A stretch of 60,895 nt of DNA from positions 1 to 60,895 of the IMG/VR virus record IMGVR_UViG_3300012936_000012; one strand, given 5' to 3'. Source of the DNA: a virus. Position numbers and translations under genes: made by a program. The first letter of the stretch is position 1. Each line of letters begins with the position of its first letter. This document shows positions 1 to 60,895 of the stretch, one piece after another. The notes under the pieces were generated by a model. The model searched no databases. It saw nothing but the letters and a program-made list of their open reading frames with translations, and was not told the DNA's origin.

Positions 1-1
1 A

Positions 2-259
2 GTGGTTGGTACAGACAAAGAGGAGTTGGACAAGGCTATTGAATTAGCCAAACAACGAGAATCTTCAATTAGACAGTCTCTTGAGGATCAATTGAGAAAA
101 GAACTAGCAGTAAATGTACCGAAGCCTATCTCCCCAAGTGGAGAAAAAACTACGGTAGCTTCTGCAGATCGATATTCAATTTCTAAAAAGAGCGGTCAAG
201 ACTATTTGGCTATTCGCCAACAACTGATGGCGAAGGCTTTAGAATCAATACGCAGATAA
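2..259 (+). CDS. C-terminal end of a head protein, 5' truncated (scaffold-like)
   Basis: The frame is open to the left window edge, so only the last 85 or so residues are visible, and the apparent GTG at position 2 is probably internal. The visible part is charged and helical, with many Lys, Glu and Gln in the first 40 residues and a Ser/Tyr-containing middle. It ends 44 bases before the major capsid gene. A charged coiled-coil-like tail directly before the capsid gene is typical of scaffold or protease-scaffold proteins in tailed phages. That role is inferred from position and composition only; no motif proves it. Confidence 0.55.
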   Translation: MVGTDKEELDKAIELAKQRESSIRQSLEDQLRKELAVNVPKPISPSGEKTTVASADRYSISKKSGQDYLAIRQQLMAKALESIRR

Positions 260-303
260 GAGAATACTCTTAACTTTTAAACTTTCTTATAAGGAGAAAA
301 CCA

Positions 304-1290
304 ATGGCAGTATCAGGTGTAGACACCCTAGCAGGGGGTACAGGCAGTGACGTTGTTGCTTTACCACAAGCTTTATTAGACGTATTTAGTCTGGATATTC
401 TTCATAAAGCGCAAGCAGTAATGCGTTTTGAAGAATTTGCAGTACGTAAACAAGAACTAGAACGTGCTCCAGGTGAAAATATCAAATTCACTATTTATGA
501 TGACATCACTCGTGGTGGTCAATTGGATGAAAACGATATTTTGTCTGCAAAAACAATGAGTGCAAGTCAAAAAACTATCACAGTCACTGAATGGGGTAAT
601 GCTATTCAAGTAAGTGAAAAATTACTTCGTCTTTCATGGGATGACGTGATGGCAGAAGCAGCAACTCTTCTCGGTCGAGATTTTGCAGTAGTTCGTGATT
701 TAGCACTTCGTGATGCGGCGTTAGATACAACAAACGCAGTTTTTGCAGGAAATCGTGCAGATCAATTTGATCTTCTTGTTACTGATTATCTTGATATCGA
801 TTCAATTCGTGATGCAGTTGAATTGCTTCAAACTAACAATGCTCCTAAGTTCTTTGGAGATTACTATGTTTGTTTCTTACATCCTCACCAAGCGGCTCAA
901 TTAAAGCGAGATCCAGATTGGGTAAATGCCCATCAATATATTGGTACTCGAAACTTGTTTACAGGTGAAATTGGGCGTTTTGAAGATGTGATCTTTATTA
1001 TTTCTACTCATATGCCAAATGGCGCAGTAGCTTCAGGAAGTCCTGCTTATGATGCAACACTTATAAGCGGATACGTAAACCCAAACGATGCAGCAGATTC
1101 AAACGCAGCTCCGCTTTACAAGGCGGCACTGTTTGGTGATCAATGTCTCCACATTGCAGAATCTCTACCAGTAGAGCTTCGTGATAATGGTGTTGAAGAC
1201 TTCGGGCGTAAACATGGATTAGCTTGGTACTCAATCTTTGGTGTTAAGAATCTTCTACCTGAATACTCAGTAGTTATTACATCTGCTTAA
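304..1290 (+). CDS. Major capsid protein, N4-gp56 family
   Basis: This 328-residue protein should form the icosahedral head lattice with an HK97-type fold. I recognise the N4-gp56 family pattern: a short N-terminal arm, an early helix with the F-E-E-F-A-V-R-K stretch (about residues 43-50), the Gly-rich T-R-G-G-Q-L loop near residue 69, and a C-terminal segment with G-R-K-H-G-L-A-W-Y (about residues 304-312) before the final beta strand. Length is normal for the family. The start follows a clear AAGGAG site at 292-297. Gene order (scaffold-like, capsid, small adaptors, sheath) agrees. A capsid of this family with a contractile tail is known in several marine and environmental phages. Confidence 0.88.
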   Translation: MAVSGVDTLAGGTGSDVVALPQALLDVFSLDILHKAQAVMRFEEFAVRKQELERAPGENIKFTIYDDITRGGQLDENDILSAKTMSASQKTITVTEWGNAIQVSEKLLRLSWDDVMAEAATLLGRDFAVVRDLALRDAALDTTNAVFAGNRADQFDLLVTDYLDIDSIRDAVELLQTNNAPKFFGDYYVCFLHPHQAAQLKRDPDWVNAHQYIGTRNLFTGEIGRFEDVIFIISTHMPNGAVASGSPAYDATLISGYVNPNDAADSNAAPLYKAALFGDQCLHIAESLPVELRDNGVEDFGRKHGLAWYSIFGVKNLLPEYSVVITSA

Positions 1291-1304
1291 TATAGGAATT
1301 AATT

Positions 1305-1628
1305 ATGACTAAGACAACTAAGACAACTTCAAAGAAAGCACCTCGGAAAAAACCTGAGGTTGTAGAGATTGCCGAAGAAATTGTAGCCACAGTAGTTCAA
1401 CCTAAGGTGGAAGAAACCAAGAAGATTGCTCCCGAACCAAAGAAGAAGGAAGAAGTTGTGGAGGTTGCTTACGTTAAAGATAAAGTTCCTAAAAACATTC
1501 GTGTAAAAGCAATTCAAAACGCTAGAGGCGTATTTGGAAGAATCAATTACGAGATCAAGGCAGGAGAAGTTTACGAGCTTCCTGCGAATCTTGCAAATTG
1601 GCTTATGTCTTTGAATAGAGTGATTTAA
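1305..1628 (+). CDS. Small Lys/Glu-rich protein after capsid gene
   Basis: A 107-residue protein with two distinct halves. Residues 1-60 are almost entirely Lys, Glu, Thr, Val and Pro and look disordered. Residues 65-107 form a compact Gly/Tyr-containing module (V-F-G-R-I-N-Y-E-I-K-A-G near residues 76-87). I do not recognise the family. Its place directly downstream of the capsid gene and upstream of connector genes suggests a head-associated role, perhaps decoration or connector assembly. It starts 15 bases after the capsid stop behind a weak AGGA site. Confidence 0.7.
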   Translation: MTKTTKTTSKKAPRKKPEVVEIAEEIVATVVQPKVEETKKIAPEPKKKEEVVEVAYVKDKVPKNIRVKAIQNARGVFGRINYEIKAGEVYELPANLANWLMSLNRVI

Positions 1629-1638
1629 GGGGGTTGCA

Positions 1639-2424
1639 ATGGCCGACATTAACTCAGTTGTAAGAAGAGTGAGATCACGAGTCCATGACGTTGTGTCTCA
1701 AGACAATCGAGAGGACGGCAGGCCATTGTACTTGGATTCATACTACATTGATTCAATTGAGTCGGGTATGGGTCGGTTGAATTTAGACTTAGATTCAACA
1801 TATACAGTAGCATCTCTTCCAGTTAAGTATGAATACTTACTGGAACTAAGATCTACAGTTAACATGTGTTATGTTCGGGGAGGGGAAGGTGCATCGGGAG
1901 ATGTAGAGGACTTCCCCAACGTGCCAGATGCAATAGTGTCTGTTCCACAGTTGTCTGTACAAAGACAACAGATGCCATTAGAGGGGCCTAAATATTGGCT
2001 CAAGATGGCAGAGAAGCTAGACATGGAGTATCAGAACACTTTAGCTCGGTTGCAAGATCGAGGAGATGAGGGTCCTGAAATTCAACAATATGTAATGTCT
2101 AGGATGAGTCTAAGGACAGGCCGAAGGATGCCCTATGTTTATGATAAACCCATTACACCCCCTGACTTTTCAGTGGCAATTGTGGGTAATAGGGTTTCTT
2201 TGGGTTGGGGTATTGTTTATGATGAATATTTCAGACTGTATGAAGTTGAAAGAAGTACCAATAGTGACTTTTCAACAAAATCTGTCGTATTCACAACAAG
2301 TGATAATCAAGTTTCATCATTTAGTCAAAACCTTACTTCTGGTACATATCACTACAGATTAAAGATCACTAATTCTAATGATCTTTATTCTTACACTCAA
2401 TCTTCATCGGTAGTAGTACCATGA
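1639..2424 (+). CDS. Head-tail connector candidate with C-terminal FN3-like domain
   Basis: A 261-residue protein. Residues 1-170 are mostly helical and begin with a D-I-N-S-V-V-R-R-V-R-S-R segment resembling the small helical adaptors that dock on portal rings. Residues 175-261 look like a fibronectin type III or Ig-like beta sandwich: a proline-rich lead-in, alternating hydrophobics, and the G-T-Y-H-Y-R-L-K-I strand near residue 238. Virion proteins often carry such surface-exposed Ig-like domains. It overlaps the next gene by an ATGA, so the two are probably translated together. The adaptor role is inferred from order (capsid to sheath interval). Confidence 0.68.
   Translation: MADINSVVRRVRSRVHDVVSQDNREDGRPLYLDSYYIDSIESGMGRLNLDLDSTYTVASLPVKYEYLLELRSTVNMCYVRGGEGASGDVEDFPNVPDAIVSVPQLSVQRQQMPLEGPKYWLKMAEKLDMEYQNTLARLQDRGDEGPEIQQYVMSRMSLRTGRRMPYVYDKPITPPDFSVAIVGNRVSLGWGIVYDEYFRLYEVERSTNSDFSTKSVVFTTSDNQVSSFSQNLTSGTYHYRLKITNSNDLYSYTQSSSVVVP
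2266..2278 (+). repeat. Copy of 13-bp word GACTTTTCAACAA
   Basis: Exact copy on the + strand, inside the preceding connector-candidate gene, read there as Asp-Phe-Ser-Thr. Confidence 0.7.
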
Positions 2425-2864
2425 AGAGTGTCTTAGATGTCGCAGAAAAGGGCGTAATAACAATTCATAAGACGTACGGTGAAATCGTGCGCCTTATGAA
2501 ATACATGCCTAGTGCAACGGGTGGCATCTACAAGCAAAGAAAAAGACTTTATGAAGCACCATATGAAATATTGGCTAAGGTCAATAGAGATCCAAACCCA
2601 GAACAAATAAGTAAAATTGGGGAATCCTCAGAGCGTAATGCTCATATAACATTACCTGTTCGTTTTTTAATTGATTTGTTTGGGAACTCCACACCTGTCA
2701 AAGAAACAATTACATCAAGTGATTTAATTGTATTTGACAATAGAGTATGGAGAATAACGACATGTGCATTTACTGGCAGAATCGGTGATCGACCTTTAAT
2801 AGTCGAACTTGAACTTAGAGAAAAACTAGGTGAAAAGGAGTCCGATTATTATGGCCGCAGTTAG
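2421..2864 (+). CDS. Putative head-closure or neck protein
   Basis: A 147-residue protein in the neck-gene interval between capsid and sheath. The C-terminal half is beta-rich, with an R-V-W-R-I-T-T strand near residue 110 followed by L-I-V-E-L-E-L-R-E, a pattern like small head-completion and stopper proteins. No catalytic motif is visible. It starts in the ATGA overlap with the upstream gene, and its end overlaps the next gene's start at 2851. The function is a positional inference. Confidence 0.65.
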   Translation: MKSVLDVAEKGVITIHKTYGEIVRLMKYMPSATGGIYKQRKRLYEAPYEILAKVNRDPNPEQISKIGESSERNAHITLPVRFLIDLFGNSTPVKETITSSDLIVFDNRVWRITTCAFTGRIGDRPLIVELELREKLGEKESDYYGRS

Positions 2865-3459
2865 ATCATCTTTTCAGTATGAAGCTAGAGGACTTTTTTT
2901 TGGTGTTAAAATTAACCGTAGAGGTCCGAATTTTAAGAAAGCAATAAAAGGGGCCTTACCGTCAGGTAAAGAGTTCTTAGACGACATGTCTAAGCTTCTA
3001 AGGAACAGGATTGAATCAAGGCTTCCTCGTTTAAAACAAAACCTCAAAGATGGCTCTCCAGGGGCAATTGGTACAATTCAATTTGAATCGACTTCACACG
3101 GTAAACATAAACCGCACAAAGATATACCAAACCCGTTGAGTCTTATCATTGACCATGGAATGAAGTACAGGGTTCATGGTCGTTTAGGTCAAATAAAACT
3201 TGATGTGACGGTTTACAACTTAAGGAAACGCCAAATAAATTTTCATAAAAAAATGGGCAAAACCCCTAAGGTATCTACTGTTCTTAAACGATTTGATGAA
3301 ACTTGTCTTCCATACATAAAATCAGGTAATATGACAAAAATAGCAGACTATTGGACTGCAAACACTTTTCGTGCATTCAATCGTGATTTGAATCGGTATA
3401 TCAAAGACAAAAACCAAGCGTTCTTAGAATCGACAGATCAGTCCAAGGCAGGTGAGTAA
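2851..3459 (+). CDS. Putative tail completion or neck protein
   Basis: A 202-residue basic protein. An upstream in-frame GTG at 2830 exists, but ATG 2851 sits at proper distance behind AAAAGGAG (2833-2840), so I chose it. The sequence contains a P-S-G-K-E-F-L-D-D-M-S-K-L-L-R-N-R helix and a long C-terminal amphipathic helix, similar in outline to the minor tail or neck components that join the portal to the tail. I do not recognise the family. It overlaps the next gene by one base (TAATG). Confidence 0.65.
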   Translation: MAAVRSSFQYEARGLFFGVKINRRGPNFKKAIKGALPSGKEFLDDMSKLLRNRIESRLPRLKQNLKDGSPGAIGTIQFESTSHGKHKPHKDIPNPLSLIIDHGMKYRVHGRLGQIKLDVTVYNLRKRQINFHKKMGKTPKVSTVLKRFDETCLPYIKSGNMTKIADYWTANTFRAFNRDLNRYIKDKNQAFLESTDQSKAGE

Positions 3460-4175
3460 TGGCGGTTTCAATATATCAATTAGAAGACGCTTTAGCTAAA
3501 ACGTATGCGGGGAAGATTCTTAAAGATCGCAACGGCAGAGACAACTATGTTTCTGTTTTTTTAGATTACCCCGACATCGAAGAAGCTAATGAGCAAAGGT
3601 TTCCATCTATTTCACTAGTTTTAGTTAATATGATACCCGAAGTATCTATGTATGATAGTCAAGAGAAATATACTGTGAGCAAAAGAACAGACCTTGATGT
3701 ACCAGTGATTCAAGAAAGAAGAGTTCCAGAGTATTATAGATTAACATATGAGATTAATACTTATTCTCTTTCTGCATTTGAAGACAGAGAATTGATGCGA
3801 TGGGTTGAGTCTAGGTTTTCTCCAAGGGACAGTCTACTCGTTGGATCAGACTATTATCACTACTTTAGAGAATCATTTAGTGTAAATGATGATATTGATA
3901 TTGACACAGTAGTGTATAATAAGACCTGGACTATATCTGTTGTTGCAGATATTGAAGATACTGACAACGACCATTTAAATAAAGGTGTCAGAGAATTCAA
4001 GATATATTCTAATGTTGTTAAAACAAATTCTAAAATTATTCCTTCTGATGGTGAGAATGAAACAATATATAAACCCTACGCCCCAAAAGGTTCTGAGACT
4101 GCTTTGGGTGCAGAAAAAACAAGGCACAGAATCTTCTCATTTGATGATCAAAATTATTGGTTTCCTAAAAAGTGA
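3459..4175 (+). CDS. Putative tail terminator or sheath-proximal neck protein
   Basis: A 238-residue acidic alpha/beta protein with no recognised motif. It contains strands alternating with Tyr-rich segments (Y-Y-R-L-T-Y-E-I-N-T-Y near residue 95). In contractile-tailed phages the gene directly before the sheath is commonly the tail terminator or neck-sheath connector, and that is the best positional guess. The start overlaps the previous stop (TAATG), and the stop lies 8 bases before the sheath start. Confidence 0.62.
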   Translation: MAVSIYQLEDALAKTYAGKILKDRNGRDNYVSVFLDYPDIEEANEQRFPSISLVLVNMIPEVSMYDSQEKYTVSKRTDLDVPVIQERRVPEYYRLTYEINTYSLSAFEDRELMRWVESRFSPRDSLLVGSDYYHYFRESFSVNDDIDIDTVVYNKTWTISVVADIEDTDNDHLNKGVREFKIYSNVVKTNSKIIPSDGENETIYKPYAPKGSETALGAEKTRHRIFSFDDQNYWFPKK

Positions 4176-4183
4176 GGTAAACA

Positions 4184-6055
4184 ATGGCTTATACTAGACC
4201 TGGAGTGTTTATTGAAGAAATACTCACTCCTGAACAATCCGGAGCAGGCGTATCAACTAGCGTTGGTTCATTCTTGGGTATTACCCAACGTGGCCCTGTA
4301 GATAAAGCAATTTTGGTTTCAAGTCTGAACGACTTTGAACGAATTTTTGGAGGGCCAATTGATGGAGAACCTCTATATTATTCTGTGCGTTCATTTTTTG
4401 AAAATGGTGGAGCAAGTGCTTATATTGTTCGACTTTATGCAGACGCATCAAATCCTGTAGCAGCAAACACTGTTTTGGATAATGTTTTGTCTGCTGATTT
4501 ATTAAAATTCAAAGCAGGATACAGAGGGTTGGATTCATTTGGCGAGGCAGGCAAGGACTTGTCTGTTAGAATTAGATTGTCTAATAATTTTGTTTCTCAA
4601 TACAGTGCATCGAGTTCTATTGATGATGTCGTTGCAAATGCAAACTCTGGTGATACTTTACTAAAAGTAAAATCTATTCAAGGCATCCAAGAGGGAGCAA
4701 TTATTAAAATTATTGAAGACGTAAGCGGCACTCCAAGTGCAACTTATGCGGTTGTTTCAGAAACTAACTCCACAGTAGTTAGTGGAAATGTTGAACACTC
4801 CCTTGTTTTGGCATCCGGGTTAACAAATACGATCACTGCTTCAGACTCTAAAATTGAAGTTCTTGAGTATGACGTTGACGTTTTAGATTCAGATCTTCTT
4901 GTTTTAGAATCTTGGAATACAGTTTCAATGAATCCAAATGCAGATAACTACATTGAAACAATTATTAATGATTCAGAAATTGGGTCTGTTTATATTGTAG
5001 CAGAAGACCTGATTCCATCAGGGAATTTGAATAATGCTAAAGAAATTAGCAACACACACGTTATTGCAACCCATATTAATTTATCATCTGATGGCGCATC
5101 AGAGACAGTAGGTTTTTTATCTTCTGATGTTATTGGAACTGAAGCAAACGCACGAGGAATTTATGCACTTTCTGAGAAAGATAATGTAAATATTCTTTGT
5201 ATTCCTCCGGGCACTGTAATTACTTCTTCTCTTTTACCTGTAATTCAAATAGCAATGTTGAATTACTGTGGTGATCGAATGGATATGTTTGCAGTACTAG
5301 ATACTCCATCAAGTCTGAATGCTCAATCAAGTGGAGCAGGGTCTGTTGGGGAGTACCGTAAAAACACCTTAGGTGTTGATTCGTTCTGGGGAGCTTTATA
5401 TTATCCACATGTTGTTGTTAAATCTAAAGATGGCGCTTCAAATATCACTCTTCCTCCTAGTGGAGTTGTTGCAGGTCTTTACAGTCGTGTTGATTCCATT
5501 TCTCCTCCTGAAGGTAGTATCGCTTCTGCTCCTGCGGGCTTTGGTGATTTTGGTGTATTAAAAGGCCTTGTTCGACTTGAGTCAAACCCAACTGAAAAGC
5601 AGCATGGCGAATTGAACCCAATTGGAATTAATTGCTTACGTAGACTTAATAGAGCAGATGGTATCTTACCTGGGATAGTAGTTCTAGGAGCGCGTACTCT
5701 TAGTAGTAAACCTGATTTCACTTACATTAACGTACGTCGATTTATGACTTTTATTGAACAAAATATTAAATTCTTAGCGCGTCCATCATTGTTCAGAAAC
5801 AATGGACCTCAATTATGGCAAGAACTTACTGATAGTTTCGAAGGATTCTTACGTGGTTTATTCAGTAGAGGCCAACTTGCAGGTGAAACGCAAGAACAAG
5901 CATTTTATGTTAAGATTGATGCATCATTAAATACTCCAGATCAAATTCAACGTGGTCTTCTTGTTGGAGAAATCGGAGTTGCAACTTTAAAACCTGCAGA
6001 ATTTATGGTATTCAAATTTAGCCAAACTTCAGCAGGAACAACTATTGAGGAGTAA
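4184..6055 (+). CDS. Contractile tail sheath protein
   Basis: A 623-residue sheath subunit that forms the contractile outer tail tube. Hallmarks are the N-terminal R-P-G-V-F-I-E-E-I (residues 5-13), the adjacent S-V-G-S-F-L-G-I-T-Q-R-G-P loop, and the conserved C-terminal domain with Y-I-N-V-R-R-F-M-T-F-I-E (about residues 511-522) followed by a final strand ending in E-F-M-V-F-K-F. The central 130-300 region is Ser/Asp-rich and looks like an inserted surface domain. The GAGGTAAACA site gives a normal start. It is followed 6 bases later by the tube gene, the usual pairing. Confidence 0.93.
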   Translation: MAYTRPGVFIEEILTPEQSGAGVSTSVGSFLGITQRGPVDKAILVSSLNDFERIFGGPIDGEPLYYSVRSFFENGGASAYIVRLYADASNPVAANTVLDNVLSADLLKFKAGYRGLDSFGEAGKDLSVRIRLSNNFVSQYSASSSIDDVVANANSGDTLLKVKSIQGIQEGAIIKIIEDVSGTPSATYAVVSETNSTVVSGNVEHSLVLASGLTNTITASDSKIEVLEYDVDVLDSDLLVLESWNTVSMNPNADNYIETIINDSEIGSVYIVAEDLIPSGNLNNAKEISNTHVIATHINLSSDGASETVGFLSSDVIGTEANARGIYALSEKDNVNILCIPPGTVITSSLLPVIQIAMLNYCGDRMDMFAVLDTPSSLNAQSSGAGSVGEYRKNTLGVDSFWGALYYPHVVVKSKDGASNITLPPSGVVAGLYSRVDSISPPEGSIASAPAGFGDFGVLKGLVRLESNPTEKQHGELNPIGINCLRRLNRADGILPGIVVLGARTLSSKPDFTYINVRRFMTFIEQNIKFLARPSLFRNNGPQLWQELTDSFEGFLRGLFSRGQLAGETQEQAFYVKIDASLNTPDQIQRGLLVGEIGVATLKPAEFMVFKFSQTSAGTTIEE

Positions 6056-6061
6056 TAAGCA

Positions 6062-6559
6062 ATGGCTACATTAACCAGTGATATCCTTCGAGGATATAAG
6101 TTTTCTGTAAGTTTTGAACAGGGATTTTTCAAGAGAACAGCATTTCAAAAAGTGACGGGACTTAAAACTTCTGTTGAAGTTGTTGAATATCGAGAAGGTA
6201 ATATGGCTGATCGAATGGAGAAGTTCGCAGGCATGATGACGTATGATACAGTTACTTTTGAAAGAGGCATCTCTAATGATGATGACTTCAACCAATGGAT
6301 GAAGAAAGTGTGTGATGTTACTGGAGGAGGCACTATCCCAAATGGTGGAAGCCCAGAAACAGGCCTTGATAGCTACCGTAAAAACATTACAGTCACATTA
6401 CATAACAAACAAGGTGGTGTAGCTAAGAAGTACATACTTCTTGATGCATTTCCTAGCGAATATACCGTGGGTGATTTTGACGCTACGTCTAACGATGTTG
6501 TTATTAGTTCATTAAGTATACAACACCACGGGATCATAGAGACAAACGCAGCAGGCTAG
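6062..6559 (+). CDS. Tail tube protein (gp19-like)
   Basis: A 165-residue inner tube subunit that stacks as hexameric rings and is surrounded by sheath. The pattern Y-K-F-S-V-S-F-E near residue 11, the F-Q-K-V-T-G-L segment, the E-Y-R-E-G-N loop, and the repeated beta strands ending with P-S-E-Y-T-V-G-D-F-D are typical of the T4 gp19 tube family. Length matches. It follows the sheath gene and precedes the chaperone gene. Confidence 0.92.
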   Translation: MATLTSDILRGYKFSVSFEQGFFKRTAFQKVTGLKTSVEVVEYREGNMADRMEKFAGMMTYDTVTFERGISNDDDFNQWMKKVCDVTGGGTIPNGGSPETGLDSYRKNITVTLHNKQGGVAKKYILLDAFPSEYTVGDFDATSNDVVISSLSIQHHGIIETNAAG

Positions 6560-6568
6560 GCAAAGATA

Positions 6569-6581
6569 GACTTTTCAACAA
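6569..6581 (+). repeat. Copy of 13-bp word GACTTTTCAACAA, intergenic
   Basis: Exact copy in the 37-base gap between tube and chaperone genes, lying directly upstream of the AAGG ribosome binding site used at 6597. Confidence 0.8.
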
Positions 6582-6596
6582 AATAAGGCAATAATA

Positions 6597-7418
6597 ATGA
6601 TTGATCATACAGATAAAGTTATTTTACCCATCGGTTTAGAGATAGATGGAGTTAGATATAAAGAAGTAGTTATTGACGAAATGACAGGCATTGATGAAGA
6701 GAACTTAACATCAAGAAAAATTCGCAATAATGGAGCTAAAGCTATTTCGGTTTTATTAAGACGTTGCATTCAAGAAATACCAGGCCTTCTTGAAAGAAAA
6801 AGAAACCCTATGGATTTAATTCCAGAGAAATATGTACACGAAATGTACGTTGCAGACAGAGATTTTTTAACTCTTTCAATTCGCGCTCTAAGTGATAAAT
6901 CTCAATTTTTATCTACATTAGAATGTCCTAGTTGTTCGCATGTGGAAGAACGCATGATTGATTTCAATGCAATGGACGTGTATGAATGGGATGAAAGTAA
7001 TGTAGAACTAGAAATTGAATTGCCTCGTGGTTTTTTTAATGTTGAAACAAGTGAATACTGTAATAAAGTCATTTGGGCATTTCCAAAAGGTAAAGCACAA
7101 GAAGGAATTGCGTCATTGCCAGAAGGTCAAATGGCAACATATATGATTGCGTCAGGCATCAAGAGTGTAGAGGGACTTAGATATCTTCCTTCTGATGACG
7201 ATGTGCGTCGTCTTGGAGTTCGTGATCGAAATGTTTTTGCAAAAGAAATTACAGATAATACAGTTGGTGTTGACACTAAACTAGAAATTATCTGTGAATC
7301 TTGTGGAAACGAGTTTGAGACGGAGGTTAATGTTATGGGTTTTTTCAATTCGGGAGAGGGGGAAAAGAAGAAGAAAAAAAGTGGGAAAAATGGGCGAAGG
7401 AAACGGAAAAGAGCCTAA
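6597..7418 (+). CDS. Tail assembly chaperone / baseplate-associated zinc protein, frame-0 product
   Basis: A 273-residue protein between tube and tape-measure genes, where tail assembly chaperones are found. Two Cys pairs, C-P-S-C near residue 118 and C-E-S-C near residue 234, could bind one zinc ion, like the T4 gp26-type proteins of other myoviruses. The C-terminus becomes a poly-Lys/Arg tail over A-rich DNA, which suggests that frame 0 runs off its natural coding sequence there. The -1 frame continues with a much more protein-like sequence (7331-7564), so the full product is probably a frameshift fusion of roughly 320 residues. Confidence 0.8.
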   Translation: MIDHTDKVILPIGLEIDGVRYKEVVIDEMTGIDEENLTSRKIRNNGAKAISVLLRRCIQEIPGLLERKRNPMDLIPEKYVHEMYVADRDFLTLSIRALSDKSQFLSTLECPSCSHVEERMIDFNAMDVYEWDESNVELEIELPRGFFNVETSEYCNKVIWAFPKGKAQEGIASLPEGQMATYMIASGIKSVEGLRYLPSDDDVRRLGVRDRNVFAKEITDNTVGVDTKLEIICESCGNEFETEVNVMGFFNSGEGEKKKKKSGKNGRRKRKRA

Positions 7419-7564
7419 TTACCACTATTGTAGCCCTTGCCGAGAGATGGGGGTGGTCAAGATATGATATACTATCTATACCTAGCCGACAAAGAGAGGT
7501 CTATTTAGAACTATTTGAAGATATAATAGACAGAGAAAAAGAGGCTACTAGAAATAGGAGATAG
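7331..7564 (+). CDS. -1 frameshift extension of the tail assembly chaperone
   Basis: The -1 frame is open from 7331 to the TAG at 7562-7564 and contains no ATG, GTG or TTG codon, so it cannot easily be translated on its own. After the A-rich stretch it reads as a normal protein: W-E-K-W-A-K-E-T-E, then L-A-E-R-W-G-W-S-R-Y-D-I-L and S-I-P-S-R-Q-R-E-V-Y. It ends 3 bases before the tape-measure ATG. A seven-A run at 7374-7380 is the most likely slippage point, adding about 61 residues. Programmed -1 shifts that extend a chaperone just before the tape measure are well known in long-tailed phages. The exact slip site is my inference. Confidence 0.72.
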   Translation, partial: CYGFFQFGRGGKEEEKKWEKWAKETEKSLITTIVALAERWGWSRYDILSIPSRQREVYLELFEDIIDREKEATRNRR

Positions 7565-7567
7565 TAT

Positions 7568-10500
7568 ATGTCAACAGGCGCAATAGGTATTAAAATTGAT
7601 ATCCAAGGCCAACAAGCCCAAAAGACGTTAGATCGTTTGTCTGGGGCTTTTGAGAAGCTTGAAAGATCTTTAAATAAAACGCAAAAAAGTACAAAAAAGA
7701 CCACAGAGGGCATGAACACTCTTAGCGATCAAGGGATAGCAAATATCCAAGCAGGTCTTGTTCAATTAAGTACATATTTGTTGAACTTATCAGTTTCTGT
7801 TGATAACACTTTTGATAAGATGTTAACTCGATTTAGAAAAGTAGAAGATGCATCAAATCAATTAAAAACATCCTTAGGTTTGCCAGCAATGTCGGGGGAA
7901 GAGAAAAAACGTGGGTTGCAGGATTACGCAGAATCAGAGAAGTTAGTAAAAAAATTAGCAGCAACAACACAATTCACTGCAAATGAAGTGTACGATGCTT
8001 TAAGAAACTTAACTACAGCGGGATTTAAGCCAGATGAAGCAAGAAAGGCTTTAGCTCCTGTGCTTAAGTTTGTCACTGCCGCAGGAGGTCAAATTGGGTT
8101 AGCACAAGGAATAGAGATTGCGAGGCTTTCTGTGCAGACTATGGGAGAAGATATTAATGACCTTGAAACTAATTTAAATATTTTAGCTAAAGGGACAAGT
8201 CAGACGGCAATTGGTTTTAAAGACCTTGAGGCTTCAATGGGTGGGGTAGGTGCAGGTGCGTTAACTTTTAAGGGGGAAGACCCTGGGAAAAGATTGTCTA
8301 CTTTGTTTATGATAGCAGCAGGACAAAAGGCAATCGGTGCAGAAGCACGAGGGTCAGGAGATATGGTTAGGCAATTTTCTAACTCTATTGGTGGCCTAGT
8401 GGGACAGTTGATTGCATATGAAAGCAAATTAGAGGGAGGAGGAAAAGCTCGGTACTCTGCTAAAAGAGACATGTTATTTAAAATGTTGGGTGTAGACAAA
8501 AAATTAGATAAAAAATCTTTAGCTAAAAGACTACAAAAATCAGTTGGTAAGTTAAGTGCAGAAGAAATAGACTTTGAAAAAGTTCAACTTGCTAAAAAAA
8601 TGCTTGGAGACACTGATAAGGACGGCAAATATGTCAAAAAGACAGCATCGGATCTTATACAAATATTTGTTGATAGATTTAAGACTTTAGAGGAGGTTGG
8701 TGGTGGATTAGACGCAGAAGCTATATTTAAAACAGGTTTTGGAGTGGAGGCAGGCGCTAAGATAATTAAAGGTATTGTTCAACTTATGAACAACAAGGGT
8801 GTGAAAAAGATGGAGGAATTGAGCGGGAAAATACAGAAGCATAATGATATAATCACAAAAGCTCAAGACGAGTCTTTAAAGACATTATCTGCACGTATAA
8901 AGCTTGCAGAAAGTGCAGAAGATGCACTATCGAATACGATCTTTGCAGAAGACAGTATGTATAAAGGGTCCCTTGATACGTACACTGCAGTTATCACTGC
9001 TTTGAATGAGATTGTTTCTAGTAATAAAGGGCTGGCTTCAGGTATTTCTGCAACAGGAAGGGCTTTTCAAGCTTTTACTAAAGTAGGAACAAATATGGGC
9101 TTCATGTTAACTGCGGCGGCAACTTTCTCCATTGCTTTAAATCATGCTCAAAAAGCAACAGGGAAGACAATAACGACGCTTGGCGGGACACTTAGAGCAT
9201 TCCATGCTCAGTTCTTAGCTCCAACACTGAGAGTAGTATTTATGTTCACAGGTGGGATTGGGTTGCTAACCATTGCTTTCTTAGGTTTAATTAAGTATTT
9301 ATCTGATGCAAAAACCTTAGGTGGAGGGCTTGCTTCTATTTTTGATGGTTTAAAAACAAAAACACAAGCATTAGCAGGTATGTTTAGGCTTGCTTTTTCT
9401 ACTAAAATGGACGGTGGAATAACTTCAGAGATAAGTAGATATTTAGATCTACAAGAAAAAATGAAATCGTTAAGATTAACTAACGATTTGCAAACTAAAG
9501 TCAGTTTTGATGGAGAAAACTTAAATCTTTCAGAATTAGAGCTAAAAGAGCAAGAATTTAGGGATAAAATTGGACCCTCGGCTGATAATGCAATATCACT
9601 ATTAAACACAAAAACATTAAAAGGCTTAACAAATTTTGTTTCTCAAGTGAAAAAGACTTTTAATACAATATCAACAGTTATCTCTGCAGCAATGGTCCCT
9701 GTTTCATTAGTAATGGGCGCAGTTTTTGAATCCTTAGGTTATATGTTCTATGTAATAACATTCCCAATCAATGCAGTTATACGAATATTAAATTTCTTTG
9801 GTAGTGAAGTTGATGAGGTATCTGCTACTTTAGAAACACTAGGCACAGTCCTTGGTGTTGTGATGGCAGGATTTCTTTTATATAAGACAGTCTCGATGGC
9901 AGCGGCATTGGTTTCTACAGTATATAATGGGTTATTTGGGACAATAACAAGGGTTGCAGGGGCAACGGGTAGGACAAATCAAGTATTTAATAAACTCAGA
10001 ATGAGTAAAGCTAAAAACATGAGTATTGCAGACCAATTGAGAGTTCGGCTTACTATGTTAAATGCAACCGAAGAAAGACAAGCTCGCTTAGTTGAAAACC
10101 TCAAAAATAAGTATAATAACTTAAATGTTGCACAACAAGCAGTACACAATAGAACAAGTGGACTGAATACCAAGTTCAATAATATGATGAATAGTGGAGG
10201 GGCGGCAGTTCAAAATGGATTTGGAGCAATACAAGGTAAGATAGATGGAGTGTCTGGGAAATTAAATAAAATTGCAGGAGTGGCAGGTATAGCAAGTTTT
10301 AGCATGATGCTTTTGAACGATAAAGTTTTTGGAGGGAATGAAACCTTCTCAATGCTTAGTGATATACTTTTGTTCGTTGCAGGTATTTTACCTCTTCTTT
10401 CTGCAGGCTTCTTTTCAATGGCAGGTGCAGTTTTAGCCGCATTATGGCCAATATTAGCAGTTGTTGCTGCCATTGGAGCGGCATATGCTATATTTAAATT

Positions 10501-10840
10501 ATTTAGTAGTGATGATAAGAAGAAAAAGAAACCTTCATATTCTTCTGCAAGGTCTACAACAAGTGAAACAGTAAGTCCAAATACTGCTATGTCTCAAACT
10601 GTTTCACCGATATCTCCGGCAAGCCCAATGACTTCTAACGCATATGCAAGTCCTGTGACCTCTAGAGGGTCAGGTGTTGTCAACAACAACACAAAAACAA
10701 GTATAAATCGAGTTGAGATCAAATATGTTGCCAAAGGCCATCCTTTGGACAAAAAGGAATTCGATAAATTTGGCAAAAAGATCATCTCAACTTTAGAAAA
10801 CCCAAGATCAAATGACAATATGGGAGCAGTAGGAAGATGA
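7568..10840 (+). CDS. Tail tape-measure protein
   Basis: A 1090-residue protein that sets tail length and helps DNA entry. The N-terminal 60 residues are Gln/Lys-rich coiled coil. Residues 130-260 match the TP901-type tape-measure core (T-T-Q-F-T-A-N-E-V-Y and T-T-A-G-F-K-P-D-E-A). Several hydrophobic segments lie near residues 555-577, 700-735, 770-795 and 905-970. A Ser/Thr/Pro-rich linker precedes a short basic C-terminus. It is the longest gene of the tail core, as expected, and sits directly after the chaperone and its frameshift frame. The start follows AGGAG at 7556-7560. Confidence 0.92.
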   Translation: MSTGAIGIKIDIQGQQAQKTLDRLSGAFEKLERSLNKTQKSTKKTTEGMNTLSDQGIANIQAGLVQLSTYLLNLSVSVDNTFDKMLTRFRKVEDASNQLKTSLGLPAMSGEEKKRGLQDYAESEKLVKKLAATTQFTANEVYDALRNLTTAGFKPDEARKALAPVLKFVTAAGGQIGLAQGIEIARLSVQTMGEDINDLETNLNILAKGTSQTAIGFKDLEASMGGVGAGALTFKGEDPGKRLSTLFMIAAGQKAIGAEARGSGDMVRQFSNSIGGLVGQLIAYESKLEGGGKARYSAKRDMLFKMLGVDKKLDKKSLAKRLQKSVGKLSAEEIDFEKVQLAKKMLGDTDKDGKYVKKTASDLIQIFVDRFKTLEEVGGGLDAEAIFKTGFGVEAGAKIIKGIVQLMNNKGVKKMEELSGKIQKHNDIITKAQDESLKTLSARIKLAESAEDALSNTIFAEDSMYKGSLDTYTAVITALNEIVSSNKGLASGISATGRAFQAFTKVGTNMGFMLTAAATFSIALNHAQKATGKTITTLGGTLRAFHAQFLAPTLRVVFMFTGGIGLLTIAFLGLIKYLSDAKTLGGGLASIFDGLKTKTQALAGMFRLAFSTKMDGGITSEISRYLDLQEKMKSLRLTNDLQTKVSFDGENLNLSELELKEQEFRDKIGPSADNAISLLNTKTLKGLTNFVSQVKKTFNTISTVISAAMVPVSLVMGAVFESLGYMFYVITFPINAVIRILNFFGSEVDEVSATLETLGTVLGVVMAGFLLYKTVSMAAALVSTVYNGLFGTITRVAGATGRTNQVFNKLRMSKAKNMSIADQLRVRLTMLNATEERQARLVENLKNKYNNLNVAQQAVHNRTSGLNTKFNNMMNSGGAAVQNGFGAIQGKIDGVSGKLNKIAGVAGIASFSMMLLNDKVFGGNETFSMLSDILLFVAGILPLLSAGFFSMAGAVLAALWPILAVVAAIGAAYAIFKLFSSDDKKKKKPSYSSARSTTSETVSPNTAMSQTVSPISPASPMTSNAYASPVTSRGSGVVNNNTKTSINRVEIKYVAKGHPLDKKEFDKFGKKIISTLENPRSNDNMGAVGR

Positions 10841-11343
10841 ATCTTAAGAAAACAACAAAAGGGTCTTTAACATCAATTAATGAAAATATAGGTCAAGCAT
10901 CTGAGCATAAGATTACTTTTATGTTTAATCCTACATCATTTACAGAGAGCAGATCTGCAGACTACAATTTCTCTGAATCTCAAGGTCAAATATTACCTTT
11001 ATCTCAATATGTGAAGGTAGGAAACACTAGTTTAAAGTTTTCTTTATTTATGTTTAACCATGTTTCTTTAAAAAAAGAATTAAAATCTTTACGAAAATTA
11101 ACTTTACCAAAACGATTGTCTCGCTTCACATACTATGAGCAAGTATCTCCACACAAGTATTTACTCTCTCTGGGGGGAATCGGCGCTTTTACAGGAGTGA
11201 TCCAAACATGCGACATCAATATACTTAGATATCACAAGAAAACATTAGATCCCATACATTTAACTGCAGATATTGAGTTTGTATGTGTTTCAGTATCACT
11301 ATCATCAGATGTCTCCCATTTGAGGCAAATAACAGAGGAGTAA
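10837..11343 (+). CDS. Baseplate tube-initiator-like protein (CIS tube/LysM-partner family)
   Basis: A 168-residue beta-rich protein with the M-F-N-P-T-S-F-T-E motif near residue 30, typical of the contractile injection system tube protein that caps the hub and connects to LysM-containing partners. It overlaps the tape-measure stop by ATGA and is followed 5 bases later by a LysM gene, the usual pairing. Known homologues sit between hub and tube at the baseplate centre. The assignment rests on the motif and order. Confidence 0.75.
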   Translation: MNLKKTTKGSLTSINENIGQASEHKITFMFNPTSFTESRSADYNFSESQGQILPLSQYVKVGNTSLKFSLFMFNHVSLKKELKSLRKLTLPKRLSRFTYYEQVSPHKYLLSLGGIGAFTGVIQTCDINILRYHKKTLDPIHLTADIEFVCVSVSLSSDVSHLRQITEE

Positions 11344-11347
11344 TACC

Positions 11348-11677
11348 ATGGCAGGCTACGATAGAAGTACAAGATACCTTGAATACGGATTGATGGATAA
11401 TTTTGAGTATTCAACTGATGACCGTTCTGCTCATTCAGTACCAAAGTCAGTTAGACTTGTGACAAACTTTCGGTTTACTGCATATGAATCAGAAGTTCAA
11501 AGAGTATATCATGTAGTGAAAGAGGGGGACACAATACATGAGTTATCTATTAGATACTTTGGTGATCCTAAGTTTTGGTGGTTTATTGCAGACTATAATT
11601 CAACAATTGATTTTGATAACTTAAAAGAAGATCAAATAATTAATATTCCTCCTTATTCTGAAGTAAGCGGGTACTAA
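11348..11677 (+). CDS. LysM-domain baseplate protein (gp53-like)
   Basis: A 109-residue protein with one clear LysM module in its second half: Y-H-V-V-K-E-G-D-T-I-H near residues 54-64, the S-I-R-Y-F-G-D-P-K-F-W-W helix, and the closing I-I-N-I-P-P. In T4 gp53 and in injection-system baseplates such small LysM proteins clamp wedges to the hub or help dock at the cell wall. The neighbours (tube-initiator-like before, hub after) support a baseplate role rather than an enzyme. Confidence 0.85.
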   Translation: MAGYDRSTRYLEYGLMDNFEYSTDDRSAHSVPKSVRLVTNFRFTAYESEVQRVYHVVKEGDTIHELSIRYFGDPKFWWFIADYNSTIDFDNLKEDQIINIPPYSEVSGY

Positions 11678-11678
11678 A

Positions 11679-13976
11679 ATGGGTACACCAAAAAAAAGGT
11701 CAAGCCAACCAAAAACTAAAACAAAGAAAAGATTGAGAAAAAAGGCCAAAAAGTCGGAGTTTTTTATCCCAGAAAGAACGAATCTTGATTTAAAAGAGCT
11801 ATCTGGAGGGCAAGATGATTTATCTTTTTATAGTCTTGTTGGACACACTAATCTTGATCCATATGCCTGGATTTCATTAGATAATGAAAACGAGTTTTCG
11901 GATTTTTATAACTACTTTTCAGTAAGAAGAGGAAAAAAACCTAATGTCGCAGGAATTGTTTCCCTAGTCTACAAAAATGAATACAAAAAGTTTCCTACTG
12001 TTGAGTTTGAATTTACAGAACCCGATTATCGGAAACTAAGAGTAGAGAGTTCTATTGGAGGTGGTGGTTCGGAATTTACTAAAAAATTTACATCAAAAAG
12101 AATCGAAAAACTTAAATATGGGAAAGTTTTCTATATTAGATTTGGGTATGTATCTTCACATGTTCAGTATGGTCCTTTTACAATAATTGAGACTGATTTA
12201 AAATTTGAACAAGGAACTGCAATTTGCAAAATAAAAGGCAGGCTTGGTCATAAATTAAGGAGTGTTAGTTCTGTAAAATATTTCTCAAATACATCCCCTT
12301 TTGACATTGTTAATCAAATGGCAAACTTAACTGGACTCCGTATTAATACTAAAGATTTATTAGAAGATGAATTAGAGGAAATGAGACAAGAACGCATAGA
12401 TGTTTCTTCTCAAGAAAATGTGGGTAAACTTCAATTTGATGTGGCAAACAAGATGGGTTTTGATTTGTATTATAATCCCCAAGACAATTCATTACATTTC
12501 GAAAGTCCGTTCAAATTAGAGTTACTAAACAAAGGTAAAAAACCATATAAAATGAGTTATGGTTTTCCCTCTTCATCCATAGATGAGATAGAAGTGAAAG
12601 TGCATCGCCCAAAAAAAAGGAGGCGCCCCACAGGTGGGAAGCTTCCTATGACACACGGCAAAAAAAAGAATGAAGTTTTGATGCTTGAAAAAAAAGCAAG
12701 ATCACTTATTCATGGAGTAATAAAAACAGATTTAGGAACAATAGTACCCTTATCTAGTTATTCTCTTTTAGTTTATGTACAAGAAGGGGTGGAGACACCA
12801 GCAGGGAACACCCCTGTTCAAGGTACAAAAGAATATTTAGAAGAAACTTATAAAAACAGTGATAATATTCAATATCAAATAGAGAAATCAGGTATAGTCT
12901 TAGCAAGACAGAAAAAAGAGTTCTATAATATATACGCAATAGTTAAGACAGGTGAAGAATTAGAACAAGAGATAATCACTGTAAATGGAACTCAAAATCT
13001 CCAAAAAGAAGTCGGTGATCCTAATCAAATAATAACAGACGTAAGTCAAATTAAAGAGACAGGTATAGACCAATATTCTGTCACTATTTTGAGAAAAAGA
13101 AAAAAGTTAAAAAAAGGATCTAAAGCAAAAAGCCAATCATCATCTGTTTTAGAAGGTAAAATTACTGATACTATTGATATAGATAATAAAAGGCTTACAA
13201 AAATAGGTGAAGTTAGATTTAAAAATAAGATAGACATTGATAGTGTGTACCAAGAAACAAATCTTCCAGACAGTCAAAGAAGCAGAAACATTAAAGCTTA
13301 CAGGAAACTTAAGAGAAGAGAGGCTCAATTAAATAAAGTTAGTGGCAATTATGTTCGTATCATCCCACAAGATAAAACTAGGTTTGCTTTATATTCATAT
13401 CTTGATGAGAGAGGTAATCCGTTCAAGGACTCTTTAATATATGCAGAAGAGGACGGAGATGATAAGCAAGCTTTTGAGTATGTGCCTGCAGCAAAAAATA
13501 AACCGAAGACCCTTGTCTCAAGGCAAATTAGATCAAGAGCAAAGGTTGTAGGAAAAAGAAAAGAGTTAAAAATAACTCTTAGGGCAGGAGATTGGACAAT
13601 GGAGTGTGGACGTTTGATTGAACTAACTGATGTGTATCACGAGTACCGAGGATACTATTATGTTTATTCAGTTGAACACGAAATTGGATCAGATGGATTT
13701 CATACAAAAATTGGTTGTAGAGTAGCAAGTAAAAGATTAGTCAATAATGCCAATAATCCAAATACTGTTCAGGGTACAAGAAAAAACAAAGCAAAAGAAG
13801 CTCAGTCTCCTGAGCGAAGGAAAGTAAAAGTATATCCTGTGAGGAAGTTAACTCCTGCAGACCAAAGAGTGATAAAAGAACAAGAAAAAGGTCAATTTGA
13901 TAGGTTAACGAGAGAGCGGTTAAGGGATGAAGGAATTCTATCCTCCGATAGCTTTGAACCAGGAAAAATATACTAA
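11679..13976 (+). CDS. Baseplate hub protein (gpD/gp27-like)
   Basis: A 765-residue hub subunit that should form the trimeric ring under the tube and carry the spike. The first 28 residues are strongly basic. Residues 60-200 and 230-290 contain the F-T-E-P-D-Y-R and F-D-V-A-N-K-M-G-F-D-L-Y-Y patterns of the late-control-D/gp27 fold, which recur in VgrG N-termini. A long, charged, Lys/Ile-rich insertion fills the middle (about residues 330-560), and the fold resumes with R-A-G-D-W-T-M-E-C-G near residue 635. The spike gene follows at once. The large insertion is unusual in length. Confidence 0.78.
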   Translation: MGTPKKRSSQPKTKTKKRLRKKAKKSEFFIPERTNLDLKELSGGQDDLSFYSLVGHTNLDPYAWISLDNENEFSDFYNYFSVRRGKKPNVAGIVSLVYKNEYKKFPTVEFEFTEPDYRKLRVESSIGGGGSEFTKKFTSKRIEKLKYGKVFYIRFGYVSSHVQYGPFTIIETDLKFEQGTAICKIKGRLGHKLRSVSSVKYFSNTSPFDIVNQMANLTGLRINTKDLLEDELEEMRQERIDVSSQENVGKLQFDVANKMGFDLYYNPQDNSLHFESPFKLELLNKGKKPYKMSYGFPSSSIDEIEVKVHRPKKRRRPTGGKLPMTHGKKKNEVLMLEKKARSLIHGVIKTDLGTIVPLSSYSLLVYVQEGVETPAGNTPVQGTKEYLEETYKNSDNIQYQIEKSGIVLARQKKEFYNIYAIVKTGEELEQEIITVNGTQNLQKEVGDPNQIITDVSQIKETGIDQYSVTILRKRKKLKKGSKAKSQSSSVLEGKITDTIDIDNKRLTKIGEVRFKNKIDIDSVYQETNLPDSQRSRNIKAYRKLKRREAQLNKVSGNYVRIIPQDKTRFALYSYLDERGNPFKDSLIYAEEDGDDKQAFEYVPAAKNKPKTLVSRQIRSRAKVVGKRKELKITLRAGDWTMECGRLIELTDVYHEYRGYYYVYSVEHEIGSDGFHTKIGCRVASKRLVNNANNPNTVQGTRKNKAKEAQSPERRKVKVYPVRKLTPADQRVIKEQEKGQFDRLTRERLRDEGILSSDSFEPGKIY

Positions 13977-13991
13977 TTTTGAGGAAAATCA

Positions 13992-15344
13992 ATGATTCAA
14001 TACACAGATGAATATGAAACTAAATACAGAGATCGTTTTTTTGGTAAACGCAGAGCAATAGTTGAAAACAACAACGACCCGAACAAGCTAGGCAGAATAA
14101 AAGTTAAGAACCTAGAGTTGTTTGGCAATAGTGCTTCTGCGTGGGCTTCTCCATGTTTTCCTTTTTTTGGTGGACGAGACAGTGGATTCTTCTCTATACC
14201 TCCCGTTGGGTCTTGTGTTTGGATTGAATTCGAAGAGGGTCTATTAGATCACCCTGTCTACACAGGGGGGTATTTTCCTATGATTGATGATGGCCACAGT
14301 AGCGACGGTTCTCCGATTGAGGAATCTGAGGAATTTCAGTCTGCGGGGTCGTCTGTTCCTGCTCATGCAAGGGGTGAGTATGATGGGTCAGATTTTGGTG
14401 GCCTGAAAGGAAACTATGGTTTACCTCCTTCGGAATATGAGGGGGAATATGGAAAGGTGACTTTGCTACAGACTCCTGGGGGGCATATGTTAGAGTTTGA
14501 TGATACTGAAGGCGGAGAGCGTATACAAATTCATCATTCAAAAGGGGCGCATATAGAAATACTCCAAGATGGAAGCATTAATATTGTGTCTGAAGGAAAC
14601 TTAATTACGTATGCAGATAAAATATCAGAGACATCTGAAGGAGACAGGGAATCAAGTATAGGGGGCAACAATTCCTCAACCGTTAATGGTGACTTTTCAA
14701 CAACTGTTGATGGTGGAGAAAAAAAGAGTGTCCAGGGAGAAAGTGAAGTAGATGTTGGGTCTTTTTCATTCAAATCAAATTCAAACTCAACATATCAAAC
14801 TGATGGTGTGTTAAATATGAGTGCTTCAAATTTAATGAATGTGTCTTCCGGTGGAGATATTAATTTTGCTTGTTTAAGTGATATGTTTTTATCAAGTATA
14901 GGTGATTTTAGAGTTGTTAGCTTAAATACACTAGAACTACTATTACCAGGTGCGCCATACGTAAGCCCATCAGTTAATGTTATCGGTCAAAAAGGTACAA
15001 GTAGATTTGTGAGTGAAGATCCTTTGGGTGTCTCGGTTTATGGTATTGAAGCAAGAGGAGGGGTAGGTGGTCAAGTTTACATCGGAAATCTGGGAGATCC
15101 GTTTTCAACATCTAGTTTATCGGTTGGGCCGATACCTTTGGTTAAAGAACCAGTGGTAATGGGACTGCAGTTAGTTTCATATCTTACACAACTAAATGTT
15201 ATTCTTGGCACACTAGCATCGGGTTTAATTGCTACTCCTTTTTCTTCGGTGTCCGGGGCAGGAACATCTTTACTTACAGGTATCGGTGTACTAACCCCTC
15301 AAATTGCAACATTAAATACAACATCAGCTTTTGTGAGTCCATAA
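13992..15344 (+). CDS. Baseplate central spike (gp5/VgrG OB-fold plus beta-helix)
   Basis: A 450-residue cell-puncturing spike. Residues 20-95 form an OB-fold typical of gp5/gpV/VgrG proteins (N-D-P-N-K-L-G-R-I-K-V and P-P-V-G-S-C-V-W-I-E-F). After an acidic Gly/Ser linker, residues 155-290 contain the repeated short strands and H-M-L-E-F-D-D-T pattern that lead into a trimeric beta-helix. No lysozyme domain is visible, unlike T4 gp5. It follows the hub gene by 15 bases with GAGGA as ribosome binding site. Confidence 0.86.
   Translation: MIQYTDEYETKYRDRFFGKRRAIVENNNDPNKLGRIKVKNLELFGNSASAWASPCFPFFGGRDSGFFSIPPVGSCVWIEFEEGLLDHPVYTGGYFPMIDDGHSSDGSPIEESEEFQSAGSSVPAHARGEYDGSDFGGLKGNYGLPPSEYEGEYGKVTLLQTPGGHMLEFDDTEGGERIQIHHSKGAHIEILQDGSINIVSEGNLITYADKISETSEGDRESSIGGNNSSTVNGDFSTTVDGGEKKSVQGESEVDVGSFSFKSNSNSTYQTDGVLNMSASNLMNVSSGGDINFACLSDMFLSSIGDFRVVSLNTLELLLPGAPYVSPSVNVIGQKGTSRFVSEDPLGVSVYGIEARGGVGGQVYIGNLGDPFSTSSLSVGPIPLVKEPVVMGLQLVSYLTQLNVILGTLASGLIATPFSSVSGAGTSLLTGIGVLTPQIATLNTTSAFVSP
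14691..14703 (+). repeat. Copy of 13-bp word GACTTTTCAACAA
   Basis: Exact copy inside the spike gene, read in frame as Asp-Phe-Ser-Thr. Confidence 0.7.
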
Positions 15345-15345
15345 T

Positions 15346-15630
15346 ATGTCTAATAATCCACAACCACCACAAAGTCCAGAAGACCCTGCATACCAACAAC
15401 TTGAATATGCACAAAAAAAGATATTCTTGGAAAGTTTTTTGCGGCAAGAAATATATGATTTTGAGTATGAAAATGGAATCCCTGATGAAGAAGACCTAGA
15501 TCAATTAGATGATGATTTAAGTGAGTCAGTTATTCAAGCTGTAAGAGATTATGCAACAGACATCTCAGATAATTACTCTAGGATAATAATTAAATATATA
15601 GATCTTATGCTTGAGGCAAGAAATCTATAA
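15346..15630 (+). CDS. Small acidic baseplate-region protein
   Basis: A 94-residue acidic, largely helical protein with a Pro/Gln-rich N-terminus and an Asp/Glu run near residues 45-60. I recognise no family. It starts 2 bases after the spike stop and shares TAATG with the next gene, so it belongs to the baseplate operon. Its acidity and size would fit an assembly chaperone or a small wedge component, but nothing proves either. Confidence 0.68.
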   Translation: MSNNPQPPQSPEDPAYQQLEYAQKKIFLESFLRQEIYDFEYENGIPDEEDLDQLDDDLSESVIQAVRDYATDISDNYSRIIIKYIDLMLEARNL

Positions 15631-15941
15631 TGAAAAAGCTATTAAAAAAAGAAGTAGAGCATCAGATCTCTCAGATGGAAAAAGCAGTAGAGCCGATTTG
15701 GGATCGAAAAGGCATGACTGCAGAAGAGTATGCAGAGGATTTAGAAAAAAGACTTCTAAACGCACTTTCTATTTTGAAAGATGGAAAAGGAGATCGTTCT
15801 CTAGTAAAATCAACAATCAGAGATACGCTTGAATTTATTGCATGGGGTTCTGCAGTTAATGAACTTCAAAAAGCTTCGCAACTCTTAAAAACAATACTAA
15901 GAGAGGACATTAAATATGGCACTGCAAAGAGGGATAACTAG
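15630..15941 (+). CDS. Small helical baseplate-region protein
   Basis: A 103-residue, highly charged helical protein with no recognised motif. It starts at the overlapping TAATG with the preceding gene, and its last 26 bases overlap the next gene in another frame. Tight coupling on both sides indicates translation together with the baseplate genes. Confidence 0.66.
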   Translation: MKKLLKKEVEHQISQMEKAVEPIWDRKGMTAEEYAEDLEKRLLNALSILKDGKGDRSLVKSTIRDTLEFIAWGSAVNELQKASQLLKTILREDIKYGTAKRDN

Positions 15942-17142
15942 AGAAGATAGCTTTAGAGAGGCACTTGATCAAATACCTTCAAACTTTAATCTATCCTGGG
16001 GAAAAGGACTTAATAAAGAAGATTTTGAAGATACTTTTTTAGGTGCAATCTTTGATGATCTTGCAGAAGCAGGCCAGCTTGCTGCGGGCTTTATAGATAG
16101 TACAAATGCAATTCTTGAAATTGTGTCTGCAGCAGTTCAAGTCACACTATTGAATTTAGGTATCGTAGTAGATCTTTTCGAAGGAGTCCTACTATCTTTG
16201 AATCTTCTTTTAGATACATTTAGAGAAGCAATCACTGGAATAAGTGCAAACTTTCTTTTTCACTTCCCATCGACATACAAATCGAGGAGAACTCCGTCTG
16301 AGCTTATGTATGATATAGGTATGTCATACCTAGACAAACAAGATAAGAATAAGCCTGTATCAAATTTAAATAACTCTGCGGCAGTTGTCGTTGCAATTTG
16401 GTCTTTGCCGAATATTGCTAAGTTAGATGAAGTTTATCAAAAACTAAAAAGAGCAATCAAAGGTCTTCCTGTGACACCGATTACTGAATCGCCCAGGTAT
16501 AAAGAAGGTCTTTTTTTAGATAGTAAATTTGTTTCTGAAGGAACTTCTTCTAAACCAGATTGGAAATATGGACTAGATTTAAGTGACATTGGTGCATTTA
16601 AAAAACTTCTCAATGGCATTACGAAGCTGATGGGACAAATAGATACGAAGAGATCTAATTTAAGTAAGTATAACTTTATAATTGATTTAGTTATACAAAG
16701 ACTAAACAAGATTTCTTTAATAGCAACAGAGTTGTCTGAGACAATTGAAGCATTATCAACATTATTGAGTCTTGGAGACTCCACTGGCGTTTTTGTTTGC
16801 AAAGGAAAAGGAGATAACCTTGATTTTGCAAAAACACTAATAAATGCTCCTCTTCATCCAACTTATCCAAGTGCCGATTTTTTAGAAAGTGTAGATTTAA
16901 ATCAGCCTGGCAATCAGATTAATGCAGACCTTGGAAGACAATCTCTGTTTTCTGGTGCAATGGCAATACATTTGCAAGTAGTTGATGCATCTGAAGATAC
17001 TTTCAACGCAATTGTAGATCTGTTCAAAAAACAAGGAAGCGAATTTGGGACATTACAGTCTGAGCCAGTTGCTAATGCAGTAGAGCGCTTTAATAGAATC
17101 GACATTTCTTCAAATAGAAACCGAACAGAAAGAGAGAACTAG
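15916..17142 (+). CDS. Baseplate-region structural protein of unknown family
   Basis: A 408-residue protein. Residues 45-105 form an extended hydrophobic helical stretch rich in Leu, Ile, Val and Ala. The remainder is mixed helix and strand with a Y-N-F-I-I-D-L-V-I-Q-R segment near residue 254. Hydrophobic helices in this gene interval suggest a structural or assembly factor of the baseplate rather than an enzyme. It begins inside the 3' end of the upstream gene behind GAGAGG (15900-15905) and ends 1 base before the gp25-like gene. Confidence 0.65.
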   Translation: MALQRGITREDSFREALDQIPSNFNLSWGKGLNKEDFEDTFLGAIFDDLAEAGQLAAGFIDSTNAILEIVSAAVQVTLLNLGIVVDLFEGVLLSLNLLLDTFREAITGISANFLFHFPSTYKSRRTPSELMYDIGMSYLDKQDKNKPVSNLNNSAAVVVAIWSLPNIAKLDEVYQKLKRAIKGLPVTPITESPRYKEGLFLDSKFVSEGTSSKPDWKYGLDLSDIGAFKKLLNGITKLMGQIDTKRSNLSKYNFIIDLVIQRLNKISLIATELSETIEALSTLLSLGDSTGVFVCKGKGDNLDFAKTLINAPLHPTYPSADFLESVDLNQPGNQINADLGRQSLFSGAMAIHLQVVDASEDTFNAIVDLFKKQGSEFGTLQSEPVANAVERFNRIDISSNRNRTEREN

Positions 17143-17143
17143 T

Positions 17144-17515
17144 ATGCCTTCAATTAGCGGGTTGTCATTGCCATTAAAGATCACACCACGGGGGGGGGTT
17201 TCTCGTTCAATCGGAATAGAGAAGATTAAACAAAATCTAAAAGCATTAATACTTACTTCTATCGGAGACAGGGTAATGAGTCCCCGGATAGGAACGATGG
17301 GTTATATATACCTTTTTAGAAACATGACATTTGAAGAAAGGAATTTGCTTGAAACCCAAATTGCAACAAACCTAGAGAGAGGTGAGCCAAATGTAATTAT
17401 CACAGAAGTAGACATTTTTGATGTGTCCGATCAAGGCAAAATAAATGTTGTGATAAAATTCAAAATAGATCAATACGAAGAGAATTATGATATCTCAGTA
17501 ATTTTGGAGGCTTGA
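17144..17515 (+). CDS. Baseplate wedge protein, gp25-like
   Basis: A 123-residue wedge subunit of the gp25/GpW family, which contacts the sheath base and starts sheath assembly. Visible family features are the early L-P-L-K-I-T-P-R-G-G, the I-K-Q-N-L-K-A-L-I-L-T helix, the G-D-R-V-M-S-P-R-I-G-T loop (about residues 43-53), and the C-terminal alternating strands. It precedes the J-like gene by 1 base, the conserved order in contractile tails. Confidence 0.88.
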   Translation: MPSISGLSLPLKITPRGGVSRSIGIEKIKQNLKALILTSIGDRVMSPRIGTMGYIYLFRNMTFEERNLLETQIATNLERGEPNVIITEVDIFDVSDQGKINVVIKFKIDQYEENYDISVILEA

Positions 17516-17516
17516 G

Positions 17517-19415
17517 ATGGCAATTAGAACTGAACCGAAAACCTTGGGTGGTTTGCCCGTACAAATTGACTACACTGCAAGAGATTACACTTCAATACGT
17601 GAAGAGTTAATAAGACATATTGATTCAATTGCTCCAAACTGGACAGATAGATCCCCATCTGATATAGGAGTAACATTGCTAGAAGCAATGTCTTACATGG
17701 GTGATATTCTTAGTTATAATTTAGATCGAGTTCATAACGAGTCCTACTTAGCAACTGCCCAAACACAACAAGCAGTATCTTATATTTTAAGATTGATTGG
17801 CTATAGCATGTCTCCTCCATCACCTTCAATTGTCTCCATGGTGATCACGACTACACAAAATAATGTAATATTACCTGAGGGGTTCACAGTAAAGACGACA
17901 GACGAAGATGGGGAGCTTCTTGAGTACCAACTAACGGAAGAGGTAAATTTAGCTGTAGCGGGCCGATATGCAGTGTCATATGATGTGAACGACGCAATAC
18001 GCATATACAGTGATCCAAATGTTATTACAGATGATCGTTTACTTTTTGTTGCGGGCAGATCGATAACTGAAGAGTTAGCTATCTCAACAGGTCGTGCAGA
18101 TCAGGCATACCTCACTTCACAAGGCCCTGCATGTATGTCGTCTGACGACAGTTCTCCTGTGAGAGTCTTTGTTGGCTCTACAGAATGGACAAGTAAATCT
18201 TCTTTTGTCGGTACAGAGTCTAATGACACTGTATACACTTATCGTTTTCTCGTAGATGGATTGATATTAATTCAATTTGGGGATGGGGTTCTAGGTCAAA
18301 TACCGACAATAGGTGAAATAATAACAATTACTTATAGGATAAACGGAGGAGAAGAAACGAATAGAGCAGGAGCAGGTACAATAACTTCTTTCACACCAAT
18401 TAGTGGAATATCTAGTGTATACAATGTAAATCAACCAAGTGGAGGAACAGATCGAGAGACTCTCGATCATGCAAAGAAGCATGGTCCGCTTTCATTGAGA
18501 GCAATGGATCGTTGTGTCACATTAGAAGACTTTGAGATTATGGCAATAAATACTCCAGGGGGTGGAATTAGGTCTGCTAGAGCAGTTAGAGGTAGAAGTT
18601 CAATTGATGTTGATGTGTATGTAGCTAGCGAAGGAGAGAATCCAGTGCCTAGTGGATTTTGGTTTTCAGAAATAAACAATGGGTACGGTACAATTGGAGC
18701 AGTAGGAAGATGGTTAGATCAAAAGAAGCCAATACCAACGAGACTCAATGTTCTTGCTCCGACGATGATTGAGATCTATATTGAAGCAAACATATACGTT
18801 TATGCAAATGTGTTAAGAGCTACTGCTAGAGAAGAGGTAGATTTAGCTTTGCAACGTCTTTTTAATTCAATTACAGACAATTTTGGGGAGGGGCTACCTC
18901 TTTCTGCTGTGCATCAAGCAATTGAGAACACCAGAGGGGTTGATTATGTTGATATTATTGAAATGCATAAAACCCCCAAGATGAGGTTATTAAATGGAGA
19001 TCAAAGTGCGTTTGATACTGCTGTTGTTTCTTTTTTTGACTTTGGTCAAAATATTACTGAGCAAGAATATGAGCTAATTTGGTTAGGTGCGGACACATTT
19101 AAACTCAAAGGATCAAAAACAGGGTACGTTTTAAATTCAGATGGGGTGCAAAAGGTCTTTACAACAACTGAAACATGTATTGTTTATATTTATCCTCCAA
19201 ATAATGTAAATAATCCCGACCAAGAACTTCAATTCAAAATTAACTTTTCTTTCACCCAAGATGTTCCTTCCAGGGGCAATATTTGGACGTTTAGTGTGGG
19301 AGTATATGCAGGGAATATTTCTTGTGAAGACCATGAGATATTGGCTTCTCCTTTAGGTTTGAATCTTAGATTAGACCCACAAACGATTAATCTAAATTTC
19401 TTGGGAGGGATCTAA
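17517..19415 (+). CDS. Baseplate wedge protein, J/gp6-like
   Basis: A 632-residue wedge protein that forms the backbone of the baseplate ring. Residues 15-95 match the family's N-terminal signature: Y-T-A-R-D-Y-T-S-I, then S-P-S-D-I-G-V-T-L-L-E and L-D-R-V-H-N-E-S-Y. A G-G-T-D-R-E-T-L segment near residue 309 and D-Y-V-D-I-I-E-M-H near residue 475 belong to the J-like core. The C-terminal 130 residues are an extra beta-rich domain that smaller J proteins lack. Overlap with the next gene is one base (TAATG). Confidence 0.88.
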   Translation: MAIRTEPKTLGGLPVQIDYTARDYTSIREELIRHIDSIAPNWTDRSPSDIGVTLLEAMSYMGDILSYNLDRVHNESYLATAQTQQAVSYILRLIGYSMSPPSPSIVSMVITTTQNNVILPEGFTVKTTDEDGELLEYQLTEEVNLAVAGRYAVSYDVNDAIRIYSDPNVITDDRLLFVAGRSITEELAISTGRADQAYLTSQGPACMSSDDSSPVRVFVGSTEWTSKSSFVGTESNDTVYTYRFLVDGLILIQFGDGVLGQIPTIGEIITITYRINGGEETNRAGAGTITSFTPISGISSVYNVNQPSGGTDRETLDHAKKHGPLSLRAMDRCVTLEDFEIMAINTPGGGIRSARAVRGRSSIDVDVYVASEGENPVPSGFWFSEINNGYGTIGAVGRWLDQKKPIPTRLNVLAPTMIEIYIEANIYVYANVLRATAREEVDLALQRLFNSITDNFGEGLPLSAVHQAIENTRGVDYVDIIEMHKTPKMRLLNGDQSAFDTAVVSFFDFGQNITEQEYELIWLGADTFKLKGSKTGYVLNSDGVQKVFTTTETCIVYIYPPNNVNNPDQELQFKINFSFTQDVPSRGNIWTFSVGVYAGNISCEDHEILASPLGLNLRLDPQTINLNFLGGI

Positions 19416-20851
19416 TGGCAACGCATGAACAGTGGCAGTTTTCTTTTGTTAAAGAAAAGGGAAGTGATGTACTGAATGTTCCTTCTTTAGGAGCAAAAGT
19501 ACCTTTGATTATTGAACAAAGCTCGTTGAACAATAATTCGGTACTTGATTTAAATCAACCAAGTACAGTTGTTAGTGGAGAGCATAATCGAGTTAGATAT
19601 GGGTTTCCATCAGATCCAGATGGTTTTACTTTAACTGGTAATGTAAAACTTCTGAAAAAAAAGAAAGAATTCCCTAGAAGCTCATTAGATGCTACTGCAG
19701 ACGTTGTCTTTTCAACAACTTTAACAGGAGATAGGGATGTTTACAAAGATTATGTAGACCATGAAAACTCTGAGAAACAAAATATTTGGTATTACACAAT
19801 CTTTTATGAACTAACAAGAGTTGCAGACGACACGAACATTTGGGCATATTCTTCTGTCCATGGGCATGACAGGGCGTTTGTTCTTACAAACGGTGAATCG
19901 ATTTACGGGAACAGATTATATAACTATTTGCCTGTAGGCATTCGACTGCTTGATGAGTCTGATGGTGATTTAACTATCAGTAAGATAGATCAAATAGTAG
20001 GTAAAGCACTTGACGAGTTTAAGCAAAAATTGGATCATTTCTCTAATACTAGATTTGATATAGCAAATGTTGATGCACATTTAATTCCTTATATTGATCA
20101 ACTTTTGGGGTGGCCAACAAATTTTGAGTTAAGTGAGCTAAGAAGAAGAAAAGAGACATCAAATGCAATCACACTTTGGAAGAAAAAGGGGACTTCTTTA
20201 AATATAGAGTTTGCTGCTCAAGTCCTGACTGGGTGGAACACAGAGCTTGTAGAAGGGTATAACTATGTTCTTACGACATATGGGGGTGAAGAGGTGTTTG
20301 ATCCAAATGTCCCTCCAAATGATTGGGTTGAAAGTACAGACGGGGTGTGGTCAGATTTGGTTAACAGCATACCTTTTAATGGAACAGTAGACTTAACTGA
20401 TCCTAACTCAGTTAGAATACAAGGTCGATCTACAGATAATTATCGAGTTATTGCAGAAAGTGAAAATCAGGGTTGGAGGAATCCTTATGGAGTCTTAGTT
20501 CAATTGATCTCACAAATAAATGATGAAGATCCCCTTATTTCTGACTTAGCTAGAGATAAGTTAAGACGATTGATTAGCTACCTCTTGATACATTATGCAA
20601 ACGCACACATACAAGTTGATGACTACAATTTAGAAAATTTTGTGTTATCATTTACGGAATCTCACGAGGATGATCTAAGAGTTCCTGACTCTTCAGAATT
20701 AGATATAGTTGAAACTATTACTACCTCTTGGAATGCACCTACTATTTACACTTATCCTCATCCAGATCCAAATATTACACTGGCACAAAACGGAACGTGG
20801 ATCAACGGAGTAAGTGAAATAGCAAGGCTTCCACACGTCGCCATAGGATAA
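19415..20851 (+). CDS. Tail protein I-like baseplate component
   Basis: A 478-residue protein following the J-like gene. Residues 165-285 resemble phage tail protein I: Y-N-Y-L-P-V-G-I-R-L, a helix with L-D-E-F-K-Q-K-L-D, H-L-I-P-Y-I-D-Q-L-L-G-W-P, and K-K-K-G-T-S-L-N-I-E-F. That motif block is typical of P2 gpI-type wedge proteins, which link the ring to tail fibres. The N-terminal 150 residues are an additional beta-rich domain. The J-then-I order is the standard arrangement. Confidence 0.8.
   Translation: MATHEQWQFSFVKEKGSDVLNVPSLGAKVPLIIEQSSLNNNSVLDLNQPSTVVSGEHNRVRYGFPSDPDGFTLTGNVKLLKKKKEFPRSSLDATADVVFSTTLTGDRDVYKDYVDHENSEKQNIWYYTIFYELTRVADDTNIWAYSSVHGHDRAFVLTNGESIYGNRLYNYLPVGIRLLDESDGDLTISKIDQIVGKALDEFKQKLDHFSNTRFDIANVDAHLIPYIDQLLGWPTNFELSELRRRKETSNAITLWKKKGTSLNIEFAAQVLTGWNTELVEGYNYVLTTYGGEEVFDPNVPPNDWVESTDGVWSDLVNSIPFNGTVDLTDPNSVRIQGRSTDNYRVIAESENQGWRNPYGVLVQLISQINDEDPLISDLARDKLRRLISYLLIHYANAHIQVDDYNLENFVLSFTESHEDDLRVPDSSELDIVETITTSWNAPTIYTYPHPDPNITLAQNGTWINGVSEIARLPHVAIG
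19706..19718 (+). repeat. One-mismatch copy of the 13-bp word (GTCTTTTCAACAA)
   Basis: Second base differs from the exact form. It lies within the tail-protein-I-like gene and is read as Val-Phe-Ser-Thr across the site. Confidence 0.6.
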
Positions 20852-20854
20852 AAA

Positions 20855-21430
20855 ATGGATTTTAAGTTACAAATCGTAGGACAATATCAAGACACGTTAA
20901 TCTGGAAAAACTCACTCGGTATTACAAGGACTGAGGTTAGACCCTTTAGATTAAACCAAGTTCAAGATTCATCTTTAAATTTAATTACAGGTTTACTGAC
21001 AAACTCTTCAGGAATGACCTCTCCTCCCGTTGCTAACCTAGGAGCAATAAGCTTCTTGGCTCTAGGTTCGGGGCAGTCAACTTGGGATGCCGACCCATCA
21101 AATGTTGTAAAACCTACAACACAAACAACTTTGGAAACAGAGACATTTAGGTTTTCTTTATCTCCAAACGATTTTGTGTTTCTAAATTCAAGCTCAGGAG
21201 CAACATTGAGTCCTCAAGCTCTTTCGAGTCGATTTAAAGTCTCATATACGCTTGGTACTGCAGATGCCAACGGAGATCTTAGAGAGTTTGGGCTTTTTGG
21301 AGGAGATGCTACATCAACATTAGATTCAGGAATCATGTTCAACTGGATCACGCATCCTCTAATACAAAAAGATAACACATTAACAATTCAAAGAACAATT
21401 GATATTGCTTTCTCAATCAACAGGAGTTAA
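20855..21430 (+). CDS. Baseplate or fibre-connector protein of unknown family
   Basis: A 191-residue, Ser/Thr-rich, beta-strand protein without recognisable motif. It follows tail protein I by 3 bases and precedes the 1672-residue baseplate/fibre protein by 2 bases. In contractile tails this slot often holds a fibre adaptor or fibre base. Compositional similarity to tail fibre domains (short strands, many Asn and Ser) supports that but does not prove it. Confidence 0.66.
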   Translation: MDFKLQIVGQYQDTLIWKNSLGITRTEVRPFRLNQVQDSSLNLITGLLTNSSGMTSPPVANLGAISFLALGSGQSTWDADPSNVVKPTTQTTLETETFRFSLSPNDFVFLNSSSGATLSPQALSSRFKVSYTLGTADANGDLREFGLFGGDATSTLDSGIMFNWITHPLIQKDNTLTIQRTIDIAFSINRS

Positions 21431-21432
21431 GA

Positions 21433-24400
21433 ATGCCTTCTAACACACCTAATCTTAGTGATGCTCTACACGAGTTCGACAAGAGCAAACAATATAAACG
21501 AGTCGTATTTCAACAAGGGAAGCCTATCCTGGATATTGACTTGAATGACATGACTGAAGCGATTGAAGCTCAGACTCAATCTCTTCTTATCGAAAAGATG
21601 GGATTCGGTCCGCCGCAGTTAGATTATAGGGATTGGGCAATCCGAAGTGTAGATGGAGATCCTACTTCAACTCGTAATAATCACAATATGGCATTCACTC
21701 TAGGACGTTTAGATACTAGAAAAGGGATAGTGGACACAACACATCTAAAAGAGAGTGATCCAACTAAAGAGAATTGTATTGTTTTTGATACCTACAAAAT
21801 GGAAGTTGCAAATACATCAACTAACACTGATCGTTTGTATGAAAACTACATTCTAAAGGGATCTGCAACAGGTGGTACAACCCAAAAGTTGTATGATGCA
21901 AATAAAGATTTTGTTGCTGACATGGGCTTAACGGGTATTAGTTATAATAATACAGTCACACGAGAGTATTCAACTTTAGTTTCACAAGTAAACTCAGTAG
22001 AAGATACGACTTCTGTTCCATTTCATATCAATATTCAAGAGAGTGCCTGTCGAGTCGTCTTTGTAGGTAATGTCACTGCGGCATTAGCTAATGTCAGTCG
22101 TAATATTACTGGCATCAATGGCTTTGTGCTTGAGCTTGACGCGGTTTTGCCGGCGGTGCCAGCTAACGGAGATCAGTACTACATTGTTCCCGCAAACACG
22201 ATGGAAGAGTATGCTACTCTTTACGATGCAACAACAACTAAAGCTCAAAGTTTAAGTGAAGGACTATCCGGTCTTCCTCAGTTAATGCCTTATGTTCAAG
22301 TTTTTGAAGAAGATATCTCTTCTGAAGAAGACTCTTCTATTCAATCGAATCTACTTGGTAGTGAGACAACACATCGTACGCAATTGCGCTGGTGTATTCG
22401 GATTGCTAAAGTAAAGATGAGTATTGATGGAGATCAATATAATTCTGTCAATGTTGGCAACTTGGAGTTATCTCACATCTTTACTCGGTTCAATGCTATA
22501 TCTGAGTATGAATACCAAACAATGCTCGACTCGGTTGATGCAACAGTATCCAATGATCCTACTTTTTTCCAAACACACTTTTGGAAAGAGTTCAATCAAG
22601 ATGGCACTGCTAGATTAACTAACATGGAGCATCAGGCATCTCCATATAAAGACCTCGGTCTAAGTCCTCTTCACTTCTTCAATGCAGAAGAAATGACTTT
22701 AGATCGATTGATGTGGGGATACTTAAAGGCAGAACTATTGACTGCTTTAGGGCCTAATTTCAACGATGTACAGATTTTGGCTTTGTTTAATAGTGAATCA
22801 AAGACAGCTACAGGAGATCCGGCAAACGAGACTCTTGATCCAATCTTTTTCCCAAATAAAGTAAGGGGAACAACAGAGCCGATTGTTCATTCTTTCTTAA
22901 GTTTGAGTTTCCCTACGGATGAAGGTTTCTCTTTTTCTTATGATGAAGTTGTTCCAGGTAAGTTTAAGTCTCCTCCAAAAGTTTTTGTTTCTCAAGCTGA
23001 TGTTGGCTTAGAAGAAATTAAATCAAGGTCTCTTTTTGGATACAAAGGAGGTCTAATTATTGGACCAACAGCTCCTCTTGTATTTAAGAGCCAAAGTGAG
23101 CATATTGCATTCCTAGATCAAATTGTCATGGGAATGAGTGGTTTAGGTTCGGCACAAGGAATTACAACTCAATATGATGAATCAAGTCGATTGCCATCAA
23201 GTGTAGATTATTATCTTGATAGTACAACTGCAAGTCTAGCTCAAAGTGGGTATGGACTAGGGTCAATTAATCCTATTTCTCCCATAAGCTCTGCTGCACG
23301 TCCAACTGGATTCATATCTGGTTCACAAAAGTATTTACTTCGTGAAAAAGGCAATAGAGCATCACATGAAGTAAATTGGGATGATGATGACTTCGGATGG
23401 AGTCTCTTTAAAAAAGAGGATACAGAGCTAAGAGGAGATTCAACAACACCTGGACCAACAAACCTTGCCATTCGTCAATGGGATGAAGGTCCTGCACAAG
23501 CTGTTGCTTTTCAAAACGGAATTAACTTTAGAAAACTTGCAATCAAGACTATTGCTCATAAGAGTATGGACTTGTTTACGATTTCTGAAGTGCCACCCAA
23601 CGAGAATGTAAATTACTTCTCAAGTCAGGGTGGATCTCAAAACTCTGCAATCTCTTTTCAATATCCAAAAGGTATTGTTTTAGGAGACAATTTACTTGGT
23701 CTTGATTCATACAGTGGTGTTGGTTCTAGTTTAGCAAATAAAAGTGCCTTGATCTATAGACCAACTAGCAACTCTGAGTATAATTTACCTGCTTTGGTTA
23801 ATCCATATCGGGATACTGATGCAATGATTACACACGGCGGGACAAGAGATTCTAGCAACACAGATCTGAGTGCATATTACGGTCCTTGGAATCGTTTTGA
23901 TTCAACCGGCATTGAGACAAATGCAGGTGCAGGTAATCCCTCAAATGTGCCAATGGATACTTGGGCAAACCGATGTACAAGTATGAGACTTCGGTATCAT
24001 ATCGGAGACTTTTATCCAGGCAGTAATGACTCAAGAGGTATCCCTGCAAATCAACTTGTAGATTCACTTAACTTGTTTGTTCGAGTTGAGCCACTTAGTC
24101 TTACACACTGGATGACGATGCCCAAACATCAACACTCAATCCTTGAGAATTCATTCTCGATGGCAGAGGGTATTGAAGCGTTGTTAAAAGTTTCTCACGG
24201 ACTTGGAGATACCCAAAAGTTGATTAACTCGTCTAATCAACCACTGGTTCAATCAACTTCTCCTGCACAAACAGTAGGCATCCCTGGATCTCAAGGTGTT
24301 TTGGCGCAAAGAGATGTGGGAACAATTGATCCATTAGACCTTCCTTTTGACTATCATGCACATCCATTCGTTCATTGGTATCATCCTGCACAACATCTGA

Positions 24401-26451
24401 TTACTGGACCACATCCAAGTGGAGATACATATTCAGATGGTGAGAAATATACTGTTTATCCTAAATTTGGCCGAAGAAGTATGATTATTCCTGCTCTAGT
24501 ACCTTTTGAGGGGTTAGGCGACACATCTACAATGACCAGTGTTCCATCAACAGTTCAAGGACTTTTGGATGGGAGGACTCCTTTTCATTCTAGCACTGAT
24601 AATGACTTAACTATTAGTAATATTGGTATTGAAGGTGCAGAGATTGATGCAACGACAAATGTAATAAATATTGACCGATCAATTTTCCCATACTTGCCAC
24701 ACATGACTAGAAGCACAGACACCGATTCAAGTGTACCGGGAGATACGCAAGTTATCTCGTATACAGGCGGGTCTTATACACTCAATGAAAACTCATTGTT
24801 TTTCCCACATGTACCTCAAAATAATGAGGACACAATACCTGGTCCGGTGTTTATTCCCGCAAGTCGGCAGTATGTAGACCAACAGTATGATTCAAATAGT
24901 AACGCACCAAATGATCCAGGAAATAGAAAACCTGCAATTGGATTTTATCAACCATACATTTCTGAAAACCCATATACCAAGTTCCCAAGTGATCTTACAG
25001 AAATCGATGGTACTACTTTCCCCTACGACGAGTATGTGACGCATTACTTAAAACCAAATGATACAAATACTTCAATTGGTAGTGATTATACAAACAAGTT
25101 AACTAATGATCTACAGAACTCGTACCCAACTTGGTCTGTACCTGTTCTACGTGCAGCAATCAGAACAACAACTGTAGCATCAATTGTTGATTTAGTAAGA
25201 ACATCGTTTACTACTGCCCTATCGAGTGGATCTTTGTCTAGCGAATACACATTCACTATGCCGACAAAGAGTCATACGGCTCAAGGATATAGTAATCAAA
25301 CGCCGGGTCTTGGGCCTGATTCTCCTGTAGATACTTTATTTGCTGGAGACACAGGGACAGCAATGGGCGGTCGTACATACAGAAGCGGATTTATGAATCC
25401 ACTCAACCTAGGTATGGGTGGATATATGCTTAATGTTGGTCTTGTCAACAACTCGTTAGAGAATGCGGCAATTTTGAACGATATATTTCAATATTCAAAA
25501 ACCCTGATCAGCAGTTCTACTCCAGATAATACACACATTTTAGATGTGTTTACTGCTTTAAGCAGACAAGGGCTACAACAAAAACTTCTTTGGAATTGTT
25601 CTTTCCGTGTACTACATCATCGTCCAAATGGATATTTTAATAAGCAAGGTAGTTATCTATCGACAGCACCAAAATCTTTGACAGAAGTTTTTCTAGCACA
25701 CGATAGAAGACCTAATCAAACGCATACAATTTCAAACGCTCCATTTACAGGCACACCAAATACTCCGAACAAAAAACCATATATCAACTTATTAGCAATG
25801 CATCCTGCCTCTTCTGCTATCCCAGGTTCATATTACTTCAATCATTTATACCCCATGGTGAGTGATTCAACCGGTGGGTCACAAACTTCAAGTAGTTTTA
25901 CTGATACTAATGGTCTTTTAAATCTAATTTATGCTCAACCTGCCGTTCAAACGGCTTCCATGGGAGATACTTTTGCTGCAGATCCTTTCGATTATGCAAT
26001 GAGTCAAGCGCATATGCAAGCAAGTAATCCAATGCGAGCAACAGAGAATACAAATCAAAACAGTGGTATTGAGATTGAATTATTGAGTGAGATAAATAGA
26101 GCATTCACAAACAAAACTGCTCTAAATCTTGATGCAACAGCAACGCTGAACGGTACAAATTTTTCTTTAATTGATACGATGCCAAGTGCAAATGAGCTGA
26201 CTTTGCCCGGAGATCACGAAATTGTATTTGTTTTGTATACGGGACACTACGGTCTTAAGATCCATGATGCAAATGATGAAGTAGATACATCGTATATCCC
26301 ATCTGTAGCAGGATGCCATTTGACTGCAACAATTGAAGTCAACCGACCTTCTGAGCGTAAAGATTCTACAAGTACAGATGAGCATCACTACGGAATCACT
26401 GTAGATGGTAATCCAATTAAAACATACTCAATCATGTCTTCAAAGGAGTAG
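21433..26451 (+). CDS. Giant baseplate/tail-fibre protein (1672 aa)
   Basis: The longest protein in the window. Residues 16-50 (K-Q-Y-K-R-V-V-F-Q-Q-G-K-P-I-L-D, then D-L-N-D-M-T-E) resemble the Q-Q-G-R-x-x-L-D-x-D-W-N-E start of DUF6519-type baseplate/fibre proteins. The rest is low in Lys and Cys, rich in Asn, Ser, Thr, Pro and aromatic residues, and has His/Pro-rich loops such as Y-H-A-H-P-F-V-H-W-Y-H near residue 977. No enzymatic motif was found. It probably forms the baseplate periphery or the first tail fibre. Size and composition point to a host-contacting structural protein. Confidence 0.78.
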   Translation: MPSNTPNLSDALHEFDKSKQYKRVVFQQGKPILDIDLNDMTEAIEAQTQSLLIEKMGFGPPQLDYRDWAIRSVDGDPTSTRNNHNMAFTLGRLDTRKGIVDTTHLKESDPTKENCIVFDTYKMEVANTSTNTDRLYENYILKGSATGGTTQKLYDANKDFVADMGLTGISYNNTVTREYSTLVSQVNSVEDTTSVPFHINIQESACRVVFVGNVTAALANVSRNITGINGFVLELDAVLPAVPANGDQYYIVPANTMEEYATLYDATTTKAQSLSEGLSGLPQLMPYVQVFEEDISSEEDSSIQSNLLGSETTHRTQLRWCIRIAKVKMSIDGDQYNSVNVGNLELSHIFTRFNAISEYEYQTMLDSVDATVSNDPTFFQTHFWKEFNQDGTARLTNMEHQASPYKDLGLSPLHFFNAEEMTLDRLMWGYLKAELLTALGPNFNDVQILALFNSESKTATGDPANETLDPIFFPNKVRGTTEPIVHSFLSLSFPTDEGFSFSYDEVVPGKFKSPPKVFVSQADVGLEEIKSRSLFGYKGGLIIGPTAPLVFKSQSEHIAFLDQIVMGMSGLGSAQGITTQYDESSRLPSSVDYYLDSTTASLAQSGYGLGSINPISPISSAARPTGFISGSQKYLLREKGNRASHEVNWDDDDFGWSLFKKEDTELRGDSTTPGPTNLAIRQWDEGPAQAVAFQNGINFRKLAIKTIAHKSMDLFTISEVPPNENVNYFSSQGGSQNSAISFQYPKGIVLGDNLLGLDSYSGVGSSLANKSALIYRPTSNSEYNLPALVNPYRDTDAMITHGGTRDSSNTDLSAYYGPWNRFDSTGIETNAGAGNPSNVPMDTWANRCTSMRLRYHIGDFYPGSNDSRGIPANQLVDSLNLFVRVEPLSLTHWMTMPKHQHSILENSFSMAEGIEALLKVSHGLGDTQKLINSSNQPLVQSTSPAQTVGIPGSQGVLAQRDVGTIDPLDLPFDYHAHPFVHWYHPAQHLITGPHPSGDTYSDGEKYTVYPKFGRRSMIIPALVPFEGLGDTSTMTSVPSTVQGLLDGRTPFHSSTDNDLTISNIGIEGAEIDATTNVINIDRSIFPYLPHMTRSTDTDSSVPGDTQVISYTGGSYTLNENSLFFPHVPQNNEDTIPGPVFIPASRQYVDQQYDSNSNAPNDPGNRKPAIGFYQPYISENPYTKFPSDLTEIDGTTFPYDEYVTHYLKPNDTNTSIGSDYTNKLTNDLQNSYPTWSVPVLRAAIRTTTVASIVDLVRTSFTTALSSGSLSSEYTFTMPTKSHTAQGYSNQTPGLGPDSPVDTLFAGDTGTAMGGRTYRSGFMNPLNLGMGGYMLNVGLVNNSLENAAILNDIFQYSKTLISSSTPDNTHILDVFTALSRQGLQQKLLWNCSFRVLHHRPNGYFNKQGSYLSTAPKSLTEVFLAHDRRPNQTHTISNAPFTGTPNTPNKKPYINLLAMHPASSAIPGSYYFNHLYPMVSDSTGGSQTSSSFTDTNGLLNLIYAQPAVQTASMGDTFAADPFDYAMSQAHMQASNPMRATENTNQNSGIEIELLSEINRAFTNKTALNLDATATLNGTNFSLIDTMPSANELTLPGDHEIVFVLYTGHYGLKIHDANDEVDTSYIPSVAGCHLTATIEVNRPSERKDSTSTDEHHYGITVDGNPIKTYSIMSSKE

Positions 26452-26454
26452 GAA

Positions 26455-26823
26455 ATGGAAGATATTTTAAAACAACTAGCAGAAGTATTACTACCGGTAT
26501 TTGGTGCGTTATTGACTGCATTAGCGACTTACGGCTCAAATCTTGTTCTTAAACGCCTAGGGATCAAACTTCAAGAAGATCATCAAAGAATGGTTCGAGG
26601 AATGATTCGGTCTGGTATTGCAGGGGCAGAAGAATGGGCGTACCGCAAAGCGAAAATCCAAGGTGATCCGATTGCAGGAGCAGAAAAAGCAAAATGGGTT
26701 CACGAAAGAGTTAAAAAATCTTTTCCAAAGCTTGCTTCAGATGAATTAGATTTATTAATTGATGAAGAACTAGCAAAGATGAAGTCCGTTGGTGCAACTG
26801 GAGAAAAGAGACTTGAGGCATGA
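26455..26823 (+). CDS. Putative holin (LL-H-type)
   Basis: A 122-residue protein with one hydrophobic segment at residues 8-30 followed by a charged, helical cytoplasmic-type domain. The sequence G-M-I-R-S-G-I-A-G-A-E-E-W near residues 49-61 and the later K-A-K-W-V-H-E-R-V fit the LL-H holin family, which is thought to form inner-membrane holes that trigger lysis. It sits immediately before a spanin-like pair, giving a small lysis cassette. No endolysin gene is adjacent or recognised elsewhere in the window. Confidence 0.72.
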   Translation: MEDILKQLAEVLLPVFGALLTALATYGSNLVLKRLGIKLQEDHQRMVRGMIRSGIAGAEEWAYRKAKIQGDPIAGAEKAKWVHERVKKSFPKLASDELDLLIDEELAKMKSVGATGEKRLEA

Positions 26824-27056
26824 TTGAATTGATCTTTGGTTTACTATCTACTTTAGTTCCTCTTATTTTGAATGCAGTTTGTGATAAAATAGATAACAAA
26901 CCGAATCAAAAAAAGTTGGAAGGGTTAGATAATGAAATCAAAAATCTCACAGATGCCGAGTCTGACGAAGATGTTGCTGTCGCTTGGGGTAGCCACGACT
27001 ATCGGTTGCGGGCCTTATTGCGAGAAGCCAAACAGAAACAATCCCAAAGATCCTAA
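26820..27056 (+). CDS. Candidate inner-membrane spanin (Rz-like)
   Basis: A 78-residue protein with an N-terminal membrane anchor (residues 2-20, L-I-F-G-L-L-S-T-L-V-P-L-I-L) followed by a Lys/Glu/Asn-rich stretch that could be a periplasmic coiled coil. It starts within ATGA of the holin gene. A lipoprotein gene in the +1 frame begins inside it at 26932 and overlaps it by 125 bases, the classic Rz/Rz1 arrangement. The spanin role follows from architecture rather than sequence similarity, since spanins diverge quickly. Confidence 0.62.
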   Translation: MIELIFGLLSTLVPLILNAVCDKIDNKPNQKKLEGLDNEIKNLTDAESDEDVAVAWGSHDYRLRALLREAKQKQSQRS

Positions 27057-27210
27057 AGATCATGTCATAGTTGTTGAAAAGTCAGAAATCATAGAACTTG
27101 AAGATGGATCATTTAAAGTATCCAAAGGTTGGATGCAAGAGCGTATGGCGTTTGAGCAAGAGCTTATGGATTCTCTTAATTATTGCTTACAAGGAACAAC
27201 TGAAAAATGA
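26932..27210 (+). CDS. Candidate outer-membrane spanin lipoprotein (Rz1-like)
   Basis: A 92-residue protein with a signal peptide: basic start, then M-L-L-S-L-G-V-A-T-T-I-G, and Cys26 as a possible lipidation site. The lipobox T-I-G-C is imperfect because -3 is Thr. The mature part is charged and ends with a helix and C-L-Q-G-T-T. It begins in the +1 frame inside the membrane-anchored gene behind GGAAGG at 26919-26924. Together they would bridge inner and outer membranes at the last step of lysis. An outer-membrane lipoprotein would mean a diderm host. Confidence 0.6.
   Translation: MKSKISQMPSLTKMLLSLGVATTIGCGPYCEKPNRNNPKDPKDHVIVVEKSEIIELEDGSFKVSKGWMQERMAFEQELMDSLNYCLQGTTEK
27071..27083 (-). 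repeat. Copy of 13-bp word GACTTTTCAACAA (minus strand)
   Basis: Exact copy on the - strand, inside the lipoprotein gene, where the + strand reads Val-Val-Glu-Lys-Ser. Confidence 0.7.
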
Positions 27211-27557
27211 TTTCTGGTATATATAACATGACTATAGAACAGGGCAGTACATACAAGCTTGCTCTGTACTGGAAGAATAGTGCAAACAATCCAGTAGACA
27301 TGACAAACTATACTGCAAAAATGCAGATTAGGTCTTCTACCGGTGCAAGTGTAAAACTATTAGAAGCAACTACGGCATCAGATGAGATTGAAATTTATCC
27401 GCTCCAAGGTGCAATCAATATTACAATTGGACATTTACAAACTGCACAACTAGCTCCATCAGTCGCAGTTTATGATTTAGAAGTGTCTTCTCCTCAGGGG
27501 GAAGTTTTTAAGTTACTCAAAGGTAGAGTAAGGATCGAAGGAGAAGTGACAAGATGA
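27207..27557 (+). CDS. Small beta-sandwich tail-fibre-associated protein
   Basis: A 116-residue protein with alternating strands: I-E-Q-G-S-T-Y-K-L-A-L-Y-W near residues 10-22, then A-K-M-Q-I-R-S, and an ending Y-D-L-E-V plus L-L-K-G-R-V-R-I. The layout resembles the N-terminal Ig-like modules of phage receptor-binding proteins (BppU type) and similar small proteins found before fibre genes. It overlaps both neighbours by ATGA, so it is translated with them. Attachment of fibres is a reasonable guess. Confidence 0.66.
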   Translation: MISGIYNMTIEQGSTYKLALYWKNSANNPVDMTNYTAKMQIRSSTGASVKLLEATTASDEIEIYPLQGAINITIGHLQTAQLAPSVAVYDLEVSSPQGEVFKLLKGRVRIEGEVTR

Positions 27558-28336
27558 AAGTTGATGTATATCCAAATATTACAAATGTAGAAGTATATGA
27601 AAACCCTATTTCTATTCCAGTTGACGCTTCTTGGGAAAAAATGGTCTTCACTGTCCCTGACCCTGTAGTTAATACGTATACTTTAAATCACGAACCGATG
27701 GTTGATAGAGACGGTGATTTTGTTCTAACAGTCACTTTCAACTCAGTCATGGCAGATTATGGTGATGATTTCACGTTAGATGGTAAAATTTTGACATGGA
27801 TTTCTTCTGTTCCGTTAGAGGCAGGAGAAGAGTTGATTGTGTGGTATTCTCCGAAACAAATGTACGGATCAGTACCAGGTGCAAGTGAAGTTTCTTCTTT
27901 AAATCATCTAACAGATGTCACTATTGCAGGGCCGACTCAAGGTCAATTGTTAATTCGAGACAATTCCGGGCAGTTTGTAAATGCAGATCTGACTGCAGGG
28001 ACAGACATTTCGATTATATCTCAATCAGGTACTATTACAATTGCATCAACTGCTTCTGCTGTGCTTCCACTTAGCATTAATACAGTTAATGTAGACTTAG
28101 TTTCAAATAGAGCTTATATATTAGAAACTAACGCTTCTTCGTTAACTGTCTCGTTGCCTGCCTCGGGTAGTCAAGGGGACACAATTGAAGTATCAAGATT
28201 TGGAGTTGAAAGTTTAATTGTTTCGAGAAATGGACATAAGATAAATGGACAAGAATCGGATTTTACAGTTAATACTGACTTAACACACATAACATTTAGA
28301 TATGCCAACACAGATATTGGTTGGTTTGCGAGTTAA
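27554..28336 (+). CDS. Tail fibre protein, short
   Basis: A 260-residue protein. Residues 25-110 look like a beta domain (W-E-K-M-V-F-T-V-P, G-D-D-F-T-L-D-G). Residues 120-200 are Ser/Thr/Ile-rich triple-beta-helix-like repeats, and the end contains a G-D-T-I-E-V-S-R segment. This fits a trimeric tail fibre or fibre segment. It ends just before the ATG of a longer fibre gene, with ATGA coupling upstream. Confidence 0.68.
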   Translation: MKVDVYPNITNVEVYENPISIPVDASWEKMVFTVPDPVVNTYTLNHEPMVDRDGDFVLTVTFNSVMADYGDDFTLDGKILTWISSVPLEAGEELIVWYSPKQMYGSVPGASEVSSLNHLTDVTIAGPTQGQLLIRDNSGQFVNADLTAGTDISIISQSGTITIASTASAVLPLSINTVNVDLVSNRAYILETNASSLTVSLPASGSQGDTIEVSRFGVESLIVSRNGHKINGQESDFTVNTDLTHITFRYANTDIGWFAS

Positions 28337-28341
28337 AGAAT

Positions 28342-30675
28342 ATGAAAATTAAAGCAAAACAATTCTCACTTGATAGTAGTGTATTACCAACACACAACGC
28401 AGTAGATCTCGGTCACGAAGTAAATCCGATGCAAGTCGTTTACTCAAATGAATTTGTCGGAGATTTAACTGGCGCAGTTACGTTTAAAGCAAAAAATGAA
28501 ACAGGCGCTACTTTGGCAAAAGGTAAAGCAGTCTATGTTTCTGGTGTCTCATCGGGTATTCCTACCGTTGCATTAGCAGACGCAAACGACTCATCAAAGA
28601 TGCCTGCAGTTGGTTTGACTGCAGAGTCTGCATCTAATAATGCAGAAGTGCATATTATATCTTTTGGGGATCTCTCAGGATTAAATACATCTTCGATGGG
28701 GTCAGTTGGGGCTTCTTTCTTCGTTTCAACAACTCCTGGAGCAATAACAACAACTCCTCCTACAGGCTCTTCAAGCAAAATCCAAAATATAGGGCAACTT
28801 ATAAAGCAACATTCAAGTCAAGGGACTATAAGGGTCGTTGGCGCAAGTCAAACTGAAGAAACCCCAAATCTTGATGAGGGTCATTTTTTCTTAGGAAACT
28901 CAAGTGACCAATCAGTTCAAAGTGCATATCAATTACCTACAAGCATCGGAACAAATAATCATGTATTGACAAGCAACGGAACTGATGTTGTTTTTCAAGC
29001 AATATCATCAATAGCATCAGTGTCAGATGCAGATAATGATACTAAAATACAAGTAGAAGAATCTTCAGATGAAGACAAGATTCGATTTGATACTGCGGGG
29101 TCAGAAAGAATGGTCATCACCCATGAAGGCAAGGTTGGGATTGGAGTGGCAACACCAAGTAGCATGCTCGATATAAGTGGAGATCTTGTTGTTAGGGGTG
29201 GAGATATACATGGTAATGCTACAGGAAATCCTGCTATTTCTGTAAACAGTACCACTACTGATGTCACTGTTCCTAATAAGCTTACAGTTGATGGAGATGG
29301 TAGCTCTGATGGCATTAAACTTTCTGATGGCCTTATTGAAATGCGAACAGGTACAGGCAATGTAGCTCAAATCGATATGTATTGTGAATCTACAGGAAAC
29401 CCTCATAAAGTATCTTTAAAAGCTCCTCCGCATTCTGCTTTTTCGGGAAACATTGATTTTGTTTTACCTGCTACAGAAGGCTCTAATGGTCAATATTTAA
29501 AAACTGATGGTAATGGAAATACAAGTTGGGGAACAGTGAGTGGGGGAGGAGGTTCAAGTTTTTCTGCTTCAGACATTACTGGACAGTCTGAGCATAGTCA
29601 TAGTTTACACAATGACGATGATTTTTTAATTGTTTACGATGGCTCTGCTAGTGCTTTAAAGAAGATAAGCAAGGGCAATTTTTTCAAAGGTTATTATACT
29701 GATACTATCCCCGAATTTGCCTCCCTCCAAGTTGGAGATTTTACTTTTGATACAAGCGGTGGCTCAACAAGCCAATACCTTAGACTTAAAATGAATTCTA
29801 ATGAAAATCAAAATGAACCAATCTTTTTGATTGAAAACCAAAGTTCATCAACTTATGGTCCTATTTTAGCTATTGGTATTAGAGAAGATAATTCTAATGC
29901 AGTTGGAGACAATGATACTTTAGGTCAAATAAGATTCCAAGAAACTCAAAGTAATGGTAGTTTAACTCGTTGGGGATCAATCTCTTGTAAAGCCGATGAC
30001 CATACTAATGGATACGGTCAACTAGATTTTAATGTTAAAAGCGGAACTAGTGAAGCTCTAGCTTTGTTGGTTCAAACTTCAAGTGGTGGGACTACTGTTG
30101 ATATAAGAAACCATGATGGAGTTGATTCTGGTTTAAAACTAGGTGGCCAACTTGTGACTTCAAGTGCTTTCGAGCTAAACAAGCTGGATGGTGCAACTGT
30201 TAATGCAACAGAGTTAAACTTACTTGATGGACATACTTCAGTCGGGTCTTCGATTACGATTGCAGATACAGATGGATTTATTGTTAACGATAATGGAACA
30301 ACAAAATTAATCCCTGCTTCAGATCTTAAGAGTTATGCGGGAGGAAGTGGAGGAGGAGGAGCTAATGTAAGTACATCTTCTCCTAGTTCTTCCGATACAC
30401 TTACCTACAGTTCTTCCAATAGTGAAGAATTTTTCATAGTGACACCAAGTGCAGACGTTACACTTACCTTGCCTACAATAGGCAATAACTCTATTCCAAA
30501 CGGATATAAACTTAATATCAAAAATATGAGTTCATCTAACACAATCACTGTTAGTCCAAATAGTACGGGTAGCAATAGAATTGATGGATCATCTAGTATA
30601 TCCCACAGTTTATCTACCCAATATGAAAGCATCACATTTGTATGTGATGGAAATGTGACTTGGTATAGAGTGTAA
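28342..30675 (+). CDS. Long tail fibre protein
   Basis: A 777-residue fibre protein. I chose ATG 28342 over an upstream in-frame TTG at 28321 because the TTG lies inside the previous gene and the first conserved-looking residues follow the ATG. The N-terminus has the K-G-K-A-V-Y-V-S-G-V segment common in phage fibres. The centre contains the V-G-I-G-V-A-T-P-S-S-M-L fibre repeat, and Gly/Ser linkers (near residues 410 and 670) separate domains. No chaperone or peptidase motif is visible at the C-terminus. It starts the series that continues with six short proteins. Confidence 0.75.
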   Translation: MKIKAKQFSLDSSVLPTHNAVDLGHEVNPMQVVYSNEFVGDLTGAVTFKAKNETGATLAKGKAVYVSGVSSGIPTVALADANDSSKMPAVGLTAESASNNAEVHIISFGDLSGLNTSSMGSVGASFFVSTTPGAITTTPPTGSSSKIQNIGQLIKQHSSQGTIRVVGASQTEETPNLDEGHFFLGNSSDQSVQSAYQLPTSIGTNNHVLTSNGTDVVFQAISSIASVSDADNDTKIQVEESSDEDKIRFDTAGSERMVITHEGKVGIGVATPSSMLDISGDLVVRGGDIHGNATGNPAISVNSTTTDVTVPNKLTVDGDGSSDGIKLSDGLIEMRTGTGNVAQIDMYCESTGNPHKVSLKAPPHSAFSGNIDFVLPATEGSNGQYLKTDGNGNTSWGTVSGGGGSSFSASDITGQSEHSHSLHNDDDFLIVYDGSASALKKISKGNFFKGYYTDTIPEFASLQVGDFTFDTSGGSTSQYLRLKMNSNENQNEPIFLIENQSSSTYGPILAIGIREDNSNAVGDNDTLGQIRFQETQSNGSLTRWGSISCKADDHTNGYGQLDFNVKSGTSEALALLVQTSSGGTTVDIRNHDGVDSGLKLGGQLVTSSAFELNKLDGATVNATELNLLDGHTSVGSSITIADTDGFIVNDNGTTKLIPASDLKSYAGGSGGGGANVSTSSPSSSDTLTYSSSNSEEFFIVTPSADVTLTLPTIGNNSIPNGYKLNIKNMSSSNTITVSPNSTGSNRIDGSSSISHSLSTQYESITFVCDGNVTWYRV

Positions 30676-30677
30676 TT

Positions 30678-31109
30678 ATGAGTTTTTCACCCATACAAGA
30701 AATTAATAAGACATTCATTACTCTAGTTAGAGGAAGTAGTGATTGGAATGATGTAATTGAGTCAAATACAGACTTCTTAGAAGATGCTTCAGACACAATA
30801 AAGACAAAAGATAGTCAATCTATTCCAATGTTTGTAGAGTGTTGTGTGGCGTACGAAGCACTTACAAACCCAAGTACAAGTGCGGCGACTTGGAGGTTTG
30901 CACTTAAGTCTAGTGAGGATGTATATAAATGTGGTCAAATGAGAGGGTGGAGGGGAGGGTCTTACGTTGTAGGAGATGATAAGTGTATTGCAACAGATAC
31001 CAACACATTTACTTACAATGTAATAAATGGGGCAGGTACAAACTACACTTCATTCACAGTTGTTCCTGAGTTTTCTTCTACAATCGTTTTTTTCCCAAGG
31101 AGCATATAG
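30678..31109 (+). CDS. Short beta-rich tail protein 1 of 6
   Basis: A 143-residue protein that starts M-S-F-S-P-I, nearly identical to the start of the sixth member of this series. It is Ser/Thr-rich, has Cys residues near 52, 53 and 85, and ends in a typical strand F-T-V-V-P-E-F-S-S-T-I-V-F-F. It follows the long fibre by 2 bases. I do not recognise a family. As part of an array of similar-sized proteins it probably contributes a receptor-binding or fibre-tip unit. Confidence 0.62.
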   Translation: MSFSPIQEINKTFITLVRGSSDWNDVIESNTDFLEDASDTIKTKDSQSIPMFVECCVAYEALTNPSTSAATWRFALKSSEDVYKCGQMRGWRGGSYVVGDDKCIATDTNTFTYNVINGAGTNYTSFTVVPEFSSTIVFFPRSI

Positions 31110-31529
31110 ATGTCTTATAGAGGTGAATTAAACTCAGAACTCTCAACCTTTACAGTTGTTTCCAACACCTCTGTATCTGCAAATACTTATGTTAGCTTTG
31201 ATACTAGATCAAATAATATAAGCGGTTGTTCTGTTTCATCTAATTCTATTACATTACCTAGGGGGAGCTACTTAGTGAGAGGAGTTATTGGAGGAGAGCG
31301 AAGTGGCTCTGCGGATAGCCTCACTTATAGGTTTGAAGTTGATGGAAGCCTAGTTGGTTCTAAAGGAGGCTTAAACACGACTTATAAAAGTCGTGTAGAT
31401 GATGCAAAGGCTCAATTTAGTGTTTCTTCCACCTCCACACTCAAGTTTAAAGTTATTGAGGAGTCTTCGCACTCAAGTTGGACTATAGAGCCTAATTACA
31501 CATACATTTTGATAATTAGGAGTTTTTAA
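31110..31529 (+). CDS. Short beta-rich tail protein 2 of 6 (C1q/TNF-like head)
   Basis: A 139-residue protein whose strand order resembles a C1q/TNF-like jelly roll: A-N-T-Y-V-S-F-D near residue 25, L-P-R-G-S-Y-L-V-R-G near residues 50-59, T-Y-R-F-E-V-D-G near residue 72, and the final Y-T-Y-I-L-I-I-R. Such domains form trimeric knobs at fibre tips and bind ligands. It starts directly after the previous stop and overlaps the next gene by one base. The fold call is by eye. Confidence 0.62.
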   Translation: MSYRGELNSELSTFTVVSNTSVSANTYVSFDTRSNNISGCSVSSNSITLPRGSYLVRGVIGGERSGSADSLTYRFEVDGSLVGSKGGLNTTYKSRVDDAKAQFSVSSTSTLKFKVIEESSHSSWTIEPNYTYILIIRSF

Positions 31530-32017
31530 TGACTTATATAAAAGCTCCGTTTTCATACCCTTTAAGTATAAAGGCATTTCATAATTGTTCGGCAACTGCA
31601 TTAAGTGTTAATAGTGTTATAAAGCCCCAAAGTAATGAGACTTTAGCAGGTAGTCCTCAATGTTCGATTACAACATCAAGTGGAATTATCTCCTTACCAA
31701 ACACACAATGTTTATTGATTGGGTCTGTCACTTATAGGAATTACGATTGGGCAAGCTATGTAAGATATAGATGGTATGATAATACTAACTCCCAATACAT
31801 AGGTTCTATTGGTCAAATTAGAGGATTAGATGAAGATCGTTATACATCTAATACAGTTGGGCCAATATCATGCGATGAAGAGGCTATATGTATCGCTCAA
31901 AACATAGATGTAAAGTTAGTGGTGACAGGCATTTCATCTAACGATCTTTATATAGATGGAAGTCACTCTCATGATATTTATGCAGGAAAAACTAGGCTTC
32001 TTGTTTATGAGTTTTAA
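31529..32017 (+). CDS. Short beta-rich tail protein 3 of 6
   Basis: A 162-residue protein with alternating strand pattern, C-S-A-T-A-L and C-L-L-I-G-S-V-T-Y segments, and the D-I-Y-A-G-K-T-R-L-L-V-Y-E-F ending that parallels the end of member 2. It has several Cys residues and many Ser, Thr and Tyr. It starts in a TAATG overlap. No family is recognised. Size, position and composition place it with its neighbours. Confidence 0.6.
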   Translation: MTYIKAPFSYPLSIKAFHNCSATALSVNSVIKPQSNETLAGSPQCSITTSSGIISLPNTQCLLIGSVTYRNYDWASYVRYRWYDNTNSQYIGSIGQIRGLDEDRYTSNTVGPISCDEEAICIAQNIDVKLVVTGISSNDLYIDGSHSHDIYAGKTRLLVYEF

Positions 32018-32026
32018 GGGTAAATT

Positions 32027-32482
32027 ATGTCATTTAGAACAAAAACTGCAAGAGTTCGATTTATTTATTATACATTAAGCTCTGACGCAACTATTGCGCA
32101 CAATGGAAAAATTATATTTAATTCTACTTCTGCTAGTAGTGCAGGATCAAATGTTTCTTTTGATGGAAGTGGAAATCTTACACTTGATGAAAATTGTTCA
32201 TACTATATGATTTTAAGCCCTGATGTTGTACGAAACTTACCATTGGCTTCAAATAGATATATAGATATTTCAATGTATGATAGTGGTGGTACTCAATTAC
32301 TACCAAACACAGGTGCTTCAAATGTAGAGTTTAAAGCAACAACTGCACTTTTTAGCAATTTCTCACTAATAGTCACATTAAAGAATCCAAATCAAACTTA
32401 TTCTTTTCGCTACACTAATAGTAATCAAAATGGTGCAACACTTAAGACTGGTACGCACTTAATTATAATGGAGTTTTATTAA
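32027..32482 (+). CDS. Short beta-rich tail protein 4 of 6
   Basis: A 151-residue protein. The start M-S-F and the ending T-H-L-I-I-M-E-F-Y match the array pattern. In between it has Ser/Asn-rich strands with S-Y-Y-M-I-L-S-P near residue 60 and a Y-S-F-R-Y segment near residue 126. It overlaps the next gene by one base. No enzyme motif is visible. Confidence 0.6.
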   Translation: MSFRTKTARVRFIYYTLSSDATIAHNGKIIFNSTSASSAGSNVSFDGSGNLTLDENCSYYMILSPDVVRNLPLASNRYIDISMYDSGGTQLLPNTGASNVEFKATTALFSNFSLIVTLKNPNQTYSFRYTNSNQNGATLKTGTHLIIMEFY

Positions 32483-32907
32483 TGAGTTTTATGCCTGCCA
32501 CATCACCTGTTTTTATGTATACAAATAATGCAAGTTTTACAGTTGCTAAAAATGCAACATCTTACTTACCATCAAACTTGAACTCTCTTTATGAAAACGA
32601 GACTTCCTACGACTCTTCTTCAAATTCTCTAAAAAGCAGTAAATGTGTTTGTAATTTTGATTTTTGGGGGAGTAATACAAAAGCAAATGATACTTTAACC
32701 CAACATAAAATAAAAAATGAAAACAACGTAGAGGTTATAGGAAGAAACACATCACCATATAAAGGAACTGCAAGCAGAGTAGAAGATAATATAGCAAATG
32801 TTGGTAATTCTTTGCTTCTTAGTTTTTTTCGGAATTCTACTGCTTCAACAGGAGTAGTGACCATAGCACAAAATAGAGCTTTTTTTGCGGGGGTAAGTCT
32901 AAAATGA
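32482..32907 (+). CDS. Short beta-rich tail protein 5 of 6
   Basis: A 141-residue protein starting M-S-F-M-P, rich in Asn and Ser, with C-V-C near residue 55 and a C-terminal T-I-A-Q-N-R-A-F-F-A-G strand. It starts at TAATG with the previous gene and shares ATGA with the following one. It is the least similar in appearance to the other members, so a shared fold is only presumed. Confidence 0.58.
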   Translation: MSFMPATSPVFMYTNNASFTVAKNATSYLPSNLNSLYENETSYDSSSNSLKSSKCVCNFDFWGSNTKANDTLTQHKIKNENNVEVIGRNTSPYKGTASRVEDNIANVGNSLLLSFFRNSTASTGVVTIAQNRAFFAGVSLK

Positions 32908-33410
32908 GTTTTTCCCCAATCCCCATTTTTAGAAATGTTGATATGGAAGTAGAAGCATCTACTTGTGGAAATACACAAAGTGGAAATTTATCTACGGGGG
33001 ATCGTTGCCAAGTTCCTACATTCAACAATTTAAGCGGTATAACTTATTCAAAAAGTAATTCAAGTCAAAGTTGGAACGATATAATAATTCTTCCGAGTGG
33101 TTATTCTTATTATGTTCTTGCCGGAACAAGAGGTGGCAACACTTCAGATTATAGCTATAGCGCAAGAGTTCTAATCTATGATGAGGATTTAAGTACTGAT
33201 GCAGGGTCAAGGTCTTATTATACTAATGCAAGCAGTTCAACAGCAGGTGGTGGGGCTACAAATATGCAAGTCTTCACTCGGTTATCATCCTGTATTTTTT
33301 TACCTAACCTAACATCCCCTAAAAGCTTGTCTTTAAAAGTATATTTTACAAATGGCCCGTTTTCAATCTCAAACTATAATCATTGGACTATCTATAGGAT
33401 ACCTAGTTGA
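32904..33410 (+). CDS. Short beta-rich tail protein 6 of 6
   Basis: A 168-residue protein with the same M-S-F-S-P-I start as member 1. It has G-Y-S-Y-Y-V-L-A-G near residue 66 and Y-S-A-R-V-L-I-Y-D near residues 83-91, a pattern like the knob strands of member 2. The end contains W-T-I-Y-R. Downstream coding-like sequence in a different frame (33409-33522) may be the leftover of another member. Confidence 0.6.
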   Translation: MSFSPIPIFRNVDMEVEASTCGNTQSGNLSTGDRCQVPTFNNLSGITYSKSNSSQSWNDIIILPSGYSYYVLAGTRGGNTSDYSYSARVLIYDEDLSTDAGSRSYYTNASSSTAGGGATNMQVFTRLSSCIFLPNLTSPKSLSLKVYFTNGPFSISNYNHWTIYRIPS

Positions 33411-33522
33411 AAGAGGGTCAGATATTACTGTAAGCTTAAGAGCCATATCTACTTCGGGAAATGCAATATATCCTGCACAACTGACAGGCTCAAATAATGG
33501 CAGAGTCGTGACTGCAGTGTGA
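33352..33522 (+). pseudogene. Coding-like remnant after the short-protein array
   Basis: A 56-codon frame begins at ATG 33352 inside the end of member 6 and runs to TGA 33520-33522, with no ribosome binding site. The part beyond member 6 reads as protein-like sequence (E-R-G-S-D-I-T-V-S-L-R-A-I-S, then N-G-R-V-V-T-A-V) comparable in style to the C-terminal strands of array members. I read it as a degenerate fragment of a seventh member. It could also be a fortuitous open frame. The rest of the gap (33523-33650) is AT-rich leader before the next gene. Confidence 0.35.
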
Positions 33523-33650
33523 AAGGTTTTACAAACGTAGTCTAATTTTCTGCCACTGATTTGGTAATGAGACTAGAGTAGAAAATTGAACAATAAAAAT
33601 ATATAATATTTATACTTTCTTAACCATACATTGCAATAAGGAGATCCAGT

Positions 33651-35030
33651 ATGGCTTTAATTAAAGGAAAACAACTTGCAGACAGTACCATCGTTGCAAG
33701 TAAAATTGCGAACAATGCTATCAGCACTAATAAAATTGCAGATTCATCTATTACACCGGCAAAATTAAACACAGGTTCTGGTCAAACTTATGATTTTTCT
33801 TCTGCAACACTTCGTGCAGCTACCCCTTCGGCTTCAAGTGATGTGGCAACTAAAGCATATGTTGACGCTAACAGTTCAACTGGTCTTGAAGTAAAGCAAT
33901 CAGTTCGTCTTTTAGACAACAATAGTCAATTCTCAAACTTTGCATATTCTAATGGAGTTTTGGGTGAATCTAGTCCTTCGTTATCAAGTTTGAGTGTTGA
34001 CGGAGTAGAACCTGCACTAAATGATAGAATTTTAATCATTGGTCGAGGAGCGGCAGATCAAAACGGTATTTACACGCTTTCGCAAATTGGAAATGGAAGT
34101 AGTACTGCATTTGAATTGACTCGTGCAACTGACTTTGACTCAAGCTCTGATATTTCTGCAAATAATTTCTTTTTTGTAGAAGAAGGTACAACTTACGGTG
34201 ATACTGGTTGGGTATTAACGGCAGACGAGGAAATTACTCTTGATAGTGATGATTTGACTTTTCAACAATTTTCTGGAGCAGGTCAAATTACTGCAGGAAA
34301 TGGAATTCAAAAAACAGGGAACACTTTATCTGTAAAAGTCCAAAGCAACCGAGGTTTGGTTGCCACTTCTAGTGGTATTGCTTTTGATTTTGTTAACGAA
34401 TTGTCAAGTGCAGGAACACTTAGTGCTATATCAACCGAAATCGCAGTTAACAACAGTGGTTACCAAAGAGCGACTCCTGCTCAAGTAGTAAAATCAGTAC
34501 TTACTTCAGCAAATGGGTTTACTCAAAGTCAAAGTACGGGGCTAACTTCATTAGTTTTAAGCTCAACAGGAGGCCTTGAGTTATCTAGTAGTGCATTTAA
34601 AGTTAAGTTAGACGGAGATTCTTTAGCGTCTGCATCAAACGGACTATCTGTGAAAAGAAATAGTGAAAACTCAATTGGTTTAACTACGAGTGGATTAGTT
34701 TCCCCTATTTTACGAACAGACAGAATGTCTCTTACTCCAAGTGCGGTTTCCGGCTCAACTGCTGCAAGTACTGGAGCGGCAATCCCTTCAGGTATTACTA
34801 TTGCTGACGGAAGTGCAGTTCAAGTTTTTGTGAACGGTATTAAAGCAAAGTTGGGAGCTTCTACAACAACATCTCAATGCTTCTTCTCTGCAGATAGTGG
34901 CTCTTCTGCAAAAGCACTTGATTCAATTGATGCTGCGGATGTTTTATTTTGGAATGCTTCTGCTACAGGTTCTTACGATCTTGAAACAACTGATGTCCTC
35001 GATATTGTGTATGCTTCACTAACTGCGTGA
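33651..35030 (+). CDS. Tail fibre / tropism protein with N-terminal baseplate-attachment repeats
   Basis: A 459-residue fibre protein. Residues 1-75 contain the common fibre N-terminal pattern: G-K-Q-L-A-D-S-T-I, repeated K-I-A-x-x-x-I-S/T segments, then A-T-P-S-A-S-S-D-V-A-T-K-A-Y-V-D. The middle has a G-Q-I-T-A-G-N-G-I-Q module and S-S-x-x-L-S repeats. The end is a small Gly/Ser domain. Unlike the preceding genes it has its own leader and a strong AAGGAG at 33637-33642, suggesting separate or high expression. It is followed by the intrinsic terminator at 35112. Confidence 0.78.
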   Translation: MALIKGKQLADSTIVASKIANNAISTNKIADSSITPAKLNTGSGQTYDFSSATLRAATPSASSDVATKAYVDANSSTGLEVKQSVRLLDNNSQFSNFAYSNGVLGESSPSLSSLSVDGVEPALNDRILIIGRGAADQNGIYTLSQIGNGSSTAFELTRATDFDSSSDISANNFFFVEEGTTYGDTGWVLTADEEITLDSDDLTFQQFSGAGQITAGNGIQKTGNTLSVKVQSNRGLVATSSGIAFDFVNELSSAGTLSAISTEIAVNNSGYQRATPAQVVKSVLTSANGFTQSQSTGLTSLVLSSTGGLELSSSAFKVKLDGDSLASASNGLSVKRNSENSIGLTTSGLVSPILRTDRMSLTPSAVSGSTAASTGAAIPSGITIADGSAVQVFVNGIKAKLGASTTTSQCFFSADSGSSAKALDSIDAADVLFWNASATGSYDLETTDVLDIVYASLTA

Positions 35031-35040
35031 GTTTAGATAA

Positions 35041-35088
35041 TGAGTTATAGTAAAAAAAAGAAGAAAAAAACTAAACCCAAGAAGTAGT
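35041..35088 (+). CDS. Possible 15-residue Lys-rich micro-protein
   Basis: A 15-codon frame, M-S-Y-S-K then K-K-K-K-K-T-K-P-K-K, lies 10 bases after the fibre gene and before the terminator. Ten of fifteen residues are Lys. Tiny Lys-rich open frames occur in the same kind of position in other phages, but the ribosome binding site here is weak. Whether it is translated is uncertain. Confidence 0.35.
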
Positions 35089-35111
35089 GAGACAACAAAT
35101 TTAGACAGTGA

Positions 35112-35146
35112 AAGTCTTGGTTGCAAGTTCAACCAAGACTTTTTTT
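35112..35146 (+). terminator. Strong intrinsic terminator ending the virion module
   Basis: A perfect 12-bp stem (AAGTCTTGGTTG with CAACCAAGACTT) encloses a 6-base loop CAAGTT and is followed by seven T. It lies 82 bases after the last fibre gene stop and 25 bases before the next gene. This is the clearest terminator in the window. Confidence 0.92.
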
Positions 35147-35170
35147 GTAAAACTAATTTGGAGCAGATTA

Positions 35171-35530
35171 ATGTTTAAAAAGCTTAAACCAATTTATTTT
35201 GAGAACAGCAAAGTTCCTGTGTTTCTTTCTTATTTCTCTCCAATCAACATAAATGCCATCACACTTGTCTTTTTTGTGTTCTCTAGGGGTAAGCTAGGGG
35301 ATAGGGTAAGAAACCACGAGAGAATCCATTTTCAGCAGTATTTAGAGTGTTTAATCGTACCTTTCTTAATATTGTATGTATTGGACTTCATTCATGGGTA
35401 TATAAAATACAGGGATGGAAAAAAAGCGTATTCGATGATTCGGTTTGAACAAGAAGCTTACTCTAACGACTCAAATCTGGATTATGCAGAAACTAGAAAA
35501 AGATTTGCCTGGCTTTGGTACAAAATTTAA
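35171..35530 (+). CDS. Membrane-associated HExxH protein
   Basis: A 119-residue protein. An upstream in-frame GTG at 35108 would put the start inside the terminator, so ATG 35171 behind TTGGAG is chosen. H-E-R-I-H at residues 49-53 matches the HExxH zinc-binding pattern, followed by a hydrophobic segment (residues 60-76, L-I-V-P-F-L-I-L-Y-V-L) and F-E-Q-E-A-Y near residue 92, where the Glu could be a third ligand. I recall similar small proteins in Bacteroidota genomes and in phages, with unknown function. Metallopeptidase activity is plausible but unproven. Confidence 0.7.
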   Translation: MFKKLKPIYFENSKVPVFLSYFSPININAITLVFFVFSRGKLGDRVRNHERIHFQQYLECLIVPFLILYVLDFIHGYIKYRDGKKAYSMIRFEQEAYSNDSNLDYAETRKRFAWLWYKI

Positions 35531-35534
35531 TTTC

Positions 35535-35636
35535 CCTCACGTACGTGTACGTGCGCGTGAGCGTGTTCTTTTTATCTAAATATATTTATATATATCCTAG
35601 GATATAAAAAACAAAACACGCGCGTGTACGTGAGGA
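35535..35636. repeat. Long imperfect inverted repeat around a perfect 16-bp palindrome
   Basis: GC-rich arms at 35535-35567 and 35615-35636 share CCTCACGTAC, GCGCGTG and CGTGTT in inverted order. Between them is an AT-rich stretch holding the perfect palindrome TATATCCTAGGATATA (35591-35606). The local composition, dense in ACGT and CGCG, stands out from the AT-rich genome. It lies between the virion module and the replication module. No gene is predicted here. It may be a regulatory or replication site. Confidence 0.6.
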
Positions 35637-35670
35637 AGAGTCAAAAGTTTTTGAAAAGTCACAATTTTGG

Positions 35671-35943
35671 TTGCATGTAAACGAATGTAGGATAGTCTTG
35701 AGAAGTGAATCAGAAAAAATAAAAAGCAGAGTTATCAACTTCAGGAAAACAAATGATTCTAATTATTTGTCTCCTGATATCATATATGTTTGCGTTGAAA
35801 ACTCTTATATGTTGAACAACTTAGATCTTGAAAAAGAATGGATTGTTTTAAAAGTCTTGTGTGGTCCCCGCCCCTACAAAATAGGGTCTTGGATACTAGA
35901 GTTTGAGTTCGATGGATTAGGGTTTTATAAAAAGAAACAATAA
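35671..35943 (+). CDS. Small hypothetical protein, early-module start
   Basis: A 90-residue open frame starting with TTG at 35671; a second TTG at 35697 behind AGGAT is also possible. The protein is charged, ends in basic residues, and has a W-I-V-L-K-V-L-C-G-P segment near residue 58. No family is recognised. It precedes the small gene at 36021 by 77 bases, and no good promoter or ribosome binding site is visible. The start is uncertain and the gene itself only moderately supported. Confidence 0.45.
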   Translation: MHVNECRIVLRSESEKIKSRVINFRKTNDSNYLSPDIIYVCVENSYMLNNLDLEKEWIVLKVLCGPRPYKIGSWILEFEFDGLGFYKKKQ

Positions 35944-36020
35944 AATATATCTATAAAAATTATTGACAAACAATTACACATAAGACAAAACTCATGTTAA
36001 CTCAAACACGAGGAAATGAA

Positions 36021-36242
36021 ATGGTTAAACTTAATTCAAAAGATAAAACACTTATAATAGATTTGAAATACAAAGCAGGAAGATGTCTTGCAGAGATGGT
36101 TCTTCAGTCAGTTTGGGTTTATGCCGCTCAAGAAGACGAAGATCGAGCAGTAATCACACAGATGAATAGAATGATTCACGGCCAAGAACTTATGGTTGAT
36201 GTTGATTTGATGGATTACACAGAAACGGAGGGCTTGCAATGA
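36021..36242 (+). CDS. Small hypothetical protein upstream of replication initiator
   Basis: A 73-residue acidic protein. I chose ATG 36021 because GAGGA (36010-36014) sits at normal distance; an upstream ATG at 35994 has no such site. No motif is recognised. Upstream at 35963 is a TTGACA hexamer; a matching -10 is weak, but the segment TTGACAAA-N8-CATAAGACA recurs at 60656. It overlaps the next gene by ATGA. Confidence 0.62.
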   Translation: MVKLNSKDKTLIIDLKYKAGRCLAEMVLQSVWVYAAQEDEDRAVITQMNRMIHGQELMVDVDLMDYTETEGLQ

Positions 36243-37081
36243 TTAATTGGTCAGGAGTTGAGGAAAAGGGATTTGCAGGAGTTTCTCGTGCATTATTATC
36301 TCACTATCGAAGTTTGAATATCACCATGGAAGAAGCACTTCTAGTCATGCATATATTGGATTATGCATGGTTAGGCCAAAATCCGTTTCCAGGCACAAAG
36401 TGGTTGACTGAAAAGACGGGAAAGTCAGATCAAACAATCCGAATGTACCTCCGAAGCCTATGCGCTAAAGACTACCTAGTTCAAGTACAACATAAGAAGC
36501 GGGGCAATACATATGATTGGACTCCACTTATGAATGCAATCAAGCATGTTGCAAAGATCCCTGAGGAACAAAAAGATCTTCAAGACTCTGAGCCTCCCAA
36601 ATCTCAAAATGAACTGAAGAATCTTATCGATGCAGGGTTAGATTTAGCTAAAGATCGATCTAAAGGCAGAGTTCCTGTACAAACAAAGCCTTCTCATTGG
36701 AAAAGACTTCAAGCATTTGGTGAAAAGCCCGCAAGTCAATATAATGCCAAAGACATGGAGTTGGTATTGGCCTCTGCCTGGAAGGCCAAAGGATGGAAAA
36801 CCTCCCCACCTAGATTCACAAAAAGAGATTTAGGTCATGCAAAGCAGTTAATAGAGCAGTACGGGAGCGAAGATACCGCCAATGTGATAAAGAAGATTAT
36901 AGAAAATTGGGAGAAGATTAAGGTGGAGTATACAATAAAAGGATATCCCTCAATGCCCATTTTCTTTGGATTCAGAAACTCTTTCTTTCCACTGGTTATT
37001 GATGGTGGAATAGACGATTCTCCGAGATGGGGATCTCACTTTAAAAACGAGGAAAAACCTCAGGATCATATAGGATGGTAG
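36239..37081 (+). CDS. Winged-helix replication initiation protein (DnaD/phage O-like)
   Basis: A 280-residue protein. Residues 25-95 form a winged helix-turn-helix: A-L-L-V-M-H-I-L-D-Y, W-L-T-E-K-T-G-K-S-D-Q-T-I-R, then L-V-Q-V-Q-H-K-K-R. This is the N-terminal layout of phage replication initiators and DnaD/primosome-type proteins. A linker leads to a helical C-terminal domain (about residues 150-240). It is followed by a helicase-loader-like gene, as expected of an initiator that recruits the replicative helicase to the origin. Confidence 0.72.
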   Translation: MINWSGVEEKGFAGVSRALLSHYRSLNITMEEALLVMHILDYAWLGQNPFPGTKWLTEKTGKSDQTIRMYLRSLCAKDYLVQVQHKKRGNTYDWTPLMNAIKHVAKIPEEQKDLQDSEPPKSQNELKNLIDAGLDLAKDRSKGRVPVQTKPSHWKRLQAFGEKPASQYNAKDMELVLASAWKAKGWKTSPPRFTKRDLGHAKQLIEQYGSEDTANVIKKIIENWEKIKVEYTIKGYPSMPIFFGFRNSFFPLVIDGGIDDSPRWGSHFKNEEKPQDHIGW

Positions 37082-37082
37082 T

Positions 37083-37382
37083 ATGCGTACTTTTGATAAA
37101 GAAAAAGACAGTATTGCTAGAAAATCTAGCAAAGACACACCTAAACTTTTAGAACGTCTAAATAAAATGGTAGCTCAACGTGTTGGTAGTAATAAATACT
37201 CTATTAAAATTATAGGAGGAACATCATATAAGAAGGAGGTTGTTATCTACAGGACCTCTTGTTCAGAAAAAGAATTTATTCGATTCGCAAATCGGATTGC
37301 AGAGAAATATAAAATAGTAAGACAGAATGTGACAATAAATAATGACATTGAAGAAACTAAAGCCGATAAAAAAGCTAAATGA
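37083..37382 (+). CDS. Small basic hypothetical protein in replication operon
   Basis: A 99-residue Lys-rich protein without recognised motif, lying between the winged-helix initiator and the helicase loader. The centre has a strand-loop-strand (Y-S-I-K-I-I-G-G-T, K-E-V-V-I-Y-R) and a C-terminal helix. It overlaps the loader gene by 41 bases. A DNA-binding accessory role is possible because of its charge. Confidence 0.6.
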   Translation: MRTFDKEKDSIARKSSKDTPKLLERLNKMVAQRVGSNKYSIKIIGGTSYKKEVVIYRTSCSEKEFIRFANRIAEKYKIVRQNVTINNDIEETKADKKAK

Positions 37383-37965
37383 GGAAATCCTTTGCCGAAT
37401 GAACATCGGTAAGCGATATTGGAACGCTCAATTAACTGACCTAACTGAAGGTGTACTGAAAGACACTTTTAGGACTTATTATCAAAATTTGGACTCTAAC
37501 TATCAAGAAGGATGGGGTTTATATATTTTTGGTAATAATGGAGTGGGTAAGACACACGCCTGCTGCGCTCTGTTAAAGGAAATACAAAGAAGAGGGTATT
37601 CTACGTATTGTATCCTAGCTGATGTACTAAAGGTTGCTTACATAGACGGAAGCAGATTTGACGAAGACAACTCTATAGTGAATCGAGTCGAGAAGGTTGA
37701 TTTCTTACTGCTGGAAGACCTGGGGAAAGAGTACTCTGGTAAAGGAAGTGGTTTTGCAGAACTGTGTTTTGAGAATCTACTGAGAAAAAGAAGCAGAGAG
37801 TGTTTGCCAACGATCATTACAACTAATTTGACTACACAAGCATTTGAAGAAAGATACAAGCAATCTGCAGTATCCTTAGCAAAAGAGTGCATGTTAGCAG
37901 TGTTCCTGGATGGTGAAGATAAGCGCCTTTTAAAGTCAAAGAGGTATACGGAGCGATATAAATGA
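37342..37965 (+). CDS. Helicase loader, DnaC/IstB-type ATPase
   Basis: A 207-residue AAA+ ATPase. It has Walker A G-N-N-G-V-G-K-T (residues 64-71), Walker B F-L-L-L-E-D-L-G (121-128) and a sensor-like I-I-T-T-N-L near residue 158. The N-terminal G-K-R-Y-W-N-A-Q-L matches DnaC-type loaders. It should load the DnaB-like helicase encoded two genes downstream. The ATG at 37342 lacks a clear ribosome binding site; a later ATG at 37400 is also possible, but translation may be coupled to the overlapping upstream gene. Confidence 0.85.
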   Translation: MTLKKLKPIKKLNEEILCRMNIGKRYWNAQLTDLTEGVLKDTFRTYYQNLDSNYQEGWGLYIFGNNGVGKTHACCALLKEIQRRGYSTYCILADVLKVAYIDGSRFDEDNSIVNRVEKVDFLLLEDLGKEYSGKGSGFAELCFENLLRKRSRECLPTIITTNLTTQAFEERYKQSAVSLAKECMLAVFLDGEDKRLLKSKRYTERYK

Positions 37966-38312
37966 TAAAAGGCAACTTATCCAATACTTTACCGATGACC
38001 CTATGGGTTCATTCTAATGTTCTTTTAGAAAGTAAAGGTAGAAGGTTTTTTGTCGGGCCAAAGAAATACATGTTGAAAAGACAGGATTGGCTATGGTCAA
38101 TAACTTATTTTGTAAAGCCTGTAATCATTTATATTAACGAATCTCCAAATTATTTACTCAGTGATTACGAATCAAAGCACTTTGAAACGATGCATTCTTG
38201 CATACACAACTTAAGACAAAGCAAAAGGGCAATTCACTTAATTGTAGATGACCCCATTTATTTAACAGACGACGTAGTTTTATTTGACTATGACATCAAA
38301 CGATATGGATAA
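37962..38312 (+). CDS. Small hypothetical protein between loader and helicase
   Basis: A 116-residue protein with strand-rich N-terminal half (M-T-L-W-V-H-S-N-V-L-L near residue 12) and C-terminal I-H-L-I-V-D-D-P-I-Y-L-T. No family recognised. It overlaps the loader by ATGA and ends 3 bases before the helicase ATG. It would be co-translated with replication proteins. Confidence 0.6.
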   Translation: MIKGNLSNTLPMTLWVHSNVLLESKGRRFFVGPKKYMLKRQDWLWSITYFVKPVIIYINESPNYLLSDYESKHFETMHSCIHNLRQSKRAIHLIVDDPIYLTDDVVLFDYDIKRYG

Positions 38313-38315
38313 GAC

Positions 38316-39545
38316 ATGGATATAGAAAAAAGCATAATATCGATATGTGCGACTGACCCTTCGGTTTTTTATCCAGAAGCAATGGACTCTGGTATTTCTT
38401 CTGATATTTTTGAAGGCACAAGCAAGCAAGTTTGGGAGTTTGTTGAGCGATACATTAAAGTCCATGGGATAGGGCCTAGTGCAGATGCTTTAAGCATGGA
38501 GTTCCCAGAGTTTGCCCCGACTTTCCCAACTGAGCCTTTAAGTTTCTACTTAGATAAGCTAAAAGAAAAGCACGCGTATAATGTCACTCTTCAGTGTGTA
38601 AAGGGTGCATACTCTGATTTGAATAGCAGAAAAGTGCAAGATGCGGTTGAGAAGCTAAGACAAGCACTTCAAGAGATAGAAGATACAACTACTAGTGAAG
38701 CGGATCTGAATTGGGGTCAAACAATGATGGACCGCTACGAAGACTACAAGAACATTCAAAACATGGGTGGTATAGATGGGTACACGACACCTTTTCCTTC
38801 ACTAGATGAAGCAACTCGCGGATTCCATGATGGTGAGTTTATCTTAATCGTTGCTAGACAAGGTGTTGGTAAAACTTGGCTTACTAACCTTCTTGGATAC
38901 ACAAACTATTCAAAGGGCTTGAATGTACTTTATTTAACAAAAGAGATGCCTAGCACACAGATTGCAAGACGTTTCGACGCACTTAAATTTAAACTGCCAT
39001 ATCAAGATCTTCGCAAGGGTGGTCTAAACTCAATGATCGAGGCAAATTGGAAGAACGCAATTGAAAGACAAATTGATGAGCCTGGCACGATAAATATCGT
39101 TGGGGAAGAGTCGGGAGGAGTTGGGCATGTTGCTGCAAAGATAGAGAAGTATAAGCCCGACATCGTATATATAGATGGTATGTACCTGATGGATGATGAC
39201 CGAAAGGCAAGGGAGCAGTACCAACGCATAGGCAACATCAGTCGGGATTTGAAGAAACTAGCAAAAAGGTCTAAAACCGCCATAATTGCTACTGTTCAAT
39301 TCAATCGTAATGCAGATAACTCCAAGGGTGGACCTGAAAATATTGCAGGCAGTGATATCGCTAAAGATGCAGACGTAATACTTGGTTTATTTCAAGATGA
39401 AGATCAAAGGTTGTCTAAACGGGCTACACTAAGAGTACTTAAACAAAGAGAAGGAGATCGTCCTGAGATCGAGTTGGATTGGGATATGGGTACAATGACT
39501 TTTGGAGAAGCAGAGGACGATGAGTTTACTGGAGTTTCATTTTGA
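38316..39545 (+). CDS. Replicative DNA helicase, DnaB-like
   Basis: A 409-residue RecA-fold hexameric helicase. The N-terminal 125 residues resemble the DnaB helical domain. The motor begins at Y-T-T-P-F-P-S-L-D-E-A-T near residue 156, with Walker A A-R-Q-G-V-G-K-T (180-187), Walker B I-V-Y-I-D near residue 268, and a conserved Q-F-N-R-N-A-D motif with A-G-S-D near residue 340. It unwinds DNA ahead of the family A polymerase, helped by the loader and primase. The ATG sits in GATATGGATAAGACATG, a leader sequence repeated exactly at the polymerase gene. Confidence 0.9.
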   Translation: MDIEKSIISICATDPSVFYPEAMDSGISSDIFEGTSKQVWEFVERYIKVHGIGPSADALSMEFPEFAPTFPTEPLSFYLDKLKEKHAYNVTLQCVKGAYSDLNSRKVQDAVEKLRQALQEIEDTTTSEADLNWGQTMMDRYEDYKNIQNMGGIDGYTTPFPSLDEATRGFHDGEFILIVARQGVGKTWLTNLLGYTNYSKGLNVLYLTKEMPSTQIARRFDALKFKLPYQDLRKGGLNSMIEANWKNAIERQIDEPGTINIVGEESGGVGHVAAKIEKYKPDIVYIDGMYLMDDDRKAREQYQRIGNISRDLKKLAKRSKTAIIATVQFNRNADNSKGGPENIAGSDIAKDADVILGLFQDEDQRLSKRATLRVLKQREGDRPEIELDWDMGTMTFGEAEDDEFTGVSF

Positions 39546-40504
39546 ACAAAGAGCAATCCATCTTGAATTTATTAAATAAATATGGAATGGGAGGCAAAGT
39601 TGGTGCAGGTAATATAGCAATACGTTGTCCTTTAGCACCATATTCTCCATTGCATAAATCAAACTATGATTCTAGGCCTTCCATGGGAATCAAGGTCAAT
39701 GATGACAGTGTTCTTGTCAATTGTTTTACTTGTCAATTCAAGTCAGGGCAACTGAGTTATCTATTCAAGCGGCTTGCTTATAGTGATTCAAAGTGGCAGA
39801 AACCATTAGAAGAATGCCTTGATTTAGAAAACAGGTATTTGGGGCTTGCTTTAGACAATTTAAGCTATCAAAAAGAAGATCAACATCAGTCAGTAAAGCC
39901 TTACGACGAGGCTCTTTTTACACCTTACTCAAGGAAGTTTTCACCATATCTTTTTTCTCGTGGAATAGAGCTTGAAACGGGTAAAAGGTTTGGAGTCGGT
40001 TATGACAAAGAAAGAAGTCGTGTTGTCTTCCCTGTCCGAGATCCTCTCAAGCGTCTTTGGGGTGCAGTGGGCAGGACTACCAAGGGTGAAAATCCAAAGT
40101 ATTTAAATTATTGGGAGATGCAAAAAGGCCAACATCTAGTTGGAGGTCATTTGATTGAATCAGGGTTTTGCTTGATTGTTGTTGAAGGAGCTTTAGACTG
40201 CATGATTTTAGATCAATGTCTTTATCGAAATGGCTATTACAATAAATACAGAGCAGTCGCAATAATGGGTGCAAATATGAGTAAAGAACAAGCAGACAAG
40301 ATAGTTTCTTGGTCTAACTCTGTGATCATTGCACTAGATAATGACCAAGCAGGAAGCAGAGGAACGAAAAGAGCGATTGAATTATTGTCTAGTAGAATAC
40401 AAACTAAAGTTGCTTACATTTCCAAGGTTGGAAAAAAGGATTTTGGGGAGTGTTCTGACTTAGAAATATGTAGTGTTATTGACAATTCGATGTTAATGGT
40501 GTAA
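39542..40504 (+). CDS. DNA primase, DnaG-like (CHC2 zinc and TOPRIM)
   Basis: A 320-residue primase that makes RNA primers. The zinc motif is C29, H38, C61, C64 (I-R-C-P, then C-F-T-C). The TOPRIM core is L-I-V-V-E-G-A-L-D near residue 217 and I-I-A-L-D-N-D-Q-A-G near residue 260. The start is TTG 39542 with GGAG at 39530-39533, overlapping the helicase stop. It is much shorter than bacterial DnaG and lacks the helicase-binding C-terminal domain, as in many phage primases. Confidence 0.87.
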   Translation: MNKEQSILNLLNKYGMGGKVGAGNIAIRCPLAPYSPLHKSNYDSRPSMGIKVNDDSVLVNCFTCQFKSGQLSYLFKRLAYSDSKWQKPLEECLDLENRYLGLALDNLSYQKEDQHQSVKPYDEALFTPYSRKFSPYLFSRGIELETGKRFGVGYDKERSRVVFPVRDPLKRLWGAVGRTTKGENPKYLNYWEMQKGQHLVGGHLIESGFCLIVVEGALDCMILDQCLYRNGYYNKYRAVAIMGANMSKEQADKIVSWSNSVIIALDNDQAGSRGTKRAIELLSSRIQTKVAYISKVGKKDFGECSDLEICSVIDNSMLMV

Positions 40505-40507
40505 TAC
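40479..40507 (+). promoter_or_regulatory. Candidate sigma70 promoter for SSB gene
   Basis: TTGACA at 40479-40484, a 17-base spacer, and TAATAC at 40502-40507. It lies in the 3' end of the primase gene and would start transcription about 38 bases before the SSB ATG, consistent with extra expression of SSB. Confidence 0.55.
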
Positions 40508-40551
40508 TACAACTATCTCATGTTAACCACAAAAACAGTCAAGGAGACAAA

Positions 40552-41238
40552 ATGAGTTGGTACAATAATGATAATGGATTTCCAGATGAAGGAAAAAAGT
40601 ATACAAGACGATTTTGGATGCCCAACAACACTGAAAAGCAAATCACATTCGTTGATGGTCCCGTAATCGATTGTGGAGGAACACAAGTTCAAACTCCGTT
40701 TAAGATTGAAGAGTATCAAATACAACTAAATAACAGTTGGAAAAATTGGTTTACTCGTCCCATCAATCCCGAAGATGATGTTTTAAAACAAATGGGGAAT
40801 AGAGCTTCAAAAGTTGCCGTATTCACTGTGATTGATCATTCTGAATGGACAGATAAAAAAGGTAATGTCCATCGAGATGAACTGAGCCTTTATGTCGTTA
40901 AACGATCTTCTCAAACTTGGGGTCAAATTGAACGGCAATTGAGCCGCAATAACGGAAACCTGCGTGGTATGAAGTTTAATGTTTCTCGGATGGGTGATAA
41001 GTCCCCAGGTGTTGGAAGTTTCCTTGAGTTTGAAGGAAGAACAGAACTTCCACAGAACATCCAAGCATTTAACTATTTAGATATTCTCAAGCCGAAAACT
41101 AAAGCAGAAATGGATACGATTCTTAATCCTGTTCAAAGCGATAGTTTTCAAAGCGATTCTTGGGGAGGGTCTGGGTCTGATCCCGCTCAAGCAGGAGGAG
41201 GTTGGGGCAACACGGGCGGGGACTCTATTCCTTTTTAA
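40552..41238 (+). CDS. Single-stranded DNA-binding protein
   Basis: A 228-residue SSB candidate. The core is beta-rich with W and aromatic residues, and the C-terminal 40 residues are a Gly/Ser/Asp linker ending in G-D-S-I-P-F, very like the D-D-D-I-P-F tail through which SSB binds partners. It follows AAGGAGACAAA, a strong ribosome binding site, and has its own candidate promoter. Its place between primase and polymerase suits coating of single-stranded DNA at forks. Confidence 0.82.
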   Translation: MSWYNNDNGFPDEGKKYTRRFWMPNNTEKQITFVDGPVIDCGGTQVQTPFKIEEYQIQLNNSWKNWFTRPINPEDDVLKQMGNRASKVAVFTVIDHSEWTDKKGNVHRDELSLYVVKRSSQTWGQIERQLSRNNGNLRGMKFNVSRMGDKSPGVGSFLEFEGRTELPQNIQAFNYLDILKPKTKAEMDTILNPVQSDSFQSDSWGGSGSDPAQAGGGWGNTGGDSIPF

Positions 41239-41259
41239 GCTATAAGATATGGATAAGAC

Positions 41260-43101
41260 ATGATAATTGATACAGTAAAAGAACTTGTTAAGTTAAAACA
41301 AAACGCAATACTTGCAAAAGAAATTGCGTTTGATACAGAGACAAATAGTCTTGATTTTGACAGGAAAATGATTGGGTTTTCCTTGGCATTTAAGATAAAC
41401 GATGTCTTAGAGTCGTTCTACGTGCCGACAAGACATGAAGCAGGGTTTGATCTTTTTGCAATACCACCAAAGAACTGTCCGTTAAATGAGGCCTTAGAGT
41501 TACTTGAAACGCTCTTTAGCGATGAAACTAAAACTATCTATATACACAATGCTAAGTTTGATATCAAAGTCCTTAGAAACGAAGGTATAGACCCTGTTCT
41601 AATAAAAGCAAAAGTTGTAGACACTCTCTGTGTGTCTTGGTTAGCAGATCCAGGTAAGAAGGGTGGTCATGGTCTAAAGACTCTTGTAAGAGAGTTCCTA
41701 GGCTATGAAATGACCACGTTTAATGAAGTGATCAAAGGGCATGGAGGCAATGAATATGTGCCAGTTTCTACAATGGGAAAGTATGCAGCAGATGATGCTT
41801 TGTATTTGTACAAGCTAAAAGACTTATTGCTTCCGCTACTGAATGATGCTCAACTAAAAGTATTACATGAACTAGAGATGCCTCTGGTCTATATCTTAGA
41901 AGAAATGGAACATTTTGGCTTTAAGTTTGATGTAGATAAAGTAAAAGAAGCAAGTGTAATAATGAGACAACGTCTAAATGAGATTAAGACCAAATTTTCC
42001 TTAATTCTAGGTGAAGAGGCTCAGATCGGGTCTTCTCAGTGGTTGAGTAAGAATCTTTGTGATGACTGTTGGGGGACAAAAGGAGTCCCTAAGGGGAAAA
42101 ATGGGTACTACTCTACTGCTAATGAGTATTTAGAGAAGTGGGCAGAAGGTTCGATTATAGGGACAACAAAAGTAGGAAGATCGATTGCTAGATTGGTCTT
42201 GGAGTACCGAAAACTATCGAAGATGTTGTCTACATATTGCGAAAAACTCCCAAAGCACGTGGACTCTAATAATCGCATACACGGCTCATTCAATCAGTTT
42301 GGCACAGAGACAGGGCGTATGTCCTCTTCTAACCCAAATCTGCAGAATATACCCTCTAGTAGAACTGAAGAGGGTGATTTACTGAGGAAGTCATTTATTG
42401 CAGATAATGGCTACAAGTTAATTGTAGCGGATTATTCTCAGGTTGAATTAAGAGTTATGGCACATTTATCAAAAGACCCAGTAATGCTTAATGTTTACCA
42501 ACAAAATCAAGACAATCAAGGAGATATACATCAGTTAACTGCAGATGCTTGTGGGTGTTCTCGATATCAAGCAAAAGGAATTAACTTCGGGTTGATTTAT
42601 AAAATGGGTGCTAAAACTCTAAGTAAGAAACTAGGGGTGTCTGTGTCTGAGGCTCAATCTTACTCTGATAAATATTTTGCAAACTATGCAGGTGTCGTAA
42701 GCTTCCATCAGAGGCTTGTTCGGGCAGTAAGGGAAAAGGGTTATGTTTGGACGATTACAGGACGTATTAGAAAGCTTTTGCAGATCAACTTAGGGGATTC
42801 TTTTAATCGTTCAAAAGCAGAGCGTCAAGCGATCAATACAAGAGTCCAAGGAAGCGCTGCAGATATCATCAAAATCGGTATGAGAAACTTCATCCGACGA
42901 GTAAGAGAAGAAGAGGGCTACACACGAGAAGACGTAAGAATCGTATGTCAAGTACATGATGAAGTTGTTGTTGAAGCCAAGCAAGAAATTAGTGATCGTA
43001 TAGCAGGAATACTAAAGTTTGAGTTAGAAAGTTGTGTGAAGCTTATTGTTCCTTTAATCGCAGATCCTGCGATTGGTGATTCCTGGGGAGAAGCAAAATG
43101 A
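41260..43101 (+). CDS. Family A DNA polymerase with 3'-5' exonuclease domain
   Basis: A 613-residue replicative polymerase. The exonuclease has F-D-T-E-T (residues 24-28), H-N-A-K-F-D (96-101) and Y-A-A-D-D (175-179). Polymerase motif A is D-Y-S-Q-V-E-L-R (391-398), motif B R-Y-Q-A-K-G-I-N-F-G-L-I-Y (435-447), and motif C H-D-E (566-568). Phe443 corresponds to E. coli Phe762, a residue associated with virulent rather than temperate phages. There is no 5'-3' exonuclease domain. The ATG is in the same 17-base leader as the helicase gene. Confidence 0.94.
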   Translation: MIIDTVKELVKLKQNAILAKEIAFDTETNSLDFDRKMIGFSLAFKINDVLESFYVPTRHEAGFDLFAIPPKNCPLNEALELLETLFSDETKTIYIHNAKFDIKVLRNEGIDPVLIKAKVVDTLCVSWLADPGKKGGHGLKTLVREFLGYEMTTFNEVIKGHGGNEYVPVSTMGKYAADDALYLYKLKDLLLPLLNDAQLKVLHELEMPLVYILEEMEHFGFKFDVDKVKEASVIMRQRLNEIKTKFSLILGEEAQIGSSQWLSKNLCDDCWGTKGVPKGKNGYYSTANEYLEKWAEGSIIGTTKVGRSIARLVLEYRKLSKMLSTYCEKLPKHVDSNNRIHGSFNQFGTETGRMSSSNPNLQNIPSSRTEEGDLLRKSFIADNGYKLIVADYSQVELRVMAHLSKDPVMLNVYQQNQDNQGDIHQLTADACGCSRYQAKGINFGLIYKMGAKTLSKKLGVSVSEAQSYSDKYFANYAGVVSFHQRLVRAVREKGYVWTITGRIRKLLQINLGDSFNRSKAERQAINTRVQGSAADIIKIGMRNFIRRVREEEGYTREDVRIVCQVHDEVVVEAKQEISDRIAGILKFELESCVKLIVPLIADPAIGDSWGEAK

Positions 43102-44357
43102 AGGGTTGGGCTTTGCATCCTTTGTTCAATAAAGAAACAAAGGATGTATTGACTATAAACGACATGGAGTTGTTTACAAAACATCAAGGCAAATATTATG
43201 TGCCTCGTGGCTTCGAGCAATTTAAATATGTTGACTTTTCAACAACTATGCTTGGTGAAATGATGAATCCAATGATTGAGCCAATCAATCTTAGGGATTA
43301 TCAAGTTCCTGCAGTCAAAGCAGTGATTGAATACTTAGATGACCCACCTAAAGGAGCGATTCTTTTTGCACCTTGTGGCAAAGGAAAAACTGTCATGGGT
43401 TTAGAAATAGCTAGAAGACTAGGGCGTAAGGCTTTAGTGCTTGTCCATAAGGAATTCTTAGTAGACCAATGGATTGAACGCGCAAATACGTTCTTACCTC
43501 AAGCTAAAATCGGAGTTTGGCAAAGAGACACTGTACCTTCTGGTAAAGAGGATATTGTTATTGCTATGGTGCAGTCGATATGTAAAAGAGAGTATCCAAA
43601 GGAGATTTATGATTTATTTGGGACTGTCATTGCAGATGAAACACACAGATATGCCGCGCCAATGTGGCAGAAAGCTTTTGGGCGTTTCGATTCTGCATAT
43701 CGAGTAGGATTGACTGCTACACCTGAACGTAAAGATGGGATGCAGAAAGCTCTGTTTCTCCACATAGGGCCAATCGTATATGAGATGGAAGGACATAAGA
43801 GAATACCGACGATTTGGCGTATAAATACTGACTGCAGTATGAAAGTACCAAAACTTTGGAATGGAGACATAAATACTTCTAAAATGATCACAGACTTGTC
43901 TAAAATAGAAGACCGAACAGATCTTATTGTACGTATGACAAAAAGAGCTTTAACCAAAGGCCGCAAAATCCTTATTTTGAGCGAAAGAGTAGCTCACGTA
44001 AAAGAGATCAAGTCAATTTTGTCAAAAGATCTTCAAGAATCAGACTTTTCAGTTGATCTATACATCGGTGGTATGAATCAGAAAGCAAGAGATGAGTCTT
44101 CCAATGCAGATGTGATTGTAGGCACTTATGCAATGGCTCAAGAAGGATTAGATATTCCAGAATTAGACACGCTAATATTGGCAACACCAAAAACCTCAAT
44201 AACTCAATCAGTAGGTAGAATACTTCGAGATGCCCCAGACAAAAAAGACCCTGTTGTTTTAGACTTGGTAGACCCTAAAATCGGCATCTTAAACGCATAT
44301 TGGGGCGCTAGGAAAAAAACATATAATAAGTTGGGGTATCATATACTTATTAACTGA
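43098..44357 (+). CDS. SF2 helicase (UvsW-like, DETH box)
   Basis: A 419-residue superfamily 2 helicase. Walker A is P-C-G-K-G-K-T (92-98), motif II is D-E-T-H (180-183), motif III G-L-T-A-T-P near residue 203, and the second RecA domain contains Q-S-V-G-R-I-L-R near residue 378. Such proteins process forks and recombination intermediates in phages. The gene overlaps the polymerase stop by ATGA and shows the DEAH-type box with Thr at position 3. Confidence 0.86.
   Translation: MKGWALHPLFNKETKDVLTINDMELFTKHQGKYYVPRGFEQFKYVDFSTTMLGEMMNPMIEPINLRDYQVPAVKAVIEYLDDPPKGAILFAPCGKGKTVMGLEIARRLGRKALVLVHKEFLVDQWIERANTFLPQAKIGVWQRDTVPSGKEDIVIAMVQSICKREYPKEIYDLFGTVIADETHRYAAPMWQKAFGRFDSAYRVGLTATPERKDGMQKALFLHIGPIVYEMEGHKRIPTIWRINTDCSMKVPKLWNGDINTSKMITDLSKIEDRTDLIVRMTKRALTKGRKILILSERVAHVKEIKSILSKDLQESDFSVDLYIGGMNQKARDESSNADVIVGTYAMAQEGLDIPELDTLILATPKTSITQSVGRILRDAPDKKDPVVLDLVDPKIGILNAYWGARKKTYNKLGYHILIN
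43233..43245 (+). repeat. Copy of 13-bp word GACTTTTCAACAA
   Basis: Exact copy inside the SF2 helicase gene near its start, read as Asp-Phe-Ser-Thr. Confidence 0.7.
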
Positions 44358-44378
44358 CTAACAATAGTAAGAAAACTC

Positions 44379-44407
44379 TTTACGTTGTTGAAGAAAATGT
44401 GTATATT
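44379..44407 (+). promoter_or_regulatory. Candidate sigma70 promoter in helicase/next gene gap
   Basis: TTTACG at 44379-44384, 17-base spacer, TATATT at 44402-44407, followed by a 5' leader and AAGGAG at 44424-44429 before the gene at 44435. The -35 matches four of six consensus bases and the -10 five of six. Confidence 0.5.
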
Positions 44408-44434
44408 TTTTGTTGTACAACACAAGGAGTAAAT

Positions 44435-44812
44435 ATGAGTCCATACAAAGAGTATTATTCTGTTTTACAGAGAATTAAAGAACTAAATCTTGAGAAAGAG
44501 CGCCTTAAAAAGATTGTTTTAGAAGACTTAAAGCTAAAGGGTCAAATGTCATCCACAGAAGAGGGCGTGAAGGCTACATTGTCTATTAGACAGTCGATAA
44601 AATATAACAAAGAGGCAATTGCAAAATATATTGATTCGATGGGCTATAATTCAGAGGAGTTCTGTAAAACAGAGGTAGAATTAGACATGTCTAAAGTAAA
44701 CAAACGACTTATTGAACCAGGTATGATTAATTTAAAAGAAATTGCAAAATACACAGAACTTAAAACCACAGAGGTTTTACTTGTAAAGGAGTCTAACGAT
44801 GACAGTGAATAG
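44435..44812 (+). CDS. Small hypothetical protein of recombination operon
   Basis: A 125-residue charged, helical protein. ATG 44435 behind AAGGAG is preferred over an in-frame ATG at 44399 without a site. It has a Glu/Lys coiled-coil-like N-terminus and a hydrophobic C-terminus. No motif recognised. It starts the operon that leads to the RecA-like gene, and overlaps the next gene by 14 bases. Confidence 0.66.
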   Translation: MSPYKEYYSVLQRIKELNLEKERLKKIVLEDLKLKGQMSSTEEGVKATLSIRQSIKYNKEAIAKYIDSMGYNSEEFCKTEVELDMSKVNKRLIEPGMINLKEIAKYTELKTTEVLLVKESNDDSE

Positions 44813-45356
44813 AACAGACTACATGAAAGAGTATTATGAACAAAACAAAGAACGTATTCTAAAAAGCCGAAAAGTAAGATATGACAATGATCCTACTTAT
44901 CGAAACAAGCTTGCTAGAAACAGGTCTGAGACAAGAAAAAGGTTTAGGGAACTTGAGAGATTAAAGCTAAAAAAGAAATCCATTGAGAATGGAGAAGAGT
45001 TTGTTGTCGAGTCTGGAAAAAAGATGAAGGTGAAAACTCCAAACGGGAAAGAAGCTTTGGTACACATGTACACTTTGGGTCAATTATGTGACATAGTCGG
45101 ACTAAAGAAGGCTTCTGTAATAAATTGGATCAATTCGGGTAAATTACCTGAGTCAACTTACAGAAATCAAAACAATTGGCGACTCTATACAGATGATCAA
45201 ATAAGAGCAATAAAGTCTGTAATTGATGCCGAAATGTCCATTTGCAATAGAAACAAGAGGTCATTAAGGATGACCAACAAATTATCTTCTTTGTTTTATG
45301 AGAAGTTTGATGAATTAGAGTTTGGTGTTAACCCAGAAAGATTAAAAGAGGTTTAA
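44799..45356 (+). CDS. MerR-like helix-turn-helix protein
   Basis: A 185-residue basic protein. Residues 87-140 look like a MerR/HTH_17-type DNA-binding domain: Y-T-L-G-Q-L-C-D-I-V-G-L-K, W-I-N-S-G-K-L-P and a final W-R-L-Y-T-D-D-Q. The N-terminal 60 residues are a Lys/Arg/Glu helix starting D-Y-M-K-E-Y-Y-E-Q-N-K, a pattern also seen next to phage and homing-endonuclease DNA-binding modules. No nuclease motif is visible. It could regulate transcription of neighbouring genes. Confidence 0.66.
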   Translation: MTVNRTDYMKEYYEQNKERILKSRKVRYDNDPTYRNKLARNRSETRKRFRELERLKLKKKSIENGEEFVVESGKKMKVKTPNGKEALVHMYTLGQLCDIVGLKKASVINWINSGKLPESTYRNQNNWRLYTDDQIRAIKSVIDAEMSICNRNKRSLRMTNKLSSLFYEKFDELEFGVNPERLKEV

Positions 45357-45359
45357 TTT

Positions 45360-45572
45360 ATGGAAGAAAAGAAAACTGCAGTAGTTAAAGTTTCCGCATG
45401 TACAACAATAAATCTTGGTAATTATGAGAATGCAAAAATTGAAGCGGGAATTGAGTTGCCTGTGCCTGCATCGCCTTCTAAAATCAAGAAAGGCTATGAT
45501 GACGCATGGAAAGAGGTTTATCGGCAACTTGAGATGAAGGTTGCAGAGATAAAAAAAGGTCGTTCTAAATGA
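45360..45572 (+). CDS. Small hypothetical protein before recA-like gene
   Basis: A 70-residue protein with a beta-strand N-terminal half (A-V-V-K-V-S-A-C-T-T-I-N-L-G-N-Y) and a helical C-terminus ending in basic residues. It overlaps the RecA-like gene by ATGA. No family recognised. It is co-transcribed with recombination genes. Confidence 0.62.
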   Translation: MEEKKTAVVKVSACTTINLGNYENAKIEAGIELPVPASPSKIKKGYDDAWKEVYRQLEMKVAEIKKGRSK

Positions 45573-46687
45573 GTTTTAAAGACCTTCTAAAAGACATCAA
45601 CAAAAGATACGGTGAAGACTGTATTGTACAAGCCTCTCAGTCTGATCGACTTGAAAAAAGAAATCGAATCCAAACGGGGATTTTGTCTTTTGATATAGCA
45701 GCAGGTGGAGGAGTTCCTTTAGGTACAATAATGACATTGAAAGGGGAATATTCAAGCGGAAAATCTGCTTTAGCTCATCGCATAGGCGCTGCATTTCAAA
45801 GGCATTGCAGAAACTGTGGTAATCCTATGATTGACTGGCAGGAGAACATTCAAGATGGATCACAAGTTGCTTGTTGCAAAAATCCAGAGAAGATGAGGGT
45901 TGTTTGGTTTGATGCGGAAGGGTCATATCAAAATGATTGGGCTACGAAGCTTGGGATGTTTCCAAATAACACATATGTCATTCGTACAGAGTTTGCAGAG
46001 CAGGGAATTGACATCGCAGACATGGCCATTCGGTCGGGTGAATGTGATCTACTAGTAGTTGACTCAATCGCTCACTTAACACCAAGTGTAGAAATTGAGC
46101 AGTCTTCGGAAAAGTGGCAAGTGGGAACGATGGCTCGATTGATGAACAAGGCCATGAGAAAGTGGGTGTCTGCTCAAAATGCAGTTGGTCTTGAGAAGAA
46201 GGTTGCACCAACAATTCTTTTGATCAATCAAATTAGAATGAAAGTGGGAGTGTTTTATGGAAACCCAGAGACTTCTCCAGGGGGAAAAGGAATTGACTTT
46301 GCGTCTTCGATTATCTGCAAAGTAAAGAAGAAGGGCTATATTGAAGAAACAAAAGGAGGAGTACCATTGGGTCAAGATATTGAGGTTGTCTTCCAAAAAA
46401 ACAAAACTGCTCCACCAAACCGATCTGCATTATTTAGTCTTTTCTTCAAGGATACTGATGATTATTTTACTGGAGCTTCAAACATTGCAGAGCAAGTCAT
46501 TTTATTTGCAGAGTATTGGGGTTTCATTGAAAGAAAAGGATCTTGGTATGTAATAGACGAAAATCACAGATATCAAGGGGCAAAGAAGGCGGGAGAGGCA
46601 CTGTTAAATGACTACACATTGCTTTGCCAACTAAGAGATAAGATTATTGAAAAAGAAATAGGATGGCTTTCGGGAGGAGGCCAATGA
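45569..46687 (+). CDS. RecA/UvsX-like recombinase with Cys insertion
   Basis: A 372-residue strand-exchange recombinase. Walker A is G-E-Y-S-S-G-K-S (59-66), Walker B L-L-V-V-D-S (161-166), and the loop with L-I-N-Q-I-R-M near residue 212 is typical. Between Walker A and the W-F-D-A-E-G strand there is an inserted segment with Cys80, Cys83, Cys102 and Cys103 that looks like a zinc-binding patch not found in bacterial RecA. The gene is coupled with small genes on both sides and with a resolvase-like nuclease, forming a recombination operon. Confidence 0.87.
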   Translation: MSFKDLLKDINKRYGEDCIVQASQSDRLEKRNRIQTGILSFDIAAGGGVPLGTIMTLKGEYSSGKSALAHRIGAAFQRHCRNCGNPMIDWQENIQDGSQVACCKNPEKMRVVWFDAEGSYQNDWATKLGMFPNNTYVIRTEFAEQGIDIADMAIRSGECDLLVVDSIAHLTPSVEIEQSSEKWQVGTMARLMNKAMRKWVSAQNAVGLEKKVAPTILLINQIRMKVGVFYGNPETSPGGKGIDFASSIICKVKKKGYIEETKGGVPLGQDIEVVFQKNKTAPPNRSALFSLFFKDTDDYFTGASNIAEQVILFAEYWGFIERKGSWYVIDENHRYQGAKKAGEALLNDYTLLCQLRDKIIEKEIGWLSGGGQ

Positions 46688-47079
46688 AGAAAACTTCTTT
46701 AGGAAGTAAAAAACCTAAGCCAAGTTTTTTTGAAGAGGTCAAGAAAGACAATAAGTCACGTTCTGCAAGGCACGAGAACAGGCTTCAAGGTGTTTTGAGA
46801 TCAAAGACAACCCCTAACAGTGGTGCTTTGCCAAATCTTTCTCAAAAAGGAGATCTACGAGATCAACTTTTTGTTTGGCAAGCTAAACTAACAGACAAAG
46901 ACCGATTTACAATCACTTCTGACGTGATTGTGGAACTGAAAAGACAAGCGTCATTAACTGGTAAGTGGCCTGGTATCTGTTTGACTATAGAGGGGTTGCC
47001 GAATCATGTTGAAAAGGATTGGGTATGTATACCCGCAAATATATTTGCAGAACTAATTGACAACTATAAGGATACATGA
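46684..47079 (+). CDS. Probable Holliday-junction resolvase-like nuclease
   Basis: A 131-residue basic protein. ATG 46684 overlaps the RecA-like stop (ATGA) and follows GGGAGGAGG at 46674-46682. The pattern N-S-G-A-L-P-N-L-S-Q-K-G-D near residue 47 and W-Q-A-K-L-T near residue 65 resembles the S-G-A ... K-G-D ... K core of small phage resolvases of the PD-(D/E)XK superfamily. Coupling with the recombinase gene supports junction processing. No structure-based proof; another nuclease type is possible. Confidence 0.5.
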   Translation: MKKTSLGSKKPKPSFFEEVKKDNKSRSARHENRLQGVLRSKTTPNSGALPNLSQKGDLRDQLFVWQAKLTDKDRFTITSDVIVELKRQASLTGKWPGICLTIEGLPNHVEKDWVCIPANIFAELIDNYKDT

Positions 47080-47086
47080 CAATAAT
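47057..47086 (+). promoter_or_regulatory. Candidate sigma70 promoter before parB-like gene
   Basis: TTGACA at 47057-47062, 18-base spacer, AATAAT at 47081-47086. The expected start point falls on the G[A/T]CTTTTCAACAA copy at 47091. Confidence 0.5.
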
Positions 47087-47090
47087 CATT

Positions 47091-47103
47091 GTCTTTTCAA
47101 CAA
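47091..47103 (+). repeat. One-mismatch copy of 13-bp word (GTCTTTTCAACAA), upstream of parB-like gene
   Basis: Lies between the candidate promoter and the ribosome binding site of the gene at 47125. Confidence 0.7.
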
Positions 47104-47124
47104 CTTCAAGACAAAGGATATGAC

Positions 47125-48006
47125 ATGGAAGTGAAAAAGATAAAGGTAAGCCAAATCGACCTCAACTTAATTACAAATTCCAGAGTTAATATTGATGTTG
47201 ATGATCTTGCAGAGAGTATTGCAACATCAGGGCTAAACAATCCTGTTGGAGTATGTCAGACTGTAGATGGCCGCTATGGTCTAGTTTATGGTTTTAGAAG
47301 ATTCAATGCAGTATCTCGATTGGGTTGGGATGAAATTGATTGCCGCGTTATGAGTGGATTAGATCAATCAGAACTTTTGATTATGAATCTACAAGAGAAT
47401 GTGAGTAGAAAGAACTTGAATCCTATGGAAGAGGCATTGGCAATTCAACGCATTCAAAATCTTGGCAGAGATGTAAATGAGTTTCGTAAAGAACTCGGTT
47501 GGTCTAAGACATTAATTAGTCAAAGATTAGCTTTACTTGAGATGTCTGAAGAAATTATTTACTCATTAAAAAACGATGATATCTCAGTCAATCAAGCGAG
47601 AGCAATAAATCAAGCTCCCGAAGATTTGCAAGAAGAGTTGATCGAATTAGCTAAGATCGGAACAACTGCTAAGTCTCTACGAGAAAAAGTAGACGAATTA
47701 CTAGAATATATTCCAGATGATGATGAAATATTGATTGACGACGACGATGATGTCGTTCAAAGATTATTTGAAGAAGAGAATGAGGTTGATAATGAAGTTT
47801 TGGCAAATTCAATAGCTTCTATGTTAACAAATTTTGGATCTTTATTTAAGAATGAAACTGGCTACTACAAGTTTAAGATTGCTATAAAATCCATTGATTT
47901 CACAGGCATGTCAAACGAAGATCTTAACTCACTTAATACTGCTTTAGAGCGCTTAACAGGACCAGACTGCTTGAATCTTTGGGGGGGCTTTAATGAGCCT
48001 CGATAA
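47125..48006 (+). CDS. ParB-like nuclease-domain protein
   Basis: A 293-residue protein. The ParB/sulfiredoxin domain covers residues 3-95, with L-A-E-S-I-A-T-S-G and Y-G-F-R-R-F-N-A near residue 56, where bacterial ParB has G-E-R-R. An HTH region near residue 130-150 (L-G-W-S-K-T-L-I-S-Q-R) follows. A TTG at 47089 is in frame but would include the repeat motif; ATG 47125 behind AAAGGA is preferred. In phages such proteins act in partitioning, regulation or as DNases. No ParA partner is seen. Confidence 0.8.
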   Translation: MEVKKIKVSQIDLNLITNSRVNIDVDDLAESIATSGLNNPVGVCQTVDGRYGLVYGFRRFNAVSRLGWDEIDCRVMSGLDQSELLIMNLQENVSRKNLNPMEEALAIQRIQNLGRDVNEFRKELGWSKTLISQRLALLEMSEEIIYSLKNDDISVNQARAINQAPEDLQEELIELAKIGTTAKSLREKVDELLEYIPDDDEILIDDDDDVVQRLFEEENEVDNEVLANSIASMLTNFGSLFKNETGYYKFKIAIKSIDFTGMSNEDLNSLNTALERLTGPDCLNLWGGFNEPR

Positions 48007-48850
48007 TTTATTTAAAATGATCCATAACCAAGGGAACATTGAAGACCCTTCGGTCTTGCCAAAAATTGAGCAGTTTTACTTACAGAAGTCCGAAGATCGA
48101 GACTATAATGTTATTTTGGATAAGATGACACGGTTTCACCCATCTTCCGTTTGCTATAACTCAGTTTGTTCAAGAAAGTATTCTATTGTTATGAATCGCA
48201 AACATTTTGGGGCAGAACTGAAGTTGACAGAGCCACACAAGACTTCATTGTTGCGTGTGTTTGACCACGGACACATGATACATGAGATGTATCAAGATAA
48301 GATACTTGCTAAGACAGGGTGTCTGTACGGAAAGTGGTATCACAGAGAAGACAACAAAATGATTGTAGAAGGGTTTTACCCTGGGGAAGGATGGTTGTAC
48401 CAAGAGCCTCGAATGAAGTGGCCTGAATACAGAATGAGTGGCTATGTGGATGGGCTTGTTGTGATCGAAGGTAAGTGGTATGTCTTAGAGATCAAAAGCA
48501 GCAATTCCAATTCATTTAAGTATATAAAGTCTGTTTCAAAAAAACCTAGAGATTATCATATGAAACAGGCTATGCTTTATTGCTTTGCTCCAAATGATAT
48601 TGAGAACGCAGGTGAGATTGAAGGTGCTATAATTCTTTATGTAAACAAAGAGACAGGGGAAGAGTTGGACTTCTTTGTTAAGAAAGATAAAGCAAAGATT
48701 GATCAAATATTAGAAGACATAGAGAATGCAATCTCTGCTTCTGAAAATAAAGAACTGCCTGGTCGAATAGAGGATTGTAAAACAATAAAAAGTCGATGTG
48801 CTAAAGAGTGTATCGCAAGAGACTTTTGCTTTAGTGAGGTGGCCAAATGA
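47993..48850 (+). CDS. Cas4/RecB-like PD-(D/E)XK exonuclease
   Basis: A 285-residue nuclease. The catalytic core is G-Y-V-D-G-L-V-V near residue 145 and Y-V-L-E-I-K-S-S near residue 163, the D ... ExK pattern of Cas4/RecB nucleases. Cys54 and Cys59 near the start and a C-terminal cluster (C ... C-A-K-E-C ... F-C) could hold an iron-sulphur cluster, as in Cas4. It overlaps the parB-like gene by 14 bases. A role in DNA end processing during recombination is likely. No CRISPR array or other cas gene is nearby. Confidence 0.8.
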   Translation: MSLDNLFKMIHNQGNIEDPSVLPKIEQFYLQKSEDRDYNVILDKMTRFHPSSVCYNSVCSRKYSIVMNRKHFGAELKLTEPHKTSLLRVFDHGHMIHEMYQDKILAKTGCLYGKWYHREDNKMIVEGFYPGEGWLYQEPRMKWPEYRMSGYVDGLVVIEGKWYVLEIKSSNSNSFKYIKSVSKKPRDYHMKQAMLYCFAPNDIENAGEIEGAIILYVNKETGEELDFFVKKDKAKIDQILEDIENAISASENKELPGRIEDCKTIKSRCAKECIARDFCFSEVAK

Positions 48851-49308
48851 GTGATTTGATAGCAAAGAAATCGATAACAAAATTGGTTTCTCTAGGGTTA
48901 GATGTTCCACATGGAAGAGAAGAGCATCTAGGCTTTCCAGAAGATCTTTCGTCTATACACATAGACGACTTAGGTGTTCATTTGTCTTATTGGGCAAGCA
49001 TGTGTTCTTATGTGCTTTATCAAATAAGTTTGGTTGAAGCAGAGCTAATTGTAAAGAAGCAGTCTTTAGAGGAAGAGTGTGACCTTCGGCTTTATTCTAA
49101 GATGAAGTCGTCTAATATAACTGCAACTCTAGCTAAGAGTGCAGTCGGTAGTTCTAGGTCTGTCTTAGAGCTTAAGAGATCGGTAGCACAAATTGAAGCG
49201 GACTTAAAAGTGTTAAAAGCAGTCTCTTTAGGGTATGATCTTAAGAACTCGGCAATAAGTCGAGAAATAAGCAGAAGACAACAAGAGAGGAATCTTAGAG
49301 ATGACTAA
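48847..49308 (+). CDS. Helical hypothetical protein after Cas4-like gene
   Basis: A 153-residue protein dominated by helices from residue 55 on, with a coiled-coil-like stretch of Leu, Glu, Lys and Ala (about residues 60-140) and a basic end. No family is recognised. ATGA overlap with the nuclease and an 8-base overlap with the SpoVS-like gene keep it in the recombination operon. Confidence 0.62.
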   Translation: MSDLIAKKSITKLVSLGLDVPHGREEHLGFPEDLSSIHIDDLGVHLSYWASMCSYVLYQISLVEAELIVKKQSLEEECDLRLYSKMKSSNITATLAKSAVGSSRSVLELKRSVAQIEADLKVLKAVSLGYDLKNSAISREISRRQQERNLRDD

Positions 49309-49573
49309 AGGAACAATAAACTTGCGAGTAGCAGGAAGAAGCAGGGTCGATGCCGTTGCAGGATCTTGTGTTAAAAACATCGAAGAGGGTAAGTCTGTGA
49401 CATTGACTGCGATAGGTGCAGGTGCAGTCAATCAAATGCTAAAGGCTATCACTATCGCTCGATCCATGGGAGCAAGTAGCGGACTAGATATCTACTTCAA
49501 ATCGGGGTTCGCTACTGAAATCATTGGGGGCGAAGAGAAAACTGCATTAAAAGTATTTTTACATACAAAGTAG
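49301..49573 (+). CDS. SpoVS-like protein (Alba-like fold)
   Basis: A 90-residue protein with clear SpoVS features: V-A-G-R-S-R-V-D-A-V-A-G near residue 9, the signature A-I-G-A-G-A-V-N-Q near residues 37-45, K-A-I-T-I-A-R, and the ending I-I-G-G-E-E-K-T-A-L-K-V. SpoVS is a small Alba-like protein linked to sporulation and cell division in endospore formers and present in Deinococcus-Thermus and spirochaetes. Its role in a phage is not established; nucleic-acid binding is plausible. The neighbours are recombination genes. Confidence 0.85.
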   Translation: MTKGTINLRVAGRSRVDAVAGSCVKNIEEGKSVTLTAIGAGAVNQMLKAITIARSMGASSGLDIYFKSGFATEIIGGEEKTALKVFLHTK

Positions 49574-49579
49574 GTTGCC

Positions 49580-49903
49580 ATGTTTACGATTGTGTATAAA
49601 ATACAAATGCCATCAGGAATACTTATTTTTGAAGTAGAGCTGATGATAACAGACCTTGATGATCAAGGTAATGGAGTCAATGCTAAAGAACTAAAGCAAG
49701 TGCTTACTGAGTGGTGGGAATCGGATAGTCCCAAAGACACTCCAGAAGAAGCTTGTCTTGGTGCTTGGGCAACGATTACTGATTATTTAGTCAATACAAA
49801 ACAACATCCACGAGTTCAATGCTCTGAAGTTTTTTTAGAAACATCTGGACTCAAAATTTCATTTAAACCAACAGAAGACACATGGAGTAAGCTAGATGTC
49901 TGA
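49580..49903 (+). CDS. Small hypothetical protein
   Basis: A 107-residue acidic protein with strand-rich ends and a helical centre (V-L-T-E-W-W-E-S-D). No family recognised. It follows the SpoVS-like gene and overlaps the next gene by 8 bases in another frame. Confidence 0.6.
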   Translation: MFTIVYKIQMPSGILIFEVELMITDLDDQGNGVNAKELKQVLTEWWESDSPKDTPEEACLGAWATITDYLVNTKQHPRVQCSEVFLETSGLKISFKPTEDTWSKLDV

Positions 49904-50285
49904 GTACAAAGAAAATGTCGATGCATTTGACAACGAAGAAGAAATCATTGAAGCATCTGAACCACAAGTTGAAAGTCCTTCACAAGTTGAAAACCCTTCA
50001 CAAGAAGAAGTCTCATCTGAAATTGATGAAGACGTTGAAACTGCAGTTCTGTTAATTCTAAAGAAGAGTGGGGCAGTTTTGCCTATTTCTGATTTAGATA
50101 ACTTGAAAATGGAGCGAAAAGCTACTGCACATGATGTTTTGCGTATGTGTGCAGACGTACAAGACCAAGTCTCTTCTATTCGTGTTGTGGGCGAGTTAGC
50201 TCAAATTTTCCAACATCTTACCCAAGAGAATCTCAAAGCAGTAGCACATTTATTGTCTAGTAAGATGAAAGAGAATATCCAATAG
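49896..50285 (+). CDS. Acidic hypothetical protein with short repeats
   Basis: A 129-residue protein. Residues 1-50 are strongly acidic and contain the short repeat P-Q-V-E-S-P-S-Q-V-E-N-P-S-Q-E-E. Residues 50-129 are helical. No family recognised. It could be a DNA-mimic-like or chaperone-like acidic protein, but nothing is specific. It is followed by 44 bases before the next gene, with AAAGGAG as that gene's ribosome binding site. Confidence 0.58.
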   Translation: MSEYKENVDAFDNEEEIIEASEPQVESPSQVENPSQEEVSSEIDEDVETAVLLILKKSGAVLPISDLDNLKMERKATAHDVLRMCADVQDQVSSIRVVGELAQIFQHLTQENLKAVAHLLSSKMKENIQ

Positions 50286-50329
50286 TAATATGTTATATTA
50301 AGGGTATACGTTTCACAAAGGAGTTTTGT

Positions 50330-50707
50330 ATGCCCAAAAAATATGACGATTCATGGTTTGTTCCACCAAAAGGAGTCCGAACTGCAGCAGAGCGTGGACT
50401 TAAAAACAGAAAAAAGTACGGACGAGGTGGTTTATCAAATAAACAAGCCTCAGAACAAGGAATTGGTTCTGGGGTCCAACGTGCCGTAAATTTAAAGAAC
50501 GGAAACAAGGTTTCTCCTCAGACGATAAGAAGGATGAAATCTTTCTTCGCTCGACATGAAAAAAACAAGAACTCTCGTAAACCAGATGGTTCGCCAGGAG
50601 CGGGAAAAATTGCTTGGGATCTTTGGGGTGGAGATGCAGGAAAGCGTTGGGCAGAGTCAGTTGATCGAAAGATGAAGAGAGCGGACGAACAGGTTAAAAA
50701 GAAATAA
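50330..50707 (+). CDS. Conserved small basic phage protein (G-x-G-S-G-V / W-x-L-W-G-G-D type)
   Basis: A 125-residue Lys/Arg-rich protein with the blocks Q-G-I-G-S-G-V-Q-R-A, R-R-M-K-S-F-F-A-R-H-E, and A-W-D-L-W-G-G-D-A-G. I recall these blocks from a conserved protein of unknown function in marine and cyanobacterial myoviruses. The composition suggests nucleic-acid binding. It has a strong AAAGGAG site. Confidence 0.7.
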   Translation: MPKKYDDSWFVPPKGVRTAAERGLKNRKKYGRGGLSNKQASEQGIGSGVQRAVNLKNGNKVSPQTIRRMKSFFARHEKNKNSRKPDGSPGAGKIAWDLWGGDAGKRWAESVDRKMKRADEQVKKK

Positions 50708-50714
50708 TTAATAT

Positions 50715-50727
50715 GACTTTTCAACAA
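50715..50727 (+). repeat. Copy of 13-bp word GACTTTTCAACAA, intergenic
   Basis: Exact copy upstream of the gene at 50739; the ribosome binding site AAAGGAT overlaps the last bases of the motif. Confidence 0.8.
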
Positions 50728-50738
50728 AAGGATAAGAC

Positions 50739-52127
50739 ATGAAACTGTGTTTTAGTGGATTCACTAGAAAAGCACACTTAGACGTAATCAAAGAAGCTCA
50801 AGTAAAGTCAGTAGTACTAGATTATGATTGTGATCTACACCGTAATCCTGATCTAATCGATACTTTTGATTTTGTTATAATTAATTACTCTCTAAATAAA
50901 CTTTGGAGTAGATACAAGTATCTTTGGGATGAGTCGAGTGCTAAAAGACAAAAGCAAACAAAAAATAAATCTATTGAAGAACTTCAATTGGGCTTCATGG
51001 AGCGAGCAAGAAAAGAACTAAGGATATATTTGGATTGGGTATCAAAACAGCATGTTGACATTATTGCGTATCCGTCAATCCCAGTAGATGTCGGATATGA
51101 TAGCCTTTGGAAAGAGTATGGACTATTAGATAAAGCAATGCCTACGATTACATCTACTGATCAAATCAAGTCGTACTTGGCTAAGTACGCATATGTTGGT
51201 TATTCTAAAGATCTTGAACTAGAAGAACTCCAAGGAGAAGTGTTTTCAAATATTAGGAAGCACAAAGAGTCTGGTGTAAAAATTCATGGTTGGGGTAGGT
51301 CTTCAAAGAAGGATATTACATCAGGTATATTCTTCTCAGTTGACTCTTCAACTTGGACTGGTGGCGGTAGGTATGGAAATACGTATCACTATGTAGGAAA
51401 CATGAAAATGATTACTCATTCATCTAAACGAGGCAGAGGCAAGGAAGTTAGAGAACAGTTTGCTACCGAGTGTCTTAAGTATGGGGTAGATCGAGATGGT
51501 TTTTTAAACGATGACCAACATCAAGTTGATCTATGGAATTGTTATCAATGGAAAAAGTATTCAATGGACTCAGAGCATGTTGGTGGCTATTGGACTAAAC
51601 GTCAATTGCCTTCTGAAAATAAATCAATTATTAAATCAGAGTCTAAAGCACTTGACCAAATTTTTCATTCAACAGCTCTTGCAAATGGAAATGGTTTTGG
51701 TGCATCATTAAGATCTTGTAATTCGTGCTTCCTAAGTCCGAATTGTCCGGTTTATGTACCAAATTCTCAATGTAATTTATCAGCAGACCCTAAGGTTAAT
51801 ACACCACAAGATCTGCAATCTCTAGTAAACAAGGTCATTCAAATCCAGGGAGAACGAGTTCTCTTTGCATCTTATGCAGAAAAGATCCAAAACAATGGCA
51901 TCAATCCTGAGGTGTCAAATGAAGTTCAGACTTTAATGCAAGTGATGAAGGATGCGAAGGAGGTTCTTGCACCCTCAAGTGATGACGAGATAATGATAAA
52001 AGCAAAAGGAGCAGGTGTAATTTCCAGACTTTTTGGTGGATATGGAAGAAGTGGGGGCGGAGGTTCTCGTCCTTCACAATCAGAGAAAATAATTGACGTT
52101 AGTCCGATGGAGAAAGATGATGAGTGA
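50739..52127 (+). CDS. Hypothetical phage protein with possible TGT/DpdA-like barrel
   Basis: A 462-residue protein. Residues 1-300 alternate strands and helices like a TIM barrel, with D-Y-D-C-D near residue 29, P-S-I-P-V-D-V-G near residue 112, K-I-H-G-W-G-R-S-S near residue 181, and F-S-V-D-S-S-T-W near residue 199. H-x-x-G and V-D-S-S-x-W blocks recall tRNA-guanine transglycosylases and the phage DNA-transglycosylase DpdA, but the match is by eye. A Cys cluster near residue 328 (C-N-S-C ... C ... C) could bind metal. A Gly/Ser linker precedes the C-terminus. No deazaguanine-synthesis genes occur in the window, so the function stays open. Confidence 0.55.
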   Translation: MKLCFSGFTRKAHLDVIKEAQVKSVVLDYDCDLHRNPDLIDTFDFVIINYSLNKLWSRYKYLWDESSAKRQKQTKNKSIEELQLGFMERARKELRIYLDWVSKQHVDIIAYPSIPVDVGYDSLWKEYGLLDKAMPTITSTDQIKSYLAKYAYVGYSKDLELEELQGEVFSNIRKHKESGVKIHGWGRSSKKDITSGIFFSVDSSTWTGGGRYGNTYHYVGNMKMITHSSKRGRGKEVREQFATECLKYGVDRDGFLNDDQHQVDLWNCYQWKKYSMDSEHVGGYWTKRQLPSENKSIIKSESKALDQIFHSTALANGNGFGASLRSCNSCFLSPNCPVYVPNSQCNLSADPKVNTPQDLQSLVNKVIQIQGERVLFASYAEKIQNNGINPEVSNEVQTLMQVMKDAKEVLAPSSDDEIMIKAKGAGVISRLFGGYGRSGGGGSRPSQSEKIIDVSPMEKDDE

Positions 52128-54048
52128 TTTCCCAAATCAGCTCGGTGAATTAGTATATTTAAGATCATACGCAAGATGGCTTCCAGAAGAAAAAAGACGA
52201 GAAAATTGGTCTGAAACAGTAGATCGTGTATACAAATTTTTAATTAAGCCTCAAAATATTGAGGAAACCTTAAAACTAGAGCTAAAAGAAGCAATTTTGA
52301 AACAAGAAGTAATGCCTTCGATGAGAGCCTTGTGGTCTTCAGGGGTATTTGCTACAACGGATAATACTGCTATTTACAATTGCTCGTTTATGCCAATTGA
52401 TAACTTAAAATCGTTCTCTGAACTGATCTACATTTTAATGCAAGGAACAGGTGTTGGTTTTTCAGTAGAGAAGAAGTTTGTAGACAACTTGCCAACGGTT
52501 TCTCCTTCAGTAGAAGTAGAAGAAGAATTAACAATTTATCAAGTCCAAGACTCCTCTGAAGGTTGGGCAGATGCAGTTTATTTTGCAGTCACTTCTGCGT
52601 TTAGAGGACATGCATTTGAAGTAGACTATTCCTTAGTTCGACCAAGAGGGTCAATACTTAAGACAAAAGGTGGACGAGCAAGTGGTCCTGAGCCTTTGAT
52701 TGCTGCAATCAATTTTATCAGAGAAACAATTCGTAATGCTTCGGGTCGAAAGCTAACATCAATTGAGTGTCACGATATTTGTTGTTCTCTTGCAGAGGTG
52801 GTCGTTGTTGGCGGGGTAAGACGGTCTGCAATGATCTCATTTAGTGATCCAGACGACACAGAGATGAGGCACGCAAAAGATTGGAAGAAAGCTTCATTTC
52901 CTTTGCGTAGATATATGTCAAACAACTCCGCATATTTTGCAGAGAAACCACCCAAAGAGGTTTTTGATCGAGAATGGAAACAATTAGCTGAATCGGGTTC
53001 AGGGGAACGAGGGTTGTCAATTGATAACTGGTGGAAGAAAGCAGTTAGACCAAAAGGCGAGGTAAGGTCAAACCCTTGCCATGAAATTGGTCTAAGATAC
53101 AGAGAGGCCGTTGATCCATGGACAGGTGAAGGTGGAGGTGGGCAGTTTTGCAATTTATCTGCAGTAGTGGTGCGATCCGAGGACACAAGAACTAGCCTGC
53201 TTCGTAAAGTGGAGCTTGCAACATGGCTAGGGTGTATCCAAGCCACGTTTACTAATTTCCCCTACCTTCGACCAACTTGGACAGACTTATGTAAAGAAGA
53301 CCGTTTGATTGGTGTTGACTTGACGGGGCAGTGTGATAACCCAGAATTAATGAATAACCTCGACTTCTTGTCAAGATTGAATGTTAGAGCAGTAATGACC
53401 TCAAAGAAAGCGGCAGAGGTTCTAGGCATAAATGAGCCTGCGGCAGTGACTTGTGGTAAGCCAAGTGGGAATACTTCTCAAATGCTAGACTGTGCAAGCG
53501 GATTCCATCCCCGCTATAGTAAATACTACTTTAGACATATTCGAGTAAGTGCAGATGATCCATTGTCGGATTTGTTGAAAAGTCAAGGAGTACCCATGTT
53601 TAAAGAGGTCGGCCAACAGGATTTGCCTTCTGAGCAAGTAAAAACTTGGGTTGCTCGCTTCCCTGTCGAATCTCCCGAAGGATGTATGACCAGGGATGAT
53701 GAGACTTCTTTTGATCAAATGGACAGATATCTGAACATTATGAATACATGGTGTCGATATAAGGGACACAATCAGTCGGCAACTATCTATGTTAAGAATG
53801 ATGATTGGGATAAAGTAGGCCAATGGGTGTGGGATAACTTCGATGACATTATTGGTTTGTCGTTTCTTCCATATGATGGAGGTAAATATCAACTTGCTCC
53901 TTATGAGGAGATAACACAAGAGCAATACGAAGAGGAAATTAAAACTTTCCCGAATATTGACTATACTAAGCTAAGTGATTTTGAAGAATATGATATGGGG
54001 GAAGGTAGTTTTGAAATAGCTTGTACCGGTGGAGCTTGTGAATTGTGA
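52120..54048 (+). CDS. Class II (cobalamin-dependent) ribonucleotide reductase
   Basis: A 642-residue ribonucleoside-triphosphate reductase of the monomeric class II type. Visible features are V-M-P-S-M-R-A-L-W near residue 65, A-I-Y-N-C-S-F near residue 85 (redox Cys), S-N-P-C-H-E-I-G-L near residue 317, G-Q-F-C-N-L-S, and a C-terminal redox pair C-T-G-G-A-C-E-L. It would make deoxynucleotides from ribonucleotides without oxygen, using adenosylcobalamin from the host. Two in-frame ATGs (52117, 52120) follow GGAG; 52120 has the better spacing. It overlaps the preceding gene by 8 bases. Confidence 0.88.
   Translation: MSDFPNQLGELVYLRSYARWLPEEKRRENWSETVDRVYKFLIKPQNIEETLKLELKEAILKQEVMPSMRALWSSGVFATTDNTAIYNCSFMPIDNLKSFSELIYILMQGTGVGFSVEKKFVDNLPTVSPSVEVEEELTIYQVQDSSEGWADAVYFAVTSAFRGHAFEVDYSLVRPRGSILKTKGGRASGPEPLIAAINFIRETIRNASGRKLTSIECHDICCSLAEVVVVGGVRRSAMISFSDPDDTEMRHAKDWKKASFPLRRYMSNNSAYFAEKPPKEVFDREWKQLAESGSGERGLSIDNWWKKAVRPKGEVRSNPCHEIGLRYREAVDPWTGEGGGGQFCNLSAVVVRSEDTRTSLLRKVELATWLGCIQATFTNFPYLRPTWTDLCKEDRLIGVDLTGQCDNPELMNNLDFLSRLNVRAVMTSKKAAEVLGINEPAAVTCGKPSGNTSQMLDCASGFHPRYSKYYFRHIRVSADDPLSDLLKSQGVPMFKEVGQQDLPSEQVKTWVARFPVESPEGCMTRDDETSFDQMDRYLNIMNTWCRYKGHNQSATIYVKNDDWDKVGQWVWDNFDDIIGLSFLPYDGGKYQLAPYEEITQEQYEEEIKTFPNIDYTKLSDFEEYDMGEGSFEIACTGGACEL
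53572..53584 (-). repeat. Copy of 13-bp word GACTTTTCAACAA (minus strand)
   Basis: Exact copy inside the ribonucleotide reductase gene; the + strand reads Leu-Leu-Lys-Ser-Gln. Confidence 0.7.
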
Positions 54049-54091
54049 TAAAATCAAACACGTTTCTAATCAATGCGTGTGAGATATAAAA

Positions 54092-55519
54092 ATGGCTAAA
54101 AAATGGCTAAAGAAAAAAGATGCTATTAAAGCTTTAGGGTTAACAGGCCCTCAACTCAGATATAGATCTGAAGTTAAGGGAGACATAAAGAGAAGAAAAA
54201 AAGACGGAGTTATTGAGTACAGGGTTCAAGATCTTGTAGAGGAATCAATCGAAGAGACTCCTGAGCCTTTTTTCTTTGATGAAGATGCAAGTGGTTATCA
54301 TTATGATCCAAGTGCAGAACAATACCTTTTCTTTAATTTACCAGATCAACCACCTGTAGTAAGAGTAAGTCGCCAAAAGATTGAGTCTTTAATAAAAGAC
54401 TATTCAAATGAAACGGGAGGTCTTACAGTAAATCAAATTGCAGGTAAATATAAGCTCAGTCGGCCTTCAGTGCAGAGAATCTTGTCATACATGGGTAAGA
54501 CACATGATTCCTCTCCATTTACAAACGAGAAGCTCCAGGAATACTCAGAAGACGATCTAGTTGCAGATTTACTTAGATCAAAAGAACAAAGAGTCTTAGT
54601 TAAAGCTCAACAAAAAAGACTTACACTGTCTCAAAAAAAACTAGACGACATATATTTGGTCAAAGAGTTTGTAAATGAAGTAGCAGACAAAATAAAAACC
54701 GTATCGCTTCCAAAATTGAGTTCTAAGGCCATTAAAAACAAAAAAGGCACATACACTGCAGTGATTGGCTTAACTGACCTCCACATAGGAAAGAGAGGCA
54801 TTGACGGCTTCAATAGTCAGGTAGCATCAAATAGGGCGTTAAAAACGACATCGATAGCTAGAGAAAAAGCATTAAGTATGTGGGGAGTTCCTGATCAATG
54901 GGTTATTACATGTGGAAGCGATATGCTACATGTAGATAACTATCGAGGAACAACTGAGCGAGGAACTCCAATGGATACAGATACCGATCCCGTTTCTATG
55001 CTTGCAATTGCATACGCAACAATGGAAACAATTATTGAACAATTGAAGCAAACCGCACCTGTTAAGGTGGTAGCTATATCGGGTAATCACGATAGGCTTC
55101 TTTCTTCAGTTTTGGGAATGATGTTGTCAGCTAGGTACACAAGTGAAGATTCTGTTTCTATTATTGATGGATCAAAAGGTAGTTCATATATTCGATATGG
55201 AAAAACACTTTTAGGATTTAATCATGGGGACACTATCAAACATGAGAAGTTGCCAAATATTATGGCAGGAGAAAGACCTAAAGATTGGGGTGAATGCCAA
55301 GGTAATTGGGAATGGTTTACTGGCCACTTTCATTGTTTAACTTTAAAAGTACATGAGTACAATGGCTGTCGCGTATGGGTCATGCCTGCTTTATCTGGCA
55401 CAGACAGGTGGCATAAGCTTATGGGGTACAATCTTAATCGAAACCAATTAGCAATATTTAAAGTAGAACCAAACAATGGGGTTTGCGCTTTAGAGTTGAT
55501 CCAAGGAAAAGAGAAATAA
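54092..55519 (+). CDS. Calcineurin-like metallophosphoesterase with N-terminal HTH
   Basis: A 475-residue protein. The phosphoesterase domain shows D-L-H-I-G (near residue 230), G-S-D near residue 274, G-N-H-D (about residues 330-333), H-G-D (about residues 380-382) and G-H-F-H (about residues 411-414), the two-metal pattern of calcineurin/Mre11-like enzymes. The first 170 residues contain two helix-turn-helix-like segments (G-L-T-V-N-Q-I-A-G-K-Y-K-L-S near residue 110). It could act on DNA or nucleotides. The ATG has only a weak ribosome binding site, and the gap upstream holds a short inverted repeat CACG ... CGTG. Confidence 0.8.
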   Translation: MAKKWLKKKDAIKALGLTGPQLRYRSEVKGDIKRRKKDGVIEYRVQDLVEESIEETPEPFFFDEDASGYHYDPSAEQYLFFNLPDQPPVVRVSRQKIESLIKDYSNETGGLTVNQIAGKYKLSRPSVQRILSYMGKTHDSSPFTNEKLQEYSEDDLVADLLRSKEQRVLVKAQQKRLTLSQKKLDDIYLVKEFVNEVADKIKTVSLPKLSSKAIKNKKGTYTAVIGLTDLHIGKRGIDGFNSQVASNRALKTTSIAREKALSMWGVPDQWVITCGSDMLHVDNYRGTTERGTPMDTDTDPVSMLAIAYATMETIIEQLKQTAPVKVVAISGNHDRLLSSVLGMMLSARYTSEDSVSIIDGSKGSSYIRYGKTLLGFNHGDTIKHEKLPNIMAGERPKDWGECQGNWEWFTGHFHCLTLKVHEYNGCRVWVMPALSGTDRWHKLMGYNLNRNQLAIFKVEPNNGVCALELIQGKEK

Positions 55520-56205
55520 TGAGAGTAGATATTTATGATGACAATATTGGTTGTGTTGAATTAATTGATTTCATGGGAGATGACCAACGGGCGGTGGCAA
55601 GTGCAAGGGTATCTTTAGCAAAAGATACTGAGACACTAGATCGTGATATGAATGAAAGAGACTTGAAGTTGATGCGTTTCTTAATTAGAGAGTATCACAC
55701 TTCTCCTTTTGAACATTCAACGGCAACGATGCGCATAGTTTGTCCTTTATTCTGTAGATCTCAAATTATGCGGCACAGGACATTTTCATTTAATGAAGTC
55801 AGTAGAAGGTATACTTCAGAGGATCTCAGATTTTATGTTCCAACTTTATTAAGAAAACAAGCCCAAAAAAATCTTCAGTGTTCAACAAACGAAGAGGTAG
55901 AAGATCCATCTCTTTATGATCTTTATGTGCAAAACACAAATTATGCTCTAGCTAACTATAATAAGTTGATTGAAGGAGGGGTGAGTCGAGAGCAGGCAAG
56001 AATGATTTTACCGCAGTCTATGTACACAACCTTTTGGATGACTGGCAATTTATTGAATTGGGTAAAATTTTTAAAATTAAGATTAGATGAACACACTCAA
56101 CATGAAACTAGGTCTGTTGCAAAAGGGGTTTATATGTGTTTGGCAAACGTATTTCCTTTAACAATGAGTGAGATGTTGAAAAGTCAAAAAGGAGTTATTT
56201 TATGA
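55519..56205 (+). CDS. thyX: Flavin-dependent thymidylate synthase ThyX
   Basis: A 228-residue ThyX converting dUMP to dTMP with FAD and methylenetetrahydrofolate. The signature R-H-R-T-F-S-F-N-E-V-S-R-R is at residues 85-97. The C-terminal H-E-T-R near residue 206 and the Q-A-R-M-I-L-P near residue 167 also fit. ATG 55519 overlaps the phosphoesterase stop (TAATG); an upstream in-frame start at 55483 lies inside that gene. With RNR and deoxynucleoside kinase it gives the phage its own dNTP supply. Confidence 0.95.
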   Translation: MRVDIYDDNIGCVELIDFMGDDQRAVASARVSLAKDTETLDRDMNERDLKLMRFLIREYHTSPFEHSTATMRIVCPLFCRSQIMRHRTFSFNEVSRRYTSEDLRFYVPTLLRKQAQKNLQCSTNEEVEDPSLYDLYVQNTNYALANYNKLIEGGVSREQARMILPQSMYTTFWMTGNLLNWVKFLKLRLDEHTQHETRSVAKGVYMCLANVFPLTMSEMLKSQKGVIL

Positions 56206-56414
56206 TGACTCGTATAAAACTAAAAGCTAAAAACATGAATGTAAAATTCAAGGAGTTAGCAGATCTCGCAGGGATTTCTTATACTTATACTGTTCAGATT
56301 TTGGCAGGAAAGCGAAGACCGAGTGTTGAAGTAGCAAAGAAGTTAGCAGTAGCTTTTAATAAAATTGTGGGTAAAGAAGAAGTATTTGCAAAAGATTTCA
56401 ATCCTAAATCATAG
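56202..56414 (+). CDS. Small Cro/XRE-family helix-turn-helix regulator
   Basis: A 70-residue protein with an XRE HTH: K-F-K-E-L-A-D-L-A-G-I-S-Y-T-Y-T near residues 15-30, followed by R-R-P-S-V-E-V-A-K-K-L-A. It starts in ATGATG after AAAAAGGAG and overlaps the ThyX stop. It likely binds DNA as a dimer and regulates phage genes. The 51 bases after it contain the leader of the PhoH-like gene. Confidence 0.78.
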   Translation: MMTRIKLKAKNMNVKFKELADLAGISYTYTVQILAGKRRPSVEVAKKLAVAFNKIVGKEEVFAKDFNPKS

Positions 56415-56465
56415 TTAAACTGAGTTTTGATAACATCAAGTGTACATACAAACAATGGAGGCTGT

Positions 56466-57356
56466 ATGCTTGAGTTAAAAACTATAGAGTGCAGTAAAAA
56501 AACTGTAGATCAACTCCACAGGGTAGGCTCTTTAGATATTGAAGACTATTCTCTTGACCCAAATTCTAATTATTTTCTTTTCAAAGGAGAAGACGGCTCA
56601 TCGGGTATCGCATGTGCAAATGGAGATTACTTAAAACGTGTGAATATGAAAGGTGTCTCTTTTTCTGGAATGAAACCCAAAGATATAACGCAGTCTTGTT
56701 TTTTTCATGCATTGAAAAACTACGATCTTGTTGTTGGATTAGGGGCGGCAGGTACAGGTAAGACCTCGCTTTCTTTAGCATATGCATTGCATCAGCTTTT
56801 TAGAAAAGATATGAATATCGTTTTGTGTAAGCCCACGATTTTTGTGGGGCAGAAAAGTAATGCAATTGGTGCAATACCTGGAGACCACAGAGAAAAACTT
56901 GCAGGATACATTGATTCATATCTAGTTAGCATGAGAAAGATATTGGGAGATTCTGCAGAGCATCATTTATATCAAATGGAAGAAGAAGGAAAACTGCAAT
57001 TTCAACCTTTGGAGTTAATTCGGGGTATGCATTTTGAAGATACAGTTTTGATCATTGATGAAGCACAAAATTGTTCTCCACATGAATTAATGTCAATTAT
57101 TTCTAGGGTTGGTGAAAACTCGACTTGTATTGTCCTAGGAGATCCTTCTCAAATAGATTCTGGTTCTCGATGGAAGGAAACAGGGTTGTTTGTGTTAACA
57201 TGCAGTGATGCTTTTTTTGATAGTGAGTTTTCAATAGGCATCAAGCTTACTGGGCAATACCGGGGGCCGATGGCTACTTTGGCTTCAAATGTATTGAAGG
57301 AGCTACAGGAAGTTGAAGACAGATTTATAGATTCGGATACACTTAATTATGAATGA
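56466..57356 (+). CDS. phoH: PhoH-like ATPase
   Basis: A 296-residue P-loop protein. Walker A is G-A-A-G-T-G-K-T (93-100), followed by the PhoH hallmark C-K-P-T-I-F-V-G-Q, then the Walker B V-L-I-I-D-E-A-Q-N near residue 197, and D-P-S-Q-I-D near residue 231. PhoH-like genes are common in marine phages; their exact role is not settled but RNA helicase or stress-linked functions are reported. ATG 56466 behind TGGAGG is preferred to an upstream GTG. Confidence 0.9.
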   Translation: MLELKTIECSKKTVDQLHRVGSLDIEDYSLDPNSNYFLFKGEDGSSGIACANGDYLKRVNMKGVSFSGMKPKDITQSCFFHALKNYDLVVGLGAAGTGKTSLSLAYALHQLFRKDMNIVLCKPTIFVGQKSNAIGAIPGDHREKLAGYIDSYLVSMRKILGDSAEHHLYQMEEEGKLQFQPLELIRGMHFEDTVLIIDEAQNCSPHELMSIISRVGENSTCIVLGDPSQIDSGSRWKETGLFVLTCSDAFFDSEFSIGIKLTGQYRGPMATLASNVLKELQEVEDRFIDSDTLNYE

Positions 57357-57537
57357 TAAAATAGGCGAAATTGTTGAAGTGGTATTAGAGGGTAATAGAT
57401 TCCCTGCTGTTATTGTTGGTGTCTTTAAACACACATATGGAGTGCAATGTTTGTTTTATGATAACTATTACTTAATTCCTCATTCCTTTGTATCTTTTGT
57501 CAACATAAATAAACATTATTATGTCCCACACGATTAA
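57349..57537 (+). CDS. Small hypothetical protein, last gene of the + strand block
   Basis: A 62-residue beta-rich protein with V-V-L-E-G-N-R-F-P-A-V-I-V near residue 11 and a Tyr-rich end. It overlaps the PhoH stop. No family recognised. It is the last rightward gene before the convergent minus-strand block. Confidence 0.58.
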   Translation: MNDKIGEIVEVVLEGNRFPAVIVGVFKHTYGVQCLFYDNYYLIPHSFVSFVNINKHYYVPHD

Positions 57538-57568
57538 AAGTTGTTGAAAAGACTTTTTTTATTTTTTT
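57536..57568 (+). terminator. Weak candidate terminator between convergent genes
   Basis: A 6-bp A/T-rich stem (AAAAGT with ACTTTT), loop containing a copy of the repeated 13-bp word, then T-runs of seven and seven separated by A. It directly follows the last + strand gene. Confidence 0.4.
57541..57553 (-). repeat. One-mismatch copy of 13-bp word (GTCTTTTCAACAA, minus strand)
   Basis: Located between the convergent gene ends, within the possible hairpin. Confidence 0.65.
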
Positions 57569-57801
57569 CGATAATGAAGTCCAAGTGCTTCTTTAAGTAT
57601 ATCTTCTTTATCTCTTGATATGTCTATATCAATAAAAAACTCAGAAAGGTTAATTCCAATTTCTGCTGCTTCAACTTGTATTTTTAGTTGTGCAGCAAAA
57701 GGTTGTCTTCCATCATAAATTTTGTTTAAAGAAGACCGAAGATATATCTCTAAATATTCTCCGTTTGTTGCACTAGAAACACTAGGTGTTGCCCAGTTTA
57801 C
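57559..57801 (-). CDS. Frame-shifted continuation of the W-x-T-P repeat protein
   Basis: Just downstream (on the - strand) of the stop of the long W-x-T-P frame, the -1 frame is open for 80 more codons and begins V-N-W-A-T-P, a further copy of the same repeat. It then reads as a normal acidic helical protein (E-Y-L-E-I-Y-L-R-S-S-L, then A-L-G-L-H-Y-R-K-K) and stops at 57559-57561. The junction is a tract of ten A (57802-57811 on the + strand as T) followed by G. This gives A-AAA-AAG in the upstream frame, the classic -1 slippery heptamer, right before the stop. Programmed shift, transcript slippage, phase variation or a sequencing error at the homopolymer are all possible. Confidence 0.62.
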   Translation of the reverse strand, partial: VNWATPSVSSATNGEYLEIYLRSSLNKIYDGRQPFAAQLKIQVEAAEIGINLSEFFIDIDISRDKEDILKEALGLHYRKK

Positions 57802-59474
57802 TTTTTTTTTTCAACTTGTGTTGGTAAATCAGACTCTAACCCCTTCAACGATCTGCCACTTGAGCCTTTGTAATCCCTTGTTTGAGGGGTTGCCCAAGGT
57901 TTTTTGGGGTAGGCTTCTTCGTTGATAACTTGATTATTTATTCCTTGTTGCTTTGAATTTGGACCTCTTTTTTTAAAATCTGAAGCGGTTGGAGTAGCCC
58001 ATCTTTGAGTTTTTTTCTCTTCTATCTCTGCTTCTAATAACAAGTTTGATGATGCTCTTGCTCCTGAGGGCCTATACGCCGGTCCACTTTGATTCCAAAT
58101 CGTTCCATCTGCATTATACAGTTTGTTCGTATTCTCAGAAGGAGTATGAACTCTAGGTGTAGACCAATTTTTTAGCTCTTGTTCACTTGGTACTTTTGCA
58201 GAAGGATTCTGTTGAAAGTAAAAATTTAATTTTTTAGCAACTTCTACTTTATAAGGGTCTACCTGCTCTTGTAAAGTATGAGGAGCAGTCCTACCTCTTC
58301 TACCTCCTCCAGTTAAGTTTTTTATCATTGAGTCAACAGATCTGTTTTCTATTGTTGTCATTGTTGTCGGAGTTGACCAATTGTTTCCACATGATTCTGA
58401 TTGCTTTTGTTGCCGTTCCTGGAACAACTCCATTTCCGAGCATTCTGAGTTCATCTGTTCTATTGTCAGTACGTGTGTACAATTCGGAGATGTCCACCCC
58501 ACAGGTACACCCATCAAGGTCTCCACCCAACGAGGATTCAATCTCCCCACATACGACCCCATGTGAGCTTGATCCGGCAGTAGGTTTCGTGGGTTCTTTT
58601 CTTGACTGTGTTTGGGGTACTTCCCCTTCCAATCCCGACTTGCCGGTGTGGCCCATGACTGTTCTTGGGGGTTCCCACGAGTATTGACCAACTCCTCTTG
58701 CTGCGGGGTAAGCAACCCATCTTTCATTTGGCAAACCTGGTTGTCTAGTCTGAACTGCCACTCCTTCTTGAACTTCCCCTCTTTTGTCAACACGTTCGGC
58801 TCTCCATAATTGCTCATCGTTGATCTCGGAGTCCCCCAAGATAGGTCTGAATCCTCTAGAGAGTTTTGAAGTAATAAAGTCTCTTCCTTGCTTGTTGAGT
58901 CTTGAATTGACACCAAGTATAAAGACTCGTTTTCGTTGATGGGGCGCACCGACTTCACTCGCTGAGAATACGCCTGCCGTTGCTTCGTAACCCAATCTTT
59001 CCAACTCTTTGAGGACATGGTGCAGAACACTTGTTCCTTCTGGGTCAGCCCATGTGTTTCCTTTGAGCTTTGAGCTGATGATTCCTTCAACGTTTTCAAA
59101 GAAAACAATGGGAGGTCTTCCCAACTGTTTGATTCCTTCAACGATGTACGGCCACAGGTGTCTTGGGTCTTCACTTCCATCCCTTCTTCCTGCTTGACTA
59201 AATGGCTGACAAGGGAAGCCTCCACTGAGGATATCCACTTTTCCATTAAAGAGTCCCCAATTGAAGGTTTTAAGATTCGTCCAAATAGGAGCGACATCAA
59301 TCCACCCTTTTTCCATCTTAGCAACCAAGTTTTGGCAGACGAAGGTTTCGATCTCCACATAAGTGACTGTTCGGATAGGCAAGCCAGCTCGTTTAAATCC
59401 GAGGTCAATTCCTCCGTATCCGGAGCAGAGGGAGATATGGGTGAGTTCGGAAGGTTTTTTGGTAATATCCACAT
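57798..59474 (-). CDS. W-x-T-P repeat protein overlapping the methyltransferase gene
   Basis: A 558-residue frame that starts at an ATG four bases inside the methyltransferase start and contains that whole gene in a different frame on the same strand. From residue about 210 on it contains six W-x-T-P repeats (W-G-T-P, W-A-T-P-A-S-R-D-W-K-G, W-S-T-P twice, W-A-T-P-T-A-S-D-F-K, W-A-T-P-Q-T-R-D-Y-K-G) and L-N-P-R-W-V-E-T-L-M-G-V-P-V-G-W-T near residue 320. I recall similar repeat proteins annotated next to phage Dcm genes. The last 178 residues lie beyond the methyltransferase and are protein-like, so at least that part is coding. Whether the N-terminal overlapped part is translated from its own ATG is unknown. 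Function unknown. Confidence 0.6.
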   Translation of the reverse strand: MWILPKNLPNSPISPSAPDTEELTSDLNELACLSEQSLMWRSKPSSAKTWLLRWKKGGLMSLLFGRILKPSIGDSLMEKWISSVEASLVSHLVKQEEGMEVKTQDTCGRTSLKESNSWEDLPLFSLKTLKESSAQSSKETHGLTQKEQVFCTMSSKSWKDWVTKQRQAYSQRVKSVRPINENESLYLVSIQDSTSKEETLLLQNSLEDSDLSWGTPRSTMSNYGEPNVLTKEGKFKKEWQFRLDNQVCQMKDGLLTPQQEELVNTRGNPQEQSWATPASRDWKGKYPKHSQEKNPRNLLPDQAHMGSYVGRLNPRWVETLMGVPVGWTSPNCTHVLTIEQMNSECSEMELFQERQQKQSESCGNNWSTPTTMTTIENRSVDSMIKNLTGGGRRGRTAPHTLQEQVDPYKVEVAKKLNFYFQQNPSAKVPSEQELKNWSTPRVHTPSENTNKLYNADGTIWNQSGPAYRPSGARASSNLLLEAEIEEKKTQRWATPTASDFKKRGPNSKQQGINNQVINEEAYPKKPWATPQTRDYKGSSGRSLKGLESDLPTQVEKKK

Positions 59475-59478
59475 TCAT
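58333..59478 (-). CDS. C5-cytosine DNA methyltransferase (Dcm family)
   Basis: A 381-residue DNA methyltransferase that adds methyl to cytosine C5. Motif I is L-C-S-G-Y-G-G-I-D-L (17-26), motif IV G-G-F-P-C-Q-P-F-S with catalytic Cys90, motif VI F-E-N-V-E-G (127-132), motif VIII Q-R-K-R-V-F-I-L-G (181-189), and motif IX-X R-M-L-G-N-G-V-V-P near residue 348. The variable target-recognition region spans about residues 190-340. AAAGGA precedes the ATG. Modification could protect phage DNA from restriction or adjust gene expression. No restriction endonuclease gene is visible. Confidence 0.93.
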   Translation of the reverse strand: MNVDITKKPSELTHISLCSGYGGIDLGFKRAGLPIRTVTYVEIETFVCQNLVAKMEKGWIDVAPIWTNLKTFNWGLFNGKVDILSGGFPCQPFSQAGRRDGSEDPRHLWPYIVEGIKQLGRPPIVFFENVEGIISSKLKGNTWADPEGTSVLHHVLKELERLGYEATAGVFSASEVGAPHQRKRVFILGVNSRLNKQGRDFITSKLSRGFRPILGDSEINDEQLWRAERVDKRGEVQEGVAVQTRQPGLPNERWVAYPAARGVGQYSWEPPRTVMGHTGKSGLEGEVPQTQSRKEPTKPTAGSSSHGVVCGEIESSLGGDLDGCTCGVDISELYTRTDNRTDELRMLGNGVVPGTATKAIRIMWKQLVNSDNNDNNRKQIC

Positions 59479-59488
59479 TGTAGTCCTT

Positions 59489-59968
59489 TCATGTAGTTTG
59501 TCTTAAGCGTTTTCTTGCTCTATATAAGCGTACTTTGTACGCAGATTCGGAAACCCCGATTTCTTTTGATGCTTTCTCAGCTTTGATGCCTTTAACAGCA
59601 TTAACAATTACATCTTTATCAAAATCATTAAGTTTATTAAAATTATCTATAACAGTATTAAGTTCGGTTTTGTCAATAAATTTCTTTTCTGGTGTTGAGT
59701 AATCAATTAGTTCTAGGTCGAAAAAGCGTGTTATTTGCTTATCTCTGTACGTATCTCTTCGTAGTTTTTCATTGCATAGGTTTTTTGCTATTTTATATAT
59801 CCAAGTACTTAATTTACACTTTTTTTTAAATTTATGAACATTTGCTAAAGCTAATACAAATACATCCTGTGTAAATTCTTCAGAAGTAAATCGATCATAA
59901 TACGGAGTAAAGATTGCCATGATTTTGTATTTTAGTTTTGGATACAAGGCTTCAATTTCTTTCTTCAC
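59489..59968 (-). CDS. ECF-type sigma factor
   Basis: A 159-residue sigma factor with the two ECF domains: sigma2 at residues 8-70 (F-T-Q-D-V-F-V-L-A-L-A-N-V, then T-W-I-Y-K-I-A-K-N) and sigma4 at residues 105-155 (V-I-V-N-A-V-K-G-I-K-A-E-K-A and S-E-S-A-Y-K-V-R-L-Y-R-A-R). The start is GTG 59968, 7 bases behind AAGGA. It would redirect host RNA polymerase to phage promoters of a new specificity. It overlaps the kinase gene by 17 bases and precedes the methyltransferase, so the three form a leftward operon. A phage-encoded ECF factor is uncommon. Confidence 0.82.
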   Translation of the reverse strand: MKKEIEALYPKLKYKIMAIFTPYYDRFTSEEFTQDVFVLALANVHKFKKKCKLSTWIYKIAKNLCNEKLRRDTYRDKQITRFFDLELIDYSTPEKKFIDKTELNTVIDNFNKLNDFDKDVIVNAVKGIKAEKASKEIGVSESAYKVRLYRARKRLRQTT

Positions 59969-60557
59969 TTTTTTTTCCTTTTAAGGTTGTTGAAAAGTCT
60001 TTAACTATATTAAGAACACTATCTAAAATATTTTCTTTACTATCTGATCCATTTATCAATACAATTTCAACCCCTTTAGCTCCCATATCCTCAAGAAAAA
60101 GTTCATAGGCTACTTTTTGGCGCAACAGGAAACCATAGTTAACATCTTGATCAATATTTCCACGGGCTTTAACTCGACTCATAGCTTGCTCAGTTTCAAT
60201 ATCAAGAAAGAAGATCACATCAGGCAAAGGAGATGATTCAAGAAAAATTCGGCGTGCCTCTAAATAAAGGTCAAATTCAGAGCAAGAAAGATCACCATAA
60301 GAAAAACCAACTCTAGCAAACACACTATCAGACCAAACACTTCGATCATAAACATTGATCATACCAGGCAAAGAATCCCGCCATTGGTTATACCTAGACT
60401 TCAAAAACTTTATCTGAGTTAAAAACCCATTATCTACTTCACTTTCAAACATAATGGCCTCGTCAAAAACATTAAAATTTTCGGCGCACTGAAGACCTTT
60501 AACTAAACTACTTTTACCAACTCCCATAATCCCTTCCACACATATGCGAATTGTCAT
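59952..60557 (-). CDS. Deoxynucleoside kinase
   Basis: A 201-residue P-loop kinase. The P-loop is G-I-M-G-V-G-K-S-S (9-17), the D-R-S motif occurs in V-Y-D-R-S-V-W-S-D near residue 69, and a lid R-V-K-A-R-G-N near residue 128 follows. This is the deoxyribonucleoside/thymidine-kinase-type pattern, giving dNMPs from salvaged nucleosides. The C-terminus is basic. It starts at ATG 60555-60557 behind AGGGAG and leads the leftward operon. Confidence 0.84.
   Translation of the reverse strand: MTIRICVEGIMGVGKSSLVKGLQCAENFNVFDEAIMFESEVDNGFLTQIKFLKSRYNQWRDSLPGMINVYDRSVWSDSVFARVGFSYGDLSCSEFDLYLEARRIFLESSPLPDVIFFLDIETEQAMSRVKARGNIDQDVNYGFLLRQKVAYELFLEDMGAKGVEIVLINGSDSKENILDSVLNIVKDFSTTLKGKKSEERN
59987..59999 (-). 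repeat. Copy of 13-bp word GACTTTTCAACAA upstream of the sigma factor
   Basis: Exact copy on the - strand, in the end of the kinase gene and 10 to 20 bases upstream of the sigma factor's ribosome binding site; a TATAGT hexamer lies four bases before it. Confidence 0.78.
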
Positions 60558-60655
60558 GCTTACTCCCTATCAGAATATATAAAACATTTATCTATACCAT
60601 CACATTTTGCCCCCAGAATCAACAACACTAAAACACCCCCAAATTTCGCCGCAAT

Positions 60656-60684
60656 TTGACAAAATAAAAATCATAAGACATAAT
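60656..60684 (+). promoter_or_regulatory. Candidate rightward promoter 1 (TTGACA-N17-CATAAT)
   Basis: A perfect -35 hexamer TTGACA (60656-60661), 17-base spacer and CATAAT (60679-60684). It points out of the window. The block TTGACAAA-N8-CATAAGACA is shared with 35963-35987. Confidence 0.6.
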
Positions 60685-60721
60685 CAATACAAATTATAAA
60701 AAATATAACAAATAACACATA

Positions 60722-60750
60722 TTAACTATAACTCTCAGTATCTCTATAAT
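60722..60750 (+). promoter_or_regulatory. Candidate rightward promoter 2 (TTAACT-N17-TATAAT)
   Basis: A perfect -10 hexamer TATAAT (60745-60750) with TTAACT (60722-60727) at 17-base spacing. No gene follows within the window. Confidence 0.55.
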
Positions 60751-60815
60751 ATCAAAATATTAATAAATACTACAAATACCCTAGCACTTACTCAATTCTC
60801 TATACCAATACATGA

Positions 60816-60845
60816 TTGTACTCGTATAGTTCAAGGCCGTTATAC
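60816..60845 (+). promoter_or_regulatory. Candidate rightward promoter 3 (TTGTAC-N18-TTATAC)
   Basis: TTGTAC (60816-60821), 18-base spacer, TTATAC (60840-60845), near the right edge. The spacer contains AGGCC, and GGCCT follows about 20 bases later as a short inverted repeat. Confidence 0.45.
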
Positions 60846-60895
60846 GTAGCCTTTATTGGCCTCTATTTTGCCCTCAAACAAACGATTTGATCTAA

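Follow-up and report, generated by a model that had tools for sequence, protein, structure and literature searches.

Introduction

Phages and mobile elements commonly encode ParB proteins without ParA (orphan ParBs), of whose targets and roles little is known (survey PMC12704722). The closest described systems are ParB-family proteins that act at dispersed sites. KorB of plasmid RK2 (IncP-1) is a ParB-family CTPase clamp whose operator, O_B, is a true palindrome located both near to and far from promoters; 12 KorB sites are dispersed on the one replicon, according to the title of reference 20 in PMC11790492, promoters lying 1.5 kb from a site are within reach of KorB clamps (PMC11790492), and KorA and IncC (ParA) are its partners in RK2. 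In phage-plasmid N15, the ParB-type phage protein SopB acts with SopA at a dispersed centromere of four single sites spread over the genome (IR1-4), and the system serves maintenance of the plasmid prophage (PMC7205306). In the Firmicutes, Noc acts without ParA at many dispersed chromosomal sites (NBS), each of them a 16-bp palindrome. A further kind of dispersed site is the stoperator of cluster A mycobacteriophages, which is bound by a monomeric repressor of a different family and is spelled in a clade-specific way. Stoperators are 13-bp words, present in >20 copies per genome, and their orientation follows transcription (PMC9283540).

The window analysed here is IMG/VR virus record IMGVR_UViG_3300012936_000012, a linear stretch of 60,895 bp from a phage that a profile scan of its proteins identifies as tailed, with a contractile sheath. 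It contains 15 sites of a 13-bp word, GACTTTTCAACAA, in 61 kb, a number and density comparable to those of the KorB sites of RK2, and it encodes an orphan ParB-like protein of 293 aa (47125-48006, + strand). The nearest profiles to this protein were Noc (E=7.5e-26) and KorB (E=5e-16), with Spo0J/ParB also close. A structure model (pLDDT 78) matched Noc with Z 15.7 and KorB (8qa9) with Z 15.6 over residues 1-196, Noc (7ng0, 7nfu) being the best match in both sequence and fold, and it aligned with the Noc-NBS complex 6y93 over 113 residues (Z 10.6, rmsd 2.1).

The phage system also departs from each of these precedents. Unlike KorB, it is set in a phage, with ParA not found and no KorA equivalent identified, and its dyad is imperfect and varies between clades. 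The specificity residues of Noc are Gln and Lys, whereas the phage proteins have Lys 173 and Arg 179 (PMC7383237). The genomes described here have 10-30 sites rather than the four of N15, and neither ParA nor a tyrosine integrase was seen in them. An independent hint that ParBs of such a kind may use dispersed sites comes from Aphanizomenon phage Yong-DA (ON073792), whose ParB is 36% identical and which has four dispersed sites, TTCAGACGTCTGAA, over 42.6 kb, one of them inside parB; unlike the sites in the window, these are perfect palindromes, ParA adjoins ParB, and this cyanobacterial element resembles a plasmid in its gene set and also has a recombinase.

A 13-bp word recurs across the window

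The original prediction listed eight exact copies of GACTTTTCAACAA and missed a ninth at 34256 (+). The nine copies lie at 2266, 6569, 14691, 34256, 43233 and 50715 on the + strand and at 27071, 53572 and 59987 on the - strand. Fewer than 0.1 exact copies had been estimated to arise by chance, and this rarity was upheld by dinucleotide shuffles, which yielded 0.03 copies on average and never more than 1. The word is the most frequent 13-mer in the window, and copies with at most one mismatch number 14 against 0.28 expected. The one-change form GTCTTTTCAACAA was present at 19706, 47091 and 57541, as claimed, and two further one-mismatch copies were found at 35648 and 56173. Written in reverse order, GACTTTTCAACAA had 0 occurrences in the window. 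A synonymous-codon shuffle that kept the proteins left a mean of 2.2 exact copies; because 2 of these are intergenic copies beyond the reach of the shuffle, the genic expectation is about 0.2, against 7 observed. The controls proposed with the original prediction, shuffled for dinucleotide and codon usage, therefore leave the observed count far above expectation, and chance and codon usage are ruled out as sources of the word. The 16-mer form of the word is TGACTTTTCAACAACT.

Copies had also been described as often read Asp-Phe-Ser-Thr. This reading holds for some of them only; others are read as LTFQQF, VVEKSE or LLKSQG, or are antisense or intergenic. As the copies occur on both strands, in several frames and between genes, a shared peptide is not their cause.

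Related phages carry the word in clade-specific spellings

Uncultured relatives were collected through PolA and sheath searches (G001, G002, G004, G005 and G006, and later G014, G023, G024, G025 and G026), and one more, G031, was reached via a ParB search. Their gene order is collinear with that of the window. The search of relatives that the original prediction had proposed was borne out: the word, in the window's spelling or another, is present in all close relatives found, at 10-30 copies per genome. The spellings follow the clades, being TG[AT]CTTTTCAACAA, A[CG]TTTTCAACAACT, GACTTGTCAACAACT (G026 and G002), AGTTTTCAAAAACT (G023) and, in distant kin, GTTTGTCAA, which has 8 copies in G025 against about 0.4 expected and 29 in G031 against about 0.3. 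There are 15 exact copies of GWCTTTTCAACAA in the 47 kb of G004; exact copies number 8 in G005 and 6 in G006, with one-mismatch forms besides, and the site load of G005, G006 and G023 is 13-19. The word is real, and it is important within this phage family.

Remoter PolA relatives (L015-L018, L020 and L021) had 0 or 1 copies. A 14-mer used as a search pattern against viral contigs gave, among the matches listed, mostly chance singles; of the contigs then examined, G005 and G014 alone had several copies. A DNA search with the first 25 kb of the window against 50,697 phage records yielded no close relative, and no tRNAs were found that could serve as a clue to the host.

Sites are kept in place and respelled in concert

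Sites occupy orthologous places across genomes whose proteins are 45-70% identical. When sites were mapped through aligned proteins with a tolerance of 45 bp and compared with 2000 random shifts, the window shared 10 places with G004 (0.25 expected), 6 with G005 (0.24), 5 with G006 (0.25) and 4 with G026 (0.08), while G005 and G006 shared 11 (0.21) and G006 and G023 shared 7 (0.12). The sharing of the window with G005, G006 and G026, and that of G006 with G023, was matched by 0/2000 random shifts.

The place retained most widely, in 7 genomes and in clade-own spellings, is the exact site at 27070..27083 (-), antisense in gene 26932-27210. It reads GTTGTTGAAAAGTC in the window, G004, G006 and G024. 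In G026 it reads GTTGTTGACAAGTC, with the site TTGACAAG and a change of Glu to Asp, and G026's own spelling contains TTGTCAA; in G023 it reads GTTATTGAAAAC, another of that genome's own forms. The exact site at 2266..2279 (+, gene 1639-2424) falls in the same codons in G001, G002, G005 and G006, and G002 has there its own spelling, GACTTGTCAACAAC, with a change of Phe to Leu. The exact site at 14691..14704 (+, gene 13992-15344) is kept in place in G024 and has a G026 site 25 bp off. Three sites within genes are common to G004: the GTCTTTTCAACAA site at 19706..19719 (+, gene 19415-20851), with a G026 site 12 bp off, and the exact sites at 34256..34269 (+, gene 33651-35030) and 43233..43246 (+, helicase gene 43098-44357), the latter with a G026 site at the same point. 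The exact site at 53571..53584 (-), antisense in the ribonucleotide reductase gene, uses the same codons in G004, G005 and G006, and the two-mismatch site GTCTTTTCAACAT at 38070..38082 (-) is the full word in G004.

The remaining sites include the intergenic exact copy at 6569..6582 (+), 16 bp upstream of the start of the baseplate-like gene 6597, a place also occupied in G001, G002, G005, G006 and G023. The exact copy at 50715..50728 (+), intergenic and 12 bp upstream of gene 50739, is common to G004, as is the one-mismatch site GACTTTTCAACAT at 56173..56185 (-), 17 bp upstream of an HTH_3 gene. The exact copy at 59986..59999 (-) lies just upstream of the ECF sigma gene (59489-59968), and its place is kept in G004 and G005. 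The one-mismatch site GACTTTTCAAAAA at 35648..35660 (-) is intergenic, and the GTCTTTTCAACAA site at 57541..57553 (-) is intergenic with converging genes on either side.

As background, typical 14-base stretches are 54-58% identical between the window and these clades, and about 2% reach 13/14. Retention of the sites in place, together with their clade-wise respelling in concert at several loci, argues strongly for DNA-level sites of a trans-acting protein with evolving specificity; on these comparisons, the copies are very probably dispersed DNA sites of a phage-encoded protein.

Site anatomy, spacing and orientation

The core reads as an imperfect palindrome of 14 bp, A[CG]TTkTC|AAmAACT, with its axis at the middle of the 14-mer. 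This was the best axis in 8/8 genomes tested, with dyad complementarity of 0.50-0.79 across the eight. The dyad match in the clade of the window is weaker than that of a usual parS, and the number of matching pairs rises from 4/7 in the window to 5/7 in G026 and 6/7 in G023, a series that suggests a dimer making two contacts on each imperfect palindrome. A 5' extension of the box (CTA) was seen in G005, G006 and G023 and is real in G023 (11/14); it lies outside the core, because it is absent in the window.

Spacing is roughly even, at about 4 kb (range 2.5-6 kb). With site definitions picked by eye for each clade, evenness gave P values of 0.006 in the window, 0.001 in G005, 0.003 in G006, 0.009 in G023 and 0.015 in G031, which are not independent because the genomes share sites by descent; it was insignificant in G004 (0.08, marginal) and G026 (0.43). 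Orientation showed no bias relative to transcription in six genomes, with co-directional to counter-directional ratios of 9:5, 10:7, 9:8, 7:10, 7:6 and 3:4. It is set by place and not by transcript, at least five copies in the window being antisense or opposite.

A ParB-like protein is the favoured candidate binder

The ParB-like gene is present in every adequately covered relative. ParB_N (PF02195) was found in 8/11 records, the other three (G001, G002 and G024) being fragments that end short of the locus, and the protein of the window also has HTH_ParB (PF17762, E=2.2e-11). The recognition helix GWSKTLITQRL (LGWSKT-ITQRL) is nearly invariant, with whole-protein identity to the window as low as 30-46%, and the CTP-binding motifs GxRR and ENxxR are unchanged in 8/8 aligned proteins.

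A GTCTTTTCAACAA site at 47091..47104 (+) lies just upstream of the ribosome binding site of this gene in the window. The place is likewise occupied in G004, G005, G006 and G023, and G025 has a site there in a spelling of its own; a site at the start of parB is absent from G014, G026 and G031. The location is not unique, because the site before gene 6597 is equally widely shared. This copy had been placed on a predicted transcription start, and it does directly follow a promoter-like TTGACA-18-AATAAT (47057..47086, +; a consensus match only), although promoter-like sites are no commoner there than in shuffles.

In Caulobacter residue numbering (PMC7383237), the phage proteins have Lys at 173 and Arg at 179 throughout. 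Residue 201, which contacts a base in Noc (PMC7383237), varies among Asn, Gly, Arg, Thr and Ala. It shows no clean covariation with spelling, Asn occurring in the window and G031, which are spelled differently, and Gly in G014, which is spelled like G005. Variation at this residue is consistent with an evolving specificity.

The option of a nucleoid or ParB-like binder, one of several in the original prediction, is thus the best supported, the sites being under DNA-level selection and drifting in concert by clade. Judged from these protein and site comparisons, the orphan ParB-like protein is moderately likely to be the binder. The protein is unlikely to partition a plasmid prophage, because neither ParA nor a tyrosine integrase, the partner and integrase types covered, was found: the ParA family PF13614 was detected in 0/11 records, which may be incomplete, with 14/14 controls positive, and tyrosine integrases in 0/11 records. 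No relative of the ParB of the window was confirmed in bacterial genomes.

Alternative explanations

Several other DNA-binding proteins are encoded by these phages. The ECF sigma factor (59489-59968) and the HTH_3 protein (56202-56414) are absent from G005, G006, G014 and G023, and a 125-aa protein (50330-50707) is absent from G025 and G031; since these relatives have the word, none of the three is the general binder. Some records on which absence was called are partial, and those of G005, G006 and G023 are long. Another conserved protein of the same gene block (SpoVS-like, O-like initiator or an unknown small protein), serving compaction, replication or recombination, is an unlikely binder. 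The conserved candidates are the SpoVS-like protein, 49580, 48847 and the O-like initiator; genes for the SpoVS-like, O-like initiator and small proteins are kept in G014, G023, G025 and G031, and the block also encodes RecA, a Holliday-junction resolvase and a Cas4-like exonuclease. However, of the conserved proteins scanned, only ParB has an HTH domain that suits a 14-bp dyad. Initiators usually bind clusters of iterons rather than evenly spread single copies, and SpoVS is not known to recognise a specific site.

It is rather unlikely that a non-ParB phage repressor blocks transcription genome-wide from these sites, as in the cluster A mycobacteriophages. An asymmetric-looking 13-bp word in more than 10 copies, with places kept and clade-specific spelling, would suit such a network, as would the intergenic enrichment (5/15 sites in the window against about 0.7, or 4%, expected, and 10/14 in G023). 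This reading fails because orientation is not tied to transcription in the six genomes, as it should be for stoperators (PMC9283540); in addition, the HTH_3 candidate is missing from four relatives and tyrosine integrases were detected in 0/11 records.

A -35 promoter element for host or phage RNA polymerase is very improbable. The coding-strand word of G031 and G025, GGTTcTTGACAAAC, has a -10-like hexamer 16-18 bp further on (P<0.0005 and 0.015), but no -10 enrichment was seen in the window, G004, G005 or G006 (P 0.82-0.93), and many copies are antisense and deep within genes. As the word in G031 and G025 overlaps a -35-like TTGACA with a -10-like hexamer, the sites there are probably operators on promoters. 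The suggestion that a phage sigma factor binds the word was likewise not sustained, the ECF sigma gene being missing from G005, G006 and G023, which have 13-19 sites, and the clade of the window being without the -10. Translational repression or RNA processing is disfavoured by sites that face both ways relative to transcription, with orientation fixed by place. An RNA hairpin around the word was rejected: the flanks AACTCAGA..TCTAAGTT are partly complementary, yet column covariation gave no consistent stem. None of the promoter, RNA and stoperator readings suits the clade of the window.

That the phage has accumulated a word of host origin (an uptake signal, a Chi-like sequence or a site of the host ParB) is most improbable: dispersed copies on both strands, genic and intergenic, would suit it, but among the matches listed from 85,000 species of bacteria and archaea the 16-mer occurred as scattered singles per contig, and the concerted respelling seen in related phages suggests a factor of the phage's own.

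Proposed mechanism

With the ParB-like protein as binder, a dimer would load at each site, CTP would close the clamp around the DNA and the clamp would slide off, as with chromosomal ParB, Noc and KorB. Loading points that recur every ~4 kb would bring most of the phage genome within range of a clamp. At promoters and leaders, copies of the word, including the one at parB itself, may add local repression and autoregulation.

The family provides predicted site sets, spelled differently from clade to clade, in a dozen or so genomes, and with such sites ready, specificity, clamp behaviour and function are directly testable. If ParB is the binder, it would offer a clear natural record of co-evolution between a ParB and its sites, with genic sites respelled at amino-acid cost.

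All nine phage proteins have GFRR in place of the GERR of ParB. In Caulobacter, the E102A substitution, at the same place as the Phe of GFRR, locks the clamp and extends spreading to ~26 kb, against ~5 kb, in E. coli (PMC8367383). Replacement of the catalytic Glu of GERR by Phe may likewise lock the clamp, and loading every ~4 kb would then coat the replicating genome end to end. By this analogy, whole-genome coating by locked clamps, serving the phage as nucleoid, global silencer or shield without a partition function, is a tentative and somewhat doubtful proposal; its candidate uses would be gene silencing, compaction and shielding of phage DNA.

Dispersed sites and conserved genes in related phages

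The dispersed word takes the form GTTTGTCAA in G031 (L191, L312-L315), a distant and GC-richer uncultured relative, where it occurs 29 times in 77.5 kb. A single orientation is shared by 26 of the 29 copies, many of which lie upstream of genes in a -35/-10-like layout; they are a candidate promoter-operator series. The plasmid-like 'phage' Yong-DA of Aphanizomenon (L189; ON073792) encodes both ParA and ParB, and its four dispersed copies of the perfect palindrome TTCAGACGTCTGAA (3728, 15526, 31877 and 38139) are likely parS sites. Four copies of a near-palindrome, CTTTAGCTAAA, were counted in the window (3490, 8182, 8517 and 36643; a raw count), and the word resembles a KorB operator.

The window's SpoVS-like protein (49301-49573) is retained in relatives at 53-88% identity, and its gene block also encodes RecA, a Holliday-junction resolvase, the ParB-like protein and a Cas4-like exonuclease. 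The lysine-rich 125-aa protein (50330-50707) is 86-94% identical to its homologues in the uncultured relatives G004, G005, G006 and G023; many of its neighbors are only 45-60% identical in the last three. The gap following the homologous gene contains a cluster of AAAATCTATCGATAGATTTT repeats in G005 (17434-17540), G006 (55374-55490) and G023 (37273-37365), which looks like replication-origin iterons or an operator cluster. The product of 50739-52127 in the window matches phage queuine tRNA-ribosyltransferase families, which may signify 7-deazaguanine modification of the phage DNA.
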